This document shows positions 1-64,000 of a stretch of DNA of 64,000 nucleotides, one piece after another (position 1 is the first letter of the stretch; the number at the start of each line of letters is the position of its first letter). Source of the DNA: Closterium sp. NIES-65 (lineage: Eukaryota > Streptophyta > Zygnematophyceae > Desmidiales > Closteriaceae); the NCBI GenBank assembly GCA_948144175.1, contig CANXME010000803.1, positions 744,001-808,000 on the forward strand, given 5' to 3'. The notes below the pieces were generated by a model. It ran no database searches. It was not told the DNA's origin and worked only from the letters and a program-made list of their open reading frames with translations. Made by a program: the position numbers and the translations under genes.

Positions 1-1374
1 TAGGGTCCCCATAATACCTGGTACCGGTTTAATTTCTGACTCTCCCTTAATAAAGGCCTGAAACCCACGAGAAGTAATATTCTTACTTTTCAGGGTATAC
101 GGCTGGAGTTTCCCGGTCGGTGCAGGGTCTTGTTTCGCGGATCCTCCATTAGTCTCGGCGATTTCCCCTGGTGCCGGCTGGTCGTGACGTTTTAAATTTG
201 CGCCACCATATTCTCCTTTTTTCACCCTCTCCGAAGTTGCCACGTTGTCCGTTTTCTGCTTCGGGGGTGCCGCACTATTCTTGTCCTTCAGCTCCGCACA
301 CCTTCTCTTCATTTTCCAACACGCCAAGATACGATGTCCTGTAGCGCCGCAAAATTTGCACGTCTCATTATTTGCTAGCCGCTGCTCCACATCGCCCTCG
401 TCGTTCTCCATCGGGTCGGCAGTCGTGGGTGGTGCCAATCGCCCCATGCCACTAGTTGGCTTGTTGCGTCGTGTTCCGTAGTAGCTACTGTTCAACGTGT
501 CGAACTGTTCGATCAGTGCTGCCGGAAACTGCGCCCACGTCCCCTCGCCTTGGACTATTCTGTTGTTGATCCACTCTAGAGCTGGGCCTCGTAACAGTGT
601 TGCTGCGAGCCGTATGCGCATTGCGTCTTTTGTCGGGGTCGTGCATCCAACGGCTTCGAAGTAAATTTCGAGTTCATCTACAAATCGACGAACGTCGTTC
701 CTTTTTACTGTAGGATCGAACGCCTCCGGTAGCCTCGGCTTCACTGCTTCGAGGTTAACTGTAGCTGCTGCCGTTGTCGCATGTAGAATTGTTGGTGTAG
801 CCGCTGCTGCTGCTGCTGCTACTGTTGTCGCTGCTGCTGTGGCGGTTGCCGACTAGTTCGCAAGGAGTTTTTCGAGTCGTGGGAGCGCTGCACGTATTTG
901 CTTATGCTCAGCACGTAACTCCGCGATTTTCTGTACTGAAATATCTCCTTTTCCCTCCATTTGGCGATTTACAGGAAGACGCGCGACGAAAATAATCGAA
1001 TTCTAGGGGCTGGTCGACTTACTCAAGTCAAATTGACTGTAGAATCGACGAGCGCGAATTCTGTAGGTTGCGTAAATCTCCCTTAGGCGAAATTCGCGTC
1101 CGATCTTGGCCGTTGAGGAGAAAATCGATCCGACGCTCCAAATTCCAACTTTTTTGGGCGAAATTCTCTGGGCCGTTGAGATGAAACTCGATCGAACGGT
1201 CGAAACTCCAACCTTTCCACCAGTAAATCTGAGGGGTGTTCGAAAACCGAATCGAGGGGGACTTAGAAAAATTGCGCGGAACTGGTTTTACATACTCGTA
1301 TCGGCGCTTTCGTCGTCGCCCCCGCGGTTTTTAAAGGCCGGAACTAAGCTGTTCAAGACCTCGCGTGTAAACCC

Positions 1375-1386
1375 GCTCTGATACCA
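1375..1386 (-). other. Primer-binding site of G1
   Basis: The minus strand reads TGGTATCAGAGC, complementary to the 3' end of plant initiator methionine tRNA. It sits two bases inside the LTR end at 1389 and fixes the LTR boundary and the element's orientation. Confidence 0.8.
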
Positions 1387-1388
1387 AG

Positions 1389-1761
1389 TGTGAGGATCTG
1401 GGATCGAGCTCAGAAAAGATGATTCAAATTGAATTGAATGTCCACCTGGGTACAACACGAGGCTATATATAGGCTCGACACAAGGCCCCGTAACCAGGTG
1501 TTACGCGAAGGTTCCGCGGGTCGCGAAGCGTCCCGAACAGATCCTTACCGAATTCGGTAGAAGGCAATTCGGTGGCAACCGAAAAGCCAGAATTCGGTGC
1601 ACGCAACCTAGCTCGGTGCTATAACTATAATAAAATATAGGAAAGCACTTAGCCTGGGAAATCAAGCAATTCATGCATGCATATGATTATCCTATGCTAG
1701 AAATAGCATGATAAAGTAGAGGCAAGCAAGCATAGCTGGCATAAGCCGTCGTACTCTCACA
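1389..1761 (-). repeat. 5' LTR of G1
   Basis: The 373-bp LTR has inverted ends TGTGAG...CTCACA. It starts at 1761 on the minus strand, where copia A sequence breaks off, and ends two bases before the primer site. A TATATATA-type promoter box lies near 1463-1472, in the correct orientation for minus-strand transcription. The five bases next to the outer end (1762-1766, CCCGT on plus) should be one half of the target-site duplication. The partner copy is outside the window. Confidence 0.75.
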
Positions 1762-4611
1762 CCCGTCCACAGCAAGGCTAGGGAGGTCTTCGGCCTGGAG
1801 ACCCTGGGGTGAAGGTTGATCTGATGCGCCGCGTACCGAACCGCAAACGGCCACAGAAAATGGGGGGCAGCCGCATGCATCATGGACGTACGAGCGACGT
1901 CCATGACCATGCCAATGCGGCGCTCAGCAATCCCATTTTGCTGTGGAGAGTCCGGAAGCGTAAAGGTCTGGCGGATGCCTCGCGCACGGCAGTAGGCTCA
2001 CAGAAGGCCAGAGGAGAACTCTCCGCCTCGGTCAGAGTGCAGACGCAGAACAGGAAAGTCCGAGCCGAAGCTCCTCCTGAGCTAGAGACGAGCTGCGCGG
2101 ATCCAGTCGATCAACACCTCAGTGACATCACCCTTGCTGCGCAAGGGGAAGACTGTGGTGTAACGCGAGTAGTCGTCAACCACCAGCATGAAGTAGCGCT
2201 CGTGACCCTGTCCACGGACGCGGGCCGGGCCCCACACGTCCATGTGAAGCGTCTGCAGTGGAGCCTTTGTCGGGGGAAACCGAGAGGAGTGAGGGCAGCC
2301 CGCAGTCGCCCCTCGACACAAGGGACGCAGGTGGGGCCAGGCCCCGGAGGAAGGGGAGGGAGGGACCGGGGAAGACCAGAGACAAGGACACGGGAGGCCA
2401 TGCCTCTGAGACGAGGCAGGGAGGGGTGACCAAGACGGTGGTGCCACAGGAGAGTCTTGTGAGACAGGAGGCGACACGAGCAGGGGGCAGACTCAGGACC
2501 AGACCTGGACGCGGCAGCAAACACCTGACTCGACTCAGCTACCTGGCTAGACGCAGGGACAGGAGGAGACCCAGTGGTCAGGGTGTAGAGGCTCGACCCC
2601 GGCCGACGTGTAAACGTGGCCAGGTGCCGACCTGTGCGAGCGTCCGAGCAGTGGGTCACCCGCTGACTCGCAGGAGTAAACTGGTGAACCCCCGCATCCT
2701 GCAGGTCAGCACCACTCACCAAGTTCGTAGAGAAGGAGGGGAGGTAAAGACCAGACAAGGTGCCAGAGGGGGCAGGCGGACACGGGAGGACAGTGGAGAA
2801 GTGAGAGAGGACAGGATCCCCAGAGGGGTCTGCCAGGGAGACCGCAACCGGCCGACGAAGCGGCGTGAGTGTGGTGCGGTCTCGAAAGAGGGAGCGAGAA
2901 GCCCCTGAGTCAAGTGTGAAGGTGAGGGAGGCCGAAGCCGACGTGGTACCTGAGAGCGCAGTCTCACCAGCACCTGAGGGCTCAGACGCACTGGCACCTA
3001 GAGCAGCAGCCTCACCAGCACCTAGAGCAGCAGTACCAATGCCCGGGTCGGGCGGGAAACACCGGTAACAGTCACCCTCATCACTAAGAGTCACAACATA
3101 CATGGCAGCAAGGATAGCATCAAAGTCAAGATCATAGATAGCTACGCCTGCCCTAGACAGCTCTCTCTAGCGGGGGATCTCACCGGCCTCCGGGAACTGC
3201 TGACGCCAAGCGTCCGTCAAGCGGCCAAAGCAGCGCTGGGTGGGGTGGGCACCCCCACACTGCTCACCCGCGCGGTCACCAGTGCGAAGGACGTAGGTGC
3301 ACGGACCAAAACCCCCACCACGCTGATGCTGCGTGTACCACTCACGGAGCTGCTGAGGGGGGGGGATGTCCCGAGAACGCTGCTGCTGCTGTTGCTGCTG
3401 GCGCTGACCACCACAAGGGCTGCTAATCTCTGAAGCGCCACCCCGACCACCTCCACCTCCTCCACCACCGCCTCCTCCACCTCCGCCACCACCGCCGCCT
3501 CCGCTAGCACCGCCGCCGCCTCCGCCGCCTCTGCCTCCACTGCTGCCACCTATACCTCCACCCCCGCCACCACTCCCACCGCCACCCCCACTCCCTCCGC
3601 CGCCTCCACCGCCACCTCCACCGCCCCCGCTAGCTCCACCCGCGCCCTTGCCCCCCTTGCCCTTGCCAGAGCGGCGTCTCCCACTAGGGGCAGACGTCGC
3701 ACCGACCGACTCAAGACCAACGAGGTCGGCCGCAGCGGCAGAGGCGACAGAGGGCAAAAGGGGGGAAGGAGAACACCCCTCAAAGATGGGGGTGCGAGGG
3801 TCACCACGAGAGGCTCCTACAGCGACTCTGCTCTTCTCCGCTGCTAGGAGGGCCTTCTCTAGGAGGTCAACAGTGAGAGTGGTGGGACAGACTGAGAGGA
3901 AGTGGTCCCTGACTACACGAAGGGAGTCAGGGAGGCGGGTGACTATGTAGTAGAGAGTGATGTACATGGGGGGGGGGGGGGGTTCTTGGCGCAGAACTCA
4001 GCAGGAAGCGCAGCGCGGTAGCGAGTGTCACTAGTGCGGAGGTGCGTAATGAGGTTAGCGACTGTGGGAAAGGCAGCAAGGTCAGGAAAGAGGTACGGTA
4101 GCATGAGGCGGCTCAGTGCAGCAGTGGCAGGGGAAGAGTAGCGCGCAACTACAGCGTCGTACAAGGTCTGAGCACTCTTGTACTGACTAAAGTGCGCGCG
4201 CTCAGTGGTAGGCAGGTGGCGACGCACAGCAAGACGTGCAGCAGCATCGCACGTGGCCCACTGGGAGCGAATAGTGGCGTCAGCATCAGTAGCAGGGGCA
4301 GGAGAGGCGCCAGAGATGAGGTCAAAGAGGGAGAGACCGTCTGCCCTATCGCACTGTAGGAAAAGCTGCAGGTCATCTACCCAAACCTCAAAGTCAATGG
4401 CCCGACCCTCAGCGTCAAAAGCGAGAACACTGGGGGTAGCCATGACAGCAATAGACTAGTAGTACCAATTGTAGGACAGGGGCAGTGCAGTGACAGAAGC
4501 GCTGCTCTCACGAGACAGGGCGGGTCGGGCAGCTCAGCAGTACAGCAACATAGCAACACGGCTGCTCGGACGGCGCAGTAGCAACTGCGGCTTCGTGGCA
4601 CCAGCGGCTCG

Positions 4612-5405
4612 GCTCCTCAGGCGGCTCGGGCGGCTCGGGCGGCTCGGGTGGCTCGGGCGGCTCGGGCGGCTCGGGTGGCTCGGGCTGGTCGGGCGGCTTG
4701 CGCGGCTCGGGCGAGTCGGGCGGCTCGGGCGGCTCGGGCAGGTCGAGCGGCTCGGGCGGTTCGGGCGGCTCGGGCGGCGCGGGCGGTGTAGGGCGGCAGG
4801 GCCGCTGGTGAAAGGGCGGCGGGGCCGCTGAGAAGGGCGGCGGGGCCGCTGAGAAGGGCGGCGGGGCCGAAGTAGAAGGGCGGCGGGGCCGCTGAGTAGG
4901 GCGGCGGGGCCGCAGCGAGAGAGGCGGCGGGGCCGCTGAGAAGAGGCGGCGGAGCCGCTGAGAAGGGCGGCGGGGCCGCTGAGTAGGGCGGCGGGGCCGC
5001 AGCGAAGAGGCGGCGGGGCCGCAGCGAGAGTGGCAGCTGAGCCGCAGCGAAGGGCGGCGGGGCCGCTGAGACGGGCGGCGGGGCCGCTGAGACGGGCGGC
5101 GGGGCCGCAGCGAAGGGCGACGGGGCCGCAACGTGAGGCGGCGGGGCCGCAGCGAAGGGCGGCGAGGCCGCGAAGAAGGGCGGCGGGGCCGCTGAGACGG
5201 GCGGCGGGGCCGCAGCGAAGGGCGGCGGGGCCGCACTGTGAGGCGGCGGGGCCGCACTGTGAGGCGGCGGGGCCGCAGCGAAGGGCGGCAGGGCCGCGAG
5301 GAAGGGCGGCGGGGCCGCAATGTGGGGCGGCGGGGCCGCACCGAAGGGCGGCGGGGCCGCTAAGAAGGGCGGCGGGGCCGCTAGGGCGTTGGGGGGGCCG
5401 CTAGG
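4612..5405 (-). repeat. GC minisatellites in the copia A leader
   Basis: Two tandem families are visible. At 4612-4790 there is a roughly 9-bp unit of the type GGCTCGGGC. At 4795-5405 there are degenerate units of about 15-18 bp built on GGGCGGCGGGGCCGC with variable spacers such as TGAGAA, AGCGAA and TGAGAC. Both strands stay open over long stretches, giving Arg/Pro- or Ala/Gly-rich frames, but these are by-products of the repeat. It lies between primer site and gag, the same position as the unrelated repeats in copia B and copia C. Confidence 0.8.
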
Positions 5406-5527
5406 GCGGCTCGACGAGGTGAGAGCCCGGAGCGCGACTCGGGCTGAGCACGCTTCGGGCAGGAAAAAAAAAAGTCGATGTGGTGGGCCCTAGGCACAGT
5501 TCCCACGGGGGAACCTGCTCGATACCA

Positions 5528-5636
5528 TGAGAAAAGTAGAACGAGAATGGGATGACTATGGAATGAAAGTGATACAAATATGCAACCCTAGAAATGTGTA
5601 CCCCATATGGGCTACCCCACTATAGCCTACACAACA
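5528..5636 (-). repeat. 5' LTR of copia A (109 bp)
   Basis: This TG...CA-bounded 109-bp segment is followed on the minus strand by a primer-site-like TGGTATCGAGC and then CCTAGGGCCCACC. It aligns along its whole length with 7156-7265 in opposite orientation, sharing GTGTAGGCTATAGTGGGGTA and TCTCATGG. Such a short LTR is unusual for a copia element with a long polyprotein. Confidence 0.75.
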
Positions 5637-7155
5637 GTATAATTTGACATGCTGCTCCCTGTATTTTCCCGTGGATCAGTACTGGGCAATCCGTCGCTGT
5701 ACCCTCCTTATTCGTCCGAGTCCGATCGATAGCATGAATCGGTACTGTGACTCGGTGAGGGTCGGTGGGGTTGGGCGAGCAGGCAGTCTCGTCAGTAGTT
5801 GGCCCGATTCCTACTGATTGCTGGCGTTTCCTTGCTTTGGAGACTCCCTCCCCTGCTCTGCTCCGCGGCGCCTTAGCTCCTCTGGGCATTCACTCTTGCG
5901 ATGGCCTGGCCTGTTGCAAGCAAAGCAGCGCCCCTTAAACGGCGCGGCAGCTGCATTCGTCGCAACAACGTGTACACTGGCGTGCTCAATCGGTCCCCGA
6001 GGACGATATCCATAGTAGGACCCCGGTCTCGGACGGCTTAAAATGTCGATTTTCTCGGCGAGCGCGAGAATCTGGTTGAAGTTCGAGAGCCCGCATAGCA
6101 TGATTTCGTGCGAGATGTCCGGCTTCAGCCCTCCGACGTAACGGTCCACCCGCTCCGCTTCGTGCATGTAGCCAACTTGCTCGCATAATGCGAGAAAACA
6201 ACTCGTATAGTCTTGAACCGATCCAAGCTGCCGCCAAGTGCGCAATCTCTGACGCGCCGAAATAGAAGCCGCGATCGGCTCGAAGCGCGCTCGAAGCCCT
6301 GCGCACCACACATCCCACGTGCTATATTGGGCGGTCTCGCAGAATGAACTCCAGGTGACAGCTGGGCCCGTGGGCCCTTCCTCTTGCGACGGTGGCTCGT
6401 ATGCGCGCGGCGACGTCACGATGACTCGCCACCAGTCCACGGCGGGGCCCCTTAGCAGCGAAACAGCATACCGAATCTTCGCTGCGTCCGACTTGACGTA
6501 ATTCGCGTCGAAGAAGACGTTCATCGTGAAGACCCACGATTGAACCGTCGGACCTCCACGCTGGCTCGGGTCGAAGCAGGGCGGGCGTTGCAGCTTGAGT
6601 GGCATTGGTGCCATAATGGCCTGTTCGCCACTTGTCGCCGCGAACTCCACGTGCCGACGGGCTTCGCGAGGCTCCCGCGGGCTTGGTGCGACCCTGTTTC
6701 CTCCCATGCCAGGCATCGGCTGGGCGGCGCCATCGCTGGTTGCGCCTGAGCGCTGTCCCACGCTATTGTTTTGTGTTGGTGTGCCGGACGAGATGATGAT
6801 CGGCTCGTCTGATTGTCCAGATGCATTTGTCGGTGCGTGTGGTGGCGCTGGAGTGTTCATCGTTGATTGCTGACGCGCGGAGTCACGTTCCGCCATGAGC
6901 GTCGCAATTTCGAGCGCCGAATCTTCAAGTTGGCGCACCAGACGGTCGAGCTGCTCCTGCGTCAATGTGGCGAGCGTGAATTCGGCCATGGCGGGGGTGT
7001 CGGGCGAGCTCAGCGAGAGCCTCGGTCGTGGCCGTGCGTGCTTACGAGAGAGCACTACGAGCGGCGGTGCTGTGTCGCTGAGAGACGTCTACCCCCCCCA
7101 AAAATTGAGATAGTGGGGAAGCGAAGGTGTGGGTTGTCAGAACACATAGCTTACT
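5637..7155 (-). mobile_element. Ty3/gypsy-type gag region G2, cut on both sides by copia LTRs
   Basis: The minus-strand frame 7055-5811 is a gag of about 390-414 residues, depending on whether the start at 7055 or the inner ATG near 6989 is used. It begins with a helical, coiled-coil-like N-terminus, has a capsid-type stretch (VSLLRGPAVDWWRV, LRARFEPIAAS) and ends in a zinc knuckle CFACNRPGHRKSEC (CX2CX4HX4C). An overlapping frame continues with HGKIQGAACQIIL, the usual start of a gypsy protease; gag-pro overlap of this kind is common in the family. The copia A LTR begins immediately afterwards at 5636 and the copia B LTR ends the leader side at 7156, so both copia elements inserted into G2. 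G2 is therefore the oldest of the three. No LTR of G2 is visible. Confidence 0.8.
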
Positions 7156-7265
7156 TGTTTGTGTAGGCTATAGTGGGGTATCCCATAGGGGGTACAACAC
7201 AATTAGGGTTTCCTATTTGTACTCACTTCGTTCATACTCATTTCATTCTCGTTCAATTCTTCTCA
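7156..7265 (+). repeat. 5' LTR of copia B (110 bp)
   Basis: The segment runs TGTTTGTGTAGG...TTCTCA and is followed directly by a primer-site-like TGGAATCAGAGC. It is the head-to-head counterpart of 5528-5636. Together the two LTRs look like terminal inverted repeats of a 1.5-kb element, which is misleading. Confidence 0.75.
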
Positions 7266-7386
7266 TGGAATCAGAGCAGATCCCCTCCTAGGGACTGTTC
7301 CTAGGGCCCACCGAAGCGCGCCCCGAGGCGCGCGTTCTTTTTTTTTAGCGACCCTGCGTGTCGCCCCTACCGTCGCGCTCCCGCCG

Positions 7387-8160
7387 CTCCCTCCTCTTAC
7401 GGCCGCCCGCCCTAGTGCCCTGACGGCCGCCCGCCCTAGCGCCCTGACGGCCGCCCGCCCTAGCGCCCTGACGGCCGCCCGCCCTAGCGCCAGAGCGCCA
7501 ACCGCCCTAGCGCCCTGACGGCCGCCCGCCCTAGCGCCCTGACGGCCGCCCGCCCCAGCGCCCGAGCGCCGCCCGCCCTAGCGCCCGAGCGCCGCCCGCC
7601 CTAGCGCCCGAGCGCCGCCCGCCCTAGCGCCCGAGCGCCGCCCGCCCTAGAGCCCTGACGGCCGCCCGCCCTAGCGCCCGAGCGCCGCTCGCCCTAGCGC
7701 CCTGACGGCCGCCCGCCCTAGCGCCCGTGCGCCCCTCGCCCAAGCGCCCTGACGGCCGGCCGCCCGCCCTAGCGCCCGAGCGCCGACCGCCCTTTCGCCC
7801 TTACGGCCGCCCGCCCGAACGCCTGAGCGCCGCCCGCCGTCGCCCCAACGCCCTAGCGCCCGACGCCCGCGAGCCGCCCGTCGCAGCCGCCCGTGAGCTC
7901 CCTGAGCCGCCCGCGCCGCCGTCCCTGAGCCGCCTGTGCAGCCGCCCGCGAGCCGCCAGTGAGCCGCCCGTCGCGACACCAGCGCCGCACGAGCCGCCCG
8001 TACCGCCCCAGCAACCCGAGCCGCCCGAGCCGCCCGAGCCGCCCGAGCCGCGCGAGCCGCCCGAGCCGCCCCAGCCGCCCGAGCCGCCCGAGCCGCCCGA
8101 GCCGCCCGAGCCGCCCGAGCCGCCCGCGCCGCCCCAGCAACCCGAGCCGCCCGAGCCGTG
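7387..8160 (+). repeat. GC minisatellites in the copia B leader
   Basis: From 7387 to about 7830 there are degenerate units of about 18-24 bp built on GCCCTGACGGCCGCCCGCC and GCCCGAGCGCCGCCCGCC. From about 7985 to 8160 a 9-bp unit GAGCCGCCC is repeated. The second block encodes a Pro-Glu-Pro or Arg-Pro-Ser repeat depending on frame. An open frame runs from 7959 into gag, but the family's start is the ATG at 8238, because copia A starts at the same Met-Ala-Thr-Pro. Confidence 0.8.
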
Positions 8161-8237
8161 CCGCTGTTCCTGAGCTGTGTTCCTCTGCTGCTGCACTACC
8201 CGACTCTCCCAGCCCGGTGAGATTTTCAGCTGCTGCC

Positions 8238-11200
8238 ATGGCCACCCCCAATGTCCTTACTTTTGACGCTGAGGGGAGGGCCATTGACTTTGCCGTCTGG
8301 ATTGAAGACCTGCAGCTGTACTTACTATGTGATGCGATAGATGAGGTCTCTCTCTTTGACTTTGTCTCTGGCGCTGTCCCTGCCCCACCTGCTGATGCTG
8401 ACTCTGCCGTTCGCTCCAAGTGGGCGACCCGCGATGCTGCTGCACGTCTTGCTGTGCGTCGCCACCTCCCTTCCTCTGAGCGTGCCCACTTTAGTCAGTG
8501 CAAGACCGCTCAGGCCTTGTACGACGCTGTAGTTGCACGCTACTCCTCCCCTTCCTCCGCTACCCTTAGCCGCCTCATGCTACCGTTTCTCTTCCCTGAC
8601 CTCGCCTCCTTTCCCACTGTTGCTGACCTCGTTACCCACCTCCGTGCTAGTGACACCCGCTACCGCGCTGCCCTTTCTGCTGAGTTCCGCGCTGCGAACC
8701 CTCCTCCCATGTACATCACTCTCTACTTTCTCGTCACCCGTCTCCCTGAGTCCCTTCGTGCCGTTAGGGACCAGTTTCTCTCTGTCTGTCCCACCACTCT
8801 CACTGTCGATCTCCTTGAGGAGTCCCTGCTAGCGGCTGAGAAGAGTATTGTCGCTGTAGGGGCCTCTCGGGGTGACCCTCGCACCCCCATCTTTGAGGGG
8901 TGTGGTCCTTCCCCCCTGCTGCCCTCTGTCGCCTCTGCCGCTGCGGCCGACCTCACTGGTTTTGAGTCGGTCGGCGCGGCGTCTGCCCCCAGCGGCAGAC
9001 GCCGCTCTGGCAAGGGCAAAGGGGGCAAGGGAGCGGGTGGAGCTAGAGGGGGCGGTGGAGGAGGCGGTGGGGGTGGCGGGGGGAGTGGGGGTGGCGGTGG
9101 GGGTGGTGGCGGGAGTGGAGGTACTGGTGGCGGCGGTGGAGGCGGAGGTGGCGGCGGAGGTGGTAGCGGAGGAGGCGGTGGGAGCAGTGGGAGCGACGGT
9201 CCTGGTGGGGGAGGTGGCGGTGGAGACGGGGGTGGCGGTGGAGGCGGGGGTGGCGGTGGAGGCGGGGGTCGGAGTGGCTCGTCCCAGCGGAGCAGCTCTG
9301 GGGGTGGTCAGCGCCAGCAGCAGCAGCAGCAGCAGCCGCAGCAGCAGCCACAGCAGCAGCAGCGCTCTCGCACCGTCCCCGGCCCTCAGCAGCTCCGTGA
9401 GTGGTACTTGCAGCGTCAGCGTGGTGGTGCGCTTGGTCCCTGCCCCTACGTTCTTCGCACAGGTGACCGTGCAGGGGAGAGGTGTGGAGGCGCCCACACA
9501 GCCCGCCGCTGCTTTGGCCGCCTGACCGACGCCTGGCGTCAGCAGTTTCCGGAGGCCGCTGAGATCCCCCGCTGGGGAGAGCTGTCTAGGGCTGGTGTAG
9601 CTATTTATGATCTTGATTTTGATGCTATTCTCTCTGCTATGTATGCTGTGACTGGTAGTGATGAGGATGACTGTTACCGGTGTTTCCCGCCCGACCCGGG
9701 CATTGGTACTGCCGCGTCAGGTACTAGTGAGGCTGCTGCTCTAGGTGCCAGTGCGTCTGTGCTCTCAGGTGCTGGTGAGTCTGCCCTCTCAGGCACTGTG
9801 TCGGCTTTGGCCTCTCACACCTTCACCCTTGACTCTGGAGCGTCTCGCTCCTTCTTTAGGGACCGCACCACTCTCACGCCGCTGAGTCGGCCGGTTGCGG
9901 TGTCCCTGGCTGACCCCTCTGGGGGGCCTGTCATGTCTCGCTTCTCCACTGTCCTCCCGTGTCCGGCGGCCCCCTCTGGCACCCTGACTGGTCTCTACCT
10001 CCCCTCGTTCTCGACGAACTTGGTGAGTGGTGCTGACCTCCAGGAAGTGGGTGTCCACCAGTTCACCCCTGCTCGTCAGCGGGTGACCCACTGCACGGAG
10101 GCGGATACAGGTCGCCACCTGGCTACGTTTACACGTCGGCCAGGGTCGAGCCTGTACACACTGACCACTGCTTCTCCTCCAGGTGCTGAGTCTGGTAGGG
10201 TCCCTTCGTCTGGTCAGGTGTTTGCTGCAGCGTCCAGGTCTGGTCCTGAGTCTGCCCCCTGCTCGTGTCGTCGTCTGTCTCACGAGACCCTCCTCTGGCA
10301 CCACCGCCTTGGCCACCCCTCTCTGCTTCGGCTCAGAGGCATGGCCTCGCGAGTCCTTGTGTCTGGTCTTCCCCGGTCTCTCCCTCCCCTTCCTCCGGGC
10401 CCTGGCCCCACCTGTGTCCCCTGTGTCGAGGGGCGCCAGCGTGCTGCCCCTCACTCCTCCCAGTTTCCTCCGACAGAGGCCCCGTTGCAGACGCTTCACA
10501 TGGACGTGTGGGGCCCAGCCCGCGTCCGTGGACAGGGTCAGGAGCGCTACTTCCTGCTGGTGGTTGACGACTACTCGCGTTACACCACAGTCTTCCCCTT
10601 GCGCAGCAAGGGTGAGGTCACTGAGGTGTTGATCGACTGGATCCGCGCAGCTCGTCTCCAGCTTCGGAGGAGCTTTGGCTCTGACTTCCCTGTTTTACGT
10701 CTGCACTCGGACAGAGGCGGAGAGTTCTCCTCTGGCCTCCTGAGTGCCTACTGTCGTGCGCGAGGCATCCGTCAGACCTTCACGCTTCCGGACTCACCAC
10801 AGCAGAATGGGATTGCTGAGCGCCGCATTGGCATGGTCATGGACGTCGCTCGTACGTCTATGATGCATGCGGCTGCTCCCCATTTTCTGTGGCCGTTTGC
10901 GGTCAGTTACGCTGCGCACCAGATCAACCTCCACCCCAGGGTCTCTCGACCGGAGACCTCCCCAGCCCTGCTGTGGACGGGGAAGGTTGGCGATGCGTCG
11001 GCGTTCCGGGTCTGGGGATCTCGGGCGTTTGTTCGCGACCTGTCTGCGGACAAGCTGTCCCCTCGTGCTTCTCCTTGCGTCTTCCTGGGGTTCCCCCCCG
11101 ACGCCCCTGGGTGGCAGTTTTACCACCCCACCTCTCGACGTGTTCTGTCCTCCCAGGACGTCACGTTCGACGAGTCGGTACCCTACTACCGCCTCTTCCC

Positions 11201-12098
11201 CTACCGCACTCCGTCCCTCCCCCCACCCCCGCTCTTCTTGGTACCAGGTCCCCCCCCGGTAGTCCCCCTCCCCCCTCAGGGTCCTGCCCCTTCAGGTGTG
11301 TCCCACGTAGACGCGGTCGAGCCTGTCGAGGTCACTGGTGACTCTGGTGCTGCTGCGGGAGCTGAGCCTGGGGGTGCGGAGTCTGGGGGTGCTGAGCCTG
11401 GAGGTGCCGAGTCTGGGGGTGCTGGGCCTGGGGGTGCTGAGCCTGGGGGTGCTGTGCCTGGGGGTGCTGAGCCTGGAGGTGCCGAGTCTGGGGGTGCTGT
11501 GCCTGGGGGTGCTGAGCCTGGAGGTGCTACGCCTGGGGGTGCTGTGCCTGAGGTTGCTGAGCCTGGGGGTGCTGTGCCTGGGGGTGCTGTGTCTAGGGGT
11601 TCTGAGCCTGGAGGTGCTGTGCCTGGGGGTGCTTCGTCTCGCCGGGAGCCACTCTCCCCACAGGAGCTGCGTGAGTGGTTTGCCAGGCGCTGGAGGCGTG
11701 CTGCTGGTGCGGGTGGTTCTTCGACTGCAGAGGGTACTGCTGCCGCGCGTCCCGCCGGTACTCGTACTGTGGGTGCTGGAGCTGCTGGGTCTGAGAGTTC
11801 TCCTGGAGCTGGTCCTGCTGAGGGTGTTGGCGCTGAGCCTGCCGTTGGCGGTCCGACTGACAGTGCTCCTGGTGCTGCGGCTGGGGGTTCTGGAGCTTCT
11901 GGTGGTGCTGCTGGAGGTGCTGCTGGAGTGGGTGCTCCTGCCGGGGCTACTGGTGCTGTTCCTGCTGTTTCTAGCGTCGCCGCGCGGCCCCGACCGTACT
12001 TCGTTCCGCTCCTGCAGCAGGTTCTTGGTCTTACACCTCCTCCTCGTACAATGAGGGAAGGCATGAGCAAAGAATATATGGCGAAACTACAGTGGTAA
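8238..12098 (+). CDS. Copia B gag-protease-integrase polyprotein
   Basis: The frame is open from the ATG at 8238 (MATPNVLTFDAEG) for 1,286 codons; roughly the last 15-20 are not copia-like. Visible parts are: gag (about 1-270); a Gly-rich tract (about 270-355) and Gln runs; a zinc-knuckle-like segment with spacing CX13CX3HX4C near residues 405-430; protease DSGAS with Asp at 532; GAG-pre-integrase HHRLGHPS near 690; and integrase with Asp756 (MDVWGP), Asp825 (HSDRGGEF) and Glu861 (GIAERR), which gives the D,D35E spacing. A long linker of EPGGA-type repeats follows. Gene order with integrase before polymerase is Ty1/copia. The product would build particles and integrate cDNA, but no reverse transcriptase is present in this copy. 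Base composition is far more GC-rich than the array element. Confidence 0.85.
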   Translation: MATPNVLTFDAEGRAIDFAVWIEDLQLYLLCDAIDEVSLFDFVSGAVPAPPADADSAVRSKWATRDAAARLAVRRHLPSSERAHFSQCKTAQALYDAVVARYSSPSSATLSRLMLPFLFPDLASFPTVADLVTHLRASDTRYRAALSAEFRAANPPPMYITLYFLVTRLPESLRAVRDQFLSVCPTTLTVDLLEESLLAAEKSIVAVGASRGDPRTPIFEGCGPSPLLPSVASAAAADLTGFESVGAASAPSGRRRSGKGKGGKGAGGARGGGGGGGGGGGGSGGGGGGGGGSGGTGGGGGGGGGGGGGSGGGGGSSGSDGPGGGGGGGDGGGGGGGGGGGGGGRSGSSQRSSSGGGQRQQQQQQQPQQQPQQQQRSRTVPGPQQLREWYLQRQRGGALGPCPYVLRTGDRAGERCGGAHTARRCFGRLTDAWRQQFPEAAEIPRWGELSRAGVAIYDLDFDAILSAMYAVTGSDEDDCYRCFPPDPGIGTAASGTSEAAALGASASVLSGAGESALSGTVSALASHTFTLDSGASRSFFRDRTTLTPLSRPVAVSLADPSGGPVMSRFSTVLPCPAAPSGTLTGLYLPSFSTNLVSGADLQEVGVHQFTPARQRVTHCTEADTGRHLATFTRRPGSSLYTLTTASPPGAESGRVPSSGQVFAAASRSGPESAPCSCRRLSHETLLWHHRLGHPSLLRLRGMASRVLVSGLPRSLPPLPPGPGPTCVPCVEGRQRAAPHSSQFPPTEAPLQTLHMDVWGPARVRGQGQERYFLLVVDDYSRYTTVFPLRSKGEVTEVLIDWIRAARLQLRRSFGSDFPVLRLHSDRGGEFSSGLLSAYCRARGIRQTFTLPDSPQQNGIAERRIGMVMDVARTSMMHAAAPHFLWPFAVSYAAHQINLHPRVSRPETSPALLWTGKVGDASAFRVWGSRAFVRDLSADKLSPRASPCVFLGFPPDAPGWQFYHPTSRRVLSSQDVTFDESVPYYRLFPYRTPSLPPPPLFLVPGPPPVVPLPPQGPAPSGVSHVDAVEPVEVTGDSGAAAGAEPGGAESGGAEPGGAESGGAGPGGAEPGGAVPGGAEPGGAESGGAVPGGAEPGGATPGGAVPEVAEPGGAVPGGAVSRGSEPGGAVPGGASSRREPLSPQELREWFARRWRRAAGAGGSSTAEGTAAARPAGTRTVGAGAAGSESSPGAGPAEGVGAEPAVGGPTDSAPGAAAGGSGASGGAAGGAAGVGAPAGATGAVPAVSSVAARPRPYFVPLLQQVLGLTPPPRTMREGMSKEYMAKLQW
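11340..11640 (+). repeat. 15-bp coding repeat in copia B linker
   Basis: About nineteen copies of a 15-bp unit (GCCTGGGGGTGCTGA and variants) encode Glu-Pro-Gly-Gly-Ala or Glu-Ser-Gly-Gly-Ala pentads. It lies between integrase and where polymerase would start, a stretch that is poorly conserved in copia elements. Confidence 0.8.
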
Positions 12099-12280
12099 CG
12101 GTAATGGACTGTGGTTGTCGCGCGACGGGCCTGGGACTGAGGTTGGGAAAAAGTGTCGAAGCGGAGGCCCGGAGCGCGGGTTACCCGCCGAGCCGTGAGG
12201 TCGGGGTGCGATGTGCGAAGGTGGCGGGCGGATTGTCGATGGGAGGGTTGCGAGTGGTAACGGTGCTGACTGTGGTGCTA
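12091..12280 (+). repeat. Dispersed repeat R1, copy 1
   Basis: The segment begins AGTGGTAACGG and ends near GAGTGGTAACGG. It aligns with 61,063-61,228 over most of its length, sharing GACGGGCCTG, ACTGAGGTTGG and GCCGAGCCGTG. It follows the point where copia B sequence fades. The near-identical start and end motifs may be direct terminal repeats, but I cannot assign a family. Confidence 0.6.
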
Positions 12281-12665
12281 CAGCGATGTACGCATTGAGC
12301 AGGGATGCGAAGTAAGGAAAAGGAATTTTCCTTACACAACCCAATCGATCTTTTTCACACTACTATTGTGTGGATCTAGCACTACATATGTTTATTGGAG
12401 CAATCCAAATTAACCTTAATTCCAACATTTTCCTAGCATCTATTACTATAAAGGACGCACACCCTCGGCTTGTAGTTCATATGAACAAAGAAACAACCAG
12501 CACAGCCAAGAGAATAACATCAACATGGCTCAAATACTAGAGTACTTGCTCCATTGGGACCAATTTTGTAAATACTGTTCATTAACTTACTGCATTTATG
12601 TAATGAACCGCCCTCAGGCTTTCACAGCATGTTGAACCACACTGGCGACTGAACCAGGTCGTGAC

Positions 12666-12709
12666 CACTTCACACTACGCAGCAGCACATGCTGCGTCCA
12701 TGTGAAGTG
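12666..12709. other. Hairpin in the 3' region of the channel gene
   Basis: CACTTCACA (12,666-12,674) pairs with TGTGAAGTG (12,701-12,709). Inside it ACGCAGCA (12,677-12,684) pairs with TGCTGCGT (12,690-12,697) around a 5-base loop. Both helices are perfect and separated by a small internal loop. As RNA it would be a stable 44-nt stem-loop in either orientation. Confidence 0.65.
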
Positions 12710-12718
12710 TGGGAATAT

Positions 12719-12776
12719 ACGTTCTTACAAATCCTCAGCTGGTAGAAAATTCGTTCTTACAACTCCTCAGCTGGCA
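12719..12776. repeat. Short direct duplication
   Basis: CGTTCTTACAAATCCTCAGC and CGTTCTTACAACTCCTCAGC, each followed by TGG and then AG, occur about 32 bp apart. This is a local duplication of about 26 bp with one or two differences. Confidence 0.7.
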
Positions 12777-12883
12777 GTGCCAAGCACCACGGAGCTTTAG
12801 CCTCATACACAGCATCACAGCTCACAATGCAACAGCACTCGCTTCATTCACTATACTCTGACCCTGCACTCAATGCTCTTCTC

Positions 12884-15800
12884 TCATGCCCCTCCCCCAC
12901 TCCCATCCCTTTTCTCTTCCTCTCCTCCCCTCTCTCTCCCTTCTCCTCTCGCTGCCCTCAGCATTTGCAACTCTCTTCTGAGCTCCTGCAGGATCTCCAT
13001 ACCCTCTTCTCGCTCCTTCTGAGCCTCCTTCCGAATCTTCTCCACCTGCATCAAAACCTGCTGCCACACCTCTCGCCCAGCCTCCTCCGAACCATTGCCT
13101 AGCGGGTTCGGGAGCAGGCTCGGACTGGCTTCCTGTGGCAACTGGTTGCAATGGGAGCTCTGGACTTGGGTGGTGAGCTGCTGCCTCACTTGGTCGAAGC
13201 CACGGGCCACGTCGGCCCGCAGCGCCTCCACGTGCTGCTGCATGGCCAGCAGGTCGCCCTCCTTTGCCGCCTCGCCTCCATTTGCAGCCGTGGCGTCGGC
13301 AGGCGGCGCGCTCTCCCCCAGCTCCGACAGCAGCACCGCCCCCAGCGCTGCCACGTCCATGGGGTCCCCCTCCTGCTCGTCGGAGAGAGAGCGCCGCTGC
13401 AGGGGCGGATGGGATGGCATGACATGGGAGAGAAAGGCAAGGAGTCTGAGAGGCAATCCCCCATCTCCCACAACAGCACCTTGATGTGTGCGGACAGGTG
13501 TGTGGAGTGCTGGTAGTGGCAAGGACAGACTGATTGGAGGCTCAAGGGCGGATGGGATGGTGCTTGCATGTGGAGCATTCAGGACAGATGACTGCATAAT
13601 ATGAGCATATTTACCAGGCGTACATGCCATGCGCCATTAAATCCCTTGACATGCATGTTATGCCCCATCCCATCCATAATGCACCCCCATGTGATGCATG
13701 CAGTGCCCCCCGTCTCACCATGCGGGCGTGTGCGCGGCGCAGGATGGAAGAGAGCGAGTGGGCGTTGAGCTGCCTCTCCCCCACCACCACCACAGTCTCC
13801 CAATCATCCAGCGTTTTCAGCCGCCAGAAGCTCCGCCGCCTCTGCACTGCCGGCTCCACCATGCTGCCACCCGTGCTGCCAGCATCACCTGCAGCGGTGC
13901 TGCCAGGATTAGCAGCAGGGGTGGTGGAAGCATGGGCGTCCACCTGAGTGTTGGTGCTGCCGGCTGCCTGGGACTTGGCGACCCCACCATTCGGCAATAC
14001 CCCCTTCTTGCTCTCAGCCCGGCTTAAGTTAGTCTCATCTGCTCCCACCATCGCTGACACTTGTTGCTGCGCCTCAAAAGGATCCATTTTTCCCTCTCTT
14101 CCCACCACCTCCACCCCATTTATCCCCGGATTGCCATCACGAACAGCATCCTCCAGCCTGCCCCCATCAGTATCACGCTTGCTGCCTCTCATCTCCTTGC
14201 CGCACTGAAGGCTCGACGCAAAGCACTGCTGGCCGGACTGTTGAAGGCTCTTCTGCGGAGTGGCGGACAATGGGACACAAATGAAGGTGGCAGTGGGACA
14301 CGAATGAAGGTGGCAGTGGGAGACACAGACGCCGCTCAGGATGTGTAGGAGCTTTGGTAAGCAAATTGTGGTCTCGATGTGAAGAAGAAAAAAAATATAA
14401 TCTAGGACATCCTAAGGATTTTTTGCCCGAGTTTGACTTGAACCAGTCATCCTTCATTGCCACATTGTCTCGAAGCAGGATTATTAAGGAGATTAGACCG
14501 CACTGGTTTGGTGGGAACCCGCACGAGAGAGCGGGGACCCATGTGGTTGGAAATTGGAAGTCAGAGTTCAAAAAGCGCTCTGGCAGGTCATGCGGATCAT
14601 CGTGCGGATCATCGTGCAGGTCATGCACATCCCTATTTATGGATGGAAATAGTAAGAGCTAAAAAATCACTCTCCTACACTCCCCTCTCAATCGCATCCC
14701 CATCTTTGCGCACATTCCTGCTCACCTCCCTGCCCGCTCACCTCCCTGCCCGCTCACCTCCCTGCCCCCTCACCTCCCTGCCGGCTCACCTCCCTGCCCG
14801 CTCACCTCCCTGGCCGGGCCGCTCACCTCCATGACCGCATTGGCGGTGTTCTCTGCTCCGAGGCGAATGAGGTGGCGCAGCAGGCGGCTGTACCTTGTGT
14901 ACGGCGATGCCACGCGGCGGACGAAGCGCACCACAATCAAGTACATATCCTGGTAGATTGCCGGTGCTTTCTCCGTCGACTCCTGCCAACCCGTGCACGT
15001 GGGTCAGTAGAAAAGTGCAAGCGGGAGGGAGGGAGGGTGAAAATACAGAGCGCCAAGGAGTCACAACACACTCCAACCATATGTGATGCTGAGAACAAAA
15101 CGAAGTGTGAAAGGAGCGGATGATAACTAAGAGGAAGGTAAAGAGCGCAAAGGATAAGGTGACAAAGGAGAACCACAACACCATACTGCTGACTCACATT
15201 CATCGTCATTGACTTGTTTCACCCTGTTGACCTGTGCTTTCCCGCCATGACTGCTGTTGACCTGCGTTGACCTGCCATGACCGCTGTTGACCTGCGTTGA
15301 CCCGCCATGACTGCTGCTGACCTGCATTGACTCACCTTGACTGCTGTTGACCAGCATTGACTCACCTTGACTGCTGTTGACCTTTGTTGACTGACCTTGA
15401 CGGCCATGAAGGCATCCACGATGATGGCGATGAGGAAGTTGAAGAGGATGAAGCAGAAGATGATGACGAAGGAGAACCAGAACACCATGGCCGCCGCGTA
15501 CTGCCACCCCACCATCTGCTGGAACCAGAACACTCCGAACTGCCCTACGATCATGTAGAAGCAGGTCTGCAGGGACAGCCACAGCGTGCTGAACTGCACT
15601 TGGGGAAAAAGGGGGCAACGAAGAAAGCACGCACACACATAGCTGAGCGTTCAGTACCTCCAAAGCAACCCTGCAACGCAGAACACTCTGAAGAAATCAT
15701 AGGCAGACTCGGAACGTAAATTTGAGGTGCAACTAAACATCCTTTCCGAGCATGCTGCTCAGCAAACTGGGGCTACAAGTGCTGATCTCGCCCCTTCCTC

Positions 15801-17291
15801 TCTGTGTGGCATGTTTCCGTTCACTACTTGTTGCCTCTTCTCTTTGCATGCGATCCACTGTGCCCCCTACCCATCCCTCCTGCTTCTGGGTCTTAGCACG
15901 TGCCGGCATGCACGTCCACTAACCCCCTGCCGTTCCTCTCCTCGCCTTCCCTCATCTCTCCTGTCCCCCCCATAATCCAACACCCGCTCTGACTCTCACT
16001 GTCGCCCTGTAGCCCATCCATTCTCCATCACTGTCTAGGTCGCCCCTCTATGCCAAGGGCCATGATAGTATTATGTTTTCAATACAATGCCAACTTAGCA
16101 CACATCGTACCTTCGTCCCAATCGTGGTTCAACGCGAACCAGAGCCAGTTTGGGTCGAAACGGGTTGTGACCCTGCCGGTACTTGACCCGACCATGATTG
16201 GTCCAACGAACCGGTCCTGGTTCGGTTCGCTCTGAGCCTTCACTAATTGGGTGTGACGTTGTTTAGGGAGAACAACAACACGGGAGAGGCACGCAAGTGG
16301 CACGCACCTGTACTAAGGTCATCCCGAACACCAGGTAGCCGTAGGTGGCGTATGCCACGAAGACAACGAAGAAGAGAATGAAGAAGTGGAGGAGAGACGG
16401 CATGGCGACTCGGAGGGAGCGAGTCATGATGCCCATGTTGGGCTGAAAGTCCATCAGCTTCAAGAGGCGCAGCACCATGATGAACACACTGGCGGGGTCA
16501 GATGGTGGCACGCACCATGGGGCAAGGCAAGCACGACGACCGATATGAAACATGTGGCGGGGGAGAAGCCTTTTGTGCTCGTGCTGTGATGCGGGCTACA
16601 GATAACACCGTTCTAGAGAAACACGGGGGCAGCATGGAAGTTAGGGGACAGGGGAGTGAGAGAATAGAGGAAAGAGGGAAGCGTGGGGAGATGGGGAACG
16701 GGTTGGAGAGGGGAGAGGAGGGAGATGGGGGAAAGAGGGGAGAGGGTGGAGGTGGAGAGGCAGGAGAAGGGGGGGAGGCGGTAGAGTGGGGGGAGAGGGG
16801 AGAAGGGGACCGGAGAGGGAAGAAAGGGGAGATAGGGGAGAGCAGGGGAGAGGGGAAAGGAACGGGGAATGAGCAGGTAGGAGAGGGGAAAGGGGGGAGG
16901 GGGCAGATGAGGAGAGGGGAAAGGGGGGAGGGGGCAGATGAGGAGAGGGGAAAGAAGGGAGAGAGAAGAGAGGGGAAAGCGGTAAAAAGGGGATGGGGGA
17001 GCAAGGTGGTAAGTTCAAGAGCTTCAAGACATGTGGCTGGTCGCAAGTGGTATCGCGATGGAGGCAGGGGCATGGGAGCGAAGCGAGACTGACTTGATGC
17101 CCTGAAGGGCAAAGTAGACGGCGCAGAGGTTGGTGACGAAGCCAAGCGTGTCCACTGCTGACATGGCGGCCTGATAGCCCACGGGTGGGTTGGGCAGCGA
17201 CCAGTAGCGCGGGTTGTCGTCGAGCGTGTAGTAGATGTCGTAGTGAGGCTGGATGGTGAACCCCTGTGCTCGCGTCACCGCCACTGATATC
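12884..17291 (-). CDS. Polycystin-2-like (PKD2/TRPP) cation channel, 3' part in six exons
   Basis: Minus-strand exons that join in frame: 17291-17094, 16488-16308, 15593-15396, 14982-14827, 14252-13719 and 13396-12884 (stop TGA). All five introns are GT-AG and the joined length, 1,780 nt, keeps phase throughout (about 593 codons). Exon 1 here ends in a membrane helix (TLGFVTNLCAVYFALQGIN). The next gives NVFIMVLRLLKLMDF plus the S5-like helix FFILFFVVFVAYATYGYLVFG. The third gives the pore region (VGQFGVFWFQQM) and S6 (FILFNFLIAIIVDAFMAVK). This order matches the PKD channel domain. Exons 4-6 are the cytoplasmic tail, ending in a coiled coil (about QVLMQVEKIRKEAQKE onward), as in polycystin-2. 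The 5' exons for S1-S2 and the large extracellular domain are not found: only 487 bp separate the first exon from the retrotransposon array. No start codon can be given. The product would be a membrane non-selective or calcium-permeable channel. The family is known in green algae and absent from most land plants. Confidence 0.85.
14720..14826 (-). repeat. Minisatellite made of repeated 5' splice sites (intron after exon 4)
   Basis: On the minus strand the exon 14982-14827 ends GGAG and the intron begins GTGAGC. The same junction, GGAG/GTGAGC with a GGGCAGG spacer, recurs with exact 16-bp spacing at donor positions 14805, 14789, 14773 (GTGAGG), 14757, 14741 and 14725, after the functional one at 14826. 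Confidence 0.85.
15225..15405 (-). repeat. 30-bp minisatellite seeded at a 5' splice site (intron after exon 3)
   Basis: About six units with exact 30-bp spacing (15241, 15271, 15301, 15331, 15361, 15391). The last unit contains the end of exon 15593-15396 and its donor AAG/GTCAGT. The units at 15331 and 15361 carry AAG/GTGAGT on the minus strand, a consensus donor. More distant units have lost it. Confidence 0.85.
16640..17000. repeat. Long purine/pyrimidine tract in channel-gene intron
   Basis: About 360 bp are almost entirely G and A on the plus strand (GGGGAGAGGGGAAAGG-type motifs), so the transcribed channel intron is a long C/U tract. The tract is internally repetitive. It lies between exons 17291-17094 and 16488-16308. 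Long frames in it have no coding support. Confidence 0.8.
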
Positions 17292-17778
17292 CTGTACGTG
17301 CCATGGCAGCAAGTGCGAGAAACTGACATAGGTTTTTCACTCTTCTACCGTCGCGAGCAGGAGGTGACTGAACCACCACAATCAATCCACTCTCACCTCT
17401 TGATTTTTTCCCATGCCTGATCATCCCATGCCTCGCCACCCCATGCCTCGCCACCCCATGCATTGTCATCACCCCATGCTGGTCGTCACCCCATGCCTTG
17501 CCACTCCATGCAGAGTTGGATTGGGAGGGCAGACTAGACATGAGCGTATTCACGAACACCTGTTCGTTCGAGTCGAACCGAACATGGCTCTTTTTTTTTT
17601 GCCAAAAAGGTTCGATTCGAACATGTTCGAGTTCAAAATTACCCTACGCAAACATTGGCCGCGCTGGTTTCCAATCTAGGGTTTCACAAATCTAGCTCAT
17701 TTCAAGCTCAACCTCTTGCTTTTAGGGCGGGTCAAACTTTGCACATGTAGGGTTGATTTTCAGCTCAGTTACCACAAG
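17292..17778. other. Gene-free stretch between channel gene and copia array
   Basis: No exon is recognisable on either strand. Short direct repeats of CCCATGCCTCGCCA type occupy 17,412-17,505. A degenerate inverted repeat rich in GTTCGA motifs lies at 17,545-17,632 with a T10 run between its arms. The last 100 bp are plain unique sequence that passes directly into array sequence at 17,779 without an LTR. Confidence 0.6.
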
Positions 17779-20666
17779 GGACATAGGCGGTGCATCCCCA
17801 AACGCGAAGAGAGCGAGCAGTGGGCGTTTTCCCGAGCCAGAGTGTGGTTGGAGTGGTATCGGGAAGGTGCGGATGGGGGTAAAGGTTGTAGAGGAGGGCG
17901 GCGTGGTAGAGAGCGTATCCCCAGAGAGAGTGTGGAGCGTTGGAGTGGCTGAGGAGGCACCGAGTGATCTGCACTAGAGTGTGGTTGCGGCTCTCAGCTA
18001 TGCCGTTCTGTTGAGGGCTGTCAGGGAGGGTGAAGTTTTGCTGGATGCCTTCGGAGGAGCAGAAGGCTTTAAGCTTGTCGTTGCAAAATTCACCCCCCCC
18101 ATCCGAGTGAAGGCGCTTGACCTTGCGGTCAAAGGTGGTCTGTGCCTGCTTGACCCACGCCATGATGACCTCTGGAGCCTCAGCCTTAGTGTGGAGGAGG
18201 TGAACAGAGACGTATCGTGAGTGGTCATCCACGATAACTAGGAAGTAGCGATATCCACCTCGTGCAAGAACAGGGGCAGGGCCCCAGACGTCCATGTGCA
18301 CTAGGTCCAGTGGTGCCGCTGCGATTGTGGGTGAGGCAGTGTGGGGCTGTTGGCGCAGTTTGCTCTTGGTGCAATCAAGGCACGTGGGAGCGGGTGAGTC
18401 AGATGGTGGAGGAAGTGTGGCTGGCAGGCCGAGAAGAAGTTTCTTGGAGGCCATGTCAGCAAGCGTGCGGAAGTTTGGGTGCCCTAACCGATGATGATAG
18501 AGGATGGTCGGGTTGGAGAGGCTGCGACATGTGCATGGTGTGATGGGAGCCTGTGCTTGGGTGGTTGAAACCTGTGGGAGAGGAACGCGTAGCGTGTAGA
18601 GGCCGCTGCTATTGAGGGTGAAGCGGGCCAAGACCTTGTTGGTGAGTGGGTCAATGATGTCGCAGTGGTCCTCATTCTCCGAGAAGATGGTGCGTAGCCC
18701 TGCTTTCTGAATTTCTGTTTGAGCCACTAGATTGTGGCGTAGTGAAGGCACGCACATGCCAGTGACGGTGCCGGAAGGGAAGGCTGGGCATGGGACTGTG
18801 GAGGTGCCCTTGGCTAGGGTGGTGAAGCTGGAGTCAGCTCCCAAGAGAGGGATAGGTGCTGGATAGGGTTTGAAGGAGAGTGTCTCCTTGAGCACAGTGT
18901 GAGTGGCCCCACTGTCGAGTGTGAACTCTATGTACTGTGGTGCCTGTGATGAGTCGATGTACTGGGAAGTGGCTTCATTAATCATGGCAGTGCCAGGAAA
19001 CAACAGGTTGATACGCACATCAACAGGAGCACTGTCACTAGCACTAGCCGAAGAGGGGTCCTGGACCTCAACGAGGTTGGCCTTACGAGCGCGCATCCAG
19101 TTTGGCGGCTTCTTGTCAACCCCGTGGATGGCATACCACTCGTCGTCTTTCTTCTTGAAGCACGTGGCAAGGGGGTGGTTAGTGCCACCACACACTTGTC
19201 CCTTGCGGTTGCCATACTTGACGACGTAGGTGCACGGAGGAAAGCGGTTGCGCTGGAAAGGCGCCGAGGCAAGGGCCGCTGCAACACTTGCTAGGGGCAT
19301 GGGAGCACGGATGGCGTGTGCCTTGGCCTGAGCAGTGGAGTCTTTCTCGGCAGAGAGGAGTGCGGTGGAGACCTTAGCAAAGGTGAGGTCTTCCGCTGAG
19401 AGCGTGAGGAGCATCTTCCTCGTGACTTCATATGCCGAGGAGAGACCAACAAGAAGGGCGGCTGCAGGGGCTTGTTCGGGGAAGACTATACCCAGCTCCT
19501 TGAGTTCACCATGAATGGTCTGCACCTTGGCGATGTAGTCAGCCATTCCTGAGCAGTCCTCAAGGCGGACTTGAAACATGCTGGGGATGAGAATCGCCAC
19601 TCCGACCGCCGTCTTGTTCATGAACCGATCCTGGAGATACTTCCAGATGGCGTTGGAGGTAGGGTAGTTGTGGAACGTGTTGACAAGTTCGGGAGGGGTG
19701 GAGGCAATGAAGACGCTGATGATGGCAGCATCGGCCTTCTCCCACTTCCGGTACTTCTCAACAGCTTCTTCGTACGTCATCACGTCAGCATCACTTGAAG
19801 ATTCGGTCGGTTCACGGGGAAGAGTGGGCTGTTTCCCCTTGCCACGGTTGAGGAGGACGTCCTTGAGGTCAAGGCCCTGCACGTCACGGCTCAGGAGGTG
19901 CTTGTCAACTCCGTAGCTCCACGCCTTGAAGTTGGAGCTAGAGCCATCGGCTTCAAGGCGGAGCGGGGTGATGGGGTTCGCCATGGTGGAAGACGAGAAA
20001 GCCATGGTGGAGACCCCTTAACTTCTCGCGCGGAGCGCCGCTCTTAAGTCACCAATAGGAACTTGAGGTTTGGGGTTTCCAAAGGAGATTTTGAAGAACC
20101 GGAGGTTTAGGGTTTACGAAGGAGAATTTGACTGAGACGCCAATTTAGTGTCAACTACCTACTAGTCCTATTCCCACACACCCCCCCACACACCACCCTC
20201 AGCTTCGCGGCTACGCTGCTGCTCGGCTTCGCGGCTACACGGCTGCTCGGCTTCGCGGCTACGCTGCTGCTCGGCTGCGTTGCTGCACCTGTTCAGCTGC
20301 GGGAAAGAGGGGGGATGGGGGTAGGAGTGCAGATGCGGGGCGACGGGCGGCAGCCCGAAGATGACGCTGCGGGGCGACGGGCGGCGGCCCGACGAGAAGC
20401 TGCAGGGCGACGGGCGGCAGCCCGTCGAGGAGAAGAAGTGACGAATTGATGAAAACGAGTGTTAGGTTAGAGCGCCGACGATGCGCTTACCAGAGAAGTT
20501 TCCGTCGATGGTGACGGGAAGGTTTGGCGGGAGAAATTCCGCCGATGAATGTCGCGAATCAACGGCGACGAAATTGGCGATGGCTTCCCCGAGGTTTGCG
20601 GGACAAGTATCCGCAGAGATGAGAGGATCACGATCCGCGTATGCGGTTGAGCTGCTCTGATTACCA
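17779..20666 (-). mobile_element. Array unit 1 (incomplete)
   Basis: The leader runs 20,666-20,006 and the frame from 20,005 covers gag, protease and most of integrase. Identity with the other units stops at 17,779 at a short shared GGACATAGG, and unrelated flanking sequence follows. It is incomplete, as expected if a deletion, recombination or assembly join trimmed the array. Confidence 0.9.
20006..20666 (-). promoter_or_regulatory. Untranslated leader of the array element (type copy)
   Basis: This 661-bp leader recurs in every unit. It has three copies of a roughly 27-bp GC-rich unit (GCTTCGCGGCTAC...GCTGCTCG, about 20,201-20,282). It also has three copies of GGGCGACGGGCGGCAGCCCG or close variants (about 20,338-20,425), each able to fold as a small CGGGC/GCCCG stem-loop. 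The position between primer site and gag is where retroelement RNA packaging signals usually lie. That role here is inference. Confidence 0.6.
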
Positions 20667-20954
20667 TGTCAGAACTTGAGCTTAGAATCGATACTATAGT
20701 AGTGAGCTCAAAGCTCTTTAAGTACATCCGGAATGAGCAAGGTAGGGATGAGGAGGGAATCAGGAGGCAATCCTAGGGAATCAAGGGTAATCCCAAGGCA
20801 ATCTCCAATTGGTGGGTTGGAGATTGCTTGGAGATTACATTTGGGTTTGGTTGGGATGTGGGTGTACACCCAACCAAACACAAAGTGCAAACTACACTAA
20901 ACTAGGATATAAAAGTACAAGTACAAAATGTGAGATTGGGGCCTAACACCAACA
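20667..20954 (-). repeat. Array LTR 1 (288 bp)
   Basis: Minus strand TGTTGG...CTGACA. It is bounded on one side by the polypurine tract (AGGGGGGG) and on the other by a primer-site-like TGG...TCAGAGC. It contains a strong hairpin at 20,793-20,831 (CAATCTCCAA pairing with TTGGAGATTG) and a perfect palindrome GGGTGTACACCC at 20,860-20,871. A TATAAAAG box lies at about 20,910, but on the plus strand, opposite to the element's coding direction. Confidence 0.9.
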
Positions 20955-23900
20955 CCCCCCCTGAGGCGTCAATCGAACGCATGGCGGAGAAGGAGGAGCG
21001 CAGAGCCCCATGGCGCCAAGGAGACGATGGTGGGGAACCTTCCCAAGGGGCTTGGTGAACAGGTCAGCCAGGTTGCAGTCAGATGCCACGTATTCCACCT
21101 TCAGCTGCTCTTGTTGCACAAGGTGACGAATGAAGAAGTGCCGAAGTTCAATATGCTTGGTGCGGGTGTGATACACAGGGTCTTGAGAGATGTGGATGGT
21201 ACTCTGGTTGTCACACCAGAGGGTGGGGGCTGACTGAGGGAAGCCAAGCTCCTGGAGTAGGAAAGTGAGCCAACGGGCCTCCTGAGCAGCCATGGTGCCT
21301 GCGTAGAGCTCCGCCTCACAGGAGGAGAGGGAGACTGCAGACGACCTGGTGGAGCGCCAACTGACAGTTCCGCTCCCGAGGGTGAAGCAGTACCCCTGAG
21401 AGGAGCGCCGGTCGGTCTGGTCATCAGCCCAGGAGGAGTCTGTGTAACCTTCCAGGCGAGGAGGGGAGAGCCCACCGAGTGTGAGAACGTGGGACTTTGT
21501 GCCCTTAAGATAGCGCAGCACCCGCTTTGCTGCCTTCCAATGAAGATTAGTGAAGCGACCCGGGGCCACGTAACGAGAGAGAACACTGACTGGGTAGGCC
21601 AAGTCCGGTCGAGTGCACATCATGGCGTACATGAGGGACCCAACAAGTTCCGGGTATGGCTCATAGCAGGCCTCTGGTGTGGGTACAGCAGGAGCTGTAA
21701 GGAGGTGTTGCAGCGGCAGCGGGGTGGCAACAGGTATGCACAGCTCCATCTCAAACCGCTTGAGCACATTGTCGATGTAGAACTCCTGGGAGAGTGAGAT
21801 GGTGCGAGCCTTGCGATCACGAGTGATCTCCATTCCTAGGTAGTGCTTGAGGTCACCAAGGTCTTTCATCTGGAGGGCCTTGCTCAGGGCTGCCTGGACT
21901 GAGGTCATTTGGGCCGAGTCCTTGGCAACGAGGATAAAATCATCCACGTAGACTAGGATGTAGAATGGCTCAGAATGACGACGGATGAAGAGAGTCGGGT
22001 CAGCAGTTGAGGGGTGGAAGTCCAGGGAGAGGAGGACTTCTTTCACCTTGTTGTGCCATTCGCGAGGGGCTTGTTTAAGGCCGTAGACGGGGCGATTCAG
22101 CTTCCAGACAGTGTTGGGAGGGAATTCTCCTGGGAAGCCTTCTGGTCTGTTCATGAACACTGTCTCCTTGAGACGTCCTTGTAGGAAAGCGGAGGAGGCA
22201 TCCATGGATTTGATCTCAAAGTCTTCTCGAGCTGCAACATCCATGAGCGTTCGAATGGTGGGAGGTTTGGATGTGGGGGAGAAGATTAGGTCGAAGTCGC
22301 GGTACCGCTGCTGGGTGAAGCCCTTGGCTACGTAACGCGCTTTGAACACCGGTGCCTCGTCTGGGAGCTGTTTTACACGGAACAACCACTTGCCCCCGAC
22401 GATGTTGACTCCTGGAGGTGGAGTCTCGTCATCGAAAGAGTGGTTGCGAGTGAATGCTGCAATCTCCGCGTCCATGGCAGCACGCCATTCGGCAGCATGA
22501 TGGCCTGAGAGAGCCTCTTGGACGGTGAGAGGGATAGGGATGGTCGGGTTCTCCGCGAGGTTGAGGGAGGGTGAGCCAGTGATATCGGGGAAGATGTGTG
22601 AGAGCTGAGGAATGACTGCATGGAGATCACACAGCTCCTCATGCCTGTCTTCTAGAAGGGTAGAGGGCACATCCCCCCCAGCAGGAGGAGGCGGTGTGAT
22701 CATTGTGTATCGAAGAACCATTGCGAGTGGAAGAGCAGCGCGATGGGAGCGGGTGCCATGAGCCACCGGTGAGGAGGGCGGGGCAGGCGGTGTCGGAGAG
22801 GGTGACTTAGGAGGCTTGGGTGGGGGAATGGGCCGCCGGCGGTACGTGATCAGCTCGGGCGACTGTGGGAGAGCGGGTTCCTCTGTGGTGGGGGGAACTG
22901 GGGGAGGAGGTGGGGCCGGAGGGTGGGACCGCCGATGGTAGGTGATAGGTGCGCTCGGAGGGGGCGGCGCAGCGGGAAGTGAGGAAGGTGAGGGGGGGGG
23001 CGGAGCAGCCGCCGAAGACACCGGTGAGGCCGGGTCAGAGACCTCAGAGGGAGATGGTGGGATGGCAGGAGAGGGAGGAGGTGAGGGGGCAGGAGCAGGC
23101 GGGAGGTCGGGAGGCGCGTCAAAGTCTGCCCACACGAGGGAGGGTGGATCAGGGAGAGGGTCCCGTCCCGAAGGGGAGTAGAATGGGCGGGTCTCATCAA
23201 AGACAACGTCGCGGCTCCTGACCAACTGTTGAGTGGAGGGATTGAGGAAGAGGTAGTCAGGTGAGTCGGCGTTGTGCCCAAGGTAGATGCACGTTTGAGT
23301 CTTGGGACCGAGCTTGCCACCGTTCTGGCGTCGAGCCGGAGGGTTGAGGAGGACATAGGCGGTGCATCCCCAAACGCGAAGAGAGCGAGCAGTGGGCGTT
23401 TTCCCGAGCCAGAGTGTGGTTGGAGTGGTATCGGGAAGGTGCGGATGGGGGTAAAGGTTGTAGAGGAGGGCGGCGTGGTAGAGAGCGTATCCCCAGAGAG
23501 AGTGTGGAGCGTTGGAGTGGCTGAGGAGGCACCGAGTGATCTGCACTAGAGTGTGGTTGCGGCTCTCAGCTATGCCGTTCTGTTGAGGGCTGTCAGGGAG
23601 GGTGAAGTTTTGCTGGATGCCTTCGGAGGAGCAGAAGGCTTTAAGCTTGTCGTTGCAAAATTCACCCCCCCCATCCGAGTGAAGGCGCTTGACCTTGCGG
23701 TCAAAGGTGGTCTGTGCCTGCTTGACCCACGCCATGATGACCTCTGGAGCCTCAGCCTTAGTGTGGAGGAGGTGAACAGAGACGTATCGTGAGTGGTCAT
23801 CCACGATAACTAGGAAGTAGCGATATCCACCTCGTGCAAGAACAGGGGCAGGGCCCCAGACGTCCATGTGCACTAGGTCCAGTGGTGCCGCTGCGATTGT

Positions 23901-25577
23901 GGGTGAGGCAGTGTGGGGCTGTTGGCGCAGTTTGCTCTTGGTGCAATCAAGGCACGTGGGAGCGGGTGAGTCAGATGGTGGAGGAAGTGTGGCTGGCAGG
24001 CCGAGAAGAAGTTTCTTGGAGGCCATGTCAGCAAGCGTGCGGAAGTTTGGGTGCCCTAACCGATGATGATAGAGGATGGTCGGGTTGGAGAGGCTGCGAC
24101 ATGTGCATGGTGTGATGGGAGCCTGTGCTTGGGTGGTTGAAACCTGTGGGAGAGGAACGCGTAGCGTGTAGAGGCCGCTGCTATTGAGGGTGAAGCGGGC
24201 CAAGACCTTGTTGGTGAGTGGGTCAATGATGTCGCAGTGGTCCTCATTCTCCGAGAAGATGGTGCGTAGCCCTGCTTTCTGAATTTCTGTTTGAGCCACT
24301 AGATTGTGGCGTAGTGAAGGCACGCACATGCCAGTGACGGTGCCGGAAGGGAAGGCTGGGCATGGGACTGTGGAGGTGCCCTTGGCTAGGGTGGTGAAGC
24401 TGGAGTCAGCTCCCAAGAGAGGGATAGGTGCTGGATAGGGTTTGAAGGAGAGTGTCTCCTTGAGCACAGTGTGAGTGGCCCCACTGTCGAGTGTGAACTC
24501 TATGTACTGTGGTGCCTGTGATGAGTCGATGTACTGGGAAGTGGCTTCATTAATCATGGCAGTGCCAGGAAACAACAGGTTGATACGCACATCAACAGGA
24601 GCACTGTCACTAGCACTAGCCGAAGAGGGGTCCTGGACCTCAACGAGGTTGGCCTTACGAGCGCGCATCCAGTTTGGCGGCTTCTTGTCAACCCCGTGGA
24701 TGGCATACCACTCGTCGTCTTTCTTCTTGAAGCACGTGGCAAGGGGGTGGTTAGTGCCACCACACACTTGTCCCTTGCGGTTGCCATACTTGACGACGTA
24801 GGTGCACGGAGGAAAGCGGTTGCGCTGGAAAGGCGCCGAGGCAAGGGCCGCTGCAACACTTGCTAGGGGCATGGGAGCACGGATGGCGTGTGCCTTGGCC
24901 TGAGCAGTGGAGTCTTTCTCGGCAGAGAGGAGTGCGGTGGAGACCTTAGCAAAGGTGAGGTCTTCCGCTGAGAGCGTGAGGAGCATCTTCCTCGTGACTT
25001 CATATGCCGAGGAGAGACCAACAAGAAGGGCGGCTGCAGGGGCTTGTTCGGGGAAGACTATACCCAGCTCCTTGAGTTCACCATGAATGGTCTGCACCTT
25101 GGCGATGTAGTCAGCCATTCCTGAGCAGTCCTCAAGGCGGACTTGAAACATGCTGGGGATGAGAATCGCCACTCCGACCGCCGTCTTGTTCATGAACCGA
25201 TCCTGGAGATACTTCCAGATGGCGTTGGAGGTAGGGTAGTTGTGGAACGTGTTGACAAGTTCGGGAGGGGTGGAGGCAATGAAGACGCTGATGATGGCAG
25301 CATCGGCCTTCTCCCACTTCCGGTACTTCTCAACAGCTTCTTCGTACGTCATCACGTCAGCATCACTTGAAGATTCGGTCGGTTCACGGGGAAGAGTGGG
25401 CTGTTTCCCCTTGCCACGGTTGAGGAGGACGTCCTTGAGGTCAAGGCCCTGCACGTCACGGCTCAGGAGGTGCTTGTCAACTCCGTAGCTCCACGCCTTG
25501 AAGTTGGAGCTAGAGCCATCGGCTTCAAGGCGGAGCGGGGTGATGGGGTTCGCCATGGTGGAAGACGAGAAAGCCAT
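20943..25577 (-). CDS. Array unit 2: intact copia polyprotein (1,544 aa)
   Basis: One frame from the ATG at 25577 encodes the whole Ty1/copia polyprotein. In order: gag (about 1-330) with a zinc-knuckle-like CX13CX4HX4C segment around 260-290; aspartic protease DSGATH with Asp364; GAG-pre-integrase HHRLGHPN; integrase Asp572 (HMDVWGP), Asp635 (HSDGGGEF) and Glu671 (GIAESRN), again D,D35E; a proline-rich linker (about 780-960); reverse transcriptase with FLQGRLKE and YVDD at 1210-1213; and RNase H (YTDSSWADD, SSCEAELYA, WCDNQSTIHI) to about 1510. The stop codon and last three residues (Cys-Trp-Cys) fall inside the adjoining LTR. A second ATG nine codons in (MANPITP) is an alternative start. 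Length and order are normal for a complete copia element. No internal break is seen, so it looks whole. Particles would form in the cytoplasm. Confidence 0.95.
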   Translation of the reverse strand: MAFSSSTMANPITPLRLEADGSSSNFKAWSYGVDKHLLSRDVQGLDLKDVLLNRGKGKQPTLPREPTESSSDADVMTYEEAVEKYRKWEKADAAIISVFIASTPPELVNTFHNYPTSNAIWKYLQDRFMNKTAVGVAILIPSMFQVRLEDCSGMADYIAKVQTIHGELKELGIVFPEQAPAAALLVGLSSAYEVTRKMLLTLSAEDLTFAKVSTALLSAEKDSTAQAKAHAIRAPMPLASVAAALASAPFQRNRFPPCTYVVKYGNRKGQVCGGTNHPLATCFKKKDDEWYAIHGVDKKPPNWMRARKANLVEVQDPSSASASDSAPVDVRINLLFPGTAMINEATSQYIDSSQAPQYIEFTLDSGATHTVLKETLSFKPYPAPIPLLGADSSFTTLAKGTSTVPCPAFPSGTVTGMCVPSLRHNLVAQTEIQKAGLRTIFSENEDHCDIIDPLTNKVLARFTLNSSGLYTLRVPLPQVSTTQAQAPITPCTCRSLSNPTILYHHRLGHPNFRTLADMASKKLLLGLPATLPPPSDSPAPTCLDCTKSKLRQQPHTASPTIAAAPLDLVHMDVWGPAPVLARGGYRYFLVIVDDHSRYVSVHLLHTKAEAPEVIMAWVKQAQTTFDRKVKRLHSDGGGEFCNDKLKAFCSSEGIQQNFTLPDSPQQNGIAESRNHTLVQITRCLLSHSNAPHSLWGYALYHAALLYNLYPHPHLPDTTPTTLWLGKTPTARSLRVWGCTAYVLLNPPARRQNGGKLGPKTQTCIYLGHNADSPDYLFLNPSTQQLVRSRDVVFDETRPFYSPSGRDPLPDPPSLVWADFDAPPDLPPAPAPSPPPSPAIPPSPSEVSDPASPVSSAAAPPPPSPSSLPAAPPPPSAPITYHRRSHPPAPPPPPVPPTTEEPALPQSPELITYRRRPIPPPKPPKSPSPTPPAPPSSPVAHGTRSHRAALPLAMVLRYTMITPPPPAGGDVPSTLLEDRHEELCDLHAVIPQLSHIFPDITGSPSLNLAENPTIPIPLTVQEALSGHHAAEWRAAMDAEIAAFTRNHSFDDETPPPGVNIVGGKWLFRVKQLPDEAPVFKARYVAKGFTQQRYRDFDLIFSPTSKPPTIRTLMDVAAREDFEIKSMDASSAFLQGRLKETVFMNRPEGFPGEFPPNTVWKLNRPVYGLKQAPREWHNKVKEVLLSLDFHPSTADPTLFIRRHSEPFYILVYVDDFILVAKDSAQMTSVQAALSKALQMKDLGDLKHYLGMEITRDRKARTISLSQEFYIDNVLKRFEMELCIPVATPLPLQHLLTAPAVPTPEACYEPYPELVGSLMYAMMCTRPDLAYPVSVLSRYVAPGRFTNLHWKAAKRVLRYLKGTKSHVLTLGGLSPPRLEGYTDSSWADDQTDRRSSQGYCFTLGSGTVSWRSTRSSAVSLSSCEAELYAGTMAAQEARWLTFLLQELGFPQSAPTLWCDNQSTIHISQDPVYHTRTKHIELRHFFIRHLVQQEQLKVEYVASDCNLADLFTKPLGKVPHHRLLGAMGLCAPPSPPCVRLTPQGGCWC

Positions 25578-26238
25578 GGTGGAGACCCCTTAACTTCTCG
25601 CGCGGAGCGCCGCTCTTAAGTCACCAATAGGAACTTGAGGTTTGGGGTTTCCAAAGGAGATTTTGAAGAACCGGAGGTTTAGGGTTTACGAAGGAGAATT
25701 TGACTGAGACGCCAATTTAGTGTCAACTACCTACTAGTCCTATTCCCACACACCCCCCCACACACCACCCTCAGCTTCGCGGCTACGCTGCTGCTCGGCT
25801 TCGCGGCTACACGGCTGCTCGGCTTCGCGGCTACGCTGCTGCTCGGCTGCGTTGCTGCACCTGTTCAGCTGCGGGAAAGAGGGGGGATGGGGGTAGGAGT
25901 GCAGATGCGGGGCGACGGGCGGCAGCCCGAAGATGACGCTGCGGGGCGACGGGCGGCGGCCCGACGAGAAGCTGCAGGGCGACGGGCGGCAGCCCGTCGA
26001 GGAGAAGAAGTGACGAATTGATGAAAACGAGTGTTAGGTTAGAGCGCCGACGATGCGCTTACCAGAGAAGTTTCCGTCGATGGTGACGGGAAGGTTTGGC
26101 GGGAGAAATTCCGCCGATGAATGTCGCGAATCAACGGCGACGAAATTGGCGATGGCTTCCCCGAGGTTTGCGGGACAAGTATCCGCAGAGATGAGAGGAT
26201 CACGATCCGCGTATGCGGTTGAGCTGCTCTGATTACCA

Positions 26239-26526
26239 TGTCAGAACTTGAGCTTAGAATCGATACTATAGTAGTGAGCTCAAAGCTCTTTAAGTACATC
26301 CGGAATGAGCAAGGTAGGGATGAGGAGGGAATCAGGAGGCAATCCTAGGGAATCAAGGGTAATCCCAAGGCAATCTCCAATTGGTGGGTTGGAGATTGCT
26401 TGGAGATTACATTTGGGTTTGGTTGGGATGTGGGTGTACACCCAACCAAACACAAAGTGCAAACTACACTAAACTAGGATATAAAAGTACAAGTACAAAA
26501 TGTGAGATTGGGGCCTAACACCAACA
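26239..26526 (-). repeat. Array LTR 2
   Basis: Shared between the leader of unit 2 and the 3' end of unit 3. It is 288 bp and identical to LTR 1 wherever I compared them. Confidence 0.9.
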
Positions 26527-29500
26527 CCCCCCCTGAGGCGTCAATCGAACGCATGGCGGAGAAGGAGGAGCGCAGAGCCCCATGGCGCCAAGGAGACGAT
26601 GGTGGGGAACCTTCCCAAGGGGCTTGGTGAACAGGTCAGCCAGGTTGCAGTCAGATGCCACGTATTCCACCTTCAGCTGCTCTTGTTGCACAAGGTGACG
26701 AATGAAGAAGTGCCGAAGTTCAATATGCTTGGTGCGGGTGTGATACACAGGGTCTTGAGAGATGTGGATGGTACTCTGGTTGTCACACCAGAGGGTGGGG
26801 GCTGACTGAGGGAAGCCAAGCTCCTGGAGTAGGAAAGTGAGCCAACGGGCCTCCTGAGCAGCCATGGTGCCTGCGTAGAGCTCCGCCTCACAGGAGGAGA
26901 GGGAGACTGCAGACGACCTGGTGGAGCGCCAACTGACAGTTCCGCTCCCGAGGGTGAAGCAGTACCCCTGAGAGGAGCGCCGGTCGGTCTGGTCATCAGC
27001 CCAGGAGGAGTCTGTGTAACCTTCCAGGCGAGGAGGGGAGAGCCCACCGAGTGTGAGAACGTGGGACTTTGTGCCCTTAAGATAGCGCAGCACCCGCTTT
27101 GCTGCCTTCCAATGAAGATTAGTGAAGCGACCCGGGGCCACGTAACGAGAGAGAACACTGACTGGGTAGGCCAAGTCCGGTCGAGTGCACATCATGGCGT
27201 ACATGAGGGACCCAACAAGTTCCGGGTATGGCTCATAGCAGGCCTCTGGTGTGGGTACAGCAGGAGCTGTAAGGAGGTGTTGCAGCGGCAGCGGGGTGGC
27301 AACAGGTATGCACAGCTCCATCTCAAACCGCTTGAGCACATTGTCGATGTAGAACTCCTGGGAGAGTGAGATGGTGCGAGCCTTGCGATCACGAGTGATC
27401 TCCATTCCTAGGTAGTGCTTGAGGTCACCAAGGTCTTTCATCTGGAGGGCCTTGCTCAGGGCTGCCTGGACTGAGGTCATTTGGGCCGAGTCCTTGGCAA
27501 CGAGGATAAAATCATCCACGTAGACTAGGATGTAGAATGGCTCAGAATGACGACGGATGAAGAGAGTCGGGTCAGCAGTTGAGGGGTGGAAGTCCAGGGA
27601 GAGGAGGACTTCTTTCACCTTGTTGTGCCATTCGCGAGGGGCTTGTTTAAGGCCGTAGACGGGGCGATTCAGCTTCCAGACAGTGTTGGGAGGGAATTCT
27701 CCTGGGAAGCCTTCTGGTCTGTTCATGAACACTGTCTCCTTGAGACGTCCTTGTAGGAAAGCGGAGGAGGCATCCATGGATTTGATCTCAAAGTCTTCTC
27801 GAGCTGCAACATCCATGAGCGTTCGAATGGTGGGAGGTTTGGATGTGGGGGAGAAGATTAGGTCGAAGTCGCGGTACCGCTGCTGGGTGAAGCCCTTGGC
27901 TACGTAACGCGCTTTGAACACCGGTGCCTCGTCTGGGAGCTGTTTTACACGGAACAACCACTTGCCCCCGACGATGTTGACTCCTGGAGGTGGAGTCTCG
28001 TCATCGAAAGAGTGGTTGCGAGTGAATGCTGCAATCTCCGCGTCCATGGCAGCACGCCATTCGGCAGCATGATGGCCTGAGAGAGCCTCTTGGACGGTGA
28101 GAGGGATAGGGATGGTCGGGTTCTCCGCGAGGTTGAGGGAGGGTGAGCCAGTGATATCGGGGAAGATGTGTGAGAGCTGAGGAATGACTGCATGGAGATC
28201 ACACAGCTCCTCATGCCTGTCTTCTAGAAGGGTAGAGGGCACATCCCCCCCAGCAGGAGGAGGCGGTGTGATCATTGTGTATCGAAGAACCATTGCGAGT
28301 GGAAGAGCAGCGCGATGGGAGCGGGTGCCATGAGCCACCGGTGAGGAGGGCGGGGCAGGCGGTGTCGGAGAGGGTGACTTAGGAGGCTTGGGTGGGGGAA
28401 TGGGCCGCCGGCGGTACGTGATCAGCTCGGGCGACTGTGGGAGAGCGGGTTCCTCTGTGGTGGGGGGAACTGGGGGAGGAGGTGGGGCCGGAGGGTGGGA
28501 CCGCCGATGGTAGGTGATAGGTGCGCTCGGAGGGGGCGGCGCAGCGGGAAGTGAGGAAGGTGAGGGGGGGGGGCGGAGCAGCCGCCGAAGACACCGGTGA
28601 GGCCGGGTCAGAGACCTCAGAGGGAGATGGTGGGATGGCAGGAGAGGGAGGAGGTGAGGGGGCAGGAGCAGGCGGGAGGTCGGGAGGCGCGTCAAAGTCT
28701 GCCCACACGAGGGAGGGTGGATCAGGGAGAGGGTCCCGTCCCGAAGGGGAGTAGAATGGGCGGGTCTCATCAAAGACAACGTCGCGGCTCCTGACCAACT
28801 GTTGAGTGGAGGGATTGAGGAAGAGGTAGTCAGGTGAGTCGGCGTTGTGCCCAAGGTAGATGCACGTTTGAGTCTTGGGACCGAGCTTGCCACCGTTCTG
28901 GCGTCGAGCCGGAGGGTTGAGGAGGACATAGGCGGTGCATCCCCAAACGCGAAGAGAGCGAGCAGTGGGCGTTTTCCCGAGCCAGAGTGTGGTTGGAGTG
29001 GTATCGGGAAGGTGCGGATGGGGGTAAAGGTTGTAGAGGAGGGCGGCGTGGTAGAGAGCGTATCCCCAGAGAGAGTGTGGAGCGTTGGAGTGGCTGAGGA
29101 GGCACCGAGTGATCTGCACTAGAGTGTGGTTGCGGCTCTCAGCTATGCCGTTCTGTTGAGGGCTGTCAGGGAGGGTGAAGTTTTGCTGGATGCCTTCGGA
29201 GGAGCAGAAGGCTTTAAGCTTGTCGTTGCAAAATTCACCCCCCCCATCCGAGTGAAGGCGCTTGACCTTGCGGTCAAAGGTGGTCTGTGCCTGCTTGACC
29301 CACGCCATGATGACCTCTGGAGCCTCAGCCTTAGTGTGGAGGAGGTGAACAGAGACGTATCGTGAGTGGTCATCCACGATAACTAGGAAGTAGCGATATC
29401 CACCTCGTGCAAGAACAGGGGCAGGGCCCCAGACGTCCATGTGCACTAGGTCCAGTGGTGCCGCTGCGATTGTGGGTGAGGCAGTGTGGGGCTGTTGGCG

Positions 29501-31150
29501 CAGTTTGCTCTTGGTGCAATCAAGGCACGTGGGAGCGGGTGAGTCAGATGGTGGAGGAAGTGTGGCTGGCAGGCCGAGAAGAAGTTTCTTGGAGGCCATG
29601 TCAGCAAGCGTGCGGAAGTTTGGGTGCCCTAACCGATGATGATAGAGGATGGTCGGGTTGGAGAGGCTGCGACATGTGCATGGTGTGATGGGAGCCTGTG
29701 CTTGGGTGGTTGAAACCTGTGGGAGAGGAACGCGTAGCGTGTAGAGGCCGCTGCTATTGAGGGTGAAGCGGGCCAAGACCTTGTTGGTGAGTGGGTCAAT
29801 GATGTCGCAGTGGTCCTCATTCTCCGAGAAGATGGTGCGTAGCCCTGCTTTCTGAATTTCTGTTTGAGCCACTAGATTGTGGCGTAGTGAAGGCACGCAC
29901 ATGCCAGTGACGGTGCCGGAAGGGAAGGCTGGGCATGGGACTGTGGAGGTGCCCTTGGCTAGGGTGGTGAAGCTGGAGTCAGCTCCCAAGAGAGGGATAG
30001 GTGCTGGATAGGGTTTGAAGGAGAGTGTCTCCTTGAGCACAGTGTGAGTGGCCCCACTGTCGAGTGTGAACTCTATGTACTGTGGTGCCTGTGATGAGTC
30101 GATGTACTGGGAAGTGGCTTCATTAATCATGGCAGTGCCAGGAAACAACAGGTTGATACGCACATCAACAGGAGCACTGTCACTAGCACTAGCCGAAGAG
30201 GGGTCCTGGACCTCAACGAGGTTGGCCTTACGAGCGCGCATCCAGTTTGGCGGCTTCTTGTCAACCCCGTGGATGGCATACCACTCGTCGTCTTTCTTCT
30301 TGAAGCACGTGGCAAGGGGGTGGTTAGTGCCACCACACACTTGTCCCTTGCGGTTGCCATACTTGACGACGTAGGTGCACGGAGGAAAGCGGTTGCGCTG
30401 GAAAGGCGCCGAGGCAAGGGCCGCTGCAACACTTGCTAGGGGCATGGGAGCACGGATGGCGTGTGCCTTGGCCTGAGCAGTGGAGTCTTTCTCGGCAGAG
30501 AGGAGTGCGGTGGAGACCTTAGCAAAGGTGAGGTCTTCCGCTGAGAGCGTGAGGAGCATCTTCCTCGTGACTTCATATGCCGAGGAGAGACCAACAAGAA
30601 GGGCGGCTGCAGGGGCTTGTTCGGGGAAGACTATACCCAGCTCCTTGAGTTCACCATGAATGGTCTGCACCTTGGCGATGTAGTCAGCCATTCCTGAGCA
30701 GTCCTCAAGGCGGACTTGAAACATGCTGGGGATGAGAATCGCCACTCCGACCGCCGTCTTGTTCATGAACCGATCCTGGAGATACTTCCAGATGGCGTTG
30801 GAGGTAGGGTAGTTGTGGAACGTGTTGACAAGTTCGGGAGGGGTGGAGGCAATGAAGACGCTGATGATGGCAGCATCGGCCTTCTCCCACTTCCGGTACT
30901 TCTCAACAGCTTCTTCGTACGTCATCACGTCAGCATCACTTGAAGATTCGGTCGGTTCACGGGGAAGAGTGGGCTGTTTCCCCTTGCCACGGTTGAGGAG
31001 GACGTCCTTGAGGTCAAGGCCCTGCACGTCACGGCTCAGGAGGTGCTTGTCAACTCCGTAGCTCCACGCCTTGAAGTTGGAGCTAGAGCCATCGGCTTCA
31101 AGGCGGAGCGGGGTGATGGGGTTCGCCATGGTGGAAGACGAGAAAGCCAT
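26515..31150 (-). mobile_element. Array unit 3: copia coding region with about one break
   Basis: Same gene order and sequence as unit 2, and one base longer in total. The coding region is broken about once; everything else matches its neighbours. It is the only full-length unit not read as a single frame, so it is a useful internal marker for telling units apart in sequencing reads. Confidence 0.9.
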
Positions 31151-31811
31151 GGTGGAGACCCCTTAACTTCTCGCGCGGAGCGCCGCTCTTAAGTCACCAA
31201 TAGGAACTTGAGGTTTGGGGTTTCCAAAGGAGATTTTGAAGAACCGGAGGTTTAGGGTTTACGAAGGAGAATTTGACTGAGACGCCAATTTAGTGTCAAC
31301 TACCTACTAGTCCTATTCCCACACACCCCCCCACACACCACCCTCAGCTTCGCGGCTACGCTGCTGCTCGGCTTCGCGGCTACACGGCTGCTCGGCTTCG
31401 CGGCTACGCTGCTGCTCGGCTGCGTTGCTGCACCTGTTCAGCTGCGGGAAAGAGGGGGGATGGGGGTAGGAGTGCAGATGCGGGGCGACGGGCGGCAGCC
31501 CGAAGATGACGCTGCGGGGCGACGGGCGGCGGCCCGACGAGAAGCTGCAGGGCGACGGGCGGCAGCCCGTCGAGGAGAAGAAGTGACGAATTGATGAAAA
31601 CGAGTGTTAGGTTAGAGCGCCGACGATGCGCTTACCAGAGAAGTTTCCGTCGATGGTGACGGGAAGGTTTGGCGGGAGAAATTCCGCCGATGAATGTCGC
31701 GAATCAACGGCGACGAAATTGGCGATGGCTTCCCCGAGGTTTGCGGGACAAGTATCCGCAGAGATGAGAGGATCACGATCCGCGTATGCGGTTGAGCTGC
31801 TCTGATTACCA

Positions 31812-32099
31812 TGTCAGAACTTGAGCTTAGAATCGATACTATAGTAGTGAGCTCAAAGCTCTTTAAGTACATCCGGAATGAGCAAGGTAGGGATGAGGAG
31901 GGAATCAGGAGGCAATCCTAGGGAATCAAGGGTAATCCCAAGGCAATCTCCAATTGGTGGGTTGGAGATTGCTTGGAGATTACATTTGGGTTTGGTTGGG
32001 ATGTGGGTGTACACCCAACCAAACACAAAGTGCAAACTACACTAAACTAGGATATAAAAGTACAAGTACAAAATGTGAGATTGGGGCCTAACACCAACA
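31812..32099 (-). repeat. Array LTR 3
   Basis: Shared between the leader of unit 3 and the 3' end of unit 4, with the same ends and length as LTR 1. Confidence 0.9.
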
Positions 32100-35000
32100 C
32101 CCCCCCTGAGGCGTCAATCGAACGCATGGCGGAGAAGGAGGAGCGCAGAGCCCCATGGCGCCAAGGAGACGATGGTGGGGAACCTTCCCAAGGGGCTTGG
32201 TGAACAGGTCAGCCAGGTTGCAGTCAGATGCCACGTATTCCACCTTCAGCTGCTCTTGTTGCACAAGGTGACGAATGAAGAAGTGCCGAAGTTCAATATG
32301 CTTGGTGCGGGTGTGATACACAGGGTCTTGAGAGATGTGGATGGTACTCTGGTTGTCACACCAGAGGGTGGGGGCTGACTGAGGGAAGCCAAGCTCCTGG
32401 AGTAGGAAAGTGAGCCAACGGGCCTCCTGAGCAGCCATGGTGCCTGCGTAGAGCTCCGCCTCACAGGAGGAGAGGGAGACTGCAGACGACCTGGTGGAGC
32501 GCCAACTGACAGTTCCGCTCCCGAGGGTGAAGCAGTACCCCTGAGAGGAGCGCCGGTCGGTCTGGTCATCAGCCCAGGAGGAGTCTGTGTAACCTTCCAG
32601 GCGAGGAGGGGAGAGCCCACCGAGTGTGAGAACGTGGGACTTTGTGCCCTTAAGATAGCGCAGCACCCGCTTTGCTGCCTTCCAATGAAGATTAGTGAAG
32701 CGACCCGGGGCCACGTAACGAGAGAGAACACTGACTGGGTAGGCCAAGTCCGGTCGAGTGCACATCATGGCGTACATGAGGGACCCAACAAGTTCCGGGT
32801 ATGGCTCATAGCAGGCCTCTGGTGTGGGTACAGCAGGAGCTGTAAGGAGGTGTTGCAGCGGCAGCGGGGTGGCAACAGGTATGCACAGCTCCATCTCAAA
32901 CCGCTTGAGCACATTGTCGATGTAGAACTCCTGGGAGAGTGAGATGGTGCGAGCCTTGCGATCACGAGTGATCTCCATTCCTAGGTAGTGCTTGAGGTCA
33001 CCAAGGTCTTTCATCTGGAGGGCCTTGCTCAGGGCTGCCTGGACTGAGGTCATTTGGGCCGAGTCCTTGGCAACGAGGATAAAATCATCCACGTAGACTA
33101 GGATGTAGAATGGCTCAGAATGACGACGGATGAAGAGAGTCGGGTCAGCAGTTGAGGGGTGGAAGTCCAGGGAGAGGAGGACTTCTTTCACCTTGTTGTG
33201 CCATTCGCGAGGGGCTTGTTTAAGGCCGTAGACGGGGCGATTCAGCTTCCAGACAGTGTTGGGAGGGAATTCTCCTGGGAAGCCTTCTGGTCTGTTCATG
33301 AACACTGTCTCCTTGAGACGTCCTTGTAGGAAAGCGGAGGAGGCATCCATGGATTTGATCTCAAAGTCTTCTCGAGCTGCAACATCCATGAGCGTTCGAA
33401 TGGTGGGAGGTTTGGATGTGGGGGAGAAGATTAGGTCGAAGTCGCGGTACCGCTGCTGGGTGAAGCCCTTGGCTACGTAACGCGCTTTGAACACCGGTGC
33501 CTCGTCTGGGAGCTGTTTTACACGGAACAACCACTTGCCCCCGACGATGTTGACTCCTGGAGGTGGAGTCTCGTCATCGAAAGAGTGGTTGCGAGTGAAT
33601 GCTGCAATCTCCGCGTCCATGGCAGCACGCCATTCGGCAGCATGATGGCCTGAGAGAGCCTCTTGGACGGTGAGAGGGATAGGGATGGTCGGGTTCTCCG
33701 CGAGGTTGAGGGAGGGTGAGCCAGTGATATCGGGGAAGATGTGTGAGAGCTGAGGAATGACTGCATGGAGATCACACAGCTCCTCATGCCTGTCTTCTAG
33801 AAGGGTAGAGGGCACATCCCCCCCAGCAGGAGGAGGCGGTGTGATCATTGTGTATCGAAGAACCATTGCGAGTGGAAGAGCAGCGCGATGGGAGCGGGTG
33901 CCATGAGCCACCGGTGAGGAGGGCGGGGCAGGCGGTGTCGGAGAGGGTGACTTAGGAGGCTTGGGTGGGGGAATGGGCCGCCGGCGGTACGTGATCAGCT
34001 CGGGCGACTGTGGGAGAGCGGGTTCCTCTGTGGTGGGGGGAACTGGGGGAGGAGGTGGGGCCGGAGGGTGGGACCGCCGATGGTAGGTGATAGGTGCGCT
34101 CGGAGGGGGCGGCGCAGCGGGAAGTGAGGAAGGTGAGGGGGGGGGCGGAGCAGCCGCCGAAGACACCGGTGAGGCCGGGTCAGAGACCTCAGAGGGAGAT
34201 GGTGGGATGGCAGGAGAGGGAGGAGGTGAGGGGGCAGGAGCAGGCGGGAGGTCGGGAGGCGCGTCAAAGTCTGCCCACACGAGGGAGGGTGGATCAGGGA
34301 GAGGGTCCCGTCCCGAAGGGGAGTAGAATGGGCGGGTCTCATCAAAGACAACGTCGCGGCTCCTGACCAACTGTTGAGTGGAGGGATTGAGGAAGAGGTA
34401 GTCAGGTGAGTCGGCGTTGTGCCCAAGGTAGATGCACGTTTGAGTCTTGGGACCGAGCTTGCCACCGTTCTGGCGTCGAGCCGGAGGGTTGAGGAGGACA
34501 TAGGCGGTGCATCCCCAAACGCGAAGAGAGCGAGCAGTGGGCGTTTTCCCGAGCCAGAGTGTGGTTGGAGTGGTATCGGGAAGGTGCGGATGGGGGTAAA
34601 GGTTGTAGAGGAGGGCGGCGTGGTAGAGAGCGTATCCCCAGAGAGAGTGTGGAGCGTTGGAGTGGCTGAGGAGGCACCGAGTGATCTGCACTAGAGTGTG
34701 GTTGCGGCTCTCAGCTATGCCGTTCTGTTGAGGGCTGTCAGGGAGGGTGAAGTTTTGCTGGATGCCTTCGGAGGAGCAGAAGGCTTTAAGCTTGTCGTTG
34801 CAAAATTCACCCCCCCCATCCGAGTGAAGGCGCTTGACCTTGCGGTCAAAGGTGGTCTGTGCCTGCTTGACCCACGCCATGATGACCTCTGGAGCCTCAG
34901 CCTTAGTGTGGAGGAGGTGAACAGAGACGTATCGTGAGTGGTCATCCACGATAACTAGGAAGTAGCGATATCCACCTCGTGCAAGAACAGGGGCAGGGCC

Positions 35001-36722
35001 CCAGACGTCCATGTGCACTAGGTCCAGTGGTGCCGCTGCGATTGTGGGTGAGGCAGTGTGGGGCTGTTGGCGCAGTTTGCTCTTGGTGCAATCAAGGCAC
35101 GTGGGAGCGGGTGAGTCAGATGGTGGAGGAAGTGTGGCTGGCAGGCCGAGAAGAAGTTTCTTGGAGGCCATGTCAGCAAGCGTGCGGAAGTTTGGGTGCC
35201 CTAACCGATGATGATAGAGGATGGTCGGGTTGGAGAGGCTGCGACATGTGCATGGTGTGATGGGAGCCTGTGCTTGGGTGGTTGAAACCTGTGGGAGAGG
35301 AACGCGTAGCGTGTAGAGGCCGCTGCTATTGAGGGTGAAGCGGGCCAAGACCTTGTTGGTGAGTGGGTCAATGATGTCGCAGTGGTCCTCATTCTCCGAG
35401 AAGATGGTGCGTAGCCCTGCTTTCTGAATTTCTGTTTGAGCCACTAGATTGTGGCGTAGTGAAGGCACGCACATGCCAGTGACGGTGCCGGAAGGGAAGG
35501 CTGGGCATGGGACTGTGGAGGTGCCCTTGGCTAGGGTGGTGAAGCTGGAGTCAGCTCCCAAGAGAGGGATAGGTGCTGGATAGGGTTTGAAGGAGAGTGT
35601 CTCCTTGAGCACAGTGTGAGTGGCCCCACTGTCGAGTGTGAACTCTATGTACTGTGGTGCCTGTGATGAGTCGATGTACTGGGAAGTGGCTTCATTAATC
35701 ATGGCAGTGCCAGGAAACAACAGGTTGATACGCACATCAACAGGAGCACTGTCACTAGCACTAGCCGAAGAGGGGTCCTGGACCTCAACGAGGTTGGCCT
35801 TACGAGCGCGCATCCAGTTTGGCGGCTTCTTGTCAACCCCGTGGATGGCATACCACTCGTCGTCTTTCTTCTTGAAGCACGTGGCAAGGGGGTGGTTAGT
35901 GCCACCACACACTTGTCCCTTGCGGTTGCCATACTTGACGACGTAGGTGCACGGAGGAAAGCGGTTGCGCTGGAAAGGCGCCGAGGCAAGGGCCGCTGCA
36001 ACACTTGCTAGGGGCATGGGAGCACGGATGGCGTGTGCCTTGGCCTGAGCAGTGGAGTCTTTCTCGGCAGAGAGGAGTGCGGTGGAGACCTTAGCAAAGG
36101 TGAGGTCTTCCGCTGAGAGCGTGAGGAGCATCTTCCTCGTGACTTCATATGCCGAGGAGAGACCAACAAGAAGGGCGGCTGCAGGGGCTTGTTCGGGGAA
36201 GACTATACCCAGCTCCTTGAGTTCACCATGAATGGTCTGCACCTTGGCGATGTAGTCAGCCATTCCTGAGCAGTCCTCAAGGCGGACTTGAAACATGCTG
36301 GGGATGAGAATCGCCACTCCGACCGCCGTCTTGTTCATGAACCGATCCTGGAGATACTTCCAGATGGCGTTGGAGGTAGGGTAGTTGTGGAACGTGTTGA
36401 CAAGTTCGGGAGGGGTGGAGGCAATGAAGACGCTGATGATGGCAGCATCGGCCTTCTCCCACTTCCGGTACTTCTCAACAGCTTCTTCGTACGTCATCAC
36501 GTCAGCATCACTTGAAGATTCGGTCGGTTCACGGGGAAGAGTGGGCTGTTTCCCCTTGCCACGGTTGAGGAGGACGTCCTTGAGGTCAAGGCCCTGCACG
36601 TCACGGCTCAGGAGGTGCTTGTCAACTCCGTAGCTCCACGCCTTGAAGTTGGAGCTAGAGCCATCGGCTTCAAGGCGGAGCGGGGTGATGGGGTTCGCCA
36701 TGGTGGAAGACGAGAAAGCCAT
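32088..36722 (-). CDS. Array unit 4: intact copia polyprotein
   Basis: Protein identical over all 1,544 residues to unit 2, with the same leader (36,723-37,383) upstream. It looks whole. Confidence 0.95.
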   Translation of the reverse strand: MAFSSSTMANPITPLRLEADGSSSNFKAWSYGVDKHLLSRDVQGLDLKDVLLNRGKGKQPTLPREPTESSSDADVMTYEEAVEKYRKWEKADAAIISVFIASTPPELVNTFHNYPTSNAIWKYLQDRFMNKTAVGVAILIPSMFQVRLEDCSGMADYIAKVQTIHGELKELGIVFPEQAPAAALLVGLSSAYEVTRKMLLTLSAEDLTFAKVSTALLSAEKDSTAQAKAHAIRAPMPLASVAAALASAPFQRNRFPPCTYVVKYGNRKGQVCGGTNHPLATCFKKKDDEWYAIHGVDKKPPNWMRARKANLVEVQDPSSASASDSAPVDVRINLLFPGTAMINEATSQYIDSSQAPQYIEFTLDSGATHTVLKETLSFKPYPAPIPLLGADSSFTTLAKGTSTVPCPAFPSGTVTGMCVPSLRHNLVAQTEIQKAGLRTIFSENEDHCDIIDPLTNKVLARFTLNSSGLYTLRVPLPQVSTTQAQAPITPCTCRSLSNPTILYHHRLGHPNFRTLADMASKKLLLGLPATLPPPSDSPAPTCLDCTKSKLRQQPHTASPTIAAAPLDLVHMDVWGPAPVLARGGYRYFLVIVDDHSRYVSVHLLHTKAEAPEVIMAWVKQAQTTFDRKVKRLHSDGGGEFCNDKLKAFCSSEGIQQNFTLPDSPQQNGIAESRNHTLVQITRCLLSHSNAPHSLWGYALYHAALLYNLYPHPHLPDTTPTTLWLGKTPTARSLRVWGCTAYVLLNPPARRQNGGKLGPKTQTCIYLGHNADSPDYLFLNPSTQQLVRSRDVVFDETRPFYSPSGRDPLPDPPSLVWADFDAPPDLPPAPAPSPPPSPAIPPSPSEVSDPASPVSSAAAPPPPSPSSLPAAPPPPSAPITYHRRSHPPAPPPPPVPPTTEEPALPQSPELITYRRRPIPPPKPPKSPSPTPPAPPSSPVAHGTRSHRAALPLAMVLRYTMITPPPPAGGDVPSTLLEDRHEELCDLHAVIPQLSHIFPDITGSPSLNLAENPTIPIPLTVQEALSGHHAAEWRAAMDAEIAAFTRNHSFDDETPPPGVNIVGGKWLFRVKQLPDEAPVFKARYVAKGFTQQRYRDFDLIFSPTSKPPTIRTLMDVAAREDFEIKSMDASSAFLQGRLKETVFMNRPEGFPGEFPPNTVWKLNRPVYGLKQAPREWHNKVKEVLLSLDFHPSTADPTLFIRRHSEPFYILVYVDDFILVAKDSAQMTSVQAALSKALQMKDLGDLKHYLGMEITRDRKARTISLSQEFYIDNVLKRFEMELCIPVATPLPLQHLLTAPAVPTPEACYEPYPELVGSLMYAMMCTRPDLAYPVSVLSRYVAPGRFTNLHWKAAKRVLRYLKGTKSHVLTLGGLSPPRLEGYTDSSWADDQTDRRSSQGYCFTLGSGTVSWRSTRSSAVSLSSCEAELYAGTMAAQEARWLTFLLQELGFPQSAPTLWCDNQSTIHISQDPVYHTRTKHIELRHFFIRHLVQQEQLKVEYVASDCNLADLFTKPLGKVPHHRLLGAMGLCAPPSPPCVRLTPQGGCWC

Positions 36723-37383
36723 GGTGGAGACCCCTTAACTTCTCGCGCGGAGCGCCGCTCTTAAGTCACCAATAGGAACTTGAGGTTTGGGGTTTCCAAA
36801 GGAGATTTTGAAGAACCGGAGGTTTAGGGTTTACGAAGGAGAATTTGACTGAGACGCCAATTTAGTGTCAACTACCTACTAGTCCTATTCCCACACACCC
36901 CCCCACACACCACCCTCAGCTTCGCGGCTACGCTGCTGCTCGGCTTCGCGGCTACACGGCTGCTCGGCTTCGCGGCTACGCTGCTGCTCGGCTGCGTTGC
37001 TGCACCTGTTCAGCTGCGGGAAAGAGGGGGGATGGGGGTAGGAGTGCAGATGCGGGGCGACGGGCGGCAGCCCGAAGATGACGCTGCGGGGCGACGGGCG
37101 GCGGCCCGACGAGAAGCTGCAGGGCGACGGGCGGCAGCCCGTCGAGGAGAAGAAGTGACGAATTGATGAAAACGAGTGTTAGGTTAGAGCGCCGACGATG
37201 CGCTTACCAGAGAAGTTTCCGTCGATGGTGACGGGAAGGTTTGGCGGGAGAAATTCCGCCGATGAATGTCGCGAATCAACGGCGACGAAATTGGCGATGG
37301 CTTCCCCGAGGTTTGCGGGACAAGTATCCGCAGAGATGAGAGGATCACGATCCGCGTATGCGGTTGAGCTGCTCTGATTACCA

Positions 37384-37671
37384 TGTCAGAACTTGAGCTT
37401 AGAATCGATACTATAGTAGTGAGCTCAAAGCTCTTTAAGTACATCCGGAATGAGCAAGGTAGGGATGAGGAGGGAATCAGGAGGCAATCCTAGGGAATCA
37501 AGGGTAATCCCAAGGCAATCTCCAATTGGTGGGTTGGAGATTGCTTGGAGATTACATTTGGGTTTGGTTGGGATGTGGGTGTACACCCAACCAAACACAA
37601 AGTGCAAACTACACTAAACTAGGATATAAAAGTACAAGTACAAAATGTGAGATTGGGGCCTAACACCAACA
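37384..37671 (-). repeat. Array LTR 4
   Basis: Shared between units 4 and 5, 288 bp, same ends. Confidence 0.9.
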
Positions 37672-40600
37672 CCCCCCCTGAGGCGTCAATCGAACGCATG
37701 GCGGAGAAGGAGGAGCGCAGAGCCCCATGGCGCCAAGGAGACGATGGTGGGGAACCTTCCCAAGGGGCTTGGTGAACAGGTCAGCCAGGTTGCAGTCAGA
37801 TGCCACGTATTCCACCTTCAGCTGCTCTTGTTGCACAAGGTGACGAATGAAGAAGTGCCGAAGTTCAATATGCTTGGTGCGGGTGTGATACACAGGGTCT
37901 TGAGAGATGTGGATGGTACTCTGGTTGTCACACCAGAGGGTGGGGGCTGACTGAGGGAAGCCAAGCTCCTGGAGTAGGAAAGTGAGCCAACGGGCCTCCT
38001 GAGCAGCCATGGTGCCTGCGTAGAGCTCCGCCTCACAGGAGGAGAGGGAGACTGCAGACGACCTGGTGGAGCGCCAACTGACAGTTCCGCTCCCGAGGGT
38101 GAAGCAGTACCCCTGAGAGGAGCGCCGGTCGGTCTGGTCATCAGCCCAGGAGGAGTCTGTGTAACCTTCCAGGCGAGGAGGGGAGAGCCCACCGAGTGTG
38201 AGAACGTGGGACTTTGTGCCCTTAAGATAGCGCAGCACCCGCTTTGCTGCCTTCCAATGAAGATTAGTGAAGCGACCCGGGGCCACGTAACGAGAGAGAA
38301 CACTGACTGGGTAGGCCAAGTCCGGTCGAGTGCACATCATGGCGTACATGAGGGACCCAACAAGTTCCGGGTATGGCTCATAGCAGGCCTCTGGTGTGGG
38401 TACAGCAGGAGCTGTAAGGAGGTGTTGCAGCGGCAGCGGGGTGGCAACAGGTATGCACAGCTCCATCTCAAACCGCTTGAGCACATTGTCGATGTAGAAC
38501 TCCTGGGAGAGTGAGATGGTGCGAGCCTTGCGATCACGAGTGATCTCCATTCCTAGGTAGTGCTTGAGGTCACCAAGGTCTTTCATCTGGAGGGCCTTGC
38601 TCAGGGCTGCCTGGACTGAGGTCATTTGGGCCGAGTCCTTGGCAACGAGGATAAAATCATCCACGTAGACTAGGATGTAGAATGGCTCAGAATGACGACG
38701 GATGAAGAGAGTCGGGTCAGCAGTTGAGGGGTGGAAGTCCAGGGAGAGGAGGACTTCTTTCACCTTGTTGTGCCATTCGCGAGGGGCTTGTTTAAGGCCG
38801 TAGACGGGGCGATTCAGCTTCCAGACAGTGTTGGGAGGGAATTCTCCTGGGAAGCCTTCTGGTCTGTTCATGAACACTGTCTCCTTGAGACGTCCTTGTA
38901 GGAAAGCGGAGGAGGCATCCATGGATTTGATCTCAAAGTCTTCTCGAGCTGCAACATCCATGAGCGTTCGAATGGTGGGAGGTTTGGATGTGGGGGAGAA
39001 GATTAGGTCGAAGTCGCGGTACCGCTGCTGGGTGAAGCCCTTGGCTACGTAACGCGCTTTGAACACCGGTGCCTCGTCTGGGAGCTGTTTTACACGGAAC
39101 AACCACTTGCCCCCGACGATGTTGACTCCTGGAGGTGGAGTCTCGTCATCGAAAGAGTGGTTGCGAGTGAATGCTGCAATCTCCGCGTCCATGGCAGCAC
39201 GCCATTCGGCAGCATGATGGCCTGAGAGAGCCTCTTGGACGGTGAGAGGGATAGGGATGGTCGGGTTCTCCGCGAGGTTGAGGGAGGGTGAGCCAGTGAT
39301 ATCGGGGAAGATGTGTGAGAGCTGAGGAATGACTGCATGGAGATCACACAGCTCCTCATGCCTGTCTTCTAGAAGGGTAGAGGGCACATCCCCCCCAGCA
39401 GGAGGAGGCGGTGTGATCATTGTGTATCGAAGAACCATTGCGAGTGGAAGAGCAGCGCGATGGGAGCGGGTGCCATGAGCCACCGGTGAGGAGGGCGGGG
39501 CAGGCGGTGTCGGAGAGGGTGACTTAGGAGGCTTGGGTGGGGGAATGGGCCGCCGGCGGTACGTGATCAGCTCGGGCGACTGTGGGAGAGCGGGTTCCTC
39601 TGTGGTGGGGGGAACTGGGGGAGGAGGTGGGGCCGGAGGGTGGGACCGCCGATGGTAGGTGATAGGTGCGCTCGGAGGGGGCGGCGCAGCGGGAAGTGAG
39701 GAAGGTGAGGGGGGGGGCGGAGCAGCCGCCGAAGACACCGGTGAGGCCGGGTCAGAGACCTCAGAGGGAGATGGTGGGATGGCAGGAGAGGGAGGAGGTG
39801 AGGGGGCAGGAGCAGGCGGGAGGTCGGGAGGCGCGTCAAAGTCTGCCCACACGAGGGAGGGTGGATCAGGGAGAGGGTCCCGTCCCGAAGGGGAGTAGAA
39901 TGGGCGGGTCTCATCAAAGACAACGTCGCGGCTCCTGACCAACTGTTGAGTGGAGGGATTGAGGAAGAGGTAGTCAGGTGAGTCGGCGTTGTGCCCAAGG
40001 TAGATGCACGTTTGAGTCTTGGGACCGAGCTTGCCACCGTTCTGGCGTCGAGCCGGAGGGTTGAGGAGGACATAGGCGGTGCATCCCCAAACGCGAAGAG
40101 AGCGAGCAGTGGGCGTTTTCCCGAGCCAGAGTGTGGTTGGAGTGGTATCGGGAAGGTGCGGATGGGGGTAAAGGTTGTAGAGGAGGGCGGCGTGGTAGAG
40201 AGCGTATCCCCAGAGAGAGTGTGGAGCGTTGGAGTGGCTGAGGAGGCACCGAGTGATCTGCACTAGAGTGTGGTTGCGGCTCTCAGCTATGCCGTTCTGT
40301 TGAGGGCTGTCAGGGAGGGTGAAGTTTTGCTGGATGCCTTCGGAGGAGCAGAAGGCTTTAAGCTTGTCGTTGCAAAATTCACCCCCCCCATCCGAGTGAA
40401 GGCGCTTGACCTTGCGGTCAAAGGTGGTCTGTGCCTGCTTGACCCACGCCATGATGACCTCTGGAGCCTCAGCCTTAGTGTGGAGGAGGTGAACAGAGAC
40501 GTATCGTGAGTGGTCATCCACGATAACTAGGAAGTAGCGATATCCACCTCGTGCAAGAACAGGGGCAGGGCCCCAGACGTCCATGTGCACTAGGTCCAGT

Positions 40601-42294
40601 GGTGCCGCTGCGATTGTGGGTGAGGCAGTGTGGGGCTGTTGGCGCAGTTTGCTCTTGGTGCAATCAAGGCACGTGGGAGCGGGTGAGTCAGATGGTGGAG
40701 GAAGTGTGGCTGGCAGGCCGAGAAGAAGTTTCTTGGAGGCCATGTCAGCAAGCGTGCGGAAGTTTGGGTGCCCTAACCGATGATGATAGAGGATGGTCGG
40801 GTTGGAGAGGCTGCGACATGTGCATGGTGTGATGGGAGCCTGTGCTTGGGTGGTTGAAACCTGTGGGAGAGGAACGCGTAGCGTGTAGAGGCCGCTGCTA
40901 TTGAGGGTGAAGCGGGCCAAGACCTTGTTGGTGAGTGGGTCAATGATGTCGCAGTGGTCCTCATTCTCCGAGAAGATGGTGCGTAGCCCTGCTTTCTGAA
41001 TTTCTGTTTGAGCCACTAGATTGTGGCGTAGTGAAGGCACGCACATGCCAGTGACGGTGCCGGAAGGGAAGGCTGGGCATGGGACTGTGGAGGTGCCCTT
41101 GGCTAGGGTGGTGAAGCTGGAGTCAGCTCCCAAGAGAGGGATAGGTGCTGGATAGGGTTTGAAGGAGAGTGTCTCCTTGAGCACAGTGTGAGTGGCCCCA
41201 CTGTCGAGTGTGAACTCTATGTACTGTGGTGCCTGTGATGAGTCGATGTACTGGGAAGTGGCTTCATTAATCATGGCAGTGCCAGGAAACAACAGGTTGA
41301 TACGCACATCAACAGGAGCACTGTCACTAGCACTAGCCGAAGAGGGGTCCTGGACCTCAACGAGGTTGGCCTTACGAGCGCGCATCCAGTTTGGCGGCTT
41401 CTTGTCAACCCCGTGGATGGCATACCACTCGTCGTCTTTCTTCTTGAAGCACGTGGCAAGGGGGTGGTTAGTGCCACCACACACTTGTCCCTTGCGGTTG
41501 CCATACTTGACGACGTAGGTGCACGGAGGAAAGCGGTTGCGCTGGAAAGGCGCCGAGGCAAGGGCCGCTGCAACACTTGCTAGGGGCATGGGAGCACGGA
41601 TGGCGTGTGCCTTGGCCTGAGCAGTGGAGTCTTTCTCGGCAGAGAGGAGTGCGGTGGAGACCTTAGCAAAGGTGAGGTCTTCCGCTGAGAGCGTGAGGAG
41701 CATCTTCCTCGTGACTTCATATGCCGAGGAGAGACCAACAAGAAGGGCGGCTGCAGGGGCTTGTTCGGGGAAGACTATACCCAGCTCCTTGAGTTCACCA
41801 TGAATGGTCTGCACCTTGGCGATGTAGTCAGCCATTCCTGAGCAGTCCTCAAGGCGGACTTGAAACATGCTGGGGATGAGAATCGCCACTCCGACCGCCG
41901 TCTTGTTCATGAACCGATCCTGGAGATACTTCCAGATGGCGTTGGAGGTAGGGTAGTTGTGGAACGTGTTGACAAGTTCGGGAGGGGTGGAGGCAATGAA
42001 GACGCTGATGATGGCAGCATCGGCCTTCTCCCACTTCCGGTACTTCTCAACAGCTTCTTCGTACGTCATCACGTCAGCATCACTTGAAGATTCGGTCGGT
42101 TCACGGGGAAGAGTGGGCTGTTTCCCCTTGCCACGGTTGAGGAGGACGTCCTTGAGGTCAAGGCCCTGCACGTCACGGCTCAGGAGGTGCTTGTCAACTC
42201 CGTAGCTCCACGCCTTGAAGTTGGAGCTAGAGCCATCGGCTTCAAGGCGGAGCGGGGTGATGGGGTTCGCCATGGTGGAAGACGAGAAAGCCAT
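37660..42294 (-). CDS. Array unit 5: intact copia polyprotein
   Basis: Protein identical to unit 2, leader 42,295-42,955. It looks whole. Confidence 0.95.
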   Translation of the reverse strand: MAFSSSTMANPITPLRLEADGSSSNFKAWSYGVDKHLLSRDVQGLDLKDVLLNRGKGKQPTLPREPTESSSDADVMTYEEAVEKYRKWEKADAAIISVFIASTPPELVNTFHNYPTSNAIWKYLQDRFMNKTAVGVAILIPSMFQVRLEDCSGMADYIAKVQTIHGELKELGIVFPEQAPAAALLVGLSSAYEVTRKMLLTLSAEDLTFAKVSTALLSAEKDSTAQAKAHAIRAPMPLASVAAALASAPFQRNRFPPCTYVVKYGNRKGQVCGGTNHPLATCFKKKDDEWYAIHGVDKKPPNWMRARKANLVEVQDPSSASASDSAPVDVRINLLFPGTAMINEATSQYIDSSQAPQYIEFTLDSGATHTVLKETLSFKPYPAPIPLLGADSSFTTLAKGTSTVPCPAFPSGTVTGMCVPSLRHNLVAQTEIQKAGLRTIFSENEDHCDIIDPLTNKVLARFTLNSSGLYTLRVPLPQVSTTQAQAPITPCTCRSLSNPTILYHHRLGHPNFRTLADMASKKLLLGLPATLPPPSDSPAPTCLDCTKSKLRQQPHTASPTIAAAPLDLVHMDVWGPAPVLARGGYRYFLVIVDDHSRYVSVHLLHTKAEAPEVIMAWVKQAQTTFDRKVKRLHSDGGGEFCNDKLKAFCSSEGIQQNFTLPDSPQQNGIAESRNHTLVQITRCLLSHSNAPHSLWGYALYHAALLYNLYPHPHLPDTTPTTLWLGKTPTARSLRVWGCTAYVLLNPPARRQNGGKLGPKTQTCIYLGHNADSPDYLFLNPSTQQLVRSRDVVFDETRPFYSPSGRDPLPDPPSLVWADFDAPPDLPPAPAPSPPPSPAIPPSPSEVSDPASPVSSAAAPPPPSPSSLPAAPPPPSAPITYHRRSHPPAPPPPPVPPTTEEPALPQSPELITYRRRPIPPPKPPKSPSPTPPAPPSSPVAHGTRSHRAALPLAMVLRYTMITPPPPAGGDVPSTLLEDRHEELCDLHAVIPQLSHIFPDITGSPSLNLAENPTIPIPLTVQEALSGHHAAEWRAAMDAEIAAFTRNHSFDDETPPPGVNIVGGKWLFRVKQLPDEAPVFKARYVAKGFTQQRYRDFDLIFSPTSKPPTIRTLMDVAAREDFEIKSMDASSAFLQGRLKETVFMNRPEGFPGEFPPNTVWKLNRPVYGLKQAPREWHNKVKEVLLSLDFHPSTADPTLFIRRHSEPFYILVYVDDFILVAKDSAQMTSVQAALSKALQMKDLGDLKHYLGMEITRDRKARTISLSQEFYIDNVLKRFEMELCIPVATPLPLQHLLTAPAVPTPEACYEPYPELVGSLMYAMMCTRPDLAYPVSVLSRYVAPGRFTNLHWKAAKRVLRYLKGTKSHVLTLGGLSPPRLEGYTDSSWADDQTDRRSSQGYCFTLGSGTVSWRSTRSSAVSLSSCEAELYAGTMAAQEARWLTFLLQELGFPQSAPTLWCDNQSTIHISQDPVYHTRTKHIELRHFFIRHLVQQEQLKVEYVASDCNLADLFTKPLGKVPHHRLLGAMGLCAPPSPPCVRLTPQGGCWC

Positions 42295-42955
42295 GGTGGA
42301 GACCCCTTAACTTCTCGCGCGGAGCGCCGCTCTTAAGTCACCAATAGGAACTTGAGGTTTGGGGTTTCCAAAGGAGATTTTGAAGAACCGGAGGTTTAGG
42401 GTTTACGAAGGAGAATTTGACTGAGACGCCAATTTAGTGTCAACTACCTACTAGTCCTATTCCCACACACCCCCCCACACACCACCCTCAGCTTCGCGGC
42501 TACGCTGCTGCTCGGCTTCGCGGCTACACGGCTGCTCGGCTTCGCGGCTACGCTGCTGCTCGGCTGCGTTGCTGCACCTGTTCAGCTGCGGGAAAGAGGG
42601 GGGATGGGGGTAGGAGTGCAGATGCGGGGCGACGGGCGGCAGCCCGAAGATGACGCTGCGGGGCGACGGGCGGCGGCCCGACGAGAAGCTGCAGGGCGAC
42701 GGGCGGCAGCCCGTCGAGGAGAAGAAGTGACGAATTGATGAAAACGAGTGTTAGGTTAGAGCGCCGACGATGCGCTTACCAGAGAAGTTTCCGTCGATGG
42801 TGACGGGAAGGTTTGGCGGGAGAAATTCCGCCGATGAATGTCGCGAATCAACGGCGACGAAATTGGCGATGGCTTCCCCGAGGTTTGCGGGACAAGTATC
42901 CGCAGAGATGAGAGGATCACGATCCGCGTATGCGGTTGAGCTGCTCTGATTACCA

Positions 42956-43243
42956 TGTCAGAACTTGAGCTTAGAATCGATACTATAGTAGTGAGCTCAA
43001 AGCTCTTTAAGTACATCCGGAATGAGCAAGGTAGGGATGAGGAGGGAATCAGGAGGCAATCCTAGGGAATCAAGGGTAATCCCAAGGCAATCTCCAATTG
43101 GTGGGTTGGAGATTGCTTGGAGATTACATTTGGGTTTGGTTGGGATGTGGGTGTACACCCAACCAAACACAAAGTGCAAACTACACTAAACTAGGATATA
43201 AAAGTACAAGTACAAAATGTGAGATTGGGGCCTAACACCAACA
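42956..43243 (-). repeat. Array LTR 5
   Basis: Shared between units 5 and 6, 288 bp, same ends. Confidence 0.9.
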
Positions 43244-46200
43244 CCCCCCCTGAGGCGTCAATCGAACGCATGGCGGAGAAGGAGGAGCGCAGAGCCCCAT
43301 GGCGCCAAGGAGACGATGGTGGGGAACCTTCCCAAGGGGCTTGGTGAACAGGTCAGCCAGGTTGCAGTCAGATGCCACGTATTCCACCTTCAGCTGCTCT
43401 TGTTGCACAAGGTGACGAATGAAGAAGTGCCGAAGTTCAATATGCTTGGTGCGGGTGTGATACACAGGGTCTTGAGAGATGTGGATGGTACTCTGGTTGT
43501 CACACCAGAGGGTGGGGGCTGACTGAGGGAAGCCAAGCTCCTGGAGTAGGAAAGTGAGCCAACGGGCCTCCTGAGCAGCCATGGTGCCTGCGTAGAGCTC
43601 CGCCTCACAGGAGGAGAGGGAGACTGCAGACGACCTGGTGGAGCGCCAACTGACAGTTCCGCTCCCGAGGGTGAAGCAGTACCCCTGAGAGGAGCGCCGG
43701 TCGGTCTGGTCATCAGCCCAGGAGGAGTCTGTGTAACCTTCCAGGCGAGGAGGGGAGAGCCCACCGAGTGTGAGAACGTGGGACTTTGTGCCCTTAAGAT
43801 AGCGCAGCACCCGCTTTGCTGCCTTCCAATGAAGATTAGTGAAGCGACCCGGGGCCACGTAACGAGAGAGAACACTGACTGGGTAGGCCAAGTCCGGTCG
43901 AGTGCACATCATGGCGTACATGAGGGACCCAACAAGTTCCGGGTATGGCTCATAGCAGGCCTCTGGTGTGGGTACAGCAGGAGCTGTAAGGAGGTGTTGC
44001 AGCGGCAGCGGGGTGGCAACAGGTATGCACAGCTCCATCTCAAACCGCTTGAGCACATTGTCGATGTAGAACTCCTGGGAGAGTGAGATGGTGCGAGCCT
44101 TGCGATCACGAGTGATCTCCATTCCTAGGTAGTGCTTGAGGTCACCAAGGTCTTTCATCTGGAGGGCCTTGCTCAGGGCTGCCTGGACTGAGGTCATTTG
44201 GGCCGAGTCCTTGGCAACGAGGATAAAATCATCCACGTAGACTAGGATGTAGAATGGCTCAGAATGACGACGGATGAAGAGAGTCGGGTCAGCAGTTGAG
44301 GGGTGGAAGTCCAGGGAGAGGAGGACTTCTTTCACCTTGTTGTGCCATTCGCGAGGGGCTTGTTTAAGGCCGTAGACGGGGCGATTCAGCTTCCAGACAG
44401 TGTTGGGAGGGAATTCTCCTGGGAAGCCTTCTGGTCTGTTCATGAACACTGTCTCCTTGAGACGTCCTTGTAGGAAAGCGGAGGAGGCATCCATGGATTT
44501 GATCTCAAAGTCTTCTCGAGCTGCAACATCCATGAGCGTTCGAATGGTGGGAGGTTTGGATGTGGGGGAGAAGATTAGGTCGAAGTCGCGGTACCGCTGC
44601 TGGGTGAAGCCCTTGGCTACGTAACGCGCTTTGAACACCGGTGCCTCGTCTGGGAGCTGTTTTACACGGAACAACCACTTGCCCCCGACGATGTTGACTC
44701 CTGGAGGTGGAGTCTCGTCATCGAAAGAGTGGTTGCGAGTGAATGCTGCAATCTCCGCGTCCATGGCAGCACGCCATTCGGCAGCATGATGGCCTGAGAG
44801 AGCCTCTTGGACGGTGAGAGGGATAGGGATGGTCGGGTTCTCCGCGAGGTTGAGGGAGGGTGAGCCAGTGATATCGGGGAAGATGTGTGAGAGCTGAGGA
44901 ATGACTGCATGGAGATCACACAGCTCCTCATGCCTGTCTTCTAGAAGGGTAGAGGGCACATCCCCCCCAGCAGGAGGAGGCGGTGTGATCATTGTGTATC
45001 GAAGAACCATTGCGAGTGGAAGAGCAGCGCGATGGGAGCGGGTGCCATGAGCCACCGGTGAGGAGGGCGGGGCAGGCGGTGTCGGAGAGGGTGACTTAGG
45101 AGGCTTGGGTGGGGGAATGGGCCGCCGGCGGTACGTGATCAGCTCGGGCGACTGTGGGAGAGCGGGTTCCTCTGTGGTGGGGGGAACTGGGGGAGGAGGT
45201 GGGGCCGGAGGGTGGGACCGCCGATGGTAGGTGATAGGTGCGCTCGGAGGGGGCGGCGCAGCGGGAAGTGAGGAAGGTGAGGGGGGGGGCGGAGCAGCCG
45301 CCGAAGACACCGGTGAGGCCGGGTCAGAGACCTCAGAGGGAGATGGTGGGATGGCAGGAGAGGGAGGAGGTGAGGGGGCAGGAGCAGGCGGGAGGTCGGG
45401 AGGCGCGTCAAAGTCTGCCCACACGAGGGAGGGTGGATCAGGGAGAGGGTCCCGTCCCGAAGGGGAGTAGAATGGGCGGGTCTCATCAAAGACAACGTCG
45501 CGGCTCCTGACCAACTGTTGAGTGGAGGGATTGAGGAAGAGGTAGTCAGGTGAGTCGGCGTTGTGCCCAAGGTAGATGCACGTTTGAGTCTTGGGACCGA
45601 GCTTGCCACCGTTCTGGCGTCGAGCCGGAGGGTTGAGGAGGACATAGGCGGTGCATCCCCAAACGCGAAGAGAGCGAGCAGTGGGCGTTTTCCCGAGCCA
45701 GAGTGTGGTTGGAGTGGTATCGGGAAGGTGCGGATGGGGGTAAAGGTTGTAGAGGAGGGCGGCGTGGTAGAGAGCGTATCCCCAGAGAGAGTGTGGAGCG
45801 TTGGAGTGGCTGAGGAGGCACCGAGTGATCTGCACTAGAGTGTGGTTGCGGCTCTCAGCTATGCCGTTCTGTTGAGGGCTGTCAGGGAGGGTGAAGTTTT
45901 GCTGGATGCCTTCGGAGGAGCAGAAGGCTTTAAGCTTGTCGTTGCAAAATTCACCCCCCCCATCCGAGTGAAGGCGCTTGACCTTGCGGTCAAAGGTGGT
46001 CTGTGCCTGCTTGACCCACGCCATGATGACCTCTGGAGCCTCAGCCTTAGTGTGGAGGAGGTGAACAGAGACGTATCGTGAGTGGTCATCCACGATAACT
46101 AGGAAGTAGCGATATCCACCTCGTGCAAGAACAGGGGCAGGGCCCCAGACGTCCATGTGCACTAGGTCCAGTGGTGCCGCTGCGATTGTGGGTGAGGCAG

Positions 46201-47866
46201 TGTGGGGCTGTTGGCGCAGTTTGCTCTTGGTGCAATCAAGGCACGTGGGAGCGGGTGAGTCAGATGGTGGAGGAAGTGTGGCTGGCAGGCCGAGAAGAAG
46301 TTTCTTGGAGGCCATGTCAGCAAGCGTGCGGAAGTTTGGGTGCCCTAACCGATGATGATAGAGGATGGTCGGGTTGGAGAGGCTGCGACATGTGCATGGT
46401 GTGATGGGAGCCTGTGCTTGGGTGGTTGAAACCTGTGGGAGAGGAACGCGTAGCGTGTAGAGGCCGCTGCTATTGAGGGTGAAGCGGGCCAAGACCTTGT
46501 TGGTGAGTGGGTCAATGATGTCGCAGTGGTCCTCATTCTCCGAGAAGATGGTGCGTAGCCCTGCTTTCTGAATTTCTGTTTGAGCCACTAGATTGTGGCG
46601 TAGTGAAGGCACGCACATGCCAGTGACGGTGCCGGAAGGGAAGGCTGGGCATGGGACTGTGGAGGTGCCCTTGGCTAGGGTGGTGAAGCTGGAGTCAGCT
46701 CCCAAGAGAGGGATAGGTGCTGGATAGGGTTTGAAGGAGAGTGTCTCCTTGAGCACAGTGTGAGTGGCCCCACTGTCGAGTGTGAACTCTATGTACTGTG
46801 GTGCCTGTGATGAGTCGATGTACTGGGAAGTGGCTTCATTAATCATGGCAGTGCCAGGAAACAACAGGTTGATACGCACATCAACAGGAGCACTGTCACT
46901 AGCACTAGCCGAAGAGGGGTCCTGGACCTCAACGAGGTTGGCCTTACGAGCGCGCATCCAGTTTGGCGGCTTCTTGTCAACCCCGTGGATGGCATACCAC
47001 TCGTCGTCTTTCTTCTTGAAGCACGTGGCAAGGGGGTGGTTAGTGCCACCACACACTTGTCCCTTGCGGTTGCCATACTTGACGACGTAGGTGCACGGAG
47101 GAAAGCGGTTGCGCTGGAAAGGCGCCGAGGCAAGGGCCGCTGCAACACTTGCTAGGGGCATGGGAGCACGGATGGCGTGTGCCTTGGCCTGAGCAGTGGA
47201 GTCTTTCTCGGCAGAGAGGAGTGCGGTGGAGACCTTAGCAAAGGTGAGGTCTTCCGCTGAGAGCGTGAGGAGCATCTTCCTCGTGACTTCATATGCCGAG
47301 GAGAGACCAACAAGAAGGGCGGCTGCAGGGGCTTGTTCGGGGAAGACTATACCCAGCTCCTTGAGTTCACCATGAATGGTCTGCACCTTGGCGATGTAGT
47401 CAGCCATTCCTGAGCAGTCCTCAAGGCGGACTTGAAACATGCTGGGGATGAGAATCGCCACTCCGACCGCCGTCTTGTTCATGAACCGATCCTGGAGATA
47501 CTTCCAGATGGCGTTGGAGGTAGGGTAGTTGTGGAACGTGTTGACAAGTTCGGGAGGGGTGGAGGCAATGAAGACGCTGATGATGGCAGCATCGGCCTTC
47601 TCCCACTTCCGGTACTTCTCAACAGCTTCTTCGTACGTCATCACGTCAGCATCACTTGAAGATTCGGTCGGTTCACGGGGAAGAGTGGGCTGTTTCCCCT
47701 TGCCACGGTTGAGGAGGACGTCCTTGAGGTCAAGGCCCTGCACGTCACGGCTCAGGAGGTGCTTGTCAACTCCGTAGCTCCACGCCTTGAAGTTGGAGCT
47801 AGAGCCATCGGCTTCAAGGCGGAGCGGGGTGATGGGGTTCGCCATGGTGGAAGACGAGAAAGCCAT
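43232..47866 (-). CDS. Array unit 6: intact copia polyprotein
   Basis: Protein identical to unit 2, leader 47,867-48,527. It looks whole. Confidence 0.95.
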   Translation of the reverse strand: MAFSSSTMANPITPLRLEADGSSSNFKAWSYGVDKHLLSRDVQGLDLKDVLLNRGKGKQPTLPREPTESSSDADVMTYEEAVEKYRKWEKADAAIISVFIASTPPELVNTFHNYPTSNAIWKYLQDRFMNKTAVGVAILIPSMFQVRLEDCSGMADYIAKVQTIHGELKELGIVFPEQAPAAALLVGLSSAYEVTRKMLLTLSAEDLTFAKVSTALLSAEKDSTAQAKAHAIRAPMPLASVAAALASAPFQRNRFPPCTYVVKYGNRKGQVCGGTNHPLATCFKKKDDEWYAIHGVDKKPPNWMRARKANLVEVQDPSSASASDSAPVDVRINLLFPGTAMINEATSQYIDSSQAPQYIEFTLDSGATHTVLKETLSFKPYPAPIPLLGADSSFTTLAKGTSTVPCPAFPSGTVTGMCVPSLRHNLVAQTEIQKAGLRTIFSENEDHCDIIDPLTNKVLARFTLNSSGLYTLRVPLPQVSTTQAQAPITPCTCRSLSNPTILYHHRLGHPNFRTLADMASKKLLLGLPATLPPPSDSPAPTCLDCTKSKLRQQPHTASPTIAAAPLDLVHMDVWGPAPVLARGGYRYFLVIVDDHSRYVSVHLLHTKAEAPEVIMAWVKQAQTTFDRKVKRLHSDGGGEFCNDKLKAFCSSEGIQQNFTLPDSPQQNGIAESRNHTLVQITRCLLSHSNAPHSLWGYALYHAALLYNLYPHPHLPDTTPTTLWLGKTPTARSLRVWGCTAYVLLNPPARRQNGGKLGPKTQTCIYLGHNADSPDYLFLNPSTQQLVRSRDVVFDETRPFYSPSGRDPLPDPPSLVWADFDAPPDLPPAPAPSPPPSPAIPPSPSEVSDPASPVSSAAAPPPPSPSSLPAAPPPPSAPITYHRRSHPPAPPPPPVPPTTEEPALPQSPELITYRRRPIPPPKPPKSPSPTPPAPPSSPVAHGTRSHRAALPLAMVLRYTMITPPPPAGGDVPSTLLEDRHEELCDLHAVIPQLSHIFPDITGSPSLNLAENPTIPIPLTVQEALSGHHAAEWRAAMDAEIAAFTRNHSFDDETPPPGVNIVGGKWLFRVKQLPDEAPVFKARYVAKGFTQQRYRDFDLIFSPTSKPPTIRTLMDVAAREDFEIKSMDASSAFLQGRLKETVFMNRPEGFPGEFPPNTVWKLNRPVYGLKQAPREWHNKVKEVLLSLDFHPSTADPTLFIRRHSEPFYILVYVDDFILVAKDSAQMTSVQAALSKALQMKDLGDLKHYLGMEITRDRKARTISLSQEFYIDNVLKRFEMELCIPVATPLPLQHLLTAPAVPTPEACYEPYPELVGSLMYAMMCTRPDLAYPVSVLSRYVAPGRFTNLHWKAAKRVLRYLKGTKSHVLTLGGLSPPRLEGYTDSSWADDQTDRRSSQGYCFTLGSGTVSWRSTRSSAVSLSSCEAELYAGTMAAQEARWLTFLLQELGFPQSAPTLWCDNQSTIHISQDPVYHTRTKHIELRHFFIRHLVQQEQLKVEYVASDCNLADLFTKPLGKVPHHRLLGAMGLCAPPSPPCVRLTPQGGCWC

Positions 47867-48527
47867 GGTGGAGACCCCTTAACTTCTCGCGCGGAGCGCC
47901 GCTCTTAAGTCACCAATAGGAACTTGAGGTTTGGGGTTTCCAAAGGAGATTTTGAAGAACCGGAGGTTTAGGGTTTACGAAGGAGAATTTGACTGAGACG
48001 CCAATTTAGTGTCAACTACCTACTAGTCCTATTCCCACACACCCCCCCACACACCACCCTCAGCTTCGCGGCTACGCTGCTGCTCGGCTTCGCGGCTACA
48101 CGGCTGCTCGGCTTCGCGGCTACGCTGCTGCTCGGCTGCGTTGCTGCACCTGTTCAGCTGCGGGAAAGAGGGGGGATGGGGGTAGGAGTGCAGATGCGGG
48201 GCGACGGGCGGCAGCCCGAAGATGACGCTGCGGGGCGACGGGCGGCGGCCCGACGAGAAGCTGCAGGGCGACGGGCGGCAGCCCGTCGAGGAGAAGAAGT
48301 GACGAATTGATGAAAACGAGTGTTAGGTTAGAGCGCCGACGATGCGCTTACCAGAGAAGTTTCCGTCGATGGTGACGGGAAGGTTTGGCGGGAGAAATTC
48401 CGCCGATGAATGTCGCGAATCAACGGCGACGAAATTGGCGATGGCTTCCCCGAGGTTTGCGGGACAAGTATCCGCAGAGATGAGAGGATCACGATCCGCG
48501 TATGCGGTTGAGCTGCTCTGATTACCA

Positions 48528-48815
48528 TGTCAGAACTTGAGCTTAGAATCGATACTATAGTAGTGAGCTCAAAGCTCTTTAAGTACATCCGGAATGAGCA
48601 AGGTAGGGATGAGGAGGGAATCAGGAGGCAATCCTAGGGAATCAAGGGTAATCCCAAGGCAATCTCCAATTGGTGGGTTGGAGATTGCTTGGAGATTACA
48701 TTTGGGTTTGGTTGGGATGTGGGTGTACACCCAACCAAACACAAAGTGCAAACTACACTAAACTAGGATATAAAAGTACAAGTACAAAATGTGAGATTGG
48801 GGCCTAACACCAACA
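48528..48815 (-). repeat. Array LTR 6
   Basis: Shared between units 6 and 7, 288 bp, same ends. Confidence 0.9.
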
Positions 48816-51800
48816 CCCCCCCTGAGGCGTCAATCGAACGCATGGCGGAGAAGGAGGAGCGCAGAGCCCCATGGCGCCAAGGAGACGATGGTGGGGAACC
48901 TTCCCAAGGGGCTTGGTGAACAGGTCAGCCAGGTTGCAGTCAGATGCCACGTATTCCACCTTCAGCTGCTCTTGTTGCACAAGGTGACGAATGAAGAAGT
49001 GCCGAAGTTCAATATGCTTGGTGCGGGTGTGATACACAGGGTCTTGAGAGATGTGGATGGTACTCTGGTTGTCACACCAGAGGGTGGGGGCTGACTGAGG
49101 GAAGCCAAGCTCCTGGAGTAGGAAAGTGAGCCAACGGGCCTCCTGAGCAGCCATGGTGCCTGCGTAGAGCTCCGCCTCACAGGAGGAGAGGGAGACTGCA
49201 GACGACCTGGTGGAGCGCCAACTGACAGTTCCGCTCCCGAGGGTGAAGCAGTACCCCTGAGAGGAGCGCCGGTCGGTCTGGTCATCAGCCCAGGAGGAGT
49301 CTGTGTAACCTTCCAGGCGAGGAGGGGAGAGCCCACCGAGTGTGAGAACGTGGGACTTTGTGCCCTTAAGATAGCGCAGCACCCGCTTTGCTGCCTTCCA
49401 ATGAAGATTAGTGAAGCGACCCGGGGCCACGTAACGAGAGAGAACACTGACTGGGTAGGCCAAGTCCGGTCGAGTGCACATCATGGCGTACATGAGGGAC
49501 CCAACAAGTTCCGGGTATGGCTCATAGCAGGCCTCTGGTGTGGGTACAGCAGGAGCTGTAAGGAGGTGTTGCAGCGGCAGCGGGGTGGCAACAGGTATGC
49601 ACAGCTCCATCTCAAACCGCTTGAGCACATTGTCGATGTAGAACTCCTGGGAGAGTGAGATGGTGCGAGCCTTGCGATCACGAGTGATCTCCATTCCTAG
49701 GTAGTGCTTGAGGTCACCAAGGTCTTTCATCTGGAGGGCCTTGCTCAGGGCTGCCTGGACTGAGGTCATTTGGGCCGAGTCCTTGGCAACGAGGATAAAA
49801 TCATCCACGTAGACTAGGATGTAGAATGGCTCAGAATGACGACGGATGAAGAGAGTCGGGTCAGCAGTTGAGGGGTGGAAGTCCAGGGAGAGGAGGACTT
49901 CTTTCACCTTGTTGTGCCATTCGCGAGGGGCTTGTTTAAGGCCGTAGACGGGGCGATTCAGCTTCCAGACAGTGTTGGGAGGGAATTCTCCTGGGAAGCC
50001 TTCTGGTCTGTTCATGAACACTGTCTCCTTGAGACGTCCTTGTAGGAAAGCGGAGGAGGCATCCATGGATTTGATCTCAAAGTCTTCTCGAGCTGCAACA
50101 TCCATGAGCGTTCGAATGGTGGGAGGTTTGGATGTGGGGGAGAAGATTAGGTCGAAGTCGCGGTACCGCTGCTGGGTGAAGCCCTTGGCTACGTAACGCG
50201 CTTTGAACACCGGTGCCTCGTCTGGGAGCTGTTTTACACGGAACAACCACTTGCCCCCGACGATGTTGACTCCTGGAGGTGGAGTCTCGTCATCGAAAGA
50301 GTGGTTGCGAGTGAATGCTGCAATCTCCGCGTCCATGGCAGCACGCCATTCGGCAGCATGATGGCCTGAGAGAGCCTCTTGGACGGTGAGAGGGATAGGG
50401 ATGGTCGGGTTCTCCGCGAGGTTGAGGGAGGGTGAGCCAGTGATATCGGGGAAGATGTGTGAGAGCTGAGGAATGACTGCATGGAGATCACACAGCTCCT
50501 CATGCCTGTCTTCTAGAAGGGTAGAGGGCACATCCCCCCCAGCAGGAGGAGGCGGTGTGATCATTGTGTATCGAAGAACCATTGCGAGTGGAAGAGCAGC
50601 GCGATGGGAGCGGGTGCCATGAGCCACCGGTGAGGAGGGCGGGGCAGGCGGTGTCGGAGAGGGTGACTTAGGAGGCTTGGGTGGGGGAATGGGCCGCCGG
50701 CGGTACGTGATCAGCTCGGGCGACTGTGGGAGAGCGGGTTCCTCTGTGGTGGGGGGAACTGGGGGAGGAGGTGGGGCCGGAGGGTGGGACCGCCGATGGT
50801 AGGTGATAGGTGCGCTCGGAGGGGGCGGCGCAGCGGGAAGTGAGGAAGGTGAGGGGGGGGGCGGAGCAGCCGCCGAAGACACCGGTGAGGCCGGGTCAGA
50901 GACCTCAGAGGGAGATGGTGGGATGGCAGGAGAGGGAGGAGGTGAGGGGGCAGGAGCAGGCGGGAGGTCGGGAGGCGCGTCAAAGTCTGCCCACACGAGG
51001 GAGGGTGGATCAGGGAGAGGGTCCCGTCCCGAAGGGGAGTAGAATGGGCGGGTCTCATCAAAGACAACGTCGCGGCTCCTGACCAACTGTTGAGTGGAGG
51101 GATTGAGGAAGAGGTAGTCAGGTGAGTCGGCGTTGTGCCCAAGGTAGATGCACGTTTGAGTCTTGGGACCGAGCTTGCCACCGTTCTGGCGTCGAGCCGG
51201 AGGGTTGAGGAGGACATAGGCGGTGCATCCCCAAACGCGAAGAGAGCGAGCAGTGGGCGTTTTCCCGAGCCAGAGTGTGGTTGGAGTGGTATCGGGAAGG
51301 TGCGGATGGGGGTAAAGGTTGTAGAGGAGGGCGGCGTGGTAGAGAGCGTATCCCCAGAGAGAGTGTGGAGCGTTGGAGTGGCTGAGGAGGCACCGAGTGA
51401 TCTGCACTAGAGTGTGGTTGCGGCTCTCAGCTATGCCGTTCTGTTGAGGGCTGTCAGGGAGGGTGAAGTTTTGCTGGATGCCTTCGGAGGAGCAGAAGGC
51501 TTTAAGCTTGTCGTTGCAAAATTCACCCCCCCCATCCGAGTGAAGGCGCTTGACCTTGCGGTCAAAGGTGGTCTGTGCCTGCTTGACCCACGCCATGATG
51601 ACCTCTGGAGCCTCAGCCTTAGTGTGGAGGAGGTGAACAGAGACGTATCGTGAGTGGTCATCCACGATAACTAGGAAGTAGCGATATCCACCTCGTGCAA
51701 GAACAGGGGCAGGGCCCCAGACGTCCATGTGCACTAGGTCCAGTGGTGCCGCTGCGATTGTGGGTGAGGCAGTGTGGGGCTGTTGGCGCAGTTTGCTCTT

Positions 51801-53438
51801 GGTGCAATCAAGGCACGTGGGAGCGGGTGAGTCAGATGGTGGAGGAAGTGTGGCTGGCAGGCCGAGAAGAAGTTTCTTGGAGGCCATGTCAGCAAGCGTG
51901 CGGAAGTTTGGGTGCCCTAACCGATGATGATAGAGGATGGTCGGGTTGGAGAGGCTGCGACATGTGCATGGTGTGATGGGAGCCTGTGCTTGGGTGGTTG
52001 AAACCTGTGGGAGAGGAACGCGTAGCGTGTAGAGGCCGCTGCTATTGAGGGTGAAGCGGGCCAAGACCTTGTTGGTGAGTGGGTCAATGATGTCGCAGTG
52101 GTCCTCATTCTCCGAGAAGATGGTGCGTAGCCCTGCTTTCTGAATTTCTGTTTGAGCCACTAGATTGTGGCGTAGTGAAGGCACGCACATGCCAGTGACG
52201 GTGCCGGAAGGGAAGGCTGGGCATGGGACTGTGGAGGTGCCCTTGGCTAGGGTGGTGAAGCTGGAGTCAGCTCCCAAGAGAGGGATAGGTGCTGGATAGG
52301 GTTTGAAGGAGAGTGTCTCCTTGAGCACAGTGTGAGTGGCCCCACTGTCGAGTGTGAACTCTATGTACTGTGGTGCCTGTGATGAGTCGATGTACTGGGA
52401 AGTGGCTTCATTAATCATGGCAGTGCCAGGAAACAACAGGTTGATACGCACATCAACAGGAGCACTGTCACTAGCACTAGCCGAAGAGGGGTCCTGGACC
52501 TCAACGAGGTTGGCCTTACGAGCGCGCATCCAGTTTGGCGGCTTCTTGTCAACCCCGTGGATGGCATACCACTCGTCGTCTTTCTTCTTGAAGCACGTGG
52601 CAAGGGGGTGGTTAGTGCCACCACACACTTGTCCCTTGCGGTTGCCATACTTGACGACGTAGGTGCACGGAGGAAAGCGGTTGCGCTGGAAAGGCGCCGA
52701 GGCAAGGGCCGCTGCAACACTTGCTAGGGGCATGGGAGCACGGATGGCGTGTGCCTTGGCCTGAGCAGTGGAGTCTTTCTCGGCAGAGAGGAGTGCGGTG
52801 GAGACCTTAGCAAAGGTGAGGTCTTCCGCTGAGAGCGTGAGGAGCATCTTCCTCGTGACTTCATATGCCGAGGAGAGACCAACAAGAAGGGCGGCTGCAG
52901 GGGCTTGTTCGGGGAAGACTATACCCAGCTCCTTGAGTTCACCATGAATGGTCTGCACCTTGGCGATGTAGTCAGCCATTCCTGAGCAGTCCTCAAGGCG
53001 GACTTGAAACATGCTGGGGATGAGAATCGCCACTCCGACCGCCGTCTTGTTCATGAACCGATCCTGGAGATACTTCCAGATGGCGTTGGAGGTAGGGTAG
53101 TTGTGGAACGTGTTGACAAGTTCGGGAGGGGTGGAGGCAATGAAGACGCTGATGATGGCAGCATCGGCCTTCTCCCACTTCCGGTACTTCTCAACAGCTT
53201 CTTCGTACGTCATCACGTCAGCATCACTTGAAGATTCGGTCGGTTCACGGGGAAGAGTGGGCTGTTTCCCCTTGCCACGGTTGAGGAGGACGTCCTTGAG
53301 GTCAAGGCCCTGCACGTCACGGCTCAGGAGGTGCTTGTCAACTCCGTAGCTCCACGCCTTGAAGTTGGAGCTAGAGCCATCGGCTTCAAGGCGGAGCGGG
53401 GTGATGGGGTTCGCCATGGTGGAAGACGAGAAAGCCAT
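48804..53438 (-). CDS. Array unit 7 (outermost): intact copia polyprotein
   Basis: Protein identical to unit 2. Its leader (53,439-54,099) is separated from the outermost LTR by a 196-bp insertion that no other unit has, so this unit is the true 5' end of the array on the minus strand. Confidence 0.95.
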   Translation of the reverse strand: MAFSSSTMANPITPLRLEADGSSSNFKAWSYGVDKHLLSRDVQGLDLKDVLLNRGKGKQPTLPREPTESSSDADVMTYEEAVEKYRKWEKADAAIISVFIASTPPELVNTFHNYPTSNAIWKYLQDRFMNKTAVGVAILIPSMFQVRLEDCSGMADYIAKVQTIHGELKELGIVFPEQAPAAALLVGLSSAYEVTRKMLLTLSAEDLTFAKVSTALLSAEKDSTAQAKAHAIRAPMPLASVAAALASAPFQRNRFPPCTYVVKYGNRKGQVCGGTNHPLATCFKKKDDEWYAIHGVDKKPPNWMRARKANLVEVQDPSSASASDSAPVDVRINLLFPGTAMINEATSQYIDSSQAPQYIEFTLDSGATHTVLKETLSFKPYPAPIPLLGADSSFTTLAKGTSTVPCPAFPSGTVTGMCVPSLRHNLVAQTEIQKAGLRTIFSENEDHCDIIDPLTNKVLARFTLNSSGLYTLRVPLPQVSTTQAQAPITPCTCRSLSNPTILYHHRLGHPNFRTLADMASKKLLLGLPATLPPPSDSPAPTCLDCTKSKLRQQPHTASPTIAAAPLDLVHMDVWGPAPVLARGGYRYFLVIVDDHSRYVSVHLLHTKAEAPEVIMAWVKQAQTTFDRKVKRLHSDGGGEFCNDKLKAFCSSEGIQQNFTLPDSPQQNGIAESRNHTLVQITRCLLSHSNAPHSLWGYALYHAALLYNLYPHPHLPDTTPTTLWLGKTPTARSLRVWGCTAYVLLNPPARRQNGGKLGPKTQTCIYLGHNADSPDYLFLNPSTQQLVRSRDVVFDETRPFYSPSGRDPLPDPPSLVWADFDAPPDLPPAPAPSPPPSPAIPPSPSEVSDPASPVSSAAAPPPPSPSSLPAAPPPPSAPITYHRRSHPPAPPPPPVPPTTEEPALPQSPELITYRRRPIPPPKPPKSPSPTPPAPPSSPVAHGTRSHRAALPLAMVLRYTMITPPPPAGGDVPSTLLEDRHEELCDLHAVIPQLSHIFPDITGSPSLNLAENPTIPIPLTVQEALSGHHAAEWRAAMDAEIAAFTRNHSFDDETPPPGVNIVGGKWLFRVKQLPDEAPVFKARYVAKGFTQQRYRDFDLIFSPTSKPPTIRTLMDVAAREDFEIKSMDASSAFLQGRLKETVFMNRPEGFPGEFPPNTVWKLNRPVYGLKQAPREWHNKVKEVLLSLDFHPSTADPTLFIRRHSEPFYILVYVDDFILVAKDSAQMTSVQAALSKALQMKDLGDLKHYLGMEITRDRKARTISLSQEFYIDNVLKRFEMELCIPVATPLPLQHLLTAPAVPTPEACYEPYPELVGSLMYAMMCTRPDLAYPVSVLSRYVAPGRFTNLHWKAAKRVLRYLKGTKSHVLTLGGLSPPRLEGYTDSSWADDQTDRRSSQGYCFTLGSGTVSWRSTRSSAVSLSSCEAELYAGTMAAQEARWLTFLLQELGFPQSAPTLWCDNQSTIHISQDPVYHTRTKHIELRHFFIRHLVQQEQLKVEYVASDCNLADLFTKPLGKVPHHRLLGAMGLCAPPSPPCVRLTPQGGCWC

Positions 53439-54107
53439 GGTGGAGACCCCTTAACTTCTCGCGCGGAGCGCCGCTCTTAAGTCACCAATAGGAACTTGAG
53501 GTTTGGGGTTTCCAAAGGAGATTTTGAAGAACCGGAGGTTTAGGGTTTACGAAGGAGAATTTGACTGAGACGCCAATTTAGTGTCAACTACCTACTAGTC
53601 CTATTCCCACACACCCCCCCACACACCACCCTCAGCTTCGCGGCTACGCTGCTGCTCGGCTTCGCGGCTACACGGCTGCTCGGCTTCGCGGCTACGCTGC
53701 TGCTCGGCTGCGTTGCTGCACCTGTTCAGCTGCGGGAAAGAGGGGGGATGGGGGTAGGAGTGCAGATGCGGGGCGACGGGCGGCAGCCCGAAGATGACGC
53801 TGCGGGGCGACGGGCGGCGGCCCGACGAGAAGCTGCAGGGCGACGGGCGGCAGCCCGTCGAGGAGAAGAAGTGACGAATTGATGAAAACGAGTGTTAGGT
53901 TAGAGCGCCGACGATGCGCTTACCAGAGAAGTTTCCGTCGATGGTGACGGGAAGGTTTGGCGGGAGAAATTCCGCCGATGAATGTCGCGAATCAACGGCG
54001 ACGAAATTGGCGATGGCTTCCCCGAGGTTTGCGGGACAAGTATCCGCAGAGATGAGAGGATCACGATCCGCGTATGCGGTTGAGCTGCTCTGATTACCAT
54101 GTCAGAA

Positions 54108-54303
54108 TCCCAACCACTAGACCATTGGGATAAAAGGGCTTGTTAAGTAGCGGGTCAGTGCGCCCATAACCCCCCAGGCCAACATGCCTGTAACCTTTCC
54201 CTAGGATCAATCGGGGATCTCCAGTGGACCTCTGACACCCCCCCGCACTGGGATGCCCGAAGTGCACACACTGGGATTCGAACCCGAGACCGCTCTGATA
54301 CCA
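54108..54303 (-). mobile_element. 196-bp insertion with tRNA-type promoter motifs at the LTR/leader junction of unit 7
   Basis: Present only in the outermost unit. It is flanked by direct copies of about 20 bp of the LTR-end/primer-site sequence. On the minus strand it has a B-box match GGTTCGAATCC (54,284-54,274) and an A-box-like TGGTCTAGTGG (54,124-54,114), but in the order B then A, the reverse of a tRNA. Reading the unit as a circle, or two copies in tandem, would put A before B. This suggests a circularly permuted tRNA-derived SINE-like unit. It is not a functional tRNA gene. Confidence 0.55.
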
Positions 54304-54591
54304 TGTCAGAACTTGAGCTTAGAATCGATACTATAGTAGTGAGCTCAAAGCTCTTTAAGTACATCCGGAATGAGCAAGGTAGGGATGAGGAGGGAATCAG
54401 GAGGCAATCCTAGGGAATCAAGGGTAATCCCAAGGCAATCTCCAATTGGTGGGTTGGAGATTGCTTGGAGATTACATTTGGGTTTGGTTGGGATGTGGGT
54501 GTACACCCAACCAAACACAAAGTGCAAACTACACTAAACTAGGATATAAAAGTACAAGTACAAAATGTGAGATTGGGGCCTAACACCAACA
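54304..54591 (-). repeat. Array LTR 7 (outermost 5' LTR)
   Basis: 288 bp with the same ends as the others. On the minus strand it starts at 54,591, immediately after G3 sequence, and ends before a canonical TGGTATCAGAGC. This is the only LTR-host junction in the array. Confidence 0.9.
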
Positions 54592-56565
54592 TAAGTCGTA
54601 GTCCTCCGAGTCCGAGATGAGGCAGTGCACCCTGATCCTTGTTTCGTTCTCGCTCCCTGGGGACAGCACCAACTCCTGAGGTTTCAAGGACCTAGGTAGC
54701 CACTTCCCTCCTCCTCCTTCTGCAGTCTGTATCCTTACACCTTCCCTGGTCACCTTGTCTTCCTGGTGCAACCCCAGCCGTTCAGCCATCCTTCTCCCCA
54801 CCAAGACTTGCGATGCTCCTGTATCGATGATTGTCGTTCCTGGGTATTTTCCTTCCACTGCCACCGTCCCCTCCAATGCCTCTACTACGCAGGGACGTGC
54901 CGCCAGCCTCTCGAACGGGTGACGTCGGGGCCCGACCTCTCCTGCCGCTGTTGCTGCTGTCACCACTCCTTCTGCTCTTTCTACCGAGCGTTCTACGCTT
55001 GCTCTCGGGCCACGTCTTGCTATCGGGGTAGAGCTTCTGTTATCCCTCCCTTCGCTTCTCAGGCCCAGCTCCTCCCTTGCCCGGTCTGCATCCCTCGCCA
55101 TGAATATTGGTTCCTCCAGGTCATCCTCCGACTCACTCTGTCCTCTGGCCATCAACCCGGTGGCTTCCTCTTCTTCACCGCTGGACACCTCCTCGGCCTT
55201 CAGCTTCCTCAGCTCTTCCTCCAGAGCTGCTATCCGACTGCGCCTCCCTCCCTTGTGCCGCTCTTCTCTCTGACGAGTATAACAGCTTTCCTTGTTATGT
55301 CCTTTCCGCTGGCAATATGAGCACGTCTGGACCTTGGGACAGTCTCTCTTGAAGTGGCCAGGCTCGTGGCATTTGTAGCACACTGGTTCTTCTCCGGCGG
55401 CCGCAGCAGGATTCCTGGCCCGTCTGACTTGTCCTCTGCGCTCCCTCGCCTTGTCCAGCTCTTCTTCCTCACCTTCGGCCAGCAAGGCCCCACTCCATGT
55501 CACTGGCCTTCTCTCTTTGTCCCGAGGTCCCCTGTCTGTCCGTCTTCCCAGGTCATAAAGACTGAGTGACTGCTCGTGTCGCCAAGCAATCTCGTACGCC
55601 TGCTGGAGTGACGCGTTCGGCCCCAGATCGTAGGTTCTATCCCTCACAGTACGCGCCAGCTCTCCCGAGAGCCCATCCAGGAATTTCGCCACCACGATAC
55701 GCGGATCGTGACAGCTGATGTCTTCCGCCAACTGCTTCACCCTCCGGTAGTACGCCAGCAGCGATTCTCGATGCCCTCGCCTCGCCTGCTCAAACTCCCT
55801 CAACCTCGCCGGCGTCTGGGTCGGGAAGTGAGTCTGCAATTCTTCCAGGAACCTTTCCGTGGGGTCTTCCAGTCGAATGACGCGTCCCTCTGCATCTCGC
55901 CTAACTCTGCCCAGCTTGTCCCTCTCCTCCTCTTCGAGGAGCAGATCCCGAATTTCCAGGAAGAAGGCCTCCGCCTCTCCCGCTAGTGTGTTGCCCAGCG
56001 AGCGGAAGAAGTGACGTAGATCCAGCCCGTCCAGTTCCCAGCAGTATTTCTCGCTGCGCACATGCATCGCGTAGGTTTTCAGCCTGGGCCCTGATTCTTG
56101 ATCGCCGGTGAAGCGTGCAGGTACCTCCACCTTAGGTAAGCTCGTGTAGCGGTATCTGCTACCCTCTTCTCCCAACGTCCTCCTCGACGCGCGCCCTGCT
56201 GATCCTTCTCCGATCTCGGCTCCCGAAGATCCTTCCTCTCCCGGCACACGCCAATTAGACGATCGCGCCTTCGGCGTTGTCACTTCCGCCGAGTTCGCAC
56301 CTTCCAAGGTTTTCCTCGGCGAGCGCCGTTCTCCTCTGAGCGGTCGATCCGCTCTCATCGCGAACTCCTCCTCGCGCCGCTTCTCTTCGTCACGCGATCG
56401 CCGATCTCCCTGCTCCGGGTGGCTCGGCTCTCCCCGATTCTCTTCTTCCTCGGCTTCGGGCTCCGCCGGTCCCGCGCTGGCTTTCTCGGCCGCGCGATCT
56501 TCCTTCTCTCGGGAATTCTCTTCCCCTGGCAACCGGGTGCCGCTCCGCAACGACATTCCGGTCAT
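54592..56565 (-). mobile_element. Ty3/gypsy-type gag-protease region G3, cut by the array
   Basis: A minus-strand frame from the ATG at 56565 runs about 657 codons to the array LTR, where it ends by chance in the LTR's first bases. It has a long charged N-terminus (MTGMSLRSGTRLP, then Glu/Arg-rich), a capsid-like region around 135-330 (VEVPARFTGD, THFPTQTPARL, LLAYYRRVKQL), two zinc knuckles CYKCHEPGHFKRDC and CSYCQRKGHNKESC near 395-430, an acidic linker and an aspartic protease with IIDTGASQVLVG near 600. The single frame and double knuckle distinguish it from G1 and G2, so it is a third family. Polymerase and integrase are not seen on the far side of the array. No LTR of G3 is recognised to the right. 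Confidence 0.8.
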
Positions 56566-57135
56566 TTAGACTTCTGTTTGTAAGAGATCCGCACTAGGAC
56601 AAACGATGTCCCTAGTTCTCCGCACACCCTCTGTTTGGCCTCTCTTTAGTGGATCAAGATTTGCTCCAGCCGATTCACTAGTAGAAGAGCATACAGGCAT
56701 ACCACAGTAGCGAGAGAACAAACAAAAGTGGTTTAGCTCTGTCACTCTACGAGTTTTGTTGTTCCCCTCCCCGAATCGCACTAGAAGCACCTCCAACTGT
56801 GCATGAGACAACCTGTCAAACCTTTCTTGGTTTTCTCCGCCGTGAGGGCGCCTTGGGGTTTCCCTCGTGACCTGCCTTGCTTAGCTGGCCCTCTCCCCAA
56901 CTCCCAACTCAGCTTGTCATGCCCCGCCGCCACGTCATTGTGGCCCCCATCCAACCGTACTTACCCCCTTTCGAGCCCTGCCTCGAGCTGTACCCTGAGT
57001 CCTCGGTTTCCTCGCGGTCTCCAACCTTAGCCACAACCACAGCTCTCTACACTCTTCGCGCTGTTACAATATTCCATATAACAATTTCAGTTCTATGGAA
57101 TAATGCGACAGTGTACCATAATCTTCATGCAGATT
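56566..57135. other. Region upstream of G3, no assigned gene
   Basis: A short minus-strand frame of 81 codons (56,811-56,566) directly precedes G3 gag and resembles nothing I know. The rest should be G3 leader or flanking DNA. I found no primer-site match or LTR boundary. An AT-rich patch lies at 57,060-57,130. Confidence 0.4.
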
Positions 57136-57159
57136 GCTAAGACTCTGCTGCATTAAAAC

Positions 57160-57215
57160 ATGTACAGTGCCTGGCGGGCCACAGTACCTGGCGCGCTACA
57201 GTACCTGGCGTGTGG
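57160..57215. repeat. Short tandem repeat, about 19-bp unit x3
   Basis: ACAGTRCCTGGCGNGC is repeated three times in succession with small changes. Confidence 0.65.
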
Positions 57216-57283
57216 GCAAACACGTCCCAAATGCTGGCGCCTCGCCCTCCTTCCTGCGCTGCTCCCTCCACCTGCGTACTCGG

Positions 57284-57475
57284 AGAAGGTGTGGGAAAGG
57301 GGGGCAGCGAAGAGTAAGGTGTGGGAAAGGGGGGCAGCGAAGAGTAAGGTGTGGGAAAGGGGGGCAGCGAAGAGTAAGGTGTGGGAAAGGGGGGCAGCGA
57401 AGAGTAAGGTGTGGGAAAGGGGGGCAGCGAAGAGTAAGGTGTGGGAAAGGGGGGCAGCGAAGAGTAAGGTGTGGT
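57284..57475. repeat. 30-bp minisatellite, about 6.3 copies
   Basis: Exact tandem copies of a 30-bp unit, GTGTGGGAAAGGGGGGCAGC followed by GAAGAGTAAG. The unit is a multiple of three and has no stop in several frames, so long repetitive frames run through it on both strands. There is no sign that it is coding. There are no spacers, so it is not a CRISPR array. Confidence 0.95.
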
Positions 57476-58049
57476 CGCTCCTCCCTTGCGTGCGCTCGCT
57501 CCACGTGTCATCCACTCTCCACAACTTGCCCCCTCCCGTGCAACCAGAGGAGCATGGAGCATGCGTGCATTCGCGTGTATGTGTGCATCAGGGCCGGGCA
57601 GCTACACCTAAGGTGACAATTGTCCCGCAACCCATGTTGCTTCCACACCGCCCGCTGCTTTGGGCTGTGAGTCTGTCACCTGACGTGAGATCGCTTATGT
57701 AACGCCCAGCGTTTCCATGTGGAGAGCTTCGGTCCGCACCTTGTAGCCCTCTCTCGCTGCCCTACGCCCTCTCTTGCCGCCCTACACCTCACTTCGTCAT
57801 CCTCTTCAACTTTCCCCCCTGCCTCACACACCACCAAAGCCCTCCCCTCCCACCCCCATATTCCTCCTCCCCCCTCCTCCCCATTCCTCCCCCCCCTCTC
57901 CTCTTTCCCCCAACCCCAAAGGCGCGACTGGTAACCAGCCGTGGCCCCTGCTAATCACCAACAAGCCTGGCCTCCCTCCTTCCCCCTACACTCTCCCATC
58001 GCCCGCGTCCCCTCCTCTTTCCCCCCATGCTTCCCCTTGACCCCCCCAC
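57476..58049. other. Gene-free stretch, CT-rich on plus
   Basis: No exon found. 57,730-58,040 is strongly C/T-rich on the plus strand and therefore purine-rich in the direction of the GH1 exon, where it would be intron. No second GH1 exon is recognisable in it. Confidence 0.5.
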
Positions 58050-58097
58050 CTGGTATGCGGCCGTGACGGTGCCAAACAGGAATCCTGGCGGAAACAT
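58050..58097 (-). pseudogene. Orphan first exon of a GH1 beta-glucosidase
   Basis: The minus-strand ATG at 58097 gives MFPPGFLFGTVTAAYQ and then a GTGGGG donor at 58,049. This is the N-terminal signature of glycoside hydrolase family 1 (F-x-F-G-x-x-T-A-A-Y-Q), whose next residues, normally Val/Ile-Glu-Gly, would come from exon 2. Plant GH1 genes commonly have their first intron at about this point. The frame stays open upstream to about 58,151, but no better ATG is seen and there is no signal peptide from this start. The remaining exons with the acid/base and nucleophile glutamates are absent from the next 3.4 kb and not visible elsewhere in the window. It is either a gene fragment or an exon cut off by the G3 and array insertions. 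The match is short but specific. Confidence 0.6.
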
Positions 58098-58159
58098 CCG
58101 CAGCGCTCCCCGAGCGCCCTCCTCCGCATCCCCGCGCGGATCCTTCTCCACGTTCCCCG

Positions 58160-59036
58160 CAAGTCTCTCCGCCCGCGCGTCCTCCGCGCGGATTGGCAGC
58201 GCTTTCCCGCGCGCGACGGCACTGCAAGCGTGTCCGCGAAGCGCCAGTGGCGACAGCTGCTGCGCGTCGCGCTGAACTCGATGCGGCGTGAATTCAGGGG
58301 CGCGCTGAGGGATATGCGGCCGTTTCGCGGAACGTCAGAGCGGGATCGCCGCACAGTCCCACTCCTTGGACCCGAGAGCGAGACTCTGCGCGAACCTTGC
58401 CGCGGAACACGGCGCGTATCATGGCGCGAAGGAGAGGAGGGGAGAGCGAGCGGAAGCGAACGGCGGCAGAATAAGGCTGGTTGTTGAGTCCCGTTATCGT
58501 GTGATTCGTTGCACTGGTACAAGCTGCCCCGGTATAAACACTGAAAGCCATGAGTTGCATTGGTCAGTGGCAAATTCACCCCATTTTCCCCTGGAAGGTT
58601 GGGTTGCCAGAGCTCTGGCGAGATGTGGCGACCATTGTTTGCCAAATTTGAGAGACCCGCCTCCTCGCCAGCAAATCAGATTTCACGATGCTGTGGCGAA
58701 AAATTGGCGACATCGACAAACAGGGCTACCACTAAAAGTTGAACCAGAATTCTAAATGACACACGCCCTAAAAAAAAATGCTTCAACGCCGGGTTGCGAA
58801 ACCGAGAACTCGGCTACTATATCTGGGCAAAAAATGCACAAACCCGGACACTTGCCCAGTGGTCATCCTGGTTTTCCTTGCCCGGTGGTCATCCTGGTTT
58901 TCCTTGCCCGGTAAACATCCTGCGAAGGATAGGCCCGGCCTGATGCGTCTAGCCAAATGCCGAGAATGATAAATGGGGGAAGCCTTGCCCGTTGTCCCAG
59001 CAGTCATACACAGTCACCCCACACAGCGGAAGCCAT
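58160..59036. other. Intergenic region between GH1 exon and phytocyanin gene
   Basis: No coding sequence is supported on either strand, although long frames cross 58,200-58,650. It would contain the divergent upstream regions of both genes. A 26-bp direct duplication (GGTCATCCTGGTTTTCCTTG...) lies at 58,861-58,912. A/T runs occur near 58,765-58,780. Confidence 0.5.
58855..58920. repeat. 26-bp tandem duplication
   Basis: Two adjacent copies of GGTCATCCTGGTTTTCCTTG plus CCCGGT, with partial CTTGCCC matches either side. It sits about 120 bp upstream of the phytocyanin start codon. Confidence 0.8.
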
Positions 59037-60234
59037 ATGGCTCGTCTCCCCCTCGCGCTGCTGCTGCTGCTGCTGCTGGCAGGTACGCTCAAGGTGGCTC
59101 TCGTTCGTGCGGGAAGTACCATTTTGCTGCTCTCGAGTGGCTCCACAGCCTGATTCGGCCTCCAAGTTGGTGTTTCTAATCATGCGCCGGGGTTCGTATT
59201 GCTCGCTGCTGTGTTGTGCTCTGATTTGCTGTGCTGTGCCATGCTGTGCTGTGTGCGGCCGTGTTGCTGTGCAGGATCTTCGTTGGACCTAGTACCGACT
59301 ACAACCCGGCGCCCTGCAGTTGCTGTAAGTGCACTGCCGCATCATCTGTTGCCTTTGATCGCCTTACGGCCCAGCGTGCCGTCACAGCAGTGGTCGGAGG
59401 CACAAAGGGCTTGACTGAAGGGTTTAGCTTGCTTGGTCTCATGCAAATGGTTTAACTTGCTTGGTCACTTGCAACCGATGGCAGCAATGGCTCATCTGAA
59501 TGCTTCTGACTCAACGCCACCTTGCCGTCAACTTTCTTTCGTTTTCCCTCACCCCGCGCAGCACGCCAAAACGGTTGTGCTCGGCGGCAAGAACGGATGG
59601 CCTTATGTCGGGCAAAACCAGTGGTGGACGAAAAGACCAACAATCAAGCTTGGTGATACTTTAAGTATGTACGAATGTTCAAGGATGTCATACAGCAAGG
59701 GATGCCATAACACCAAGATTGCTGTCATGTTCTTGTCACCATGTGGGCATGTTCAGCGTGGTAGGGATGCATTACAGTGTGTCGGGTGCGCGAGTGAGTT
59801 CCAGCATGTTAAAATGGTCTTGCACTTCGGCTGTCCCTCTCTTCCCTCTCCTACCTGCTGCTTAGTGACCACTTACAACTTTGTTGCGTGCAATGAAGCA
59901 TGAATCCTCTCTATCGCCGCTTGCTCTTGGCTCTCGTCTGCTTCTCCTGTCTCATCTCTGCCTCCCTCCCCTTTCTGCAGTCTTCAGGTGGGGTAAATCC
60001 GTCGTGACTTCGCGCACTCTCAGGAAGCATAGCGTGGCTCTGTTATCTTCTTTGGAGGCATATGACCAATGTGACATAAGGAGTGATACCATCTCGAAAG
60101 TTCTTGTGAAGTCCAAGCTAAGGGCTAAGTTTCGTTATAAGCTCACTGAGCGCAAGAACTATTATTTTGTCAGCATTACGCGGAAAGAGTGTCAGGAAAG
60201 AGGAGTGAAGGTGAGTGTTATGCTGGGAGATTAA
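59037..60234 (+). CDS. Phytocyanin / early-nodulin-like secreted protein, four exons
   Basis: Exons 59037-59082, 59275-59324, 59562-59664 and 59981-60234 join in frame to 150 codons plus stop, with GT-AG introns. The start ATG gives MARLPLALLLLLLLAG, a signal peptide. The plastocyanin-like domain follows: KTVVLGGKNGWPYVGQNQWW, then KLGDTLIFRWGKSVV, KHSVALLS, DQC, and NYYFVSITRKECQERGVKVSV. This is the order of strands in plant phytocyanins, with the two disulphide cysteines (DQC and KEC). The first copper-ligand histidine position is kept (KHSVALL), but the ligand Cys is Ser and the second His is Glu, so it should not bind type-1 copper. Such proteins are called early-nodulin-like and act at the cell surface or wall. 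A GTGAGT at 60,211 could instead be a donor to a further exon, for example a wall-linker or GPI tail; none is seen. Confidence 0.75.
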
Positions 60235-60450
60235 GATATGTAACTGCATACAAGTTAGGTAGTGTAGTATCACGTTATTTCTCTCATGGTGTACCCTCTT
60301 TGCCATCTTTCCTCTTGCTATATCTCTTTTCATACTGGACCCCCTCCTCTCTCCCCACATTGCGTCTACCCTAGGCTCCTAGGCTACTAAATTAAAACAT
60401 GATTTCTAAACAGCACAAAACTGCTTCAACCTTCCTAAAGCAGCAGTATA
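60235..60450. other. Downstream region of phytocyanin gene
   Basis: AT-richer, with C/T-rich patches near 60,290-60,360. No gene seen. It probably contains the 3' UTR. Confidence 0.4.
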
Positions 60451-60898
60451 CATCAGGCCCTACGATATCAGGAATTTTCCCCTGAAATTCCTGATTTTCA
60501 GCCTAGTTTTGTGTACCTACACTGAATTTTCAGTGTTGAGATTTTTGTGACACTGATTTTTTCAGCCTTTACTTCATAGCTAACACTGATGTTTCAGACT
60601 TTTATCGAAGTGTACACTGAATGCACATTCCGAATCCTTCCCGTAAAACACCCGAGACAATGTCAACCAACATTTCCGCATTATAAAATCTATTTTATAA
60701 AATACTGATCGTTGACTCGATGAACTGTCTTAGTGGTTAGTGAAGTAGATACCGATTGGTAAGGTTTCCGGTCCGAATCCCTCTACTACCATGTCGTATA
60801 GGCTGCTCTCTTGCACAATTGCATGATGTGATTGAAAATTTAGGCTTTTGTTTTCCGGAACCCTGAAAATTCAGGCTTTTTTTCACAGGGACCCTGAT
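60451..60898. mobile_element. Short non-autonomous repeat with imperfect inverted ends and tRNA-type promoter
   Basis: The left end reads ATCAGGCCCTACG...TCAGGAATTTTC and the right end, reversed, reads ATCAGGGTCCCTG...GCCTGAATTTTC, giving imperfect terminal inverted repeats of about 35 bp. Inside are small hairpins (CACTGAATTTTCAGTG near 60,530) and, on plus, an A-box-like TGTCTTAGTGG (60,726) and a B-box-like GGTCCGAATCC (60,770-60,780) at tRNA-like spacing. It could be a MITE that captured a tRNA-derived SINE, or a SINE with unusual ends. It has no coding capacity. Confidence 0.5.
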
Positions 60899-61454
60899 GC
60901 ATCAACGTCCCTAAAAGTGAATCTGAGGGCCTGGAATACATTTGGCTATACTACTCAAGTTTGTACATTGTTGTTACATGAGCAATTGAGCGAGCGAGCG
61001 AGAATTGCCACTAGCAAAGCAAAGCAGAACATTGAGTGCGAGATCTATATAGCGAATTCCCATGGTGGTAACGGTAACGAACTGTGGGAGATGTGCGACG
61101 GGCCTGTGACTGAGGTTGGAAAATGTCGAAACGGAGGCACGGAGTGTGGGTTACCAGCCGAGCCGTGTGGTCGGGTTGCGACAAGTGCAACAGTGAGTGT
61201 CGCGAGTGGTAACGGAATACGGTGTGGCAAGAATAATAATGTACGTGCTGCGTAAGGGTGAGTGTTTGAGGCATGTCGTCACTGCCGCATCAACACCTGT
61301 CGATCCGCCGATCGCTTCCGAACCTACACGGAACCGTCCTCCCGTTGGTGCCACAACTACTCGCGCCGGCCCACGTCTGAAAAGGGGTATCAAAGTGAAG
61401 TACCTCTAGACAAAGATCCAGTGGGGTACCAGTCAAGCTACGCCCACGTCTAGT
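60899..61454. other. Mixed repeat region without a clear gene
   Basis: Contains R1 copy 2 (61,063-61,228). A plus-strand frame ends near 61,409 (HVVTAASTPVDPP, RAGPRLKRGIKV) and has no family I recognise. It may be the degraded upstream part of the TTF zinc-finger gene that follows. Confidence 0.4.
61063..61228 (+). repeat. Dispersed repeat R1, copy 2
   Basis: Aligned to 12,091-12,280 in the same orientation, with many substitutions and small length differences. In both places R1 lies within 1 kb of a member of the copia A/B/C family. Confidence 0.6.
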
Positions 61455-61759
61455 ATGGGGAACTCTTCCTTAAAGGCTCAACTGCATAAACTCAAGGGGA
61501 AAGCGGTTGATGTTACTTATGGCATATCCGAGGAGAACTATCAGGAAGGGTGTACAACAAACTGTGGTTTGACGACTACTCGTGGCTTTTTTTGTGTCAG
61601 ACAAGAGCAGGTTTCCCGTCAATGAAATGCACGGTCTGCATTAAGCACGGTGGTGTGGGCACGAACTTCGGCGCCAAAGGAGAAGGGGCGACCGATGTGC
61701 AGACCCAGGCAATGCGGAAGCATCAATGCACAAGGAAGCACTGCCGAGCGAAGACATGA
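61455..61759 (+). pseudogene. TTF-type zinc-finger gene fragment (hAT-transposase-related family)
   Basis: The frame from about 61,550 to the stop at 61,759 reads LWFDDYSWLFLCQTR, then MKCTVCIKHGGVGTNFGAKG and ATDVQTQAMRKHQCTRKH. A Cys-x2-Cys pair is followed by a phase with many small residues and a His-x5-His pair. This is the pattern of the TTF-type zinc finger found at the N-terminus of hAT-like transposases and of the C17orf113-type host genes derived from them. An upstream frame from an ATG at 61,455 (MGNSSLKAQLHKLKGKAV) lies in a different phase, so the gene is frameshifted or an intron is missed. The catalytic or dimerisation region is absent: copia C leader sequence begins right after the stop. 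Confidence 0.5.
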
Positions 61760-61950
61760 GCGAGCTGCCCCAACGCGGCCTCGTAGCCGCCCCTACACGG
61801 CCCCGTCGCCACCCCTAGCGGCCTCGTCGCCGCTCCCCTCCCTCCGCGGCCCCGTCGCCGCCCCTAGTGGCCCCGTCGCCGCCACTACCCGGCCCCGTCG
61901 CCGCCCCTAGCGGGCAGCCGAGCTGCCGAGCCGCCCAGCACCAGCAGCCG

Positions 61951-62330
61951 CCCCTAGAGCAGCCGCCACTGCAGCAGCAGCCCCTGGAGCAGGCGCCACT
62001 ACCGCAGCCGCCCCTGGAGCAGCCGCCACTGCAGGAGCCGCCCCTGGAGCAGCCGCCACTGCAGCAGCCGCCCCTGGAGCAGCCGCCACTGCACCAGCCG
62101 CCCCTGGAGCAGCCGCCACTGCAGCAACCGCCCCTGGAGCAGCCGCCACTGCAGCAGCCGCCCTTGGAGCAGCTGCCACTGCAGCAGCCGCCCCTGGAGC
62201 AGCCGCCACTACACCAGCCGCCCCTGGAGCAGCCGCCACTGCAGCAGCCGCCCCTGGAGCAGCCGCCACTGCAGCAGCCGCCCCTGGAGCAGCCGCCACT
62301 GCAGCAGCCGCCCCTAGAGCAGCCACCCCT
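61951..62330 (+). repeat. 30-bp minisatellite in copia C leader, about 13 copies
   Basis: Unit CCCCTGGAGCAGCCGCCACT followed by GCAGCAGCCG, encoding Pro-Leu-Glu-Gln-Pro-Pro-Leu-Gln-Gln-Pro in one plus frame. Copies differ by one or a few bases. It is at the same relative place as the different repeats of copia A and copia B. Confidence 0.9.
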
Positions 62331-62497
62331 GCAGCTGCCGCGGAGCTCTCGCTCTACAGTGGCAGCGGCATCGCCGTTGCCGCCGTCATACGCCTGCCCT
62401 TCTCGCCACTGGTGAGCACTGCCCTGCCCGTACTGCTGTTACTGCTGCTCTTCCTACTGCTGCTCTTTCTACTGCTACTACTGCTCCTGCCGTGGCC

Positions 62498-62850
62498 AGA
62501 TGCAGCTCCAGCGTCGCCCGGGTGAGTCCCTCACCCCCCAACAGCTTCGTGAGTGGTACGCTAGTTGGGGTTGTCGGGGTGGCCGTAGTGGGAGTCGTCC
62601 TGGAGTGAGTAGTTCCGCAGTTGCTTGTAGTGGTAGGATGCAGCTCAAGCGTCGCCCGCGTGAGTCCCTCACCCCCCAACAGATTCGTGAGTGGTACACC
62701 AGTTGGGGTTGTCGGGGTGGCAGTAGTGGGAGTCGTCCTGGAGTGGGTAGTTCGGGAGTTTCTTGTAGTGGCCCGGTGAAGCATCAGCGTTGTCCGCGCG
62801 AGACTCTTTCACCCCAGCAGCTTCGTGAGTGGTACGCTCAGAGTGGAGGG
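62498..62850 (+). repeat. 138-bp tandem triplication in copia C
   Basis: Units start at about 62,499, 62,637 and 62,775, and the third is partial. Each encodes QRRPxESLTPQQLREWY; the first two continue with SWGCRGGxSGSRPGVxSS. A single related QQLREWY occurs just before the zinc-knuckle-like segment of copia A and copia B. Confidence 0.85.
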
Positions 62851-64000
62851 TCGCTGAGTCCTGCTCGCTGCCCATACGTTATTCGCACGGGTGTCCGGAC
62901 TGGTCAGACTTGCGGGACGAGTAGTCACACAGAGTCCCGCTGCTTCGCGCGTCTGAGCGACACTTGGCGTACAGAGTTTGGCGACCACGCTAAGCTCCCT
63001 GACTAGTTGGAGCTGCTTAGGCAGAGGGTAGTTATCTTTGCTCTTGACTATGATGCTATTCTCACTGCAATGCATGCATTGTCTACTAGTGCCGAGGGAG
63101 TCTGTCACCTATGTATGCCGCCTGACCCCGGTATCTAGTCTGCTGCTCTAGGTGCTGGTGAGGCTGCTGCTCTAGGTGCTAGTGCGTCTCCTGCCCCAGG
63201 TGCTGGTGAGTCTGCTCTCTCAGGTACCACGTGGGCTCAGGCCTTGCACACCTTCACCCTTGACTCGGGTGCTTCCGGCTCCTTCTTTCGAGACCGCACC
63301 ACGCTTATGCCGCTTAGTCGGCCGGTTGCAGTCTCTCTAGCGGACCCCTCTGGGGGTCCTGTCCTTGCTAGCTTCTCCACTGTCCTACCGTGCCCGGCAG
63401 CCCCCTTCGGCACCCTGTCAGGTCTCTACCTCCCCTTGTTCTCTACGAACTTGGTAAGTGGAGCTGATCTACAGGATAGGGGGGTTGACCAGTTCACTCC
63501 TGCGAGTCAGCGGGTGACCCACTGCACGTGTGCTCGGACAGGCCGACACTCTGCCACGTTCACCCGTCGGCCGGGGTCGAGCCTGTACACACTGACTACT
63601 GAGTCTCCTCCGACTGCTGAGTCTGGTCAGGTAGCTGCATCGAGTCAGGTGTTTGCTGCAGCGTCCAAGTCTGGTCTTGAGTCTGCTCCCTGCTCATGTC
63701 GTCTCCTGTCCCACCAGACTCTCCTTTGGCACCACCGCCTTGGTCACCCCTCCCTGCCTCATCTCCGAGGCATGGCCTCCCGTGTCCTTGTCTCTGGTCT
63801 TCCCCGGTCTCTCCCTCCCCTACCTCCAGGGCCTGCCCCTACCTTTGTCCCCTGCGTCGAGGGGCGACAGCGCGCCGCCCCTCACTCCTCCGAGTTTCCT
63901 CCGACAGAGGCTCCACTGCAAACTCTTCACATGGACGTGTGGGGCCTCGCCCGCGTCCGTGGACAGGGGCACGAGCGTTACTTCCTATTGGTGGTTGACG

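Follow-up and report, generated by a model that had tools for sequence, protein, structure and literature searches.

A copia array with shared LTRs and one TRIM unit at the junction of a tandem segmental duplication in Closterium sp. NIES-65

Introduction

In yeast, Ty1 elements form multimeric tandem arrays, and Ty1 cDNA is captured at breaks by end-joining; we know of no TRIM partner and no duplicated segment in these cases. In plants, LTR-retrotransposon tandems with shared LTRs are known from rice, Arabidopsis, almond, and cotton. According to the available text of the study that describes them (PMC11899658), a perfect target-site duplication (TSD) of 5 bp accompanies 10 of 28 tandem insertions, and both the insertion of ready-made tandems and later recombination are discussed, with the formation of the shared-LTR tandems left open. 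For the Closterium species complex, copy-number variation was reported to explain genome size (PMC10407611, accessible part).

Here, we describe a 64,000-nucleotide stretch of the Closterium sp. NIES-65 assembly (the window; contig C802, positions 744001-808000; the assembly comprises 874 Mb in 2,400 contigs), in which a head-to-tail copia array with shared LTRs had been predicted. Such tandems are already known in plants; what appears to be new here is the mixed make-up of the array and its position at a duplication junction. Among the titles and abstracts listed in our searches of the open-licence literature, none described a mixed TRIM/copia tandem or a concatemer of LTR elements that bridges a segmental duplication.

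Results

Structure and coding capacity of the array

The predicted array is present in the assembly, with internal regions and single LTRs alternating on the minus strand from 17779 to 54591. It contains seven 288-bp LTRs together with six full internals and a further one that is cut, so that both its borders and its count of six full regions and one partial one agree with the original prediction. The unit number and the contiguity of the array are those given by the assembly. The features of the window are as follows (positions are those of the window).

1-17776, unstranded: segment copy 1, right part, extending left beyond the window (comparison with C802:832901-850700)
17777-17778, unstranded: left junction; copy 1 ends at 17776, filler AG, copia pol from 17779 (comparison with C802:850700 and C1789)
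17779-20666, minus: partial copia internal, 5' part only, cut inside pol, no 3' LTR (self-match, frames, Pfam domains)
20667-20954, minus: LTR 1, 288 bp (identical LTR copies)
20955-26238, minus: full copia internal; ORF 20943-25577, 1,544 aa (frame, domains, motifs)
26239-26526, minus: LTR 2 (identical LTR copies)
26527-31811, minus: full copia internal with extra G; split frames 26515-28929 and 28379-31150 (self-match, frames)
31812-32099, minus: LTR 3 (identical LTR copies)
32100-37383, minus: full copia internal; ORF 32088-36722 (frame, motifs)
37384-37671, minus: LTR 4 (identical LTR copies)
37672-42955, minus: full copia internal; ORF 37660-42294 (frame, motifs)
42956-43243, minus: LTR 5 (identical LTR copies)
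43244-48527, minus: full copia internal; ORF 43232-47866 (frame, motifs)
48528-48815, minus: LTR 6 (identical LTR copies)
48816-54099, minus: full copia internal; ORF 48804-53438; its 5' neighbour is the TRIM unit, not an LTR directly (frame, motifs)
54100-54237, minus: TRIM LTR, 138 bp, ends TGTCAGA..TCTGACA (termini, genome copies)
54238-54303, minus: TRIM internal, 66 bp, from PBS TGGTATCAGAGC to a G7 polypurine tract (motifs, genome copies)
54304-54591, minus: LTR 7, the 5' LTR of the array; its exact end abuts the flank (identical LTR copies)
54592-64000, unstranded: segment copy 2, left part, extending right beyond the window; equals C802:713651-723059 (sequence comparison)
54592-57111, minus: part of a gypsy-like element at the start of copy 2; 5' LTR 56582-57111, gag/protease frame 54580-56565 (domains, comparison)

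The array matches itself exactly at an offset of 5,572 bp over 17779-54107, with a single break at an extra G in a run near 28,570. The exact 5,572-bp step that had been claimed therefore holds for most units, but it is 5,573 bp at the extra G and 5,776 bp at the last LTR-to-LTR step, owing to 204 extra bp. All seven 293-nt copies containing the LTR are 100% identical, units w2, w3, and w7 showed no substitutions in the alignment, and w4-w6 are identical by the exact self-match. The near-perfect identity proposed earlier thus amounts to 0 substitutions between units, whose sole difference is homopolymer length. At its left end, the array is without an LTR, pol being interrupted at 17779; of the features that define tandem LTR-retrotransposons in the available text of PMC11899658, alternating internals and shared LTRs are found here, and an LTR at both ends is not.

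A frame of 1,544 codons is open in five of the six full units, as had been predicted, and in the sixth the extra G splits it into 804 and 923 codons. The frame break of this unit lies at the G run 28565-28573; as two units at C379 have similarly split frames, this run may be especially prone to slippage or polishing errors.

The translated array contains the Pfam domains Retrotran_gag_2, gag_pre-integrs, rve, SH3_retrovirus, and RVT_2 in copia order, and a pattern search of its frame found DSGA, HHCC, D-D-E, YVDD, and RNase H motifs. This is the Ty1/copia order of GAG, protease, integrase, RT, and RNase H with catalytic motifs. Structurally, too, the family corresponds to Ty1/copia, with LTRs running from TG to CA, a PBS, and a polypurine tract in the window, and 5-bp TSDs in single copies (GTATT at C117, ATTCC at C128). 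Among the best 120 of 5,481 relatives of the RT region, 119 bear a name, and every one of these is from Closterium. The window units are separated from single copies by 16 (C1737), 17 (C1977), 23 (C117), and 30 (C128) substitutions.

The copia PBS occurs in two forms, TGGTATCAGAGC and TGGTAATCAGAGC, the second of which is one base longer than the usual plant initiator-tRNA form. An assembly search located the extra-A PBS at 42 places (41 exact, one with one mismatch), seven in the array and 35 elsewhere. The extra A, carried by every PBS of the array, was considered as the mark of a private template and rejected as such, given the 35 places outside the array.

Stretches of another copia family, ~1.2 kb long and ~80-81% alike, lie on both sides of the array (2174-3358, 9384-10569, and 62812-64000). 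An apparent 9.6-kb local tandem duplication at C117:780561-799114 (L036-L038) includes a partial copia copy and its flank.

A TRIM unit in the 5'-most copy

The 204 extra bp are one TRIM unit (66-bp internal plus 138-bp LTR). It lies exactly where copia LTR 7 would otherwise meet the PBS, and is present in only one of the six full units, the 5'-most. This identification follows from the termini, the polypurine tract, the genome copies, and their TSDs. The family has short LTRs, a short non-coding internal, a PBS, a polypurine tract, and, in its complete copies L016 and L024, TSDs of 5 bp (ATAAA and GAGAC). When the 191-bp core was subjected to 20,000 dinucleotide shuffles, TGTCAGA arose somewhere in 251 of them and behind a 7-purine tract in 4; the test was post hoc, made on a motif already seen.

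At the 40 genome places scored of 1,944 candidates, the adjacent second LTR is full in 28, partial in seven, and absent in five, with the window TRIM among the last. Ten places, including the window, were read, and TSDs were assessed at L016, L017, L018, L021, L023, and L024. Copies L018 and L021 have a common flank and TSD (GGAGG) and a shortened second LTR; no TSD was seen on reading the flanks of L023. Locus L017 (C2144:2314428, from 1501) is a TRIM heterodimer of the order LTR-A/int-A/LTR-B/int-B/LTR-B, which shares one LTR and has the TSD CGTGC. The flank of L017 recurs at C154 (L020), and this locus is apparently present twice.

The junction between TRIM internal and copia LTR was found in exact form at two places in the 874-Mb assembly, the window and C1977; a third match, at C111, has three mismatches in its LTR part. 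The copia at C1977 is a single element, flanked on both sides by the TSD CCGAC; its LTR/PBS point, too, is occupied by a TRIM, but by a different one (77% alike). Copia/TRIM chimeras can therefore form before integration.

A box A-like motif in the TRIM LTR end and a box B-like motif in the internal (54087-54311, minus strand) are set at tRNA-like spacing across the LTR/PBS point. ARAGORN gave an antisense call on the TRIM in circular order; when introns were permitted and the threshold was lowered, it gave a weak sense call and an antisense call. It gave nothing on the linear order. Rfam at gathering thresholds yielded no match. An alternative candidate for the 204 bp, a tRNA-type SINE in circular permutation with A and B boxes, was dropped because the termini, the polypurine tract, and the genome copies are those of a TRIM.

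The array lies at the junction of a tandem duplication

The flanks, originally regarded as unique, turned out to be opposite ends of a segment that is duplicated in tandem on this contig. The left part of the gypsy-like element comes first, followed by segment copy 1 (~48.1 kb), the array, segment copy 2 (~52.1 kb), and further sequence. Over the ~24.6 kb compared, the segment copies differ by five substitutions in all: two in the 9,409 bp of the right flank against C802:713651-723059, and three in ~15.2 kb of the left flank against C802:832901-850700, where small repeat indels and a 2,632-bp insertion add to the difference. The insertion (C802:842338-844969, L047-L048) lies in copy 2 and is without counterpart in copy 1. 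PKD-channel-like exons are found in copy 1 (15219-16595, minus strand).

At the right junction, the array ends with the exact LTR end, and the adjoining flank begins with TAAGT inside the gypsy-like gag-protease frame. Because the left end of the array is lost, a 5-bp TSD around it would have its one surviving side here. The left junction reads ..CCACA, two filler bases AG, and mid-pol. A search with the left flank (40 scored of 436 candidates) returned copies 1 and 2, C1789 at 99%, and shorter places at 92% (C802:912033 and C1789:1559798). Since C1789 passes uninterrupted through the left breakpoint and on into the sequence that also follows copy 2 (3,369 columns, with 27 mismatches and 6 gaps), the junction at 17776 is the derived state.

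No copia was found at the outer edges of the duplication: the outer gypsy-like copy is whole and empty, and the copy of the left flank runs past 850700 copia-free. The remainder of the gypsy-like element is absent to the left of the array; only 111 bp of its LTR matched the window. The gypsy-like assignment is based on a zinc knuckle and a protease, and the six protein relatives of the flank are all from Closterium. A perfect 30-bp repeat (6.3 copies, 100% matches) occupies 57286-57474.

Other arrays in the assembly

A 901-bp internal-LTR-internal query gave 52 matches from the 40 scored of 1,042 candidates, a set in which more diverged junctions may be unscored. At least 16 matches are full-length (six at C802, five at C379, and five at C708), 24 are half matches, and 12 are short. 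C379 and C708 contain a second array of the copia family, more diverged than that of the window. Their matching units differ by indels only, with 0 substitutions; the two contigs hold either a single locus that was assembled in duplicate or a recent copy of it. As the C379 units are 9-30 substitutions apart and 44-65 from the other compared copies, this array, too, grew from one unit and has diverged more; the nearest relative is the neighbour for four of its five units. None of the five keeps the whole frame, the longest open stretch being 785-927 codons, and homopolymer errors and decay are indistinguishable there. Two C379 units have similarly split frames, of 927 plus 811 or 855 codons. 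In the C708 array, the copia match ends at the left inside the internal region (C708:1216549).

A gypsy-like tandem was also found at C995:456285-478005 (L033-L035). It has four LTRs and three internals at a step of 7,064 bp, with 10,086 bp perfectly identical at that offset.

Discussion

Origin of the array

The reading that we favour, with a probability of about 0.4, is that a cDNA-level copia/TRIM concatemer was end-joined at the break that made the ~48-kb tandem duplication, and was perhaps resized later. It would explain the chimera, the restriction of the TRIM to the 5' end, the identical units, the one exact and one cut end, and the copia-free outer edges. The structures and junctions are seen in the assembly, and from them we infer an enzymatic route and the sequence of its steps. 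Plus-strand strong-stop DNA, terminating with the LTR end and the PBS common to copia and TRIM, would jump onto co-packaged TRIM cDNA. The TRIM-bearing product would then prime on a copia one-LTR template, which would be copied several times, by rolling copying or repeated transfer, to yield LTR-TRIM-(internal-LTR)n; a TRIM in the 5'-most unit only would fit synthesis starting at the 5' LTR. Against this, random placement would put the TRIM 5'-most with a chance of ~1 in 7. Finally, the linear concatemer would be end-joined between the right segment end (17776) of one chromatid and the left end (54592) of another, giving segment-array-segment, and later unequal exchange or conversion may alter the unit number and keep the units alike. 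A concatemer, as cDNA or circle, is a predicted intermediate of this route. Among the origins offered by the original prediction, a concatemer or circle stays within the favoured class; we disfavour plain crossing-over between the LTRs of a single chimeric element, because the TRIM would have been copied into every unit.

Several observations also suit the main alternative, which is only somewhat less probable: a copia integrated ordinarily into the gypsy-like element, the array grew in place by unequal exchange between LTRs, and a later break removed its 3' end and fused what was left with the end of the segment, the duplication being a by-product. The exact LTR end at the right is equally expected from integrase, the likeness of neighbours in the C379 array would suit exchange in place, and a gypsy-like tandem exists as well. 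The array is, moreover, no older than the duplication, its units being, if anything, more alike than the two segment copies: at the segment rate, 3.7 single-unit substitutions were expected and 0 seen (P 0.025, a value that rests on five substitutions). This hints at an array that postdates the duplication or was homogenised, although read correction and polishing could have levelled the units as well. Growth in place, however, requires a separate origin for the 5' unit alone bearing the TRIM. It also requires a partner chromosome without the array, because the outer gypsy-like copy is empty; the break could have occurred, for example, in a zygote with such a partner. The duplication could also have been made by homologous exchange, given an older copia copy at either end of the segment. 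This would be in keeping with a dispersed and young family, but both outer edges are copia-free and C1789 has no copia at the left breakpoint. We regard such an exchange as highly improbable and largely refuted in this assembly.

An assembly artefact, with near-identical copies of the region misjoined via copia repeats or the unit number wrong, seems rather unlikely to us. The longest run without a distinguishing base is ~25.5 kb, so that reads longer than this are required to cross it, units differ only in a homopolymer, and near-identical loci do occur in the genome, as at C379 and C708. However, the window contains no N, the segment copies are told apart by their substitutions and the 2,632-bp insertion, and the second array has distinguishable units. 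The NIES-65 assembly was, according to the accessible part of PMC10407611, built from PacBio reads with an N50 of 30 kb by Canu, Arrow, linked-read scaffolding, and Pilon.

Significance and comparison with known systems

The TRIM at the LTR/PBS point, found once in the array and once in a single TSD-flanked element, marks a step before integration. If a recent segmental duplication is indeed bridged by the array, element DNA would be physically tied to a change in gene copy number, and the position at the junction hints at a possible role of such element chains in large duplications. A more general proposition is that cDNA concatemers of LTR retrotransposons arise by strand transfer between different elements with a common PBS and LTR end, and by repeated copying of a one-LTR template, and that their joining into chromosome breaks generates large tandem segmental duplications with the concatemer as the bridge; we consider it less likely than not.

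As in the tandems described in the available text of PMC11899658, LTRs and internals alternate here, with one LTR per junction and high identity. Unlike the two loci detailed there, with two internals each, the present array has six full internals, a TRIM inside, and one cut end; it comes from a green alga and sits where two copies of a duplicated segment meet. Cassandra TRIM arrays are likewise shared-LTR tandems, in which PCR showed as many as 13 LTRs and 12 internals, but are made of a short non-coding TRIM only, whereas coding copia units are joined here to one TRIM unit (PMC7215508, accessible part). With TRIMs in general, including the tRNA-like Helenus, the 204-bp unit shares short LTRs, a PBS, a polypurine tract, 5-bp TSDs, and a presumed dependence on autonomous elements; in Helenus and TRIMp3 the tRNA-like sequence lies inside the LTR, whereas the box A- and B-like motifs here straddle LTR and internal (PMC10886601, as far as its available text goes). 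Large tandem duplications, of 55-56 kb, are also found in Arabidopsis epigenetic mutants with a high load of element circles and chimeric circles. In the accessible part of that study (PMC10462705), these duplications are reported not to be associated with circles, whereas the junction in Closterium is filled with element DNA.
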